A stretch of 32,312 nucleotides of DNA from positions 1-32,312 of the forward strand of contig JAUYCY010000013.1 of the NCBI GenBank assembly GCA_030692055.1. Direction: 5' to 3'. The DNA is from Candidatus Omnitrophota bacterium (GTDB taxonomy: Bacteria; Omnitrophota; Koll11; Duberdicusellales; 4484-171). Positions 1-32,312 of the stretch are shown one piece after another. Made by a program: the position numbers and the translations under genes. The notes below the pieces were generated by a model, which did no database searches, had not been told where the DNA came from, and saw nothing but the letters and a program-made list of their open reading frames with translations. Within the stretch, counting starts at the first letter, position 1; the number at the start of each line of letters is the position of its first letter.

Positions 1-347
1 AAAAAAAGGAATTTAACGTATCTATTTCAGCCTGTTTGTCAAAGAACAAATGTTAATATGACCCAGCCTGTTCCGGACGGGGCTTTCTGCGAAGGCGGGT
101 AAAATGCTCCCTAATAGTTGAGCAAAGAATTATGGGGTCACCTCAAATTTCCAACTTATCTTATCTACCGCCGATTTCAGCTTCTTATCCCGACCTATTT
201 TCTTCTTTTCTTCTCAAGTCCCACGGCAGCCATACTGAGCGCCGAATGCTTCATGCCGAATAAGACGCCAATACAAGCATTGGGTTAAGCCCGTCTTTTT
301 TCTTAGTAAGTACGAATTGACTCACATTAAATCTAACCCAAAATATT
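1..347. other. Intergenic left edge, no gene seen
   Basis: I see no convincing reading frame, tRNA or known RNA here. The 14-nt word GGACGGGGCTTTCT at 75-88 recurs exactly at 11523-11536 inside the palindromic element between waaA and lpxK, so this stretch probably holds a copy or remnant of the same repeat family. The stop codon of the first GT9 gene lies at its right border. Confidence 0.5.
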
Positions 348-1391
348 TTATACGGGTGTATTTAAAAGAATTAAGGCTTTTTCAAACACATCCTCTGGTT
401 TAATCGCCTTTAAGCACAAAAAGCCTTTGGTGCAGTTATGGGCAAGGCATATAGGGCATTCAAAGGGCGGTTTATGGATATAAATTGATTTTTCTCCCAA
501 GGGTTTCCATCTTTTTGGAGAAAGGCCAAAGTCATTACGGCCAAAAATTGATATTACGGGTATACCTAAAGCAGCGGCAATATGGACCGGGCCAGAGTCG
601 TTAGAAATAAATAGTTTTGCTCTTTTTAGTAAAGAACCAATTTCCGCAACACTTAGATTACCCCTTAGGTCTACGACTTCGTTTTCTTTTACTATCTGTT
701 CGCCGAAGCTTTTTTCATCTTTTGAGGTAATTATTGCTATTTTTACGCCTGCTTTTTCTTTTAGCAATCTCACTAATTTTGAGAAATATTCTTGAGGCCA
801 GCGTTTTGAAGGGCAAGATGCTGAAGGGTGTATTACAATGAATTCTTCCCTATCCTCTATTTTGTTTTCTTTTAGTATTTTTTCAATTTTTTGCTCAGCT
901 TCTTCTTTTATCGGGAAATACATATCTTTATCGACAACAGGTATATTCATTGCCCTTAGAATATCTAGAGTATATTCGAGCTCATGTTTTGAGCCTTCTT
1001 GTTTTGTATGCGGTATCGCCTGCGTAAGCAGCCAGCCTTTTTTCTTATTCCAGCCTACTCTTTGCGCTATACCACAGAAGAAAAGTAGTGTATGCATACG
1101 GTCAGTAGGATGTAAAATAATTGCTAAATCAAATTTTTTCTTACGTAAATAAGATGCAAACCCTATAGATTTCCAAATGCTTTTATGTTTGCCATCTTTG
1201 TCGTAGACGATAACTTCATCTAAATAGGGGTTACCTTCCGCTATATCTTTTGTATAAGGCCGGCACATAAAAGCTATGTGTGCAGAGGGGTAGAAATTAC
1301 GCAGGTTTTTAATAACCGGGGTAGAAAGGATAACGTCGCCTATCCTATCGGTGCGAACAATTAAAATACGTTTTGGTATCTGCATAAACAT
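348..1391 (-). CDS. GT9 heptosyltransferase-like glycosyltransferase
   Basis: This 347-residue protein belongs to glycosyltransferase family 9 (ADP-heptose:LPS heptosyltransferase, WaaC/WaaF/WaaQ type), which adds sugars to the LPS core at the cytoplasmic face of the inner membrane. The N-terminal signature ILIVRTDRIGDVILSTPVI (about residues 9-27) and the C-terminal donor-site motif SNDSGPVHIAAALGIP are clear. A Cys cluster CPICLAHNC...C follows near the C-terminus, as in the other three GT9 domains of this window. It is the last gene of the envelope run. ATG at 1391 or 1385 (the third residue) are both possible; AGAAG lies 7 nt before the second. The sugar donor cannot be told from sequence; heptose is the family default. 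Confidence 0.88.
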   Translation of the reverse strand: MFMQIPKRILIVRTDRIGDVILSTPVIKNLRNFYPSAHIAFMCRPYTKDIAEGNPYLDEVIVYDKDGKHKSIWKSIGFASYLRKKKFDLAIILHPTDRMHTLLFFCGIAQRVGWNKKKGWLLTQAIPHTKQEGSKHELEYTLDILRAMNIPVVDKDMYFPIKEEAEQKIEKILKENKIEDREEFIVIHPSASCPSKRWPQEYFSKLVRLLKEKAGVKIAIITSKDEKSFGEQIVKENEVVDLRGNLSVAEIGSLLKRAKLFISNDSGPVHIAAALGIPVISIFGRNDFGLSPKRWKPLGEKSIYIHKPPFECPICLAHNCTKGFLCLKAIKPEDVFEKALILLNTPV

Positions 1392-1403
1392 GCTTCTTTT
1401 ATG

Positions 1404-1516
1404 CTTAACTATACATTTTAAGCGTCGCTCGTTTTGTATAGTTAAGCTTAACTCCCCATTTCAAGCGTCGCTTGCCTGTCGGCAGACAGAACAAGCAGGT
1501 TCATTTTGGGGAGTTA
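1404..1516. repeat. Two tandem inverted-repeat modules
   Basis: Two hairpins sit side by side in the gap between GT9 genes. Arms 1404-1415 and 1435-1446 (CTTAACTATACA) are perfect over 12 bp. Arms 1449-1458 and 1507-1516 (TAACTCCCCA) are perfect over 10 bp. Both loops contain AAGCGTCGCT, so they are related modules with different arms. The second loop also holds a degenerate copy of the CCTG..GGCAG palindrome seen at 2484-2506 and in rpoN. No U-tract typical of a terminator follows. Confidence 0.8.
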
Positions 1517-1543
1517 GCAACCAATAGGTAATAAGGTTTGTGC

Positions 1544-2467
1544 TTATTCCTGATGCATCATTTTTATTACAGCACCAATTACAATTTTCGGTTCGATTTC
1601 CATACATTTATAGTCAAAATCGCAGTGAGGTTTAGCGCAAGGAACACAAGGCAATGCTTTATTCGTTATTACGCTGAATTTATCCGACCAGGGACCATAC
1701 TTTAACGGGCTATTTTGGCCAAAAAGCGCAACGATAGGTACATTTACATAACTAGCAATATGTAAAATGCTTGAGTCTACGCATAAAAGCAGGCGCGCAT
1801 ATTTTTTAAGGAGGTAGAAAAGCTCATATAGTTTTGTTTTACCGACTAAATCAATAGTGCCCTCTGTAGATAAGATATCATTATAGAAATTGCGGTCATT
1901 TTCCTGGCCTAATATGGCTACAGGAAAATGTTTCTTTAGCCCGCGGACAGCCTCTTTTAGGTAATTATAGGGATAGCGTTTCTGCAGGGCATTGGAAGTG
2001 CACGCGATAAAAAGACATTTAGGTATTTTCAGGTTATCCCACTTCATTTTTTCTTCCTCAGTGAGAGTGAATTCGCTTTTTGTTTCACTTTTTTTTGGCG
2101 CTATTTTTTTGACTAAATCAATATAAACGTCTTTGACATGCATATTTTTTGGATATGCCCGGTAGAAAGGAGTTCTTTTACCTCCGATAAAAAAAGGCAG
2201 TAATGAATTTTTGAAGTCAACGATGATGTCGTACTCCCCCTTCAATGAGCAAGTGAATTTTATTTTCTTGTTGATACTCCAGTGCTTATCAAAAAGTATA
2301 ACCTTGTTGCTAAAGTTATTCCTCTCCAATAATTCCTTAGTTCTTTGAGAAGCTATTGCGGTAATTGTGCTATAAGGGTAATTAAAGTGCAGCCTGTCTA
2401 GTGTCGGCAGGCACATCACTGCATCTCCGATATTTGTAGGAAAATTTATGATTATTTCTTCTTCCAT
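1544..2467 (-). CDS. GT9 glycosyltransferase
   Basis: A second family 9 glycosyltransferase of about 307 residues. It has the GT9 start EIIINFPTNIGDAVMCLPTL and the donor-site region CVDSSILHIASYVNVP, where the usual SxDSGPxH is replaced by VDSSILH, a common variant. The C-terminal four-Cys cluster CVPCAKPHC...C is present. The open frame extends 15 codons further upstream to 2512, but that extension is encoded by the palindromic element at 2484-2506 and looks unrelated to the family, so I place the start at the ATG at 2467. No good ribosome binding site is visible. Presumed role: LPS core or other surface glycan assembly. Confidence 0.83.
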   Translation of the reverse strand: MEEEIIINFPTNIGDAVMCLPTLDRLHFNYPYSTITAIASQRTKELLERNNFSNKVILFDKHWSINKKIKFTCSLKGEYDIIVDFKNSLLPFFIGGKRTPFYRAYPKNMHVKDVYIDLVKKIAPKKSETKSEFTLTEEEKMKWDNLKIPKCLFIACTSNALQKRYPYNYLKEAVRGLKKHFPVAILGQENDRNFYNDILSTEGTIDLVGKTKLYELFYLLKKYARLLLCVDSSILHIASYVNVPIVALFGQNSPLKYGPWSDKFSVITNKALPCVPCAKPHCDFDYKCMEIEPKIVIGAVIKMMHQE

Positions 2468-2483
2468 TTTTATAGCTTTAAGC

Positions 2484-2506
2484 TGCCTGCCTGCCGGTAG
2501 GCAGGT
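2484..2506. repeat. CCTGCC/GGCAGG palindrome at a gene start
   Basis: The palindrome CCTGCCGGTAGGCAGG (2490-2505), extended leftward by further CTGC units, lies just upstream of the second GT9 gene. On the minus strand it is nearly identical to the palindrome inside rpoN (26519-26540), differing by about one base. It opens an N-terminal extension in the GT9 frame. Confidence 0.8.
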
Positions 2507-2531
2507 AAGCAATAAACCGTAAGCCTAACCC

Positions 2532-2837
2532 AAAAAATACATTTGAAGAATGTATTTTTTGCCCGAAGGGCAGCTCTTTATTTTTCATAAGAAGATTCTC
2601 GTTCGTAGAAATAAAGGGCTGGGTTTCAGCCTGAGGCTGATCCGCCCTTGGCGGAAACCCAGCCGCTACCCAGCACTAATTTTCTACGTAGGGTATAACC
2701 TCTTGGAAAAATTAGTGCTGGGTTAGGGCTGCCGTAGGCGAAAAATGTTTTGTATCTTTTTGTACACAAGAGTTGTTACGTGATTGATTATGCCCCTTAC
2801 GGTTATGTAACATTTCGTTTTCTAAAAGCATTTTTCG
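2532..2837. repeat. Tower of consecutive inverted repeats
   Basis: Nearly the whole 320-bp gap is made of hairpins: 2532-2543/2549-2560 (12 bp), 2561-2571 (GCCCgaaGGGC), 2576-2583/2609-2616 (8 bp), 2618-2627/2654-2663 (GCTGGGTTTC, 10 bp) enclosing TCCGCCcttGGCGGA at 2641-2655, 2668-2683/2708-2723 (16 bp perfect, ACCCAGCACTAATTTT), and an outer 9-bp pair 2739-2747/2829-2837. The last arm ends 3 nt before the stop codon of the third GT9 gene. No gene is seen here. Confidence 0.88.
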
Positions 2838-2839
2838 GG

Positions 2840-3862
2840 TTAAGCTTTAGTGGGCGTATTTGATAAGATTCTTTTTGCTTCGAGAAAAACTTCGTCAACG
2901 GTTATACCTGTCATGCAAATGTTATTTTTACAGTCTAGTTTATAGCAGGGTATTTTACAGGATATGTCTTTTTTTATAATTGTTACATATTTACCGCGAG
3001 GGGAGGTAATTTTTGACGAAGTAGGCCCAAATAAAGCTATGGTAGGTATTCCAACGGCAGCAGCTAAATGCGCGGGGCCGGAGTCATTTGATGTAAAAAG
3101 GTTCATCACTTCCATTAATGCTGCCAGCTCTTTCAAATTTGTTTGTCCGCACAGATTGTAGGATGGCTCATTCATTTGCCGAATTATTTCTTCCGACGTC
3201 ACTCTATCTTTAGCGGCGCAAATAAATATTATCGCGCAGTTTAATTCTTTTACTAAACGGTCACATAGCGCAGCGAAATTTTGCGTAGGCCAACGTTTAA
3301 GCAGCCAGTTTGCCGACGCATTGATACCGACAATATACGAGTATTTATCCTGGGTTTCGGATATAATATCGCGAAATTTATCTTTAAAACGGGGGTTAAT
3401 AAATACTTTTGGCATCTTATCTTTTATGAATATTCCCGTTTTTTCAAAAAGGTAAAAATAATAATCTTGACGGTGGATATCTATCGCAGGCGCTATAATT
3501 TTGTTTGTTAAAACAAAGAAATTCTTTAAACGTTTATAGCCCACGCGTATTTTAATTCCGGCAAGCATGCATATAAATGCGCGCGTAAAAGAACGGTGAA
3601 TAAGAAAAGCGGTATCAAAGTTTTTGGCTTTTAGAAATTTCGCAAATTTTAACTTTTCGCCTAAATTATTTTGTATGCTTTTTTCGTCAAAAATTATTAT
3701 TTCATCAACGTAAGGGTTATTTTCAAACACTTCCTTCACTCGTTCAACGCACATTACGGCCACATAAGAAGAGGGGTACTTCTCTTCTAATGCCCTAAAT
3801 ACGGGGGTGGTGAGTATTGCATCTCCCAGCCAGTTAACATTAACTACAAGTATACGTCTCAT
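2840..3862 (-). CDS. GT9 heptosyltransferase-like glycosyltransferase
   Basis: A third GT9 enzyme, about 340 residues. It begins MRRILVVNVNWLGDAILTTP, the classic N-terminal motif of LPS heptosyltransferases, and has TSNDSGPAHLAAAVGIPTIA as the nucleotide-sugar site. The C-terminal cluster CKIPCYKLDCKNNICM carries four Cys. I chose the ATG at 3862 because the family motif starts there; the frame is open from 3886, but that extra stretch reaches into an inverted repeat whose arm begins at 3883. Likely acts on the LPS inner core or another heptose-containing glycan. Confidence 0.88.
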   Translation of the reverse strand: MRRILVVNVNWLGDAILTTPVFRALEEKYPSSYVAVMCVERVKEVFENNPYVDEIIIFDEKSIQNNLGEKLKFAKFLKAKNFDTAFLIHRSFTRAFICMLAGIKIRVGYKRLKNFFVLTNKIIAPAIDIHRQDYYFYLFEKTGIFIKDKMPKVFINPRFKDKFRDIISETQDKYSYIVGINASANWLLKRWPTQNFAALCDRLVKELNCAIIFICAAKDRVTSEEIIRQMNEPSYNLCGQTNLKELAALMEVMNLFTSNDSGPAHLAAAVGIPTIALFGPTSSKITSPRGKYVTIIKKDISCKIPCYKLDCKNNICMTGITVDEVFLEAKRILSNTPTKA

Positions 3863-3882
3863 GTTTACATAATTAGCAATTT

Positions 3883-3965
3883 GCATAGCGCAAAGCGCTT
3901 AAGAAGTATATTAATTATTTATCTTTTTTATTTACGCGCTATGCGCTCTGCGCCTTGCGCTATGC
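3883..3965. repeat. Inverted repeat filling a gene gap
   Basis: Arms GCATAGCGCAA (3883-3893) and TTGCGCTATGC (3955-3965) are perfect over 11 bp, with further GCGC words inside. The unit covers the whole gap between the deacetylase and the third GT9 gene. Confidence 0.75.
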
Positions 3966-3966
3966 C

Positions 3967-4734
3967 TTAATATGGTTTCTTAGGTTTCTTAAATATATTA
4001 TAAAACCCGCTTAATTTACTCCAAAGCGTAAAATTTGAATCACGGTCAGTTACTTTTATCCTGCGTAAAGCAAAACGGTTTAGGTTTTTGGAAAATCCCC
4101 TATTGGTAGCGCAAGCGCATAGATAATCGGAACTTTCAACTTCTTTCATGGCTCGTTCGTCAAAGGCACCGCCGGGATAAGCAAATGTTTTTACCTTGGT
4201 TGAAAATAATTCCGTTAATTTACTTTTTGAGTCAAGAATTTCCTTTTTTAATTGCGCGTTGTCAATTTTTGGTAAGTCCGGATGCGTTAAGGTATGAGAA
4301 CCAATATTTACCTTAGTATTTTTTAAGAATGCGTTTATGTCTTTTTTGGATAAGTATTCACTTCTACCAATTTTGTCAACAACTAGAAATATTGTGGCGG
4401 GGAAATTAAACTCTCGCAAGGTTTTTATTGCCGCGAGATTATCTTTGTAGCCGTCATCAATGGTTATTGCCATGAGGTTTTTGGGAATCTTTTGGTTCGC
4501 TTTTAGCATTTGGCAATAATCGTCAAGCGAAATAACGCGGTAGCCGCTTTTTTTGATAAATTCCATTTGACGATAGAAATTAGCTGGATCAACCGCAGCG
4601 TAATTTTCGACTTTATTTTTATCAAAGGAATGATACATGAGAATGGGAGTGGTATAGTTTAGATAAAGATAAAGCCAAAAAGAAAAAAACAATAAAGCCA
4701 ACGCTATGGCGAATTTCTTAAGAAACCTTTTCAT
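3967..4734 (-). CDS. Membrane-anchored polysaccharide deacetylase (NodB domain)
   Basis: A 255-residue carbohydrate esterase family 4 protein. Residues about 7-26 form one N-terminal hydrophobic helix that would anchor it with the catalytic domain outside the cytoplasm. The NodB domain shows the metal and catalytic motifs: TIDDGY (motif 1, Asp-Asp), SHTLTHPDL (motif 2, two His) and FAYPGGAFDE (motif 3). TPILMYHSFD just after the helix is typical of the PgaB/xylanase-like branch. It probably removes N- or O-acetyl groups from a surface glycan. GAAGGT stands 6 nt before the ATG. The flanking glycosyltransferases suggest a job in envelope glycan maturation; the exact substrate is unknown. Confidence 0.87.
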   Translation of the reverse strand: MKRFLKKFAIALALLFFSFWLYLYLNYTTPILMYHSFDKNKVENYAAVDPANFYRQMEFIKKSGYRVISLDDYCQMLKANQKIPKNLMAITIDDGYKDNLAAIKTLREFNFPATIFLVVDKIGRSEYLSKKDINAFLKNTKVNIGSHTLTHPDLPKIDNAQLKKEILDSKSKLTELFSTKVKTFAYPGGAFDERAMKEVESSDYLCACATNRGFSKNLNRFALRRIKVTDRDSNFTLWSKLSGFYNIFKKPKKPY

Positions 4735-4751
4735 TTTAGTACCTTCAATGA

Positions 4752-4808
4752 GCAGACGATTTATGGCAGCCTACTGGCGAACATAAATCGTAGGCTACTG
4801 CCGTCTGC
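4752..4808. repeat. Nested inverted repeat with interleaved arms
   Basis: Outer arms GCAGACG (4752-4758) and CGTCTGC (4802-4808). Inside are ATTTATG/CATAAAT (4759-4765/4782-4788) and GGCAGCCTAC/GTAGGCTACTGCC (4765-4774/4790-4802). The inner pairs alternate, so they could form a pseudoknot or two exclusive folds. Confidence 0.65.
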
Positions 4809-5102
4809 GAATTGAACCCCACACCCAGCAATATTAATTTAGCGATCTTTTCAAACGACCCCTTAGGGCGGTTAAAGCTTGAGCGTAATGCTTTAACCTT
4901 CTTTCTCTATCGCGGGCATTGAGTTCTGATTTATATGCTTCATAATATATAAGTTCCCACTTTTGCTTTTTATTATGTTCAGCAACTCTTCTTTCTAAAT
5001 TATTTGTATATCCATAATGCAATTCATTTGTTGTTTTGTTTTTTAGCATATATATGTAATACATCCATTCTCCTTCCCATTGCTGGGTGTGGGGTCAAAT
5101 TC
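4809..5102 (-). mobile_element. Possible mini mobile unit: GIY-YIG gene between terminal inverted repeats
   Basis: The small nuclease gene is bracketed by 24-nt inverted repeats at 4809-4832 and 5079-5102, matching at 22 of 24 positions, with the shared core CCCCACACCCAGCAAT. Together they form a compact unit of 294 bp containing little besides the gene. Further hairpins abut it on both sides. A mobile unit is inference: no target-site duplication could be established. Confidence 0.5.
4834..5064 (-). CDS. Small GIY-YIG nuclease-domain protein (UPF0213/YhbQ-like)
   Basis: A 76-residue single-domain GIY-YIG protein. The first strand reads MYYIYMLKN, the second LHYGYTNNLERRVAEHN, with the family Arg (ERR) and His; near the end DRERRLKHY supplies the acidic/basic helix. 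The second motif is HYGYT rather than the common YIGxT, a variant frequent in this subgroup. Ribosome binding site GGAAGGAG stands 6 nt before the ATG, so the gene looks expressed. It interrupts an otherwise continuous glycosyltransferase run. Function is unknown; family members have been linked to DNA cleavage or repair. The flanking inverted repeats raise the possibility that it helps spread them. Confidence 0.82.
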   Translation of the reverse strand: MYYIYMLKNKTTNELHYGYTNNLERRVAEHNKKQKWELIYYEAYKSELNARDRERRLKHYAQALTALRGRLKRSLN

Positions 5103-5147
5103 GGCTACGCAACTTTTCTGCGCCTTTCGGCTTGAAAAGTTTCTGCC

Positions 5148-6218
5148 TCATTTGACCTCTCTATAAACATTTTCTGTATCAAGAGCCATCTTTTCTAAGG
5201 AAAAGCTATTTGCAGATTCTTTCGCGCGCTTAATAATCGTCTTTCTTAAATCGTTATTTCGTATCATTTCTTCTATCGCGTTTTTTAATGCTGTAGCGTC
5301 ATACGTATAAAAAAGCAGCCCGTTTTCTCTGTCTTTTATGATTTCGGCAATTCCTCCGGTATTAAAACCAATTACCGCAACACCCTTGATAAACGCCTCA
5401 ACGATTGTATAGCCAAAACCTTCTTTTTTTGAAGGAACAAGCAGTAAATCCGGAATATCGAGAAAATCTTTTGCTTCTAATTCTAAAAACCTCACTCTAT
5501 TTTTCATTTCCCCGAGATTAAAGAATAATTTCAGCTCTCTTTCTAGGCGCCCTTTGCCCGCGACTAGAAAGTAGCTGTTACTGTATTGCGCAGCAATTAA
5601 TTTAAAAGCCTCTGCAGCCAACAAGTGCCCTTTTTCTTCAGAGATTCTTCCTAAGACGCCGATGACAACATCGCTTTCTTTGAATCCGTAATCTATTTTC
5701 GTTCTCCTTTTTTCTCTAAGTTCTTCTTTGTCTACTCCGTTATATACTACGCGTATTTGGCCCTCGTCTATTTTTAGATCTTCTGATAGGTGCTTTTTTA
5801 CGGCTTTACTCACCGCAATCGTTCTTAACCCGGAAAATTTATATAATTTTCGAAAAAATGTTGGGTGATGAAAACCATGGAATGTACTTATATAGGGAAT
5901 ATGGCAAAATTTATGAATTAAGTACCCTAGATATTGGGTTACGCGGGTATTAGAGTGGATGATTTGTATTTTTTCTTTACGGATAAAAGGTATTAAAGAA
6001 AACAGTGACATAAATATTTTTATGCTGCATATGGATTTAGTTTTTATCGGAATCAGCTTGTACGGTATATTTGCCGCAGTTAATTTGCAAAGCCATTCTC
6101 CTGACCCGCAGCCAATATAAACATTATGGCCGCGTTTCGTTAACCCCTTAGATAGATTTATCACATAACGCGAGATGCCTGCTGGGTTAAGATGCGTGCA
6201 TAAAATTAGAATATTCAT
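5148..6218 (-). CDS. GT4 family glycosyltransferase
   Basis: A 356-residue retaining glycosyltransferase of family 4. The N-terminal acceptor domain begins MNILILCTHLNPAGISRYV, with the glycine loop after the first strand. The C-terminal half carries IGVLGRISEEKGHLLAAEAF (start of the donor domain) and the EX7E element KKEGFGYTIVEAFIKG, where the first Glu and the VEA Glu bind the nucleotide-sugar. Length is normal for the family. It sits between the GIY-YIG unit and the GT4-GT9 fusion in the envelope operon, with a 32-bp gap upstream. Donor and acceptor sugars are not deducible. Confidence 0.9.
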   Translation of the reverse strand: MNILILCTHLNPAGISRYVINLSKGLTKRGHNVYIGCGSGEWLCKLTAANIPYKLIPIKTKSICSIKIFMSLFSLIPFIRKEKIQIIHSNTRVTQYLGYLIHKFCHIPYISTFHGFHHPTFFRKLYKFSGLRTIAVSKAVKKHLSEDLKIDEGQIRVVYNGVDKEELREKRRTKIDYGFKESDVVIGVLGRISEEKGHLLAAEAFKLIAAQYSNSYFLVAGKGRLERELKLFFNLGEMKNRVRFLELEAKDFLDIPDLLLVPSKKEGFGYTIVEAFIKGVAVIGFNTGGIAEIIKDRENGLLFYTYDATALKNAIEEMIRNNDLRKTIIKRAKESANSFSLEKMALDTENVYREVK

Positions 6219-6250
6219 TATTAAAAATGATTACACAGATTCACTCATAA

Positions 6251-8317
6251 TTATGAACTTTGAAGGATATCTTTTATTGTTTGGAATACTTCCTGAGGTG
6301 TGATTTTTTCCATACAAAGATTTTTTTCTTTTAATTTGCATTCGGGCTGATAGCAATAAGAACAGAGAAGCTCACTATGGAAAATAATCAGATTTTTGCT
6401 TTTTACCGTATGTCGTTTAGGGTCTGTAGGACCAAACAGCGCGATTGTGGGGATATCCATAGCGCAGGCAAGATGCAAATTGGCCGTATCCGGTGTTATA
6501 AAGACTTTAAGTTTGGCAATAACAGCGGGCAAGTCATTCAGAGATGTCTTTGCGCAGAGATTTATGGGCTTGGGGTAAAGATAGTTTTCAATTTTCAGCG
6601 CCGAACTTTGGGCTGTTTCGTCCGCTATAAGAACAACCTTGTAGGTTGGGTAGTTTTTATAAATTAGTTCAATTAGATTAATTATATGATTTATGGGCCA
6701 ATTTTTTGATTTCCATCTGCTTGAGGCAGAAAGATTTATGCCGATGAGGTCAGCGTCTGGAAGGAGTGTTCTTACTTGGGTGTTATCTTTTTTCCAAAAA
6801 ATTAGTTTTTTCTCTTTAATACGTATCCCTAAAAATTCCAAAATTCGTTCTTGCGACGTTAAGGGGTCATCGTTACGGTTGTATTTTATTTTTTTGTTTA
6901 GAAGAAAGCCTAAGCGTAAAGAATAGCCGAATGAGTAACGGGGGAAAGCAAAAAATGAAATAAGATGCGAAGCCCGGTTATTCTGCAAATCAACAATATA
7001 ATCGAAGGCTTTGCGCCGTAGATTTTTTGCAACAGCGCGGATATTTTTGAATTTTTTATAATCCTCTTCTAGGGTGATTATTTCATCAAGGTAAGGACAA
7101 CCATAAAGTATAGGCGCGTATTTTTTCAAAGTGAGAATAGCAATTTTTCCTTCCGGGAATCGTTCGCGCAATTCCTTTAAGGAAGGGATTGCAAGTATTA
7201 TATCTCCAAAGGAAGATATTTTAATTACCAGAATCCTAAAAAAAGTAGTCGCTTTTTTATATACTGCTTGCGTTTCCTTGAGGCATTTTTCCATCGAATA
7301 CAAATTTTCTACCTTCTGCCGCCCTTTTAGCGCTAAGCTATCGGCTAAGGTATTATCATTTAATAATCTTAGTATGGCAGTTGCTATGGCCTCGCTGTTT
7401 TTCGGTTCAACGCTAAGCCCTTCTACACCATTTTCAATTATCTCGTTAGTTCCGCCAATATTAGTGGTAACTACCGGTATGCCGCAGGCGCAAGCTTCAA
7501 GCACTGCCCTGGGGAATGCTTCTTCGATAACTGACGGGGCTACAACTAAGCGCGCTTCCTTAAGAACATTCTCAATATCTTGCCGAAAACCAGAGAATTG
7601 AACGTTACGGTCCAAGGCAAAGCGATTCACCAATGTTTTTAGATGCTCGAGGTAATCTAGCTTAGACTTATCCGCGGAACCAACTATTTTTAGGGTTAAA
7701 AAAGGATTAGATCTTATCACCTTTCGAAATCCTTCAATCAGGTATTCATAGCCCTTAGAAGGAGAAATTCTTCCTATGCTTACGATGGTATTACTTTTTT
7801 TCCTTATTTGAGGCTCCGTAAACGTGAATTTATTTAAGTTAACCCAACGATTTATGACTACAATTTTATCCTCAGAAACTCCAAAATTATCTTTCATGTG
7901 ACGCGCGACCGCTTTAGAAGGGCAAATTACAAATTTACCCCAGCCCATAACTTCTCCGGAAGATTTATTTTTATAAATTCCGTGTATAGTGGTTACGTAG
8001 TGAGTGTTGGAGCCGCGTGACGCAAAAAAACTAAGCCAGCCGGGAACGCGTGAGCGGGCATGAATAATGTTTATATTTTCCGCAGTGATTATTTTTTTCA
8101 ATTTAGTAATAAGAGAAAGTGCAAAAAGCGATTTTTTATAAACAGGCAATTCGTAATGAGTTATACCCGATTCCTCTAATTGCCCAATTAATCTGCCGCC
8201 TCCGCTTACGACGATATTTTGGATATCGTAGGCTAAGCCGGAAGTTTTAAAATATATCACTAAATCTAAAACTCCGCGTTCTACTCCTCCGATTTCTAAG
8301 CGTGGTAAAATTTGCAT
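6251..8317 (-). CDS. Two-domain glycosyltransferase: GT4 fused to GT9
   Basis: About 688 residues. The first ~360 are a complete GT4 enzyme (MQILPRLEIGGVERGVLDL; IVSIGRISPSKGYEYLIEGF; EX7E in EEAFPRAVLEACACGIP). From about residue 365 a complete GT9 heptosyltransferase domain begins (RILVIKISSFGDIILAIPSL), with ITPDTANLHLACAMDIPTIA as donor motif and the C-terminal Cys cluster CSYCYQPEC...C. A single ORF thus joins a retaining and an inverting enzyme, presumably adding two sugars in sequence to the same core. The ATG at 8317 is preferred because GGGGTG lies 6 nt upstream; a GTG at 8326 is the longer option. The upstream gap carries TAACGGGG-type inverted repeat arms. Confidence 0.9.
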   Translation of the reverse strand: MQILPRLEIGGVERGVLDLVIYFKTSGLAYDIQNIVVSGGGRLIGQLEESGITHYELPVYKKSLFALSLITKLKKIITAENINIIHARSRVPGWLSFFASRGSNTHYVTTIHGIYKNKSSGEVMGWGKFVICPSKAVARHMKDNFGVSEDKIVVINRWVNLNKFTFTEPQIRKKSNTIVSIGRISPSKGYEYLIEGFRKVIRSNPFLTLKIVGSADKSKLDYLEHLKTLVNRFALDRNVQFSGFRQDIENVLKEARLVVAPSVIEEAFPRAVLEACACGIPVVTTNIGGTNEIIENGVEGLSVEPKNSEAIATAILRLLNDNTLADSLALKGRQKVENLYSMEKCLKETQAVYKKATTFFRILVIKISSFGDIILAIPSLKELRERFPEGKIAILTLKKYAPILYGCPYLDEIITLEEDYKKFKNIRAVAKNLRRKAFDYIVDLQNNRASHLISFFAFPRYSFGYSLRLGFLLNKKIKYNRNDDPLTSQERILEFLGIRIKEKKLIFWKKDNTQVRTLLPDADLIGINLSASSRWKSKNWPINHIINLIELIYKNYPTYKVVLIADETAQSSALKIENYLYPKPINLCAKTSLNDLPAVIAKLKVFITPDTANLHLACAMDIPTIALFGPTDPKRHTVKSKNLIIFHSELLCSYCYQPECKLKEKNLCMEKITPQEVFQTIKDILQSS

Positions 8318-8325
8318 TATCTTCA

Positions 8326-8440
8326 CCCCGTTACACCTCCCTTAGATTGCGCTACGTAATATAGAAAAACAAATAAGGTTTGCGTGAATCTTTTAGAGTA
8401 ACAATAAAGACGTATATGTGACATAAAAGGTCTAACGGGG
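8326..8440. repeat. CCCCGTTA/TAACGGGG inverted repeat
   Basis: Arms CCCCGTTA (8326-8333) and TAACGGGG (8433-8440) enclose the gap between two envelope genes. The same arm word occurs in the element at 11460-11552, so the two belong to one repeat type. The left arm overlaps the ribosome binding site of the GT4-GT9 gene. Confidence 0.65.
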
Positions 8441-8441
8441 C

Positions 8442-10253
8442 TCATAGCAACCGTTTAATTCCCTCCTCTACCTTCCTTCTATTTTCTTCAAAAATAACGG
8501 AGATAACCGGCGGTATTTGTTTTATATCATAGGGGTAGTCTAGAAAAATCACTTCTTTTTCAATGGATTGCAGGAAAACTTTATGTTTATCTAGATGTTG
8601 TTCTAGAGGAACGCATACGCAAGGTTTCTTTAGAGATATTACCTCAGAAATCATAGAAATACTTTCATTGCTAACAAAGGCCGCCTCTGAAAGTGAGGCA
8701 AATCCGTCAAAAACAAAATCATAATTAGTCCGGCTAGGATAAACTATCGCTTCTGTATTTATAAAGCCAGCAAATGTTTTTTCAATGTAATCTTCGATAT
8801 CTTTTTGAGTGCGGCGCGAAGTGCTCAAAAGGATTTTATAACCATTGCTTAATGAAAATTCTTTTAATTTTTCTGTAAAGATTTTTAAATTATTTACATA
8901 TTTTTTTTCATTAGAAAGAGGCCCACCTAGGAAAAAAGCGATTTTTTTATTATCGCTTAAGTCAAAAAACTTTCGACAATCGTTCATTTTGTTTTTTAAA
9001 TCCGTCGGATACGATAGCGCGCCTTTAATCTTTACTGAGTTTTTTGCGTCAATGCGGTCATGTTCGGGAATTACGCTTAAGTCAAATTTACGTAAAGGAA
9101 TGTTGGGGCGTAATATGACTACGGACTTTGCCCCTAAGTATGAGGCAAAAATTCTGTTTACTGGGGCTACTATGCTGCCAGTGCTCACCACGATATCCGC
9201 ATACGTCTTATTTAGCTTATCCATTGTCTCTTTGGCTATGATAAACCCTAGGCATCGCCCGCAACCCAAACAACTTTTTGTGCAAATTAATGCGCAAAGT
9301 TCTGCAAAAAATCTCGTAAATTGATTTTTATATTTTATTTCGATAACCTTACTTCTTATCGTATAATCCTGCTCCATAAATATAGACAAAAATGCCTGCG
9401 ATTGTTTTAAATGCCCGATTTTACCGTCGCTTATTATTGTAATGTCTAAGTCTTTTTTCCGTTTGAACCGTTTATAAAACCAAAGATACTCCCAGGGGTA
9501 CATTTGCAGGTATTTTTCATAAATCCGGTTTAATTGCTTCAACAGCACAAGATCGTCTTTACCTGTAGGGTCTATGGGTTTACCTATCTCTATAACATGA
9601 GAAAATCCTTTTTTGCGGTAACCGAAACAAGGATATATATGTTTATTGAGTTTCTTTGCAAGATACAGCGCCCCTTTTGGCGTTGGAACTAAATGCGTAA
9701 AGAAATCTACCAATAAAGCATTGTCTTCTGCGCCATGGTCGATGACTAAGCCTACCATGTAACCATCATTTAAACTTTTTATAGTTTCTTTTAGCGAAAA
9801 GCAAACGCCTAAAGAGGATTCATTTCTTAATTCATTCAAAAATCGGTCTAGGTTTTTCTTTTTTTGTTCTTTGGCGAACATTTTATAGCGTAGGCTATTG
9901 GCAATATAAAAGTTATAGAGCTCCCAGCTGCCCTCATGAATTGCTACCAGTATCCCGCCTTCTTTGGTTATGTTTTCTTTGCCTTCCAGTCTCACGTATT
10001 TCAATATCTTCCGCGCGATTAAACTTTCCACAATACCTAAACCAAGGTTTCTGAAGTTTTTCCGTATAATTGTTTTTATCTCTCTATTTGTTTTCGCGGG
10101 AAATACAGATTTTATATTTTTAAAAGCTATATGCCTTTTTTTACTGCTAAGATAAAAAAATAAGCCGATTATCTGTCCCAAAACATAACAAATCCACAGA
10201 GGCGCCATTAACAAAATTTTCCGAAAAATTTTAGCGAAATAATACGTAATCAT
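8442..10253 (-). CDS. Fusion of LpxL/HtrB-like acyltransferase and ELM1 (DUF1022) domain
   Basis: 603 residues in two parts. Residues 1-265 are a lysophospholipid/lipid A acyltransferase: an N-terminal hydrophobic helix, then the catalytic HX4E motif HEGSWE (His106, Glu111), as in LpxL/LpxM late acyltransferases that add a second acyl chain to Kdo-lipid A. Residues about 269-603 match the ELM1/DUF1022 family, seen in ISDGKIGHLKQSQAF (275-288), RPNIPLRKFDLSVIPEHD and the GGP strand-turn FFLGGPLSNEKK. ELM1 homologues have a glycosyltransferase-B-like fold; in plants one acts in mitochondrial fission, and in bacteria they commonly lie in LPS loci. The fusion suggests linked acylation and glycosyl transfer on lipid A, but the ELM1 half has no proven bacterial role. 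Confidence 0.83.
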   Translation of the reverse strand: MITYYFAKIFRKILLMAPLWICYVLGQIIGLFFYLSSKKRHIAFKNIKSVFPAKTNREIKTIIRKNFRNLGLGIVESLIARKILKYVRLEGKENITKEGGILVAIHEGSWELYNFYIANSLRYKMFAKEQKKKNLDRFLNELRNESSLGVCFSLKETIKSLNDGYMVGLVIDHGAEDNALLVDFFTHLVPTPKGALYLAKKLNKHIYPCFGYRKKGFSHVIEIGKPIDPTGKDDLVLLKQLNRIYEKYLQMYPWEYLWFYKRFKRKKDLDITIISDGKIGHLKQSQAFLSIFMEQDYTIRSKVIEIKYKNQFTRFFAELCALICTKSCLGCGRCLGFIIAKETMDKLNKTYADIVVSTGSIVAPVNRIFASYLGAKSVVILRPNIPLRKFDLSVIPEHDRIDAKNSVKIKGALSYPTDLKNKMNDCRKFFDLSDNKKIAFFLGGPLSNEKKYVNNLKIFTEKLKEFSLSNGYKILLSTSRRTQKDIEDYIEKTFAGFINTEAIVYPSRTNYDFVFDGFASLSEAAFVSNESISMISEVISLKKPCVCVPLEQHLDKHKVFLQSIEKEVIFLDYPYDIKQIPPVISVIFEENRRKVEEGIKRLL

Positions 10254-10273
10254 CAGTCTTTTACTAGCCGTTA

Positions 10274-10456
10274 GCCGAAAAAATGCAGTTGGCAGCTAAA
10301 AAGTTTCATAACTACCTAAGGCGTATTTTTTTAGGAGTAGCCCGCGGCGTACCATTTGATACGCGGCATTTTTTCGGCATACCCCGCCGTTATCCAAAAT
10401 TTCCTTTGGAAATTTTGGCGGCGGCCCTTCGGGCAGAAAATGCAATCGCATTTTCT
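10274..10456. repeat. Cluster of perfect hairpins between lpxK and the acyltransferase
   Basis: Four perfect inverted repeats: GCCGAAAAAATGC (10274-10286) with its complement at 10366-10378 (13 bp); CCAAAATTTCC (10394-10404) with 10408-10418 (11 bp, loop 3); GCCCttcGGGC (10424-10434); and AGAAAATGC (10435-10443) with 10448-10456 (9 bp). They fill most of the 206-bp gap. The last hairpin ends 4 nt from the lpxK stop. No U-tract identifies any of them as a normal terminator. Confidence 0.85.
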
Positions 10457-10459
10457 GGG

Positions 10460-11554
10460 TTAGGCCAACCCTTTTTCTATTTCTTTTAAAAAGTCTTCTT
10501 CTTCCTCTATTTTTATCTTTACCTTCATAATATAGATGTTTAGCTTTATCGCATCTTTTGGGATATGGTATTTATCTTTGTGCGTAATTATTATGTCTAA
10601 AATACCGTTATCTCTTAAATTATTCTGCAGGGCGATAAATTCATCTGGATTAAATTCGTAGTGGTCCGGATAAGCGATTTCTTTTACGATATTCAGCCTC
10701 ATTTCTCTTAACTTACTAAAAAAACCTTTTGGGTATCCTATAGCTGTAATTGCGGCTACAGGCTTATTGCGTAAAGAATTTGCGGCTATTTCATTGCTGT
10801 TAAAATCCATCAGTTTTTCAATTTCATAGTTTGCCAAATATATTTTGAGGTGAGGAAAGTTATCTTGAAGGCTCTGTTTTATTTTTGTAAAATCACCAGC
10901 TTCTTCTTTATAGTTCAGTATAAGCATATTCGCCCTTTTAAGCGAGCTCAAGTATTCGCGGAAAGAAGAAACAGGTATTAACTTTATATTTTTTTGTAAT
11001 TCCCGCGCTGCCATGACTACGATATCTATATCGCGCTTTAATTTTCGATACTGGAATCCGTCATCAAGAATAAAGGCGTCAAACTGCCGCGATAATTGTT
11101 TTACGAGGCTAATTCTATTAGGGCGAGAGAAAACTTTTATATCATAGTCCTGCATAAGTTTGCCTTCATCGTTGCCGTACCCGCGCCGTAAAACCGCTAC
11201 CTTACGTTTGTAGATCAGTTTATCATAAAGATACATAGCCAGTGTAGTTTTTCCTGAGCCCGCCCAGGAGAGACTACCGATGCTAAGCACTTTCTTTTGC
11301 GCTCTGTAAGAATGTAATAATCCGATATTGTAAAAAAAGTTCCGTATGACCACCGCGAAACCATAGACAAAAGAAAGAAAATATAATAATAGATAAAAAG
11401 CTGATTCAAAAAAGTTCCGCTTTTCTTTTTCTAAGAAACTTATATACCACTTTTTTATCGTAAACCCCGTTAGAAATATCTTTCCTAACGGGCCTCGCTG
11501 TATTTTTTCAACCCCGCCTACGGGACGGGGCTTTCTTTCTAACGGGGTAAACAT
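10460..11554 (-). CDS. lpxK: Tetraacyldisaccharide 4'-kinase LpxK
   Basis: LpxK phosphorylates the 4' position of the lipid A disaccharide at the inner membrane. Evidence: an N-terminal hydrophobic helix (about 50-75), the P-loop GSLSWAGSGKTT (93-104), AVLRRGYG after it, and the LpxK signature ILDDGFQYRKLKRDIDIVV with the Asp-Asp pair. The frame is open from the ATG at 11554, which overlaps the end of waaA by 16 bp, but roughly the first 32 codons are encoded by the palindromic element at 11460-11552 and look foreign to the family. No better start (ATG, GTG or TTG) with a ribosome site is visible nearer the conserved part, so either the extension is translated or an unusual start is used. Confidence 0.88.
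   Translation of the reverse strand: MFTPLERKPRPVGGVEKIQRGPLGKIFLTGFTIKKWYISFLEKEKRNFFESAFYLLLYFLSFVYGFAVVIRNFFYNIGLLHSYRAQKKVLSIGSLSWAGSGKTTLAMYLYDKLIYKRKVAVLRRGYGNDEGKLMQDYDIKVFSRPNRISLVKQLSRQFDAFILDDGFQYRKLKRDIDIVVMAARELQKNIKLIPVSSFREYLSSLKRANMLILNYKEEAGDFTKIKQSLQDNFPHLKIYLANYEIEKLMDFNSNEIAANSLRNKPVAAITAIGYPKGFFSKLREMRLNIVKEIAYPDHYEFNPDEFIALQNNLRDNGILDIIITHKDKYHIPKDAIKLNIYIMKVKIKIEEEEDFLKEIEKGLA
11460..11552. repeat. Palindromic element spanning the waaA stop and lpxK start
   Basis: About 93 bp bounded by arms 11460-11476 and 11536-11552 (15 of 17 matching; core CCCCGTTAGAAA). A second hairpin CCCCG..CGGGG lies inside. The right arm supplies the waaA stop codon (TAG in CCCGTTAG) and the lpxK ATG lies at its edge. 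GGACGGGGCTTTCT inside recurs at 75-88, and TAACGGGG recurs at 8433-8440. Confidence 0.8.
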
Positions 11555-12813
11555 TTTAAGATTATTTTCAGATTCTCATCCAGGCTTTTTCTTTCTTCTT
11601 CAAAAACATCCAGACATTTTACGCGTAGGCTGCTACGTAGGGTTTGGTCATCAATTAGTTGAGACAGGACTTCTTTTAGCTTAATATTATCGTTTACCTG
11701 AATGCCTGCCCCCTTTGTTAATATAATTTCTTCGACGTCTTTAAAGTTATCCATATACGGGCCAAATACGGTCGGCTTTAAAAAATAAATCGGTTCTAGA
11801 ATATTATGCCCTCCATAATTGGCCAGGCTTCCCCCCACAAAACAAATATCAGCTAGACTATAGAAATATAAAAGTTCGCCGATAGTATCGAGAAGAAAGA
11901 TATTATTTTTATCGTTTGTAGGTTCGTTTATTTGGCTTATTTTTATAGGAGTGAAACCCAGCGCGTTAATCTGTTTTTCCAGTATAGGTATGCGTTCGAT
12001 ATGGCGGGGAGCAATTAAGAGAGATATATTTTTCCCCACACTGATTAAACTCTTATAGATATCAAAAATTGTTTCTTCTTCCGGATGATGCGTGCTACCG
12101 GCGACTAAAAGGAAAGAATCTTTTCTTTTTAATATCGGTAAAAATTTTTGCTTTAGGCATCCAAGGTGTTTTTCATCAATACAGATACTGTCAAATTTCA
12201 TATTTCCGCTTATCGTGATTTTATCTTTCGCGCACCCCAGAGAAATAAATTTATCTTTATAGTAGGCATTTTGTACCCCGATATGATTACATAGATTTAA
12301 TAACCTTTTTATAATAGGCCTTACCAGGTTATAGTGTTTAAAGGCTTTATCGGAAACTCTACCGTTAATAAGCACAATGGGGATATGTTTTTGTCTTAAG
12401 TTGTAGAAAAGATTTGGCCAGATTTCTGTTTCCACGGCGATGAATACCTTTGGATTGAGAATTTTTATTACTTTTCTAAGAACCAGAGATATATCAAACG
12501 GAAAATAGAGTATTTTCGCTGATGAAGCATATTTTTTTTTAGCCAATCTATTCCCGGTCAAGGTAGTTGTGGTGATAACTATTGGGTAATCGTAAACTTC
12601 GCGCAATCTATGAATAAGTTTTTCTATAACGTTTGCCTCGCCCACGCTCACTACTTGTATCCAAATAGAATTTTCGAACCATACACCAGGGAAAAAACCG
12701 AATTTTTCCTTGATTGCAGAGAGATTAATTTTTTTACGCTTTATGTAAAAAGGAAGGTAAAGTATAAATCCCAAAAAAAATATAAAATCGTAAAACAAAA
12801 ATAAGATATTCAT
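11539..12813 (-). CDS. waaA: 3-deoxy-D-manno-octulosonate (Kdo) transferase WaaA/KdtA
   Basis: 424 residues, the normal length. WaaA transfers Kdo from CMP-Kdo to the lipid A precursor at the inner membrane. An N-terminal membrane helix (about 1-23) is followed by IKEKFGFFPG and the acceptor-binding motif WIQVVSVGEANVIEKL, where Glu59 is the expected catalytic base. AVETEIWPN, LINGRVSDKAF and the C-terminal GGSLANYGGHNILEPIYFLK are diagnostic. AAGGA stands 4-5 nt before the ATG. The last residues and the stop codon are encoded by a palindromic element shared with lpxK. Its presence together with lpxK shows a Gram-negative outer membrane with Kdo-lipid A. Confidence 0.94.
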   Translation of the reverse strand: MNILFLFYDFIFFLGFILYLPFYIKRKKINLSAIKEKFGFFPGVWFENSIWIQVVSVGEANVIEKLIHRLREVYDYPIVITTTTLTGNRLAKKKYASSAKILYFPFDISLVLRKVIKILNPKVFIAVETEIWPNLFYNLRQKHIPIVLINGRVSDKAFKHYNLVRPIIKRLLNLCNHIGVQNAYYKDKFISLGCAKDKITISGNMKFDSICIDEKHLGCLKQKFLPILKRKDSFLLVAGSTHHPEEETIFDIYKSLISVGKNISLLIAPRHIERIPILEKQINALGFTPIKISQINEPTNDKNNIFLLDTIGELLYFYSLADICFVGGSLANYGGHNILEPIYFLKPTVFGPYMDNFKDVEEIILTKGAGIQVNDNIKLKEVLSQLIDDQTLRSSLRVKCLDVFEEERKSLDENLKIILKCLPR

Positions 12814-12837
12814 TTAATCCTTGTAAAACTCATTATT

Positions 12838-12866
12838 TAGTTTCCACTGGAAAAGTATGGAAACTA
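12838..12866. repeat. Inverted repeat containing the xer stop codon
   Basis: TAGTTTCCA (12838-12846) and TGGAAACTA (12858-12866) are perfect 9-bp arms. The right arm includes the TAG stop of the recombinase gene. It could act as a weak terminator or RNA-end hairpin, but no U-tract follows. Confidence 0.6.
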
Positions 12867-13742
12867 TGCGCGTGGATGCGCTTTATCGTAAACTTTTTTA
12901 AGCGCGTCAATGGTTACGTGCGTATAAATTTGAGTAGTGGCGATGCTAGAATGGCCCAAAAGTTCCTGTACACTTCTTAGATCCGCCCCCCTATTTAAAA
13001 GATGCGTAGCAAAGGAATGCCGAAGAACATGCGGGGATAATTTTAATAAGGCGGATGCTTTTTTGATGTGTTTATCAAGTATAAACCTTACCCCTCTATC
13101 TGTTAGCGAACCTCCTCGTTTATTTATAAAAAGAGAATTATTTTTGTCTATACGCTTATCTAAGTAAGCCTTTAAGCTTAGAATTGCAGGTTCACCTACG
13201 GGTAGCAGCCGTTCTTTTCTTCCTTTTCCTGTTACTTTAGCAATACCACTTATTAAATCTACACCGCTAATTTTTAGCGATACTAATTCCGATACCCTTG
13301 CGCCAGTGGAATATAGGAATTCTAAAATCGCTTTATTACGTAAAACCAACAAGTCATCGGTCGCCGGTATATCAAGAACTTTTCGCACCTCGTCTTCTGT
13401 TAAAAATTTCGGCAAGATTTTATCGAGCTTAGGGTAAATCAAAGAGACGGCAGGGCTATTTTTTATTTCTCCTTCCCGCATCATAAATTTAAAGAAACTT
13501 TTTAATGTAGAAATTTTACGCGAAATTGTGCGTTTATTAAGATTTTTTTCCGATAATACGACAAGGAATTTTCTTAAAATAAAATAATCTATTTCTTTTA
13601 TGTCTAAAGCTTTTTGAGAACCGAGGAAATCCCCGAATTCTTTTAAGTCTATCCTATAATTTATAAAGGTGTGATTAGAATAATTTTTCTCAATTACAAC
13701 ATAGTTTAAAAATTTATCGCTATAATAGGAAAAGGGAATCAT
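12864..13742 (-). CDS. Tyrosine recombinase XerC/XerD
   Basis: 292 residues, standard for Xer recombinases, which resolve chromosome dimers at dif with FtsK. An N-terminal SAM-like core-binding domain (1-90) precedes the catalytic domain. All six active-site residues are visible: Arg149 (TGARVSEL), Lys173 (GKGRKER), His238 and Arg241 (HVLRHSFATHLL), His264 (LGHSS) and the nucleophile Tyr273 (QIYTHV). The gene starts immediately after the topA stop with no gap, so the two are co-transcribed. The order dprA-topA-xer is conserved in many bacteria and argues for the housekeeping Xer rather than an element integrase. XerC and XerD cannot be told apart here. Confidence 0.93.
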   Translation of the reverse strand: MIPFSYYSDKFLNYVVIEKNYSNHTFINYRIDLKEFGDFLGSQKALDIKEIDYFILRKFLVVLSEKNLNKRTISRKISTLKSFFKFMMREGEIKNSPAVSLIYPKLDKILPKFLTEDEVRKVLDIPATDDLLVLRNKAILEFLYSTGARVSELVSLKISGVDLISGIAKVTGKGRKERLLPVGEPAILSLKAYLDKRIDKNNSLFINKRGGSLTDRGVRFILDKHIKKASALLKLSPHVLRHSFATHLLNRGADLRSVQELLGHSSIATTQIYTHVTIDALKKVYDKAHPRA

Positions 13743-15755
13743 TTATTCGTCTATTTGTTCAAGGGTATCCGCACCCTCTGTGTTATTTATTTTAGGGGCG
13801 GCCGTATCTTGATTATCCTCTTTGGGCAAAGTACGCGATGTATAACGGCATGCGGGGAATTTAGAACAGCCGTAAAAAAATTGCCCACGTTTGTTTCTGC
13901 GTTCAATTAATTTACCAACTTTACATTCAGGGCAGTTTATTTCTGTAGTAATACTTTCTGCGTATCTGCATTTGGGAAAACTCGAGCAGCTCAGGAATCT
14001 GCCTTTTCGCGACCATTTAATTGCAAGAGGACTGTTACATTTCGGGCAATTTTTGTCGACAAACTCAACCTCTTTTTTTATGTTTTTTGTGGCATTGTCT
14101 ATCTGCTTTTTAAAAGTGGGGTAAAATTCTTCCAGAATCTTATTCCACTCTATTTTTCCTTCTTCTACTTCGTCCAGCCTTTCTTCCATAAGCGCAGTGA
14201 AGTCTTCATTCATAATATCGGAGAAATTATTTATCAAGAGCTGTATTACTTTTATGCCTAAATCTGTAGGGGAAAAATAGCCTTTTTCTCTGCGCATATA
14301 ATTTCGCCTAATAAGAGTATAGACCGTAGGCGCGTAGGTAGAGGGCCTGCCAATACCTTTTTCTTCTAGTAGTTTAACCAGAGAGGCGTCGTTAAAGCGT
14401 GGCGGCGGCTTTGTGGTACGCTCTGCTATTTCACAATTGAGCAATTCTATGGTTTCGCCTTTCTTTAGATCCGGCAAAAGTATTTCTTCTTCCTCGCCTT
14501 TGTCAAAAACCTTTAGGAAGCCATCAAAAATAAGCTTTTTACCTTCGGCAATAAATTCAGCTAGGTTTGATGCTACGCAGGCTTTAGTATTTTCAAAGAG
14601 CGCTTCATGCATATAGCTGGCGAGCGTTCTTTTCCATATCAATTCGTAAAGCCTTGTTTCATCCGTTGACACGAAGTCAGTGATAAAAGAAGGCTCCCTA
14701 TTGATGCTTGTCGGCCTTATCGCTTCATGGGCGAGTTGCGCGCCTTTCTTTTCTTTGTGGCGGTATTCGATTTGCGGCAGATAGTTTTTCCCAAATTGAG
14801 AGCGAACAAATTCTTTAATCTCTCCTTTAGCATGCTCTGCGATATGGAAAGAATCCGTACGCATGTAGGTTATAAGGCCGACGCTTTTTTCTTTTATTTG
14901 AGTTCCTTCGTATAATCTCTGCGCAACAAGCATTGTTTTTTGCGAAGAAAAACGCAGCTTATTAAACGCATCCTGTTGCAGCAGCGAGGTGGTTAGCGGA
15001 GAGGGCGGTTTGCGTTTAATTTCTTTTCTGATTACTTCTTTTACTGCGAAATGCTCATGTTTTATTGCTTCAATGCATTTCAATGCGCCTTCTTTATTTT
15101 CAAATATTGCCTCTTTGTTTTTATACTTAGCAAGCCGCGTTTTAAAAGTGCCAGCCGGGCATTTAAAGGCAGCTTCTATATAAAATGTTGTTTTAGGAAT
15201 AAAACTTTTTATTTCTTTTTCCCTTTCGACAATAAATTTTAGGGCGACCGATTGGACTCTTCCCGCGCTAAGCCCTCTCACTATTTTTTTCCATAAAAGA
15301 GGCGAAAGAAGGTATCCTACAATTCTATCAAGTACCCTTCGTGCGAGCTGGGAATTTATTTTATGTATATCTAACTCACCTGGATTAGCGAATGCCTCCC
15401 TCAAAGCATCTTCGGTGATTTCATGAAAAACCACCCGACAAAATTTATTGCCTACTTTCGCCAGCTGTTCCTTTATGTGCCAACCGATAGCTTCCCCTTC
15501 TCTGTCAGGGTCGGTAGCGATATAGATTATTTCTTTATCCTGCGCGCTCTTTTTTAGCGCGGCAATTACTTTTTCTTTTCCGGGAATAACCCGATAGTGT
15601 GGTAAAAACCCTTTTTTTATATCTACGGATAGTTTATTGGATGCCAAATCTACAACGTGACCCATTGAAGAGGTTACTTCGTAACCTTCGCCTAAAATTG
15701 CGTGAATTGTTTTTGCTTTAGTCGGCGATTCCACTATTACCAAGAACTTATCCAT
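13743..15755 (-). CDS. topA: DNA topoisomerase I (TopA)
   Basis: 670 residues. Type IA topoisomerase that relaxes negative supercoils through a 5'-phosphotyrosine link. The Toprim domain opens with VIVESPTKAKTI and holds the metal site TDPDREGEA (Asp82, Asp84, Glu86). SAGRVQSVAL follows. The catalytic Tyr297 is in GLITYMRTDS. KGIGRPSTYAPTV is the usual central motif. Two C4 zinc ribbons end the protein (CPKC...C...C and CPEC...C...C, about 575-645). AAGG lies just before the ATG. It is separated by only 4 bp from the dprA remnant, so its original promoter lay upstream of or within dprA and has been displaced by the recombinase insertion. Confidence 0.97.
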   Translation of the reverse strand: MDKFLVIVESPTKAKTIHAILGEGYEVTSSMGHVVDLASNKLSVDIKKGFLPHYRVIPGKEKVIAALKKSAQDKEIIYIATDPDREGEAIGWHIKEQLAKVGNKFCRVVFHEITEDALREAFANPGELDIHKINSQLARRVLDRIVGYLLSPLLWKKIVRGLSAGRVQSVALKFIVEREKEIKSFIPKTTFYIEAAFKCPAGTFKTRLAKYKNKEAIFENKEGALKCIEAIKHEHFAVKEVIRKEIKRKPPSPLTTSLLQQDAFNKLRFSSQKTMLVAQRLYEGTQIKEKSVGLITYMRTDSFHIAEHAKGEIKEFVRSQFGKNYLPQIEYRHKEKKGAQLAHEAIRPTSINREPSFITDFVSTDETRLYELIWKRTLASYMHEALFENTKACVASNLAEFIAEGKKLIFDGFLKVFDKGEEEEILLPDLKKGETIELLNCEIAERTTKPPPRFNDASLVKLLEEKGIGRPSTYAPTVYTLIRRNYMRREKGYFSPTDLGIKVIQLLINNFSDIMNEDFTALMEERLDEVEEGKIEWNKILEEFYPTFKKQIDNATKNIKKEVEFVDKNCPKCNSPLAIKWSRKGRFLSCSSFPKCRYAESITTEINCPECKVGKLIERRNKRGQFFYGCSKFPACRYTSRTLPKEDNQDTAAPKINNTEGADTLEQIDE

Positions 15756-15759
15756 TGCC

Positions 15760-16110
15760 TTACCTACACCTTATAAAACAAGACGGTTTAATTTCTTTAA
15801 TTAAACCTTTTAGTTGTAAATCCAGTAAAATTTTATTCATCAGCGATTGCGCAATCCCGCCTTTTATTATAATTTCTTCTAAATAAATACCGGCTTTATC
15901 TATCATATTAAATACTGTTTGTTCTTGAGAGTCAAGTTTTGGCGCAGTTATACTTTCTTCCTTGAATTCAAGGTTCAGCTCTTCTAAAATATCTTCTATA
16001 GAATCAACGAGCTTTGCGCCCTCTTTTATGAGAAGGTGAGTGCCTCGGCTTAACGGTGAATCAGCATTACCCGGCAGAGCAAAAACTTCTCGATTTTGAC
16101 TCAGAGCAAA
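15760..16110 (-). pseudogene. dprA: dprA (smf) 3' remnant cut by the recombinase
   Basis: DprA loads RecA on incoming single-stranded DNA during transformation. Only its C-terminal part remains: the end of the Rossmann domain, [14 protein letters not shown] and [19 protein letters not shown], then the winged-helix domain (HTH ending [10 protein letters not shown]). Homology begins at about 16110; the roughly 250 N-terminal residues with the nucleotide-binding motif are missing. The frame continues 13 codons further, to an ATG at 16149, but those read recombinase DNA in another frame. Position just before topA fits the conserved dprA-topA-xer order. I looked for the 5' half to the right, up to 32.3 kb, and did not find it. 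Confidence 0.87.
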
Positions 16111-17722
16111 CCAATTCAAACGATCCTCCTTGTGGTAATGAATTATCAAGAACCGTAATTATATCAATATCCCCATTTCTGTAAACAATAACTTTATCAA
16201 TTGCATCTCTTAGAAATTCCCGCCTTTTTTCTTTACTAAAATCATCTATACTTCCCTTGATGGCAAAGAGATTAGCCAGCTTCTGTGTTTTTACTTCACT
16301 GCTGGCTGACTGTAGTTTTAGACTATCAATTTCTGCCTGAATATTAGATTTTCTAAATTTTATCCTAGGCATCTGTTTTCTAAGATCTTCCTGAGTTAAA
16401 TCACCCATAGAAAAAGCATCCAAGAGCCTATCCTCCGCAAGGGTCAATCTCTTTAATTCTTTCTCGAGTTCTTTTAATCTAACAGGTATAGTTTCCTTTC
16501 TTCCTTGAAGCTCTTTCTGTTTGATCTCAATGGTCTCATCTAAGACTTTCTGGGGTTGTTTAATTAAATATTCGATAGCATTCCAAACCTTACGATCTAT
16601 ATCCTCTGTTTTTTTATAAGGCAAAGTGCAGTTCTTCTTAACTCTACCGTAGCACTTGTAGTAGCTGATTGTTTTCCATCTTTTTACCAAATATCCACTC
16701 TTATTTCTTAATAAATTACCGTTATCATCTCTTTTTTCATATGCCTTGAAAGTAGCCCCTTGTAACTTACTTTCACACTCCGCACAATACAATAAACCAG
16801 AAAGCAGATATTCATTCTTGGTATTTCTATTAGACCATTTAGCCCTGTTCTTTATGTTTTCCTGAGCCATTTGGAATTCATTAAAGGTTATTATTGGCTC
16901 TACAGTTTGCTTTACCCATTCTGATTCTGGGCGTTTACCAATGGTCTTACCATTTTTCTGCTCGACTTTGTTGTAATAGTAAATTCCATAATATATGGGA
17001 TTGGTAAGGATTCTCCAAACAACCCCGCCAGTCCATCTGCCTATCTTAAACCTGCATTCTTTAGTTAAATAACCTTTTCTTTGAGCAAACTCAAGTGGAG
17101 TAAGTATTCTTTTAGAGTTTAGATATTCTGCTATTGCTACAGTCCCCATATTCTCTTCATTGCAGAGCTTAAATATTGTTTTAACTACCTCGGCTTCTTC
17201 CGGAACAACAATAAGCTTTTTAGTCGTCTTATCATATTTGTAGCCGATTCTGAAATGACCACCAATATACACACCCTTGCTGACCGCCTCAAGCGCACCT
17301 CTTTTCATGCGCTTAAGCAATTTCTTTTTTTCTCTCTTAGCCAAAGCACCAAATAAATCAGAAAGAAAATCGTCCTCATCATCGGACAAATCATAGGTCT
17401 GATTTGGAGTAGCCATTTTGATTTTATTGTCTCTAAAGGTTTTCTTTATGGTAAGCCAATCAAATAAATCCTCGTCCCTTGAGAGACGTTCAAGTTCTAT
17501 TACAAGGCACACATCAAACTTTTTTTCTCTAGCGTCCCCCAAGAGTCTTAACATCTGAGGCCTATTCTCAAGAGTTTCGCCAGAACCAGCCCCCTCGTCG
17601 TAAACAGTATAATTCCAAGTCTTCAACTTAGCATGTTCGGTTAAGATTTTTAGCTGAGCAGGCAGGCTAAATTTTTCTCTCTGTTTCTCAGTAGATACTC
17701 TTATATAGATGGCGCAGTTCAT
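16067..17722 (-). CDS. Large serine recombinase (integrase)
   Basis: 551 residues: N-terminal resolvase domain with nucleophile Ser10 ([13 protein letters not shown]) and the Arg-rich active site ([14 protein letters not shown]), then a Recombinase domain (about 160-275: [35 protein letters not shown]), a zinc ribbon (CAEC...C...C, about 310-370), and a coiled coil (about 385-470). This is the architecture of phage and ICE integrases such as phiC31 or TnpX types. Roughly the last 13 residues (from 16110 down) are written in dprA sequence, and the stop codon is supplied by the target gene. The start overlaps the MerR-like gene by ATGA. It appears intact and is the best candidate for the enzyme that split dprA. 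Confidence 0.93.
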
Positions 17723-17922
17723 AATACTTTTTCCCTATTATATTTACCAAGCTTTTTTACTATTTTTTTTAATTTTCTCAAATCTTCCGCTGTCCAATAC
17801 CGATATCCAGATATCGGTTCTCTTCTAGCTTTTGGAATTTTACCCGTATTCTCCCAAATGTAATAAGTCTTTCTGGAAATACCCAGTACCCTTATTACCT
17901 CTGAAATTCTATAGCTTCTCAT
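17719..17922 (-). CDS. MerR-type HTH DNA-binding protein, possible recombination directionality factor
   Basis: 67 residues forming one MerR-like winged HTH: RISEVIRVLGISRKTYYIWE is the helix-turn-helix, and GYRYWTAEDLRKLKKI the wing and following helix. It overlaps the recombinase by ATGA, so the two are translationally coupled. Small HTH proteins coupled to integrases often act as excisionases or as repressors of the integrase operon; either role is inference. Upstream, TTTTAC (17952-17957) and GTAAAA (17967-17972) form an inverted repeat that could be its operator. Confidence 0.8.
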   Translation of the reverse strand: MRSYRISEVIRVLGISRKTYYIWENTGKIPKARREPISGYRYWTAEDLRKLKKIVKKLGKYNREKVL

Positions 17923-18054
17923 ATTTACTTTCTCTCATCAACTCAATAATGTTTTACCATAGTTTAGTAAAATCGCAAGAAATATATTTAAATAAGCTCT
18001 TTTACTTTAGCCCAAATTACTAATGTCTATTCTCATCATTAAGGACGTATTTTA

Positions 18055-18222
18055 TCAAGAAAAAACATTTTTTGAAAGAGGTTTGTGCGATTTGTCATCT
18101 TTTCTATCAGCAATATTTTCTCTATCAGCATTTTTTAAAATCAATGAAGCGAGCCGATCAAGCCTTCTCTTTGTCTCTTTAGTCGGCTGATAACTTGATA
18201 TGATTCTTATTGTGTTTCTCAT
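18055..18222 (-). CDS. Small basic protein of unknown function
   Basis: A 55-codon frame starting MRNTIRIISSYQPTKETKRR, then LDRLASLILKNADRENIADR and ending NVFS. I do not recognise a family. Arg/Lys content is high, the N-terminal half could be one helix, and the DNA repeat GATAGA occurs twice in the middle (ADRENIADR). No ribosome binding site is evident before the ATG. It lies between the MerR-like gene and the O-like gene on the same strand, where integrative elements often carry such small genes. Real coding is plausible but not certain. Confidence 0.4.
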   Translation of the reverse strand: MRNTIRIISSYQPTKETKRRLDRLASLILKNADRENIADRKDDKSHKPLSKNVFS

Positions 18223-18588
18223 TATTTACGCGCTAGTATTTAAAATTCTGTTTTGTATCTTTTTTATTTTTTTAATAACGAATTAGTTACTTTAAAGAAG
18301 TCCTCCAGTCTTAAAATGACAAAATGATTCTTACACAGTTTTCCCCAATAATTATTAAGGATACCCTGTCTGTCAATATAAGCTTTTTGGTAAAAATTTT
18401 GATTTCGTTATTAAATAACTTTAATGACTTATTCACAGAATTCACAGCCCTTTCTTTACTACTATTTATTTATATTTCTTTCTTTTCTTTTGTGTGTGCC
18501 AATCTCGTCACTAGTTTCGGTGCCAAGCCTGTCACCTTTGTAGTGCCTAATCTGGCACTTTGCCGGTGACAACATTGTCACCCAGATT
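18223..18588. other. Palindrome-rich non-coding control region, possible origin or operator
   Basis: No convincing gene. Visible structures: a 12-bp inverted repeat TTTAATAACGAA (18271-18282) / TTCGTTATTAAA (18404-18415); a DnaA-box match TTATTCACA (18429-18437); AGTGCC/GGCACT arms (18542-18559); the perfect 18-bp palindrome GGTGACAACATTGTCACC (18565-18582); and several loose GTGCC and GTCAC words from 18496. A second DnaA-box match TTATCCACA (18594-18602) lies just inside the O-like gene. Together with that gene this could be a replication origin or the operator of a divergent switch. Confidence 0.45.
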
Positions 18589-18918
18589 TTAAGTTATCCA
18601 CAGCCTCCAGCTGTAATAATTTTTGTTTAGACCAAAGATGTTATTATTATCTGATTTCTCTTTTAAAAGGATATTATCCATAACCAACTGTTTTATAACT
18701 CTTTTTGTATGGCGCATGCTTATTTTAGAAAGGCCTGAAATCTGCGAAAAACTAAGCCGATCTTTCTTTTTTTTCCAGCCGTAAGTTTTTCTGATGATAG
18801 TCAGCACAATTTTTAATTCAGAATTTTTAAAGGGGTAATTTAAAATTGCATCCATTAACTCATTAGCGATCTGGATGTGTCCATTTTCTACTTGCGGACT
18901 TGCTCTAAATTCATCCAT
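18589..18918 (-). CDS. Phage replication protein O N-terminal-domain protein
   Basis: 109 residues matching the N-terminal origin-binding domain of lambda O-type replication proteins: SPQVENGHIQIANELMDAIL, then ELKIVLTIIRKTYGWKKKKD and LSFSQISGLSKISMRHTKRV, a winged HTH. Full O proteins are longer (about 300 residues) and have a C-terminal DnaB-recruiting part; here only the DNA-binding part is present, so it may be a regulator or an initiator fragment. DnaA-box-like and palindromic sites lie directly downstream. The ATG is preceded by no clear ribosome binding site but by a terminator hairpin 7 nt upstream, which suggests attenuation control. Confidence 0.72.
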   Translation of the reverse strand: MDEFRASPQVENGHIQIANELMDAILNYPFKNSELKIVLTIIRKTYGWKKKKDRLSFSQISGLSKISMRHTKRVIKQLVMDNILLKEKSDNNNIFGLNKNYYSWRLWIT

Positions 18919-18922
18919 GACA

Positions 18923-18974
18923 AATAAAAAAGGGCTGGCATTTCTGAGAGTTTCCCCAGAAATACCAGCCCTTT
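18923..18974 (-). terminator. Intrinsic terminator/attenuator in the leader of the O-like gene
   Basis: Arms 18929-18946 and 18957-18974 pair over 17 of 18 positions around AAAGGGCTGG, with a 10-nt loop. Read on the minus strand the stem is followed by a run of T (18931-18926). It stands between a strong promoter (19031-19058) and the ATG at 18918, so most transcripts should end here after about 100 nt unless readthrough is allowed. Confidence 0.78.
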
Positions 18975-19030
18975 GGTTCTTCCAATAGGACTGATTACAT
19001 CACACTACGAAATTGTAACTTTCAAAGCAC

Positions 19031-19058
19031 ACTATACAATGTAATCTTAACTTGTCAA
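19031..19058 (-). promoter_or_regulatory. Sigma70 promoter of the O-like gene
   Basis: On the minus strand, TTGACA (19058-19053) and TATAGT (19036-19031) are separated by 16 bp. Transcription would start near 19024 and enter the terminator hairpin. Confidence 0.68.
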
Positions 19059-19062
19059 GCTT

Positions 19063-19123
19063 TTTTGTACAGCTTGCGATAGCAAATTAAAAATGTCCTA
19101 TTTTGTACAGCTTTTTTGTACAG
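19063..19123 (-). promoter_or_regulatory. Three CTGTACAAAA operator-like repeats
   Basis: Minus-strand copies of CTGTACAAAA at 19072-19063, 19110-19101 and 19123-19114, the first just upstream of the -35 box. Their arrangement suggests binding sites for a regulator of the promoter; TGTACA is self-complementary. Confidence 0.5.
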
Positions 19124-19186
19124 TTTTTCGTTGTTCGTTTCATTATTCGTTTAATTTTTAGCATAAAAACATAATTGGTATTCTTA

Positions 19187-19357
19187 CTAAGACCAATCTT
19201 GCCCTAGTTTTTCTCTAATCTCTTCTTTAAAGATCGTGGTATCTATGGATTTCTCCTCCTTTATTGATACCGGCAGCCCATTTTTAAAGGTTATCTTAAC
19301 GGAACCATGAAAATGTTTTCTAATTAAAGAAAGTAAATATTTATGCAATGTTTCCAT
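19187..19357 (-). CDS. Small DUF2292-like protein
   Basis: A 56-codon frame: METLHKYLLSLIRKHF, then HGSVKITFKNGLPVSI and KEEIREKLGQDWS. The middle resembles the GSVTIxxxDGxVVxI beta-hairpin of the DUF2292 family, small proteins of unknown function found widely. No strong ribosome binding site precedes the ATG. It lies alone between the O-like promoter and the riboswitch, on the strand opposite to the latter, so its promoter would sit in the AT-rich stretch 19360-19410. Confidence 0.55.
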   Translation of the reverse strand: METLHKYLLSLIRKHFHGSVKITFKNGLPVSIKEEKSIDTTIFKEEIREKLGQDWS

Positions 19358-19429
19358 ATTATTTGTTTGAATACGTTATAATTTCATATTTTATAATACA
19401 TTTATAGTGTGCGGTTTTGCTACAAAACG

Positions 19430-19458
19430 TTGTTATTTCGCACGTTATATGCTATTCT
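19430..19458 (+). promoter_or_regulatory. Probable promoter of the riboswitch transcript
   Basis: TTGTTA (19430-19435) and TATTCT (19453-19458) with 17-bp spacing. Transcription would start near 19465, just before the aptamer. An imperfect sigma54-like match TCGCACG-N4-ATGCT overlaps at 19438-19453, but it lacks one of the two -24 G bases. Confidence 0.45.
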
Positions 19459-19479
19459 TTAAGTAGAAGCCATCTAGGT

Positions 19480-19590
19480 CAAATTTAATCGAAACGGCAA
19501 ACCATTCGAAAGAATGGGACGCAAAGCTAAAGAGCCTAAGTTTCGACGTAACGCCGGAATAAGGCAGTCGAGCTGCCGAAGTTAAACTTT
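19480..19590 (+). ncRNA. Cyclic-di-GMP-I (GEMM-I) riboswitch
   Basis: The conserved GEMM-I core is present in order: GGCAAACC (19497-19504), the P2 hairpin CCATTCgaaaGAATGG with its GAAA tetraloop (19503-19517), the invariant GGGACGCAAAGC (19516-19527), a variable P3 arm with GCCTAAG, and the closing GGCAGTCGAGCTGCCGAAG (19563-19581). Outer strands AAATTTAA and TTAAACTTT form P1. The base before CAAA is G, as in c-di-GMP-binding members rather than the A seen in cGAMP-selective variants. It lies upstream of a terminator and the response regulator gene and should control it. Confidence 0.92.
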
Positions 19591-19600
19591 TTTAGTCAAG

Positions 19601-19641
19601 CCTCATTCTTTCGGGTAAACCGATTTCGAATGAGGTTTTTT
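19601..19641 (+). terminator. Riboswitch expression platform: intrinsic terminator
   Basis: CCTCATTC (19601-19608) pairs with GAATGAGG (19628-19635), with an inner TCGG/CCGA pair, followed by six T. CATTCTTTCG (19604-19613) is also exactly complementary to CGAAAGAATG in aptamer P2 (19507-19516), so P2 and terminator compete through an antiterminator. Ligand-bound aptamer would leave the terminator free to form: a predicted OFF switch. Confidence 0.82.
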
Positions 19642-19663
19642 ATTTCTCTATCAAGGAGCGCTA

Positions 19664-20239
19664 ATGAAACCAAGATACGGAATTCTCATAGTCGATGATG
19701 ATAAAGCCCTTGCCCAGGATGCTAAGGAATGTCTTGAGCATGAAACAGAGATCGATATTGAGGTAGACATCTGCCTTGACAGTTCTGAAGTGCTCTCCTG
19801 CCTGAGTAAGAAAAACAAATATTATGATGTTGTCCTCCTGGACATTAAAATGCCCAAATTAAGCGGTGTTGAGGTCCTTCAACTTGTAAAAAAGAAATTT
19901 CCTGATATTCATGTAATTATTATTTCAGCTTACTTGGATGAATATAACCGCGATGAGCTCATCCGCTTAGGCGCTTATGCTGTGTTTGAAAAACCATGCG
20001 ATTATCATAAGGTGAAAGAATATATCAAACGCGCAATTGATGATATTGAGATAACCACCTTAAGGATAAAAGGACTTGATTTAAGAAAGGCCCTATATCA
20101 GGTTGCCAAAGAACTTATCTTTAAGGCCTTAAGGCGAAACAATTGGCATCTAGAAAAAACATCAGAGAATCTCAATATCACCCGTTGGTGCTTAGACCGC
20201 TGGATGAAAAAACTCTATATCAAAAGAACTGGTCTTTAA
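19664..20239 (+). CDS. Response regulator: receiver plus Fis-type HTH
   Basis: 191 residues. Receiver domain 1-125: acidic pair in LIVDDDKALAQ, phospho-acceptor Asp in VVLLDIKMPKLSGVEVL, Ser in IIISAYLDEY and Lys in VFEKPCDY. Residues about 145-190 form a Fis/HTH_8 DNA-binding domain (FKALRRNNWHLEKTSENLNI, then TRWCLDRWMKKLYI). The AAA+ domain of NtrC-type regulators is absent, as in RegA/ActR proteins, so it should bind DNA without directly activating sigma54. AGGAG stands 7 nt before the ATG. Expression is under the c-di-GMP riboswitch. The cognate kinase is probably the histidine kinase at 22115-24196. Confidence 0.9.
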   Translation: MKPRYGILIVDDDKALAQDAKECLEHETEIDIEVDICLDSSEVLSCLSKKNKYYDVVLLDIKMPKLSGVEVLQLVKKKFPDIHVIIISAYLDEYNRDELIRLGAYAVFEKPCDYHKVKEYIKRAIDDIEITTLRIKGLDLRKALYQVAKELIFKALRRNNWHLEKTSENLNITRWCLDRWMKKLYIKRTGL

Positions 20240-20461
20240 AAGCTATGGATATTATAACATGGGTTTTTATTTTAACCTGACTTAGGCAAAATCAGCTAAA
20301 AATGCCTATGTGTGATAACGCTACAAAGAAAACGCTTTCTGAGCGAAGTCGCTCATTGCCTGTGTTAACAAGATTAAATGATGTAGCAGTTTCGCACATT
20401 AAATTTTTTTAAAAAAAATTAAAATTTCTCTTGACAGGTTTTTAAAAGTGGGGGGTAAATT

Positions 20462-20746
20462 ATGGAAGAATACAGCTTTAACAATATAGAATTAAACGAT
20501 GATGATAAAAGGATTTTTGGGGAGATAGAAAGGCTTATTAAGGCTAATACTATGAGTGAGGCAATAAGGTGCATTAATCATGCCATAAATGGCTATCTTC
20601 ACAAGGCCCTATTAGCAGTAGAAAATCTTCAGAACGCCATACTTGATACTCCGGAAAAGCAAAAAGAAGCCTTTATCAAAATTATTCAGAACTCTCTTAA
20701 GGCATCATTGGTGGCCAAAGAATTAAGAAAATTCTACCATCTATAA
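20462..20746 (+). CDS. Small helical protein, possible phosphotransfer or DHp-like fragment
   Basis: 94 residues, predicted all helical. RCINHAINGYLHKALLAVEN resembles a histidine kinase H-box (His, then Asn/Pro position, then hydrophobic helix), and the second half could be the partner helix of a two-helix dimerisation hairpin. No catalytic ATPase domain follows. GGGGGG lies 5-6 nt before the ATG. It stands alone on the plus strand after the response regulator. Assignment as a phosphotransfer protein is inference from the motif and from the surrounding two-component genes; I recognise no named family. Confidence 0.6.
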   Translation: MEEYSFNNIELNDDDKRIFGEIERLIKANTMSEAIRCINHAINGYLHKALLAVENLQNAILDTPEKQKEAFIKIIQNSLKASLVAKELRKFYHL

Positions 20747-20849
20747 CTACTAGCCCTATCCTAAATACCTCTCCGTGCAAATATTAGTTATAACTATATC
20801 TCTGAATTGGTACTTGGCCAATAACCTCAAAATAATCAGATTGATTCGC

Positions 20850-21200
20850 TTAGAAACTTTCTATAACCTTCATTAGCTCTTGTGGCATTATCGGTTTAAT
20901 CAGATAACCCATGGCACCAATGGATTCCGGTGGATTTCTATCAGCAAAGATTTGGTCGCCGGTAAGGAAATATACCTTAACAAGCGGGTTAATCTCTTTT
21001 AACTTTTTTAGCACTTCTGTTCCGTCCATCATTGGTAAATGCAAATCCAAAAGCACGCCGTCAGGTTTATTTTCTTCGTAAAGTTTTATTCCTTCTTGAC
21101 CTCTCATGGCAGTTAGGGCTTTTATACCTCTTCTTTCAATCAGTCTAGCAAGAGGGATAAGTGCCTCTTGCTCATTTTCAATAATTAAAACCGTCTTCAT
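20850..21200 (-). CDS. Stand-alone receiver (CheY-like response regulator)
   Basis: 116 residues, one receiver domain. The acidic pocket reads LIIENEQEA (Glu/Glu instead of the usual Asp pair), the phospho-acceptor Asp is in GVLLDLHLPMMDGTEVL, Thr in YFLTGD and Lys in GYLIKPIMP. No output domain. The ATG overlaps the stop of the kinase C-terminal fragment (ATGA), so the pair once formed, or still forms, a coupled unit. It is the last gene of the minus-strand signalling run. Confidence 0.88.
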   Translation of the reverse strand: MKTVLIIENEQEALIPLARLIERRGIKALTAMRGQEGIKLYEENKPDGVLLDLHLPMMDGTEVLKKLKEINPLVKVYFLTGDQIFADRNPPESIGAMGYLIKPIMPQELMKVIESF

Positions 21201-21331
21201 AACTTTGCACCCTTATTAGGTAACTCAATGCTGAAAGTAACACCTTGCAAATATTTAGACTCAAGCCAGATCTCCGACCCCCCCCTATGCGTACAACTAA
21301 GAGGCATCAAACATTGATTAAAAAATCTGTC
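21197..21331 (-). pseudogene. C-terminal remnant of a histidine kinase ATPase domain
   Basis: A 44-codon open frame ending GGSEIWLESKYLQGVTFSIE and LPNKGAKL, which matches the end of HATPase_c domains (GGxIWVES...GxTFxFxLP). The G1/G2 boxes are gone; upstream is a stop codon. A run of eight G lies just before the conserved part, a likely frameshift site. An internal ATG at 21307 would give a 36-residue peptide. It follows the DHp-like gene and overlaps the receiver gene by ATGA. Confidence 0.72.
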
Positions 21332-21352
21332 TTAAAAATACCCCTAACCCGT

Positions 21353-21679
21353 CTACTCTCTACAGGTTCTATTACGCAAGTTCTTTAGAAAGGTATCAAC
21401 TTTTTTCACCTGTTCAATGGTGCCGTCAAAAACCTTAGAGAGGTTATCCGGCGGAAGACCTGGCTGACGGGAAATTTTATACAGGAACTTGATAAGAAAA
21501 GAAGCTGCATTTAAAATCCACTTAGGCGTTTCTCGCTGTAAACCAATACACATAGTAATCCAGTTAAGATCATTTCTCACATGGTGATTAACGAGATCCC
21601 AAATTAAGGGATCAATATGCATATGTTCTTTCTCTATTGTTTCATAAACCTTCTCTTCGTTTCTTAAAGGATTTGCCAT
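21353..21679 (-). CDS. Orphan HisKA_2/DHp-like domain (truncated kinase?)
   Basis: 108 residues. LVNHHVRNDLNWITMCIGLQ matches the H-box of HisKA_2/HWE-type kinases (HHRVKNNLQxI), so the His before VRN is the likely phospho-site. A second long helix follows (EQVKKVDTFLKNLRNR). The ATPase domain expected next is missing except for the remnant at 21197-21331. It may be the dimerisation half of a kinase broken by deletion, or a working histidine phosphotransfer protein. GGGGG stands before the ATG, and the gene follows the receiver at 21682 with no gap. Confidence 0.68.
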   Translation of the reverse strand: MANPLRNEEKVYETIEKEHMHIDPLIWDLVNHHVRNDLNWITMCIGLQRETPKWILNAASFLIKFLYKISRQPGLPPDNLSKVFDGTIEQVKKVDTFLKNLRNRTCRE

Positions 21680-21681
21680 GC

Positions 21682-22065
21682 TTAAACCCCCTTTTGTTTG
21701 CCATGAGCGAGTTGGTCGATAAGGGTATACAACTCTTTTGTTCTCGGAGGTTTTATAAAAATCCCGTCAACGCCTACTCGCTTCACTTCATCCATACTTT
21801 CTTTATCTTCGATGCGAGTTATCATCACACAGAGACACTCATTATCTATCTGCCTAATTCTCCTTAGCAGCTCAATACCATCAAATTCTGAGTGAGAAAG
21901 AAGAATATCGATTGAGACAGCCTCGGGCTTTTCTCTTTGAAAAATTTCCCAGCCTTCTTGTGCGGTTAAGGCAGTAAAAACTTGGCATCCTTTTAGCTCT
22001 AACATCCTTTGCATAAATTGACAAATATCTTGTTCATCTTCAACTATCAGAACTTTTCTTTTCAT
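21682..22065 (-). CDS. Stand-alone receiver domain protein
   Basis: About 127 residues, single receiver. LIVEDEQDICQF gives the acidic pocket, Asp in AVSIDILLSHSEFDGIELL is the acceptor (with a three-residue longer loop after it than usual), Thr in CVMITRIED and Lys in IFIKPPRTK. GGAGG lies 4 nt before the ATG at 22065; a GTG at 22068 overlaps the ribosome site less well. It follows the large histidine kinase with a 49-bp gap and is its likely direct target. Confidence 0.87.
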   Translation of the reverse strand: MKRKVLIVEDEQDICQFMQRMLELKGCQVFTALTAQEGWEIFQREKPEAVSIDILLSHSEFDGIELLRRIRQIDNECLCVMITRIEDKESMDEVKRVGVDGIFIKPPRTKELYTLIDQLAHGKQKGV

Positions 22066-22114
22066 CACACACCTCCTTTCTCAAAACACCAATGCTTACA
22101 AGTATTCGCATTTA

Positions 22115-24196
22115 TTATATCAAAGGCAATTCTATACAAAAAGTTGCTCCTTTTTCTTTTCCTTCGCTCTTTGCCCAAACTTTTCCGTTATGCATTTGAA
22201 TTATCTTTCTTACTCTGGCTAATCCCATACCTGTTCCTTCGGAAGAAGCTTTAGTAGTAACAAAATCCAAAAATATATCTTCTAAAAGTTCTTTCTTGAT
22301 ACCGTAACCATTATCACTAACTTCAATTAAACCTTTAGCTTTGCCACCGCTATGTACGGTTAGAATTATTTTTCCTTGCCATTCCGGTTTATCTTTTACG
22401 GCATGTAAGCTGTTAACAATTAAATTTATCAATACCTCTGCCAAATAAATTTTATTGCCTTTTATGGAGAAATGTTCTTTTACCTCTTTAACAAGCTCTA
22501 CCTTTTTATATTTAACCTGTGGACCTACTATTGCGAAAGCAAAATCAACTACCTCATCTATGTTTAAAAGCGTGAAATCTCCGACGTCTTGTCTAGAGAA
22601 TTCTCTCACCGCTTTTATCATTTTAGAAATCCTTTCAAGGTTGGTTACTGTTGTATCGGAATAATGTGCCAATTCAGCTAAATCTTCGGAAGGAATCTGG
22701 TTTTTAAATTTCTCGGTAAGAATAAGTTTAATCAGACGAAGCTGTCCGCTTATTGCAGTAATGGGGTTATCTATTTCATGCGCCATAGCAGCGGAAAAAT
22801 GATCCATTGCCTGCATTCTCTTTATCTGTTCTTCTTTAGCAAGACGGGTCTTCTCCTCCTGCCAAAAAATGCAATTTTCAATAGCTAAAGAAGCTTGGGA
22901 AGAAAGGATATCGAAAATAACAAAATCTGACGCAGTATATAGAGATTTTTTTGGTTTAGGCCCTAAAACAATGAATGCAAATAAACCGTCCTGTATATAG
23001 CAAGGTATTGCAACTGTTTCAAGCGGAAATTTCAGGAAATTAGTTTCTTCTACTAAAATAGACCTGTGGTATTCTTCTAAATAATTAACTAACTCCGAAT
23101 CTATGGAAATTTCTTTATCTAACTCGATGTTATCTTGGGTACGGTTATGTTTTAAAATATACGCCTTGTCTTCTTTTGAAAAAATATAGAAAGCGATAAA
23201 CTGGGGTTGTATGGCATCGGATATTCGAAGAACAATAATATTTAATAAATCATCAAGGGTTCTTATTTGTATCATTGTTTTAGCAAGTTCTTTCAGGACA
23301 GCTTGATAATTCGTTTGTTCTTTTAGAAGAAATTTTTCTGCTTGCTCGCGCAAATAGCTGTAAACGAAAATACCGATTGGCGATGAAATCCCCATCAAGA
23401 TTACAGACCAAAGCCAAGCTTGAGTTTTAAAACCAAACCATATGGGTAAGGCAAAAATGAATGAATATACAAATACGAATATACCTGCACGAGTAAGAGC
23501 AACTCGAATATCCATGACACGATATATGACTATTCCGTAGGCAAGAACGGGAGCGTAAAAGGCTGTTAAAAGATTTAAATAAGGGTAGGATCTAAAGCCA
23601 AAATCTGAAACAAAATTTGATTGTCCTCCTATCCAGCCGGCAATCGAGCCCAATATAACATATTTAAATTGATTACGGACAATGCCTTTTGTTTTCTTAA
23701 AGTGAATAAAGAGATATGCCGAGGCATACGCGAGCAATAACCAGTAAAAAATAATATAAAAAGATAAATAAAATATGCTTTTAGATTTCAGCCAATCGTG
23801 CCAATAAAATTGGCCAAATACAAATTTTAAATCTCCTAGAAATAAGCTAGACTTGTTATACCAATTAAGAATTAAAAAAATACAGCCCAATAAATAAATA
23901 GCTATAAGAAAAACCTTATTTTTTATATTGAGAAATTGAAAAACAAAGTGGGTATAGAATACTGGAATAAAAATTATACCAGTATAAGCAAATTGCCACC
24001 AAAATAAGGCACGCTCATATTGCGATTGGGGTATTATGGAAAATATACTGCCACCGATACCCCACACTGCTATCGAGATAGCCGCACCACCCCATATTCT
24101 TCGCAAGGGATTATCCCAACCTTTATTTAATAAAAAAATGGCTAGTATAATATTAGTTGCCGCAGAGACAATGCTGATTATCGAAAATAAATTCAT
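22115..24196 (-). CDS. Membrane sensor histidine kinase (7TM, GAF, HisKA, HATPase)
   Basis: About 693 residues. Seven or more hydrophobic helices cover the first 280 residues, with the pattern of the histidine kinase N-terminal 7TM domain (MDIRVALTRAGIF marks its end). A GAF-like domain (about 310-450) follows. The DHp H-box AMAHEIDNPITAISGQL puts the phospho-His near residue 473. The ATPase domain has the N box LINLIVNSLHAVKD, G1 VSDNGYGIK and G2 GTGMGLARV. The ATG at 24196 begins 1 bp after the stop of the upstream gene; a TTG at 24238 would overlap it. The ligand is unknown. It likely phosphorylates the neighbouring receivers. Confidence 0.92.
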   Translation of the reverse strand: MNLFSIISIVSAATNIILAIFLLNKGWDNPLRRIWGGAAISIAVWGIGGSIFSIIPQSQYERALFWWQFAYTGIIFIPVFYTHFVFQFLNIKNKVFLIAIYLLGCIFLILNWYNKSSLFLGDLKFVFGQFYWHDWLKSKSIFYLSFYIIFYWLLLAYASAYLFIHFKKTKGIVRNQFKYVILGSIAGWIGGQSNFVSDFGFRSYPYLNLLTAFYAPVLAYGIVIYRVMDIRVALTRAGIFVFVYSFIFALPIWFGFKTQAWLWSVILMGISSPIGIFVYSYLREQAEKFLLKEQTNYQAVLKELAKTMIQIRTLDDLLNIIVLRISDAIQPQFIAFYIFSKEDKAYILKHNRTQDNIELDKEISIDSELVNYLEEYHRSILVEETNFLKFPLETVAIPCYIQDGLFAFIVLGPKPKKSLYTASDFVIFDILSSQASLAIENCIFWQEEKTRLAKEEQIKRMQAMDHFSAAMAHEIDNPITAISGQLRLIKLILTEKFKNQIPSEDLAELAHYSDTTVTNLERISKMIKAVREFSRQDVGDFTLLNIDEVVDFAFAIVGPQVKYKKVELVKEVKEHFSIKGNKIYLAEVLINLIVNSLHAVKDKPEWQGKIILTVHSGGKAKGLIEVSDNGYGIKKELLEDIFLDFVTTKASSEGTGMGLARVRKIIQMHNGKVWAKSEGKEKGATFCIELPLI

Positions 24197-24197
24197 A

Positions 24198-25277
24198 TTA
24201 TTTTTTTCGTATAAAACCAAATTTGTCACAATACTCAAATGTTCTTATAAGGTTGTTGCCATCTATTTTAGGATAACTAAATCTACATTCTTTCAGGATA
24301 CCTTGTGTATACTGTGAAATGAATCTTGTTTTATAGTTACAATATGGAATAAATGGTTCAGCTAACATTTTCTGAGTAGATGTCCACTTACTAAAATCAA
24401 ATTTCTCTATAGGAATAAATTTTGGCATTTTTATACCAAAATATTCTGAGGATAACTTCGCAAAGAAATGATTATTCGTATCTTCCGGCGAAACGATATG
24501 ATATGTTGCCGATTCGTCCCTGTTCCCAAGATAAAAGATTGCCCTAGCGGCAGTATCTACGTTTATTAAATTTAAAGAGGCCTTTAAATTCATAGGGAAT
24601 TCTGCGTAAAGTCCTTGAGAGAAAAACCGATGCGGTTCGTAAAAAAAATTAAAATTATTGGTTCGCCCTTCTTGTGATTCTCCTATAATTAAACTTGGAC
24701 GAAAAACAGCTATTTTTAAACCCTTTTTCTGATAATATTTAGCCAAAATCTCCGCTTCGTATTTTGTTTTCTCGTAGGCATTATAAAAACCTTGCCCTAA
24801 TTCTAGCATTTCTTCATCGAAAGTATTAACATTTTTGTTTCCTACGATGAAGGCTGTACTTATGTGATTTATTTTTTTCATTTTTGTACAGTGTAATGCT
24901 AAATCTAAAACATTTTTCGTTCCCTGTACGTTTATTTTTTCTAACATTTGTAACGGTGCCCTGAAAGCGGTTAAAGCTGCACAATGAAAAATCATTTCAA
25001 TTTCTGATTTAAGCAATTCTAAGGTAGTTTCACTTTCAATCCCAAAATTGCGTAAAGTAATATCTCCTTCTATAACTATTAAATTCTTTAAAAAACCAGG
25101 AGCGATAGACTCATCCCAGAATTTTAAAAGATCGATAACGCGCTGATAAGCATTTTCGCTTTTTCCACTTCTCGCAAGAGCATAAACTTTATATCCATTT
25201 TCAAGAAGAATTTTTAACAAATATGAGCCTAACAAGCCCGTTGTTCCAGTTATAAATACTACTCTTTTATGGGACAT
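24198..25277 (-). CDS. NAD(P)-dependent SDR, thioester-reductase-like (NAD_binding_4)
   Basis: 359 residues, extended short-chain dehydrogenase. The Rossmann motif is VVFITGTTGLLGSYLLKIL (TGxxGxxG). The catalytic pair is YEKTKYEAE (YxxxK). HCAALTAFRAPLQMLEKINV and VFRPSLIIGESQEGRTNNFN fit the NAD_binding_4 / thioester reductase group, which reduces acyl thioesters or fatty acyl groups to aldehyde or alcohol. An acyl carrier protein is encoded about 6 kb away, so an acyl-ACP substrate is conceivable. It is the first full gene of the signalling operon, 1 bp before the kinase. A sugar-nucleotide epimerase is the alternative. Confidence 0.8.
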   Translation of the reverse strand: MSHKRVVFITGTTGLLGSYLLKILLENGYKVYALARSGKSENAYQRVIDLLKFWDESIAPGFLKNLIVIEGDITLRNFGIESETTLELLKSEIEMIFHCAALTAFRAPLQMLEKINVQGTKNVLDLALHCTKMKKINHISTAFIVGNKNVNTFDEEMLELGQGFYNAYEKTKYEAEILAKYYQKKGLKIAVFRPSLIIGESQEGRTNNFNFFYEPHRFFSQGLYAEFPMNLKASLNLINVDTAARAIFYLGNRDESATYHIVSPEDTNNHFFAKLSSEYFGIKMPKFIPIEKFDFSKWTSTQKMLAEPFIPYCNYKTRFISQYTQGILKECRFSYPKIDGNNLIRTFEYCDKFGFIRKK

Positions 25278-25376
25278 AATTTTTTAAATGTAACACTTCA
25301 ATGGCGAACCAAAGTCCGCCTACGCAGTGGGCTTTCGTTTTTCCATGATTTTATATATTTAAATTTCTTACAGTAG

Positions 25377-25475
25377 TTAAATAATCTTATAGAGATAATC
25401 GTCATCAATATCTGGGTATTTAAATATGAGTTGTTTTAATTCTTCTTTTATCTGTGTTGGGTTATATTCAGGCAT
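25377..25475 (-). CDS. 32-residue small protein, unknown
   Basis: A short frame of 32 codons: MPEYNPTQIKEELKQLIF, then KYPDIDDDYLYKII. GGGAAG stands 6-7 nt before the ATG. Codon use and acidic/hydrophobic pattern look coding, but the family is not recognised. It precedes the SDR gene by 99 bp on the same strand and could be a leader peptide of that operon. Confidence 0.45.
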   Translation of the reverse strand: MPEYNPTQIKEELKQLIFKYPDIDDDYLYKII

Positions 25476-25820
25476 ATTTTACTTCCCTTATTATGGGTAT
25501 TAGCAGAAGGTTAGCGTAGTGTGTTGCTGGATTTTGGCTAAAAATAAGTTTACACAGACAATAATAATGCCCGCAAAACCTTATATTAAGTATATCTACA
25601 TCCCTCTTACAGTAGGGCATTGTAAGAATTATTATAGCAGAAGTTAGCTATATTTGAAGGATTTTTTATCTATATTACCTTCAAATGTCACGAGTGTCTT
25701 TAAGGCAGTATTTTAGTTGCTCAAGAAGCGCGCGAACCTCCTTGAGAACCTGATTGTGGCATTCTTTATCATGGGCTACAAGGTATTGCAAAATTCCAAC
25801 AATAGGATATAATCATTTCT
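25476..25820. other. Intergenic region upstream of rpoN, with hairpins
   Basis: Between divergent transcription units. It holds an inverted repeat AATGCCC/GGGCATT around 25568-25622 and TTTGAAGG/CCTTCAAA around 25659-25687. A 36-codon minus-strand frame lies at 25681-25791 and the sigma54 promoter at the right end. No RNA gene is recognised. Confidence 0.5.
25681..25791 (-). CDS. Possible small protein or gene remnant
   Basis: A 36-codon frame from a TTG: LQYLVAHDKECHNQVLKEVR, then ALLEQLKYCLKDTRDI. It reads like one amphipathic helix and has coding-like composition, but no good start or ribosome site exists. It may be the tail of a lost gene. Weak evidence. Confidence 0.22.
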   Translation of the reverse strand: MQYLVAHDKECHNQVLKEVRALLEQLKYCLKDTRDI

Positions 25821-25836
25821 TGGCACGGATGTTGCT
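25821..25836 (+). promoter_or_regulatory. Sigma54 (-24/-12) promoter of rpoN
   Basis: TGGCACGGATGTTGCT matches the sigma54 consensus TGGCACG-N4-TTGCW at every fixed position. The start of transcription would fall about 25846-25847, only some 7 nt before the rpoN ATG, so the mRNA leader would be nearly absent and would contain only part of the TAGGAGA ribosome site (25843-25849). Autoregulation of rpoN is implied. Confidence 0.85.
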
Positions 25837-25853
25837 TGTCTGTAGGAGACAGT

Positions 25854-27266
25854 ATGCCTTTAGAACTAAAACTCACTCCGAAACTAACCTATAAACTGCG
25901 CCTTTCGCCGCAGATGAAATTATCACTTAGTCTCCTTCCGCTTCCTCTGGTAAAACTTAAAGAATATATTATTGAGGAAATCGAAAAAAACCCTCTTTTA
26001 GAAGTCCTTACCAGCGAATCCGTGTTTCCTAATAATAAACAAAATAGTGATATCGTAACCAATATTGAGCAGCAAAATTCTGAACCTGAATCACCTTGGT
26101 CAGAAGAAGATGAGAAAAAAAGGCAATATAAAGAGAGTCTTATAGCTACCTCCCCTACACTACAAGAACACTTATCGAGACAACTGCATCTTTTTGTTAA
26201 CTTTGATGGCGAACGCAAAATTGGAGAGCTAATCATCGGTAATATAGATGATAATGGATATCTCAGCTGCCCAGTAGATGAGATAGCCGAATCGAGCAAA
26301 ACCACAAAATTCCAGGTTGAAAAGGTATTAAATCTTATTCAGACTTTTGACCCGATAGGGGTAGGCGCAAGAAATTTAAGAGAGTGCCTTTTAATCCAAC
26401 TAAAGGCAAAAGGAGAGGAAAACTCTTTAAATGGCCGGATTGTAGATAAATACTTGCCTTTCTTAGAGAAAAAAAGATATAAGTATCTTGTCAAAAAGCT
26501 TTCCGCCAAAGGCGGATCCCTGCCTGACCGGCAGGCAGGCACCTCCGGTAGAAAGGTCTCGGTTGAAGAAATTAAAGAAGCTGTAAAAGAAATAGCGAGT
26601 CTTGAGCCAAAGCCTGGCCGTTCCTTTAGCACAGAAAAAACTGTGCGATTAATACCAGATGCGATACTAAAGAAAAATAAGGATAGGTATGAGGTTATAT
26701 TGAATGACTGTGAACTGCCAAGTATTAAAATAAATGACAAATACAAAACGATGTTAAAAGAAGAAAATACGCCCAGCGATGTTAAAAGATACTTAATAGA
26801 ACGACTTAATGCCGCAAAGGCCCTAATTAGCGCTATAGATAAACGCAGAAGAACAATTCAAGAAATAACTGAAGATATTGTTAATTTTCAGAAGGAATCT
26901 TTAGATAAAGAATTGAACGACTTTAAACCTATGTCCTTATCCCAAATTGCAAAGAGAATCGGTAAGCATAAATCTACAGTAAGTAGAACTATAGCCAATA
27001 AATATATACAAACTCCCTACGGCATTTTGGAACTAAGATATTTTTTAAACTCAGGGATTAAGCAAGAAAATGGCGAGTTCTATTCATCAAAAAATATCAA
27101 ACTTGAAATTATAGAGATGATAAATAATGAAGATAAAAGGAAGCCTATTGGCGATCAGGATATTACTAATTTGTTTAGACAAAAAGGAATATCTGTATCA
27201 CGCCGTACAATAACTAAATATCGAACCCAATTAAAAATTCTACCCTCCCAATCAAGACAGGAATAA
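25854..27266 (+). CDS. rpoN: RNA polymerase sigma-54 factor RpoN
   Basis: 470 residues. Region I is Leu/Gln-type (MPLELKLTPKLTYKLRLSPQ, with EEIEKNPLLEV). Region II is acidic. The core-binding domain contains IGNIDDNGYL and FDPIGVGARNLRECL. The DNA-binding part has the HTH MSLSQIAKRIGKHKSTVSR and the C-terminal RpoN box SRRTITKYRTQLKILPSQSR. Residues about 216-233 (GSLPDRQAGTSG in the middle) are not part of the family: they are encoded by an in-frame palindromic insertion at 26502-26540. TAGGAGA precedes the ATG. RpoN needs AAA+ activators; none lies in this window. A perfect sigma54 promoter stands directly upstream. Confidence 0.95.
   Translation: MPLELKLTPKLTYKLRLSPQMKLSLSLLPLPLVKLKEYIIEEIEKNPLLEVLTSESVFPNNKQNSDIVTNIEQQNSEPESPWSEEDEKKRQYKESLIATSPTLQEHLSRQLHLFVNFDGERKIGELIIGNIDDNGYLSCPVDEIAESSKTTKFQVEKVLNLIQTFDPIGVGARNLRECLLIQLKAKGEENSLNGRIVDKYLPFLEKKRYKYLVKKLSAKGGSLPDRQAGTSGRKVSVEEIKEAVKEIASLEPKPGRSFSTEKTVRLIPDAILKKNKDRYEVILNDCELPSIKINDKYKTMLKEENTPSDVKRYLIERLNAAKALISAIDKRRRTIQEITEDIVNFQKESLDKELNDFKPMSLSQIAKRIGKHKSTVSRTIANKYIQTPYGILELRYFLNSGIKQENGEFYSSKNIKLEIIEMINNEDKRKPIGDQDITNLFRQKGISVSRRTITKYRTQLKILPSQSRQE
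26502..26540. repeat. Palindromic insertion inside rpoN
   Basis: Two adjacent hairpins: TCCGCCaaaGGCGGA (26502-26516) and CCTGCCTG-accgg-CAGGCAGG (26519-26539). The first has the same arms as 2641-2655 and the second nearly equals the minus-strand copy at 2484-2506. It stays in frame and adds about 16-18 residues between two conserved parts of the core-binding domain. Confidence 0.85.
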
Positions 27267-27276
27267 CGTTCATACC

Positions 27277-27654
27277 TTACTTTTCTTTTATATATCTTAT
27301 TTCAATCCTACCTTCTTTATTAATCAATATATTCAATAAGAGGCTAATTACACTATAAAGTAAGGCGCCGAAAAAAGCAGTCCAAAAATTAGCAATACTA
27401 AACCCTTTGACTATTTTTGAGGCAAGATAAAATAGAAAGCCATTGATGATAAAAGTAAAAAGCCCCCAAGTGAGGATATTTATAGGAAGGGTAACCAGAG
27501 TTATTAAAGGCCGTAAAAAGGCATTGATAATACCTAATATTAGAGCCGCAACAAAAACAGTTGTGATGTTGGCGATTTCGATTCCTTTAATAATATAGGT
27601 TACTGCCAGGAGGGCAAGTGAGTTTATAAACCACCTTAAAAGAAATCCTCTCAT
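27277..27654 (-). CDS. Phage holin family 4 (YvlD-like) membrane protein
   Basis: About 125 residues and four hydrophobic helices. The family pattern is clear: MRGFLLRWFINSLALLAVTY, ILGIINAFLRPLITLVTLPI and FTFIINGFLFYLASKIV. Proteins of this Pfam family (phage_holin_4_2) are mostly chromosomal, function unknown, with possible roles in membrane stress or small-molecule passage. The frame is open upstream to 27735, but that part lies over the bactofilin tail and its palindromes, so I start at the ATG at 27654. It follows bactofilin with a 4-bp gap and converges on rpoN. Confidence 0.83.
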   Translation of the reverse strand: MRGFLLRWFINSLALLAVTYIIKGIEIANITTVFVAALILGIINAFLRPLITLVTLPINILTWGLFTFIINGFLFYLASKIVKGFSIANFWTAFFGALLYSVISLLLNILINKEGRIEIRYIKEK

Positions 27655-27658
27655 ATCT

Positions 27659-28087
27659 TTATTCTTTTCCCGCCTCTGGCGGGATCCCGCTCTGGCGGGA
27701 CTTTTTTTCCTTTGACTCTGCCTTTCCTTCCTCAAGAGGCATATGACAATTTCCCTTTAGGATTGCGCCTTCACTCACAACTAGGGATGGAGTTTCCACA
27801 TTTCCTGTTACCCTTGCCGAGGCAGCCAATTCAAGGCGCTTGCTACAGACGATATCCCCTTTTACCTTGCCGGCTATGATTATGGCATCCCCCTTAACTA
27901 TCTTAGCTTTTACATCCGCGTTTTCACCGATAATTAAGATTCCTTTTGTTTCCAACTCTCCTTCGAATTTACCGTTTATCCTTAAGTTAATCGGTCCGCT
28001 AAATTTAACATTTCCCTCTATGCCGGTCTCGATATCAATCACTTTACCTTCTACGTTTATATTTTGCTTATCCTCTTTCTTGAACAT
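27659..28087 (-). CDS. Bactofilin
   Basis: 142 residues. Bactofilins polymerise without nucleotide into filaments at the membrane and position envelope or motility machinery. The DUF583 beta-helix is seen in repeated short strands: IETGIEGNVKFSGPINLRIN, GKFEGELETKGILIIGENAD, GDAIIIAGKVKGDI and ARVTGNVETPSLVVSEGAIL. The tail (about 128-142, SRQSGIPPEAGKE) is encoded by the double palindrome at 27668-27700 and is not family sequence; the stop lies just past it. A membrane protein follows after 4 bp. Confidence 0.9.
   Translation of the reverse strand: MFKKEDKQNINVEGKVIDIETGIEGNVKFSGPINLRINGKFEGELETKGILIIGENADVKAKIVKGDAIIIAGKVKGDIVCSKRLELAASARVTGNVETPSLVVSEGAILKGNCHMPLEEGKAESKEKKSRQSGIPPEAGKE
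27668..27700. repeat. Double TCCCGC/GCGGGA palindrome at the bactofilin 3' end
   Basis: TCCCGCCtctGGCGGGA (27668-27684) followed at once by TCCCGCtctgGCGGGA (27685-27700). The same two-hairpin plan, with a decayed second hairpin, occurs at 30274-30306. It encodes the last residues of bactofilin. Confidence 0.85.
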
Positions 28088-28142
28088 AGAATTTGCCCCC
28101 TATTCTTTTAATGCTTTTTGTTTCGTTAGTATCAAAACAACC

Positions 28143-28430
28143 CTACATCTTTCTACTGTTAGAGATATCCCGCGCAGAAAAAGCCTTAGCTAAATATCCA
28201 TATTCCTTAACATACTTACGTGCGATAGAATGACAGTTTAAACAATCAGTATTTACGACATTGTAATTAGAACATTTCAACAAGGACCTCGTTTCAAGCA
28301 AAATATCTTGGGCGTATTCTTGTTTTTCTTTGGGTTTTACTTTCCCGACTTTTAAAATTATGTTTTTTATTACTTCGTCTGATTCACAAAAAATAGGACA
28401 TTTTATATTATTTTGAGTTGATTCTTCCAT
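28143..28430 (-). CDS. Small Cys-containing protein, unknown
   Basis: 95 residues, soluble. Cys residues occur as KCPIFCES near the start, LLKCSNY in the middle and DCLNCHSIARKY later. The last contains CxxCH, a haem c attachment pattern, but there is no signal peptide, so cytochrome function is unlikely; metal binding is possible. The centre is helical and charged. No family recognised. It lies between bactofilin and another unknown in a minus-strand run. Confidence 0.65.
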   Translation of the reverse strand: MEESTQNNIKCPIFCESDEVIKNIILKVGKVKPKEKQEYAQDILLETRSLLKCSNYNVVNTDCLNCHSIARKYVKEYGYLAKAFSARDISNSRKM

Positions 28431-28481
28431 GGCTCAAGTCTTTTAGATTAGTTAGTCTCATCTGTAATTACTTATTTTATA

Positions 28482-28832
28482 TCACTGCGACATTGTATTT
28501 AGCCAATTTAAAAAATCATTAAAAGAATCCCAACTTTTTTCTAATTGCGGTTCGTTGATAACTATCTTGCTTATTTTATCGAAAAATTTAAAAAAAGTTT
28601 CTTCGGGTGAAAGGATACTGAATTCTGAATCAGCCCAAGGTAAGCATTCCCCCTTTCTACATTTATCATCTTTCGCAACAATTTGGATTATTTTACCATT
28701 ATGGCAAACTAAAACTAAATGGTTTGCTTTCCCATTATATCTAAAACGAATACGCCCAATATTTTTCCCTATGTGTTTTTTAAAGACTTGGCATAATTGC
28801 CCAACGATCTTTTCAAATTCTCCGGTAGTCAT
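28482..28832 (-). CDS. Conserved-looking protein of unknown function
   Basis: 116 residues, soluble, alpha/beta. MTTGEFEKIVGQLCQVFKKH is a first helix; RIRFRYNGKANHLVLVCHNG and KIIQIVAKDDKCRKGECLPW suggest strands and a CxxxxxC pair. The end is aromatic (FNDFLNWLNTM). I recognise no family. A GGGG-type ribosome site stands about 8 nt before the ATG. It is 24 bp downstream of the AMIN/PilZ gene and probably co-transcribed. Confidence 0.68.
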   Translation of the reverse strand: MTTGEFEKIVGQLCQVFKKHIGKNIGRIRFRYNGKANHLVLVCHNGKIIQIVAKDDKCRKGECLPWADSEFSILSPEETFFKFFDKISKIVINEPQLEKSWDSFNDFLNWLNTMSQ

Positions 28833-28856
28833 ACTGAGTTACCCCTTCTTTAAAAT

Positions 28857-30323
28857 TTAGGTAATTTTTAAACTTCCATCTTTTGCTATTTTTGATTCTA
28901 TATAGTGATTAAGTTCGATTCTTTTCTCTTCCTCCAATTCAGCAAAAGAAACCCCATAACGATTTACCGGTGAGTCAAATTTATTCCAAATAACTTTTGC
29001 TTGCATACGCATCATGGGAACCTTATCTCCGAAAAAGAATAATCTTAAAGCTATTTTTTCCTTTTCCTTGAATTCATGTCTGGTTTCAAAACATAGTCCT
29101 CCTAAGCTAATATTATTGGCAAAGGATTTTATACTCTTCGATTTATCTTGGGATTCAATTCTTAAGATTATAGTCCTATTAAAATCTCTACTTAAATCTA
29201 AGCGGGAAAACTGCCTCTTTTCTAGTGATTTTTCCGGAATCCAAAGCTCTTCCTCATCCTTAATTGGAGAAGATAACTTCTTCGCCATTCCTTTCTCAAC
29301 AAGTATCTCTTTTAGAGATTCGTATGAATTTTTAACCTGTTCGGCTTCTTTTTCTTTTTCCAATAACTCTGCCTCTTTTGCTTTACGAGCTTTTTCTTCC
29401 TGCTCTAAAAGTTTCGCCTCTCTTTTTACGTCCAATTTGAGTTGTTCAAATTCTTTTTCTCGTGCCGACGAAGTGTTTTCTATAATTTTACGAACAATCT
29501 CCTCCTGTTCGAGAAGCTTATTTTTCTCTGCAACTTGAGATTTAAGTTTTTCAATCTCTTGGGTTGCCATATTTTTATCAAGGATTAACCTATATCTACG
29601 CCAAAATAACCAAAAGAACAAAAGCCCTAATCCAGAAACTAAGGCTAATCCTGTAAACCAAAATACTATTGCCCACACTATATTTTTTCTCACTTTTTCC
29701 TTAGGAAATTGTACTGTCACTTTAGGGGTTTCTAATTGCGGAGGCTTGGATGACATTTTTGTAAGGGTGGCGTCCATAGTCTGCGACCTTTTAATTATCT
29801 TATCTTTGGTTTCGCTCTTTGTAAAAACTTCCTTACCACCTTCAGGAAATACAACCATCTCTGGGGGTGTCTGGATATCCAATATAATAGTATCTAGTTC
29901 CTGCCAAATCTTGTAAGGTGTTCTTTGGGTGAGTTCAAAGGTTAAGGATTTAAGTGACCTGTTTTTACCTTCTTCAAAATAGCTAGTAACAATCCTTTTT
30001 ATTACCCCTTGATTCACCATAACTTCATTGTCAATCTTGCTTACAATATTCCTAGTTTGAAATTCAATTGCTAACCTCGGCGGGTTCTCCAGCCAATAGG
30101 AGTTAAATTTAACCGGGCCAGATGTTGAAATTATTATTCTTGTTCCCTCTTTAACCACGTTAGTGGCTGAATTTTCAGATTTTCCTGTTAAATCCTGCGC
30201 TATTGAAGGTGCATGAAAAAGTAAGGAAAAAACAAAGAGTGCCAAGAAAAAAATAAAAGTAGTTTTGAGCTTTTCCCGCATTTTGCGGGACCCCGTTTTG
30301 GTGGGAAAATCTGTCGGCGTCAT
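28857..30323 (-). CDS. Membrane c-di-GMP receptor with AMIN and PilZ domains
   Basis: 488 residues from the ATG at 30323. A signal peptide (about 15-43, FIFFLALFVFSLLFHAPSIA) leads to a periplasmic AMIN-like domain (about 50-155, GTRIIISTSGPVKFNSYWLE, LDIQTP). A transmembrane helix (about 215-243) and a long coiled coil (about 248-345) follow. The cytoplasmic C-terminus is a PilZ domain with the c-di-GMP motifs RQFSRLDLSR and NNISLGGL. It should relay c-di-GMP across the inner membrane to cell wall or secretin-like partners. The start overlaps the upstream stop (ATGA). An inner ATG at 30281 begins the signal peptide directly but lies within a palindrome. Confidence 0.87.
   Translation of the reverse strand: MTPTDFPTKTGSRKMREKLKTTFIFFLALFVFSLLFHAPSIAQDLTGKSENSATNVVKEGTRIIISTSGPVKFNSYWLENPPRLAIEFQTRNIVSKIDNEVMVNQGVIKRIVTSYFEEGKNRSLKSLTFELTQRTPYKIWQELDTIILDIQTPPEMVVFPEGGKEVFTKSETKDKIIKRSQTMDATLTKMSSKPPQLETPKVTVQFPKEKVRKNIVWAIVFWFTGLALVSGLGLLFFWLFWRRYRLILDKNMATQEIEKLKSQVAEKNKLLEQEEIVRKIIENTSSAREKEFEQLKLDVKREAKLLEQEEKARKAKEAELLEKEKEAEQVKNSYESLKEILVEKGMAKKLSSPIKDEEELWIPEKSLEKRQFSRLDLSRDFNRTIILRIESQDKSKSIKSFANNISLGGLCFETRHEFKEKEKIALRLFFFGDKVPMMRMQAKVIWNKFDSPVNRYGVSFAELEEEKRIELNHYIESKIAKDGSLKIT
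30274..30306. repeat. TCCCGC/GCGGGA palindrome in the AMIN-PilZ gene start
   Basis: TCCCGCattttGCGGGA (30274-30290) followed by a decayed second hairpin CCCCGttttggtGGGA (30291-30306). The plan matches 27668-27700. The alternative ATG of the PilZ gene (30281-30279) lies in the first loop and stem. Confidence 0.78.
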
Positions 30324-30946
30324 AGTTTTTTCACCACATCGTTTTCTTTAAATTCCACACTCTTCCAAGGAGTCAAGATAACTGTTGCGGAAGTCTTTTC
30401 TTCTATTTTTTCTACTTGCACCTTGCCGATAAATTTATCATCACGATAGACCGAAAGAACATCGCCTAATTTTAGATTATTCGCACTACCTAAATTTACA
30501 CCTACAAGGCCATGTTCTTTATCAAGCGTTAAAACGTTGCCGGTTAAACCACGCGTGCTTTTGACCACAATCTTTTCGAGTTCAATACTCTTGGGTAGCG
30601 CGGCAGTCAACTTTTCAACTTTTTCCTCTAGGGCTTGCTTCTCGTTTGCAAGTGAAATTAACTGAGCTTCTGCTTCTTTTCTGACAATGATTTCTTTTTC
30701 AAGTTTATCCAAGGTAAGTTTTATCTGTTCATCCTTTGCTGTTATTTCTTTCTTTGCTTCTACAAGATGATTTTCTACTACTCTTTTGACTTCAATAGTC
30801 CGTGTTAATTCGTTTTCTGTTTTTATCCTTAATGCTTTTTCTTTTTCTTTAAGAATATAAAGAGTGATACAAACAATTAATAAAATAATTATGCTTGGCC
30901 AAAAGATTTTCGGCCTGACCAAAGAATGAAGGTTCACTTTTAGCAT
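30320..30946 (-). CDS. Membrane-anchored coiled-coil protein
   Basis: About 208 residues. One N-terminal helix (IFWPSIIILLIVCITLYILK), a coiled coil of about 85 residues (heptads rich in Glu/Lys), then a C-terminal beta domain (GNVLTLDKEHGLVGVNLGSA, LGDVLSVYRDDKFIGKVQVE) resembling the beta modules of MreC-like envelope scaffold proteins. No exact family. GGAGG at 30962-30958 lies 11 nt before the ATG at 30946; the GTG at 30958 overlaps the ribosome site and is rejected. It is coupled to the AMIN-PilZ gene by an ATGA overlap, so the two probably work together at the membrane. Confidence 0.8.
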   Translation of the reverse strand: MLKVNLHSLVRPKIFWPSIIILLIVCITLYILKEKEKALRIKTENELTRTIEVKRVVENHLVEAKKEITAKDEQIKLTLDKLEKEIIVRKEAEAQLISLANEKQALEEKVEKLTAALPKSIELEKIVVKSTRGLTGNVLTLDKEHGLVGVNLGSANNLKLGDVLSVYRDDKFIGKVQVEKIEEKTSATVILTPWKSVEFKENDVVKKL

Positions 30947-30968
30947 AGTACAAAACACCTCCTTTTAT

Positions 30969-31223
30969 TTACTCTGCGATCTCTGGATCTCTATCTATCT
31001 TACGTGCTATATATTTAACCACATTAGCTACTGTATCCAACCTTTCCGCATCCTCATCGGGAATTTCAATATTAAATTTTTCTTCTAAAGCCATAACCAA
31101 TTCTATCGTATCAATTGATTCCGCGCCTAAATCATCAATAAAAGAAGTTTCGGGTTTGACCTCTTCGGGTTTTAACCTCAATTGTTCACAGATAATTGTC
31201 TGTATTTCCTCAAATAAACTCAA
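30969..31223 (-). CDS. Acyl carrier protein
   Basis: 84 residues, the normal ACP size. The phosphopantetheine site is DLGAESIDTIELVMALEEKF; the Ser of ESID takes the 4'-phosphopantetheine arm (the usual sequence is DSLD). FNIEIPDEDAERLDTVANVV is the typical second half. No fatty acid synthesis genes are near, so this is probably a dedicated ACP. It lies 3 bp after the gas-vesicle-associated gene and before the coiled-coil protein. Its partner could be the reductase at 24198-25277. Confidence 0.93.
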   Translation of the reverse strand: MSLFEEIQTIICEQLRLKPEEVKPETSFIDDLGAESIDTIELVMALEEKFNIEIPDEDAERLDTVANVVKYIARKIDRDPEIAE

Positions 31224-31226
31224 AAT

Positions 31227-31910
31227 CTAACCTTCCGCTTGAGCAATGAGATACCTGTCTAATTCCTCAAATCGCTCCTTGTGTTTATGACAAAAAGGCA
31301 GTAAGTTTTGGTATTCTCTTACCTTATCTATATCTTTTATCTCTTTAATTTGAATACTTCTGGGTAGTCTGTTTTTGATATTGTGGTAGGCACCAATAAA
31401 AAGAATACCTTTCTCGCTATGGTGTAGAGTTTCGTCTATGTTCTTAGCAATAAATCTATCTCTTTTATTTAAAAGCCTGTCTTTGGCTAATTTATATTTT
31501 ATAAATATAATTAATTTACGCGTGATTGACTTGGCTTGAGTTAAAGCAACTAATCTATCCCGTTCCTCTTTGACAAGCTTGAAATCCTCTGTCTTAACTA
31601 AAATGGCTCCTCTTTTTAGGAGCCTGGCGACTAATTCGTAATTCCTGCTTCCTGCTTTTGCGCTTTCTTCAACGATTCTCTGTCCTACCTCGCCATCCGC
31701 GACCATGCCATCCTGATATATCTTCACTCCTGTTACATCTATGGAATCGAAATAATCCGATATCACATCCCAAAACTTTTCAACTGCCGCCTTGTGTTTC
31801 CCCCAAACATCTTCTCCCAGATCCGCGATACCTCTTTTAGTCACATCTTTCGCTAATGACCCGAGGTCAGCGCTTGTATGAATAACTGGGACATAAATCA
31901 GTTTTCTCAT
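31227..31910 (-). CDS. Conserved hypothetical protein of gas vesicle neighbourhoods
   Basis: 227 residues, soluble alpha/beta. Distinct motifs: MRKLIYVPVIHTSADLGSLA, DVTGVKIYQDGMVADGEVGQ, RLLKRGAILVKTEDF and GILFIGAYHNIKNRLP. From memory, proteins with this pattern occur beside gvp genes in several deltaproteobacteria, but I cannot run a search. The end strand FIGAYHNI recalls TraB/GumN-type families only loosely. It is 3 bp downstream of gvpO and 3 bp upstream of the ACP gene, so the three are one transcript. No function is assigned. Confidence 0.72.
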   Translation of the reverse strand: MRKLIYVPVIHTSADLGSLAKDVTKRGIADLGEDVWGKHKAAVEKFWDVISDYFDSIDVTGVKIYQDGMVADGEVGQRIVEESAKAGSRNYELVARLLKRGAILVKTEDFKLVKEERDRLVALTQAKSITRKLIIFIKYKLAKDRLLNKRDRFIAKNIDETLHHSEKGILFIGAYHNIKNRLPRSIQIKEIKDIDKVREYQNLLPFCHKHKERFEELDRYLIAQAEG

Positions 31911-31913
31911 AAT

Positions 31914-32186
31914 TTATTCTTTTTGAATCTCACAACGCTTCCTCATCCTTATTCTCTCATAACCAAGAAGGTTTCCAGAAGCATCAACTCGGACATCATA
32001 AATTCCAAGGAGATCAAGATTAGCTGCTTCAGAAGGCTTTTCAGTTATTTCAATAGTAATGTGCCATATATCCGCTTCTTTGTTTATTCCTATCGCAGTG
32101 GGAGAACTAAACCCAGTGAGTTGAACCAACCCTACATTAGCAATTTCCACAATATCTTTAACTTCCATTTTCTGCTCTTTATGCAC
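31914..32186 (-). CDS. gvpO: Gas vesicle protein GvpO
   Basis: 90 residues. GvpO is an accessory factor of gas vesicle assembly. The family pattern is visible: helix VEIANVGLVQLTGFSSPTAI, then WHITIEITEKPSEAANLDLL, GIYDVRVDASGNLLGYERIR and the basic end RMRKRCE. The frame starts at a GTG (32186) with GAGGAG 10 nt upstream; an ATG at 32168 is the alternative. The start overlaps the end of a preceding small frame by 8 bp. GvpA and other structural genes are not in the window but would be expected just beyond its right edge. Confidence 0.8.
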   Translation of the reverse strand: MHKEQKMEVKDIVEIANVGLVQLTGFSSPTAIGINKEADIWHITIEITEKPSEAANLDLLGIYDVRVDASGNLLGYERIRMRKRCEIQKE

Positions 32187-32307
32187 TTTTAATCTTCTCC
32201 TCTAATTTTCCTAATCTCTTTTTCAGCTCTGTGTTTTCTTTTTCTATCTCAGCTTCTTTTGCTTTTGAGGAAAGAAAACTATCAGTTTGCCACCAATTTA
32301 TTCCCAT
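32179..32307 (-). CDS. Small coiled-coil frame at window edge, possibly partial
   Basis: From ATG at 32307 the frame reads MGINWWQTDSFLSS, then a Glu/Lys helix ending KLEEKIKSA: 42 codons. It may begin further right, outside the window. The helical tail would form a coiled coil. It overlaps gvpO by 8 bp, which suggests coupling within a gas vesicle operon. Family not recognised. Confidence 0.5.
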   Translation of the reverse strand: MGINWWQTDSFLSSKAKEAEIEKENTELKKRLGKLEEKIKSA

Positions 32308-32312
32308 CTCCA

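What the first reader, a model, noticed from the sequence alone, without database searches (positions are those of the whole stretch)
16067..32312. Integrative element inserted in dprA, possibly carrying sigma54, c-di-GMP signalling and gas vesicle cargo
Seen: only the dprA 3' part stands before topA, cut by a complete large serine recombinase followed by a MerR-like gene and a phage O-like gene. The dprA 5' half is absent up to 32.3 kb. Known: large serine integrases insert elements into genes. Inference: the whole right half is cargo of one island longer than 16 kb, so buoyancy or envelope functions may travel together with their own sigma factor and kinases.
Basis: partly seen in the sequence, partly recalled or inferred. 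Interest (0 to 1): 0.8.

Follow-up and report, generated by a model that had tools for sequence, protein, structure and literature searches.

The report
Mobile element family that splits dprA
A family of mobile elements in little-known Omnitrophota bacteria inserts itself at one fixed codon of the DNA-uptake gene dprA and supplies new ends for both halves of that gene; whether the gas-vesicle genes further along this piece of DNA travel inside the element is plausible but unproven.

Summary
In detail: a dprA 3' part stands before topA, cut by an intact large serine recombinase (LSR), with no dprA 5' half up to the contig end. Relatives show real integration. Two Omnitrophota genomes (G216, closest to the window by topA; G124) carry related LSRs (77%; 69% over the 134 residues present) and a dprA split at the same codon, the 5' half on another contig. 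In 23 of 29 related database LSRs the tail fits out-of-frame dprA sequence: dprA-targeting is a family trait. In these relatives the DprA N-half gains an element-coded tail of about 34 residues; the C-half gains an in-frame start codon.

The cargo claim is only partly supported. The right 16 kb shows no element end and mostly differs in composition from the left half, but is a patchwork. LSR+MerR match G216's dprA prophage; RepO, c-di-GMP riboswitch and regulator match another G216 contig beside other LSRs; kinase and regulators match a third, among chromosomal genes. The rpoN-gas-vesicle block occurs elsewhere without this LSR, yet its tree conflicts with topA, so it moved horizontally. One island longer than 16 kb is about even odds; rearrangement or a chimeric contig stays possible.

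The parts
15760..16119 (-). dprA 3' part (end of Rossmann fold plus winged helix), in frame with a TTG start supplied by the element, AGGAGG just upstream
   Evidence: Pfam, under cut-off; G216 and G124 show the same fusion with ATG
16085..16098 (-). attL core region, aligned to the 14-bp core shared by attL and attR in G124; GAAGT kept in the window
16067..17722 (-). large serine recombinase (integrase), 551 aa; last codons read dprA DNA out of frame
   Evidence: Pfam, PHROG 95 integrase 3.6e-98, family alignment
17719..17922 (-). MerR-like small HTH, candidate recombination directionality factor
   Evidence: PHROG 66 excisionase/regulator 6.9e-6; 71% over 52 residues in G216's dprA element
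18589..18918 (-). phage replication protein O, N-terminal domain
   Evidence: Pfam 3.1e-23; 52% to G216 C16
19045..19126 (.). direct repeats TTTTTGTACAG, iteron-like, beside RepO
   Evidence: family D2; function not tested
19187..19357 (-). 56-aa ORF of the RepO module
   Evidence: 59% in G216 C16, same order
19486..19580 (+). c-di-GMP-I riboswitch aptamer
   Evidence: Rfam 75.2 bits; also in G216 C16, 76.9 bits
19600..19641 (+). hairpin plus T-run after the aptamer (terminator-like by eye and by fold)
   Evidence: fold of 19480-19655, z -3.85; not listed by the consensus scan
19664..20239 (+). response regulator with Fis-type HTH, under the riboswitch
   Evidence: Pfam; 87% to G216 C16; 28 database proteins at 81-90%
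20462..20746 (+). 94-aa ORF of the RepO module
   Evidence: 61% in G216 C16
20850..24238 (-). RRa, 108-aa ORF, RRb, 7TM histidine kinase: signalling block, membership of the element unproven
   Evidence: same order in G216 C39 among chromosomal genes; partial in G404
24198..25277 (-). NAD_binding_4 / thioester-reductase-like protein
   Evidence: Pfam 6.6e-54
25836..27266 (+). rpoN (sigma-54)
   Evidence: Pfam; syntenic in G225 and G290
27277..28087 (-). Phage_holin_4_2-type membrane protein and bactofilin
   Evidence: Pfam; syntenic in G225 and G290
28143..31910 (-). gvp-linked block: 95-aa, 116-aa, PilZ, coiled-coil 212-aa, ACP, 227-aa protein without a Pfam match
   Evidence: Pfam; synteny, except the 116-aa ORF, which had no match; tree of the 227-aa protein
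31914..32186 (-). GvpO; start of the gas-vesicle operon, cut by the contig end
   Evidence: Pfam 3.4e-11

Best explanation
An integrative element of a dprA-specific large-serine-integrase family, which I did not find described, is inserted in dprA of an uncultured Omnitrophota bacterium. Shown by comparison: (1) the LSR family recombines at one codon of dprA (E-Q-x-R-E-V|F-A-x-P-G); (2) attL lies inside the 3' end of the LSR gene; (3) integration leaves two open, in-frame chimeras: DprA residues 1-~250 plus an element tail of about 34 residues (attR side, seen in relatives only), and an element start codon plus the DprA C-terminal part, 119-140 aa in all (attL side, also in the window). Inferred: the conserved catalytic serine and the MerR-like candidate directionality factor let the element excise and restore dprA; while integrated it blocks DprA-dependent transformation, which would protect the element from curing by homologous recombination. 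The adjacent RepO and c-di-GMP-riboswitch/response-regulator module is a portable part of such elements, as in G216 it stands beside other LSRs. Whether the element continues through the kinase and rpoN-gas-vesicle blocks is open (about 0.5).
For: Split dprA with the same break in G216 (5' part matching residues 7-255 on C23, 3' part 240-362 on C8) and G124 (1-253 on C27, 242-367 on C10). att junctions share CAAGGCAGGGAAGT in G124 and GGGAAGT in G216. 23 of 29 LSRs P0001-P0029 score 10-11 of 11 for a dprA motif in the +1 frame of their tails; 0 of 25 more distant LSRs reach 10 (maximum 9) (the 29 include the window's own, G216's as P0005, G124's as P0022, and P0025 is part of P0017). Ten database DprA fragments, found by the tail, carry it; in 8 of 10 the tail is at least 15 points more identical to G124's than the body is (e.g. 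P0055 body 61%, tail 94%); the other two are P0056 (100%, 97%) and P0064 (62%, 62%). Intact dprA-topA-xerC-kdtA in L001; syntenic left flank with unsplit dprA in G223 and G407. Terminases in G216's dprA element: PHROG 38 7.9e-70 and Terminase_2 6.5e-10. RepO-riboswitch-regulator module beside two LSRs in G216 C16.
Against: No attR and no dprA 5' half on this contig, so the right end is unknown. The blocks to the right lie on separate contigs of G216. An LSR above 50% identity was found in only 2 genomes: G216 and G124, of 285, 292 and 384 searched, overlapping samples; the other genomes with matches (9 of 285 at 1e-40, 67 of 292 at 1e-15 and 6 of 384 at 1e-48, these two included) are at 26-36% identity. 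No excision, circular form or reads were examined. Codon comparison of the tail between G124 and G216 shows no strong purifying selection. No data on transformation in Omnitrophota: none of the 12 papers listed mentions Omnitrophica.
Confidence: 0.87

Rival explanations
1. One island longer than 16 kb: everything from attL to beyond 32.3 kb, including kinases, rpoN and gas-vesicle genes, is a single LSR element.
For: No element end up to 32312. 6-kb tetranucleotide r left-vs-right 0.63-0.71, against 0.88 and 0.91 for the two non-overlapping left-left pairs and a within-genome median of 0.81 (5% quantile 0.68, 66 pairs from 16 genomes); right half vs G216's element 0.71-0.75, left half vs it 0.42-0.50. 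gvp-linked 227-aa tree groups the window with G085/G225/G416 (99/97), topA with G216/G201/G223 (100/100).
Against: In the finer view, 24.0-28.9 kb reaches 0.73-0.74 to the left half, at the control's 5% quantile of 0.73, and the highest left-right 6-kb value exceeds 14% of the within-genome pairs. Kinase block is orthologous to one among chromosomal genes of G216. gvp block not seen with this LSR elsewhere: 17 of 384 genomes carry the 227-aa protein, G216 does not, and G124 is not among the 17.
Confidence: 0.5
2. The element is short or truncated (LSR to about 20.75 kb) and was joined to the kinase/gvp region by a chromosomal rearrangement or deletion that removed attR and the dprA 5' half.
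For: Similarity to G216 C16 ends at 20746 and similarity to G216 C39 starts at 20857: an abrupt change of block with no attR.
Against: No such rearrangement seen in the relatives looked at; much of the right half is not host-like in composition.
Confidence: 0.28
3. The contig is a chimera of two genomes or loci, joined between the LSR module and the kinase or gvp block.
For: Metagenome-type contig; composition shift; four blocks with four different best matches.
Against: The shift falls on the att site, where relatives show the same junction; RepO-riboswitch-regulator-94-aa order is kept in G216; kinase best hits are in genomes of G216's order, like the left flank's.
Confidence: 0.22

Closest known systems
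Listeria phage A118 / comK prophages (large serine integrase in a competence gene)
   Same: Serine recombinase with a large C-terminal domain; attB inside the coding sequence of comK (PMC3556126, passages read)
   Different: Target is dprA, not comK; 256 phage records match this LSR, all under 60% identity, 27.8% at best among the 8 listed; attL lies within the LSR gene and both dprA halves stay in frame
MGEs that disrupt competence genes (Croucher et al. 2016, PMC4774983)
   Same: Same gene class; passages read name comYC, comFA, comK, comM, comEC and radC as targets
   Different: dprA is not named as a target there: its two occurrences are titles in the reference list
Myxophage Mx8 (attP inside int)
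   Same: Integration changes the 3' end of the integrase gene (PMC6070905, passages read)
   Different: Different host, site and integrase; here the overlap also spans a second frame shared with dprA
G216 dprA prophage
   Same: LSR 77%, MerR 71%, same dprA codon
   Different: Carries TerS, TerL, DnaJ-TPR and PLD genes among others; 15 of its 17 proteins have no match in the window
Omnitrophota rpoN-bactofilin-PilZ-gvp clusters (G225, G290)
   Same: Gene order rpoN, holin-like, bactofilin, 95-aa, PilZ, 212-aa, 227-aa
   Different: No LSR of this family listed for these genomes (G225's best is 30%, on another contig); G225's cluster lies next to dnaX- and recR-like genes (by eye)

Membership tests
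Large serine recombinase integrase | Resolvase N-domain with catalytic Ser, Recombinase domain, Zn ribbon | tested here: met
   that Ser10 is the catalytic one is recalled
Large serine recombinase integrase | Specific att site with a short shared core | tested here: met
   attL/attR pairs in G124 and G216; only attL in the window
Large serine recombinase integrase | Recombination activity; directionality factor | not testable with these tools
   MerR-like gene is a candidate only
Competence-gene-disrupting mobile element | Insertion inside the coding sequence at a conserved site | tested here: met
Competence-gene-disrupting mobile element | Host transformable and made non-transformable | not testable with these tools
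   uncultured host
Prophage | Packaging/structural genes | tested here: inconclusive
   no terminase, capsid or tail match among the right-half proteins scanned (one Phage_holin_4_2-named membrane protein); terminases present in G216's element; window element incomplete
c-di-GMP-I riboswitch | Score above Rfam gathering threshold | tested here: met
   75.2 vs 35
Gas vesicle cluster | gvp genes incl. GvpA | tested here: inconclusive
   GvpO only; contig ends; homologous clusters in G223 and G225 continue with further gvp-type genes, named by eye

The most novel reading that the evidence does not exclude
The element does not merely break dprA but edits it: it keeps both halves in frame, replacing the end of the DprA Rossmann fold and winged helix by an element-coded tail to make an expressed, altered DprA (for example dominant-negative or serving the element), while its residence is tied to c-di-GMP through the riboswitch-controlled regulator, and in this lineage it has become a >16 kb island moving a sigma-54 gas-vesicle programme.
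Probability: 0.12. Interest if true: 0.82.

Novelty: new variant of a known kind. Interest (0 to 1): 0.52.

Why it matters
It adds dprA to the competence genes that mobile elements use as landing sites, in a phylum (Omnitrophota) for which I found no transformation data, and gives a sequence signature (LSR tail in the +1 frame of dprA; tailed DprA fragments) by which the idea that elements disable transformation to avoid being cured can be tested in metagenomes. The LSR family with its inferred dprA attachment site is also a highly diverged integrase candidate. Separately, the data indicate that rpoN-bactofilin-PilZ-gas-vesicle clusters move between Omnitrophota lineages.

Tried and rejected
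Close LSR relatives in IMG/VR: none with the single sequence; one 25% hit with the alignment. TerL of G216: one 29% viral hit. RepO and the riboswitch-linked regulator: no viral relative; 436 plasmid records match the regulator, all under 60% identity, 26.9-29.7% among the 5 listed. The window's LSR had no match in G001 and G002. Programmed, vertically kept element (skin/nif type, recalled): rejected, because only G216 and G124 carry a close LSR in the genome samples, and (39 of 42 order genomes with a dprA match) only G216 shows two pieces broken at this codon; partial matches such as G170, G402, G406 and G412, and DprA matches ending near residue 290, were not resolved one by one. Circularity of G223's 37-kb gvp contig: gene order wraps round its ends, but no terminal overlap of 11 bases or more; left open. 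Selection on the tail: differences between G124 and G216 by codon position are 13, 8 and 12, with 6 synonymous and 15 non-synonymous codons, against the 'functional tail' idea; the higher database conservation could reflect relatedness of the elements. The first tail-motif script missed motifs ending at the stop codon and was replaced; the allowed residues per motif position were chosen by me after seeing tails and intact relatives. The output was cut before the second query; one search repeated it. In one search two of the three left segments overlap (9755-12000); that pair (0.93) is not used.

Papers: searches listed no paper on MGE insertion into dprA that I recognised; this does not prove absence. 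Passages read of PMC11472951, PMC12637031, PMC6008420 and PMC5341023 (a DprA gene carried on a resistance island) did not report it. Searches on Omnitrophota with gas vesicles (passages of PMC8382752), Omnitrophica with integrase/prophage, gas vesicle with rpoN and horizontal transfer and c-di-GMP riboswitch with bacteriophage and integrase gave nothing on point in the listings.
Full report
WHAT IS THERE. The window looks like one whole 32,312-base contig of an Omnitrophota-type genome (one search gives the longest contig of its LSR as 32312; the best topA relative in genome contigs is an Omnitrophota MAG; no genome is held). Positions 1-15755 hold envelope genes, lpxL, lpxK, kdtA, xerC and topA (names by eye and by synteny) in an order kept in relatives: G216, G223, G170, G406, G407. 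Next comes a dprA 3' part, then a complete LSR, a MerR-like HTH, a RepO-type gene, a c-di-GMP-I riboswitch with a response regulator, a kinase/response-regulator block, a reductase and an rpoN-bactofilin-PilZ-ACP-GvpO block running off the contig. No dprA 5' half, no aroK and no element right end is found.

IT IS A REAL INTEGRATION AT A FIXED SITE. L001, an Omnitrophota contig, has intact dprA-topA-xerC-kdtA. In the order of G216, 39 of 42 genomes have a dprA match and only G216 shows two pieces broken at this codon; partial matches in some other genomes were not resolved. G216 (topA 67% to the window, same clade at 100/100) and G124 each hold two open dprA pieces meeting at residues ~240-255 of the 373-aa L001 protein. 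Each 3' piece adjoins an LSR, 77% identical to the window's in G216 and 69% over the 134 residues present in G124, whose contig starts inside the gene. The att sequences share CAAGGCAGGGAAGT between attL and attR in G124 and GGGAAGT in G216; the window's attL keeps GAAGT.

THE TARGET IS A FAMILY TRAIT. The last codons of the LSR are dprA DNA read in another frame. For the 54 database LSRs I asked whether some codon choice for the C-terminal 60 residues encodes the dprA motif [SE]Q[GNSDK][RK][ED]V[FYL]A[VLITR]PG in the +1 frame. Of P0001-P0029 (the window's LSR and relatives at 46-80% identity, some of them fragments), 23 of 29 score 10-11 of 11; P0023 scores 9, and P0012, P0014, P0020, P0024 and P0028 score 6-7, all five ending before or just inside the motif. 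None of the 25 more distant LSRs exceeds 9, nor do blocks from elsewhere in the proteins. The residue sets were chosen after inspecting tails, and the 29 include G216's LSR, G124's and one fragment of another member. Searching with the 40 C-terminal residues of G124's truncated DprA returned 10 DprA N-terminal fragments among 11 candidates, with the element tail QFIQQELCE...LEYLQILKGK and variants. Tail identity to G124 is 62-97%, body identity 60-100%; in 8 of 10 the tail is at least 15 points more identical than the body, in P0056 and P0064 it is not. So both ends of the element family can be recognised in unbinned data.

IN-FRAME CHIMERAS. At attL the dprA 3' part is in frame with a start codon from the element: TTG in the window (after AGGAGG), ATG in G216 and G124, giving (L/M)N(W/S)FAxSQxREVFA.... 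At attR (G216, G124 and ten database fragments) DprA continues into the element-coded tail. Whether these chimeras are made or act is unknown; the codon comparison of the tail between G124 and G216 gave no sign of strong purifying selection in that frame.

WHAT THE ELEMENTS CARRY. G216's dprA element shows TerL, PLD nuclease and DnaJ-TPR genes on the LSR side (8.7 kb to the contig end) and TerS, a 479-aa protein (primase-like by eye; no Pfam match), a DUF5659 protein and a 279-aa protein with a weak HTH match on the dprA-5' side (3.6 kb): a prophage or a satellite-like relative. Of its 17 proteins, only LSR and MerR match the window. The window's next block (RepO, 56-aa ORF, riboswitch, response regulator, 94-aa ORF; 18.4-20.75 kb) is collinear with the end of G216 contig C16 (66.8% and 78.6% DNA identity), where it stands beside two other LSRs of 532 and 647 aa. 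The regulator is 87% identical there, has no close match in the other 41 genomes of the order (one at 36%), yet has 28 database relatives at 81-90%, one named from Candidatus Velamenicoccus. Sporadic presence with high identity suggests a portable module, though slow evolution would also raise identity, and its neighbours are only 52-61% identical.

THE RIGHT HALF AS CARGO. For: composition changes at the recombinase. 6-kb segments left-right correlate 0.63-0.71; the two non-overlapping left-left pairs 0.88 and 0.91; within-genome pairs of 16 relatives have median 0.81 and 5% quantile 0.68 (66 pairs); right half versus G216's element 0.71-0.75, left half 0.42-0.50. The sliding view is less uniform: 3.25-kb segments from 16.0 to 25.65 kb and from 27.2 to 32.05 kb lie at 0.46-0.69 to the left half, but those covering 24.0-28.85 kb at 0.73-0.74, which is the 5% quantile of the control (0.73, 64 segments). 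The gvp-linked 227-aa protein groups the window with G225, G416 and G085 (99/97), whereas topA groups it with G216, G201 and G223 (100/100), although G223 has its own gvp cluster. Against: the kinase-RRb-108-aa-RRa block occurs in the same order in G216 contig C39 between pgi-like, methyltransferase and GGDEF-type genes (named by eye), and partly in G404 beside a metH-like gene, with no dprA LSR there. The kinase's best matches are in genomes of G216's order (54% in G216; 60% over 315 residues in G404); the next full-length match is 38%, partial ones up to 45%. The rpoN-gvp block is collinear in G225 (beside dnaX- and recR-like genes) and G290, and partly in G223, G371 and G001; none of these has an LSR of this family among the matches listed. 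Thus the right half is a patchwork of four blocks. One island is about even odds (0.5); rearrangement or a chimeric contig is not excluded.

MECHANISM. Shown: site, split, LSR with its domains, family-wide targeting. Inferred: excision with the MerR-like factor; loss of DprA function while integrated; benefit to the element by avoiding homologous-recombination curing, as argued for other competence-gene insertions in PMC4774983 (passages read). The riboswitch is followed by a terminator-like hairpin (fold; the consensus scan does not list it), so c-di-GMP probably sets read-through into the regulator; the sign of control was not tested.

KNOWN OR NEW. LSR integration into a competence gene is known (A118/comK), and attP inside an integrase gene is known (Mx8). 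New here, to the extent of searches: dprA as a dedicated site, in Omnitrophota, with both dprA halves kept in frame. Matches in named phage records are all under 60% identity (256 records; 27.8% at best among the 8 listed).

Noticed in passing
25836-32186: Conserved rpoN, holin-like, bactofilin, 95-aa, PilZ, 212-aa, (ACP), 227-aa, gvp gene order in several Omnitrophota genomes, with a tree of the 227-aa protein discordant to topA: a sigma-54-linked gas-vesicle programme that seems to move horizontally.
   Followed up: partly
31227-31910: 227-aa protein with no Pfam or NCBIfam match; relatives in 17 of 384 genomes of the class, beside gvp-type genes (by eye) in G223 and G225.
   Followed up: partly
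19486-20239: c-di-GMP-I riboswitch with a terminator-like hairpin in front of a receiver-Fis-HTH regulator without an AAA+ match; 28 database relatives at 81-90% identity.
   Followed up: partly
L176 (G216 contig C16): Island-like contig with two further LSRs, IS200-like and rve-type transposase genes (by eye), and the same RepO-riboswitch-regulator module.
   Followed up: partly
L064 and L065 (G223 contig C112, 37182 bases): Order of bactofilin, 95-aa, PilZ and 212-aa genes wraps round the contig ends as if circular, but no terminal overlap; carries AbiE-, RecQ- and type I restriction-like genes (by eye).
   Followed up: partly
6251-8326 and 8442-10253: Apparent gene fusions: a glycosyltransferase-4 with a heptosyltransferase-like half, and an LpxL-like acyltransferase with a second domain (by eye, not searched).
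   Followed up: no
19045-19126 and 18929-18974: TTTTTGTACAG repeats beside RepO (possible iterons) and a 20-pair terminator-like hairpin.
   Followed up: no
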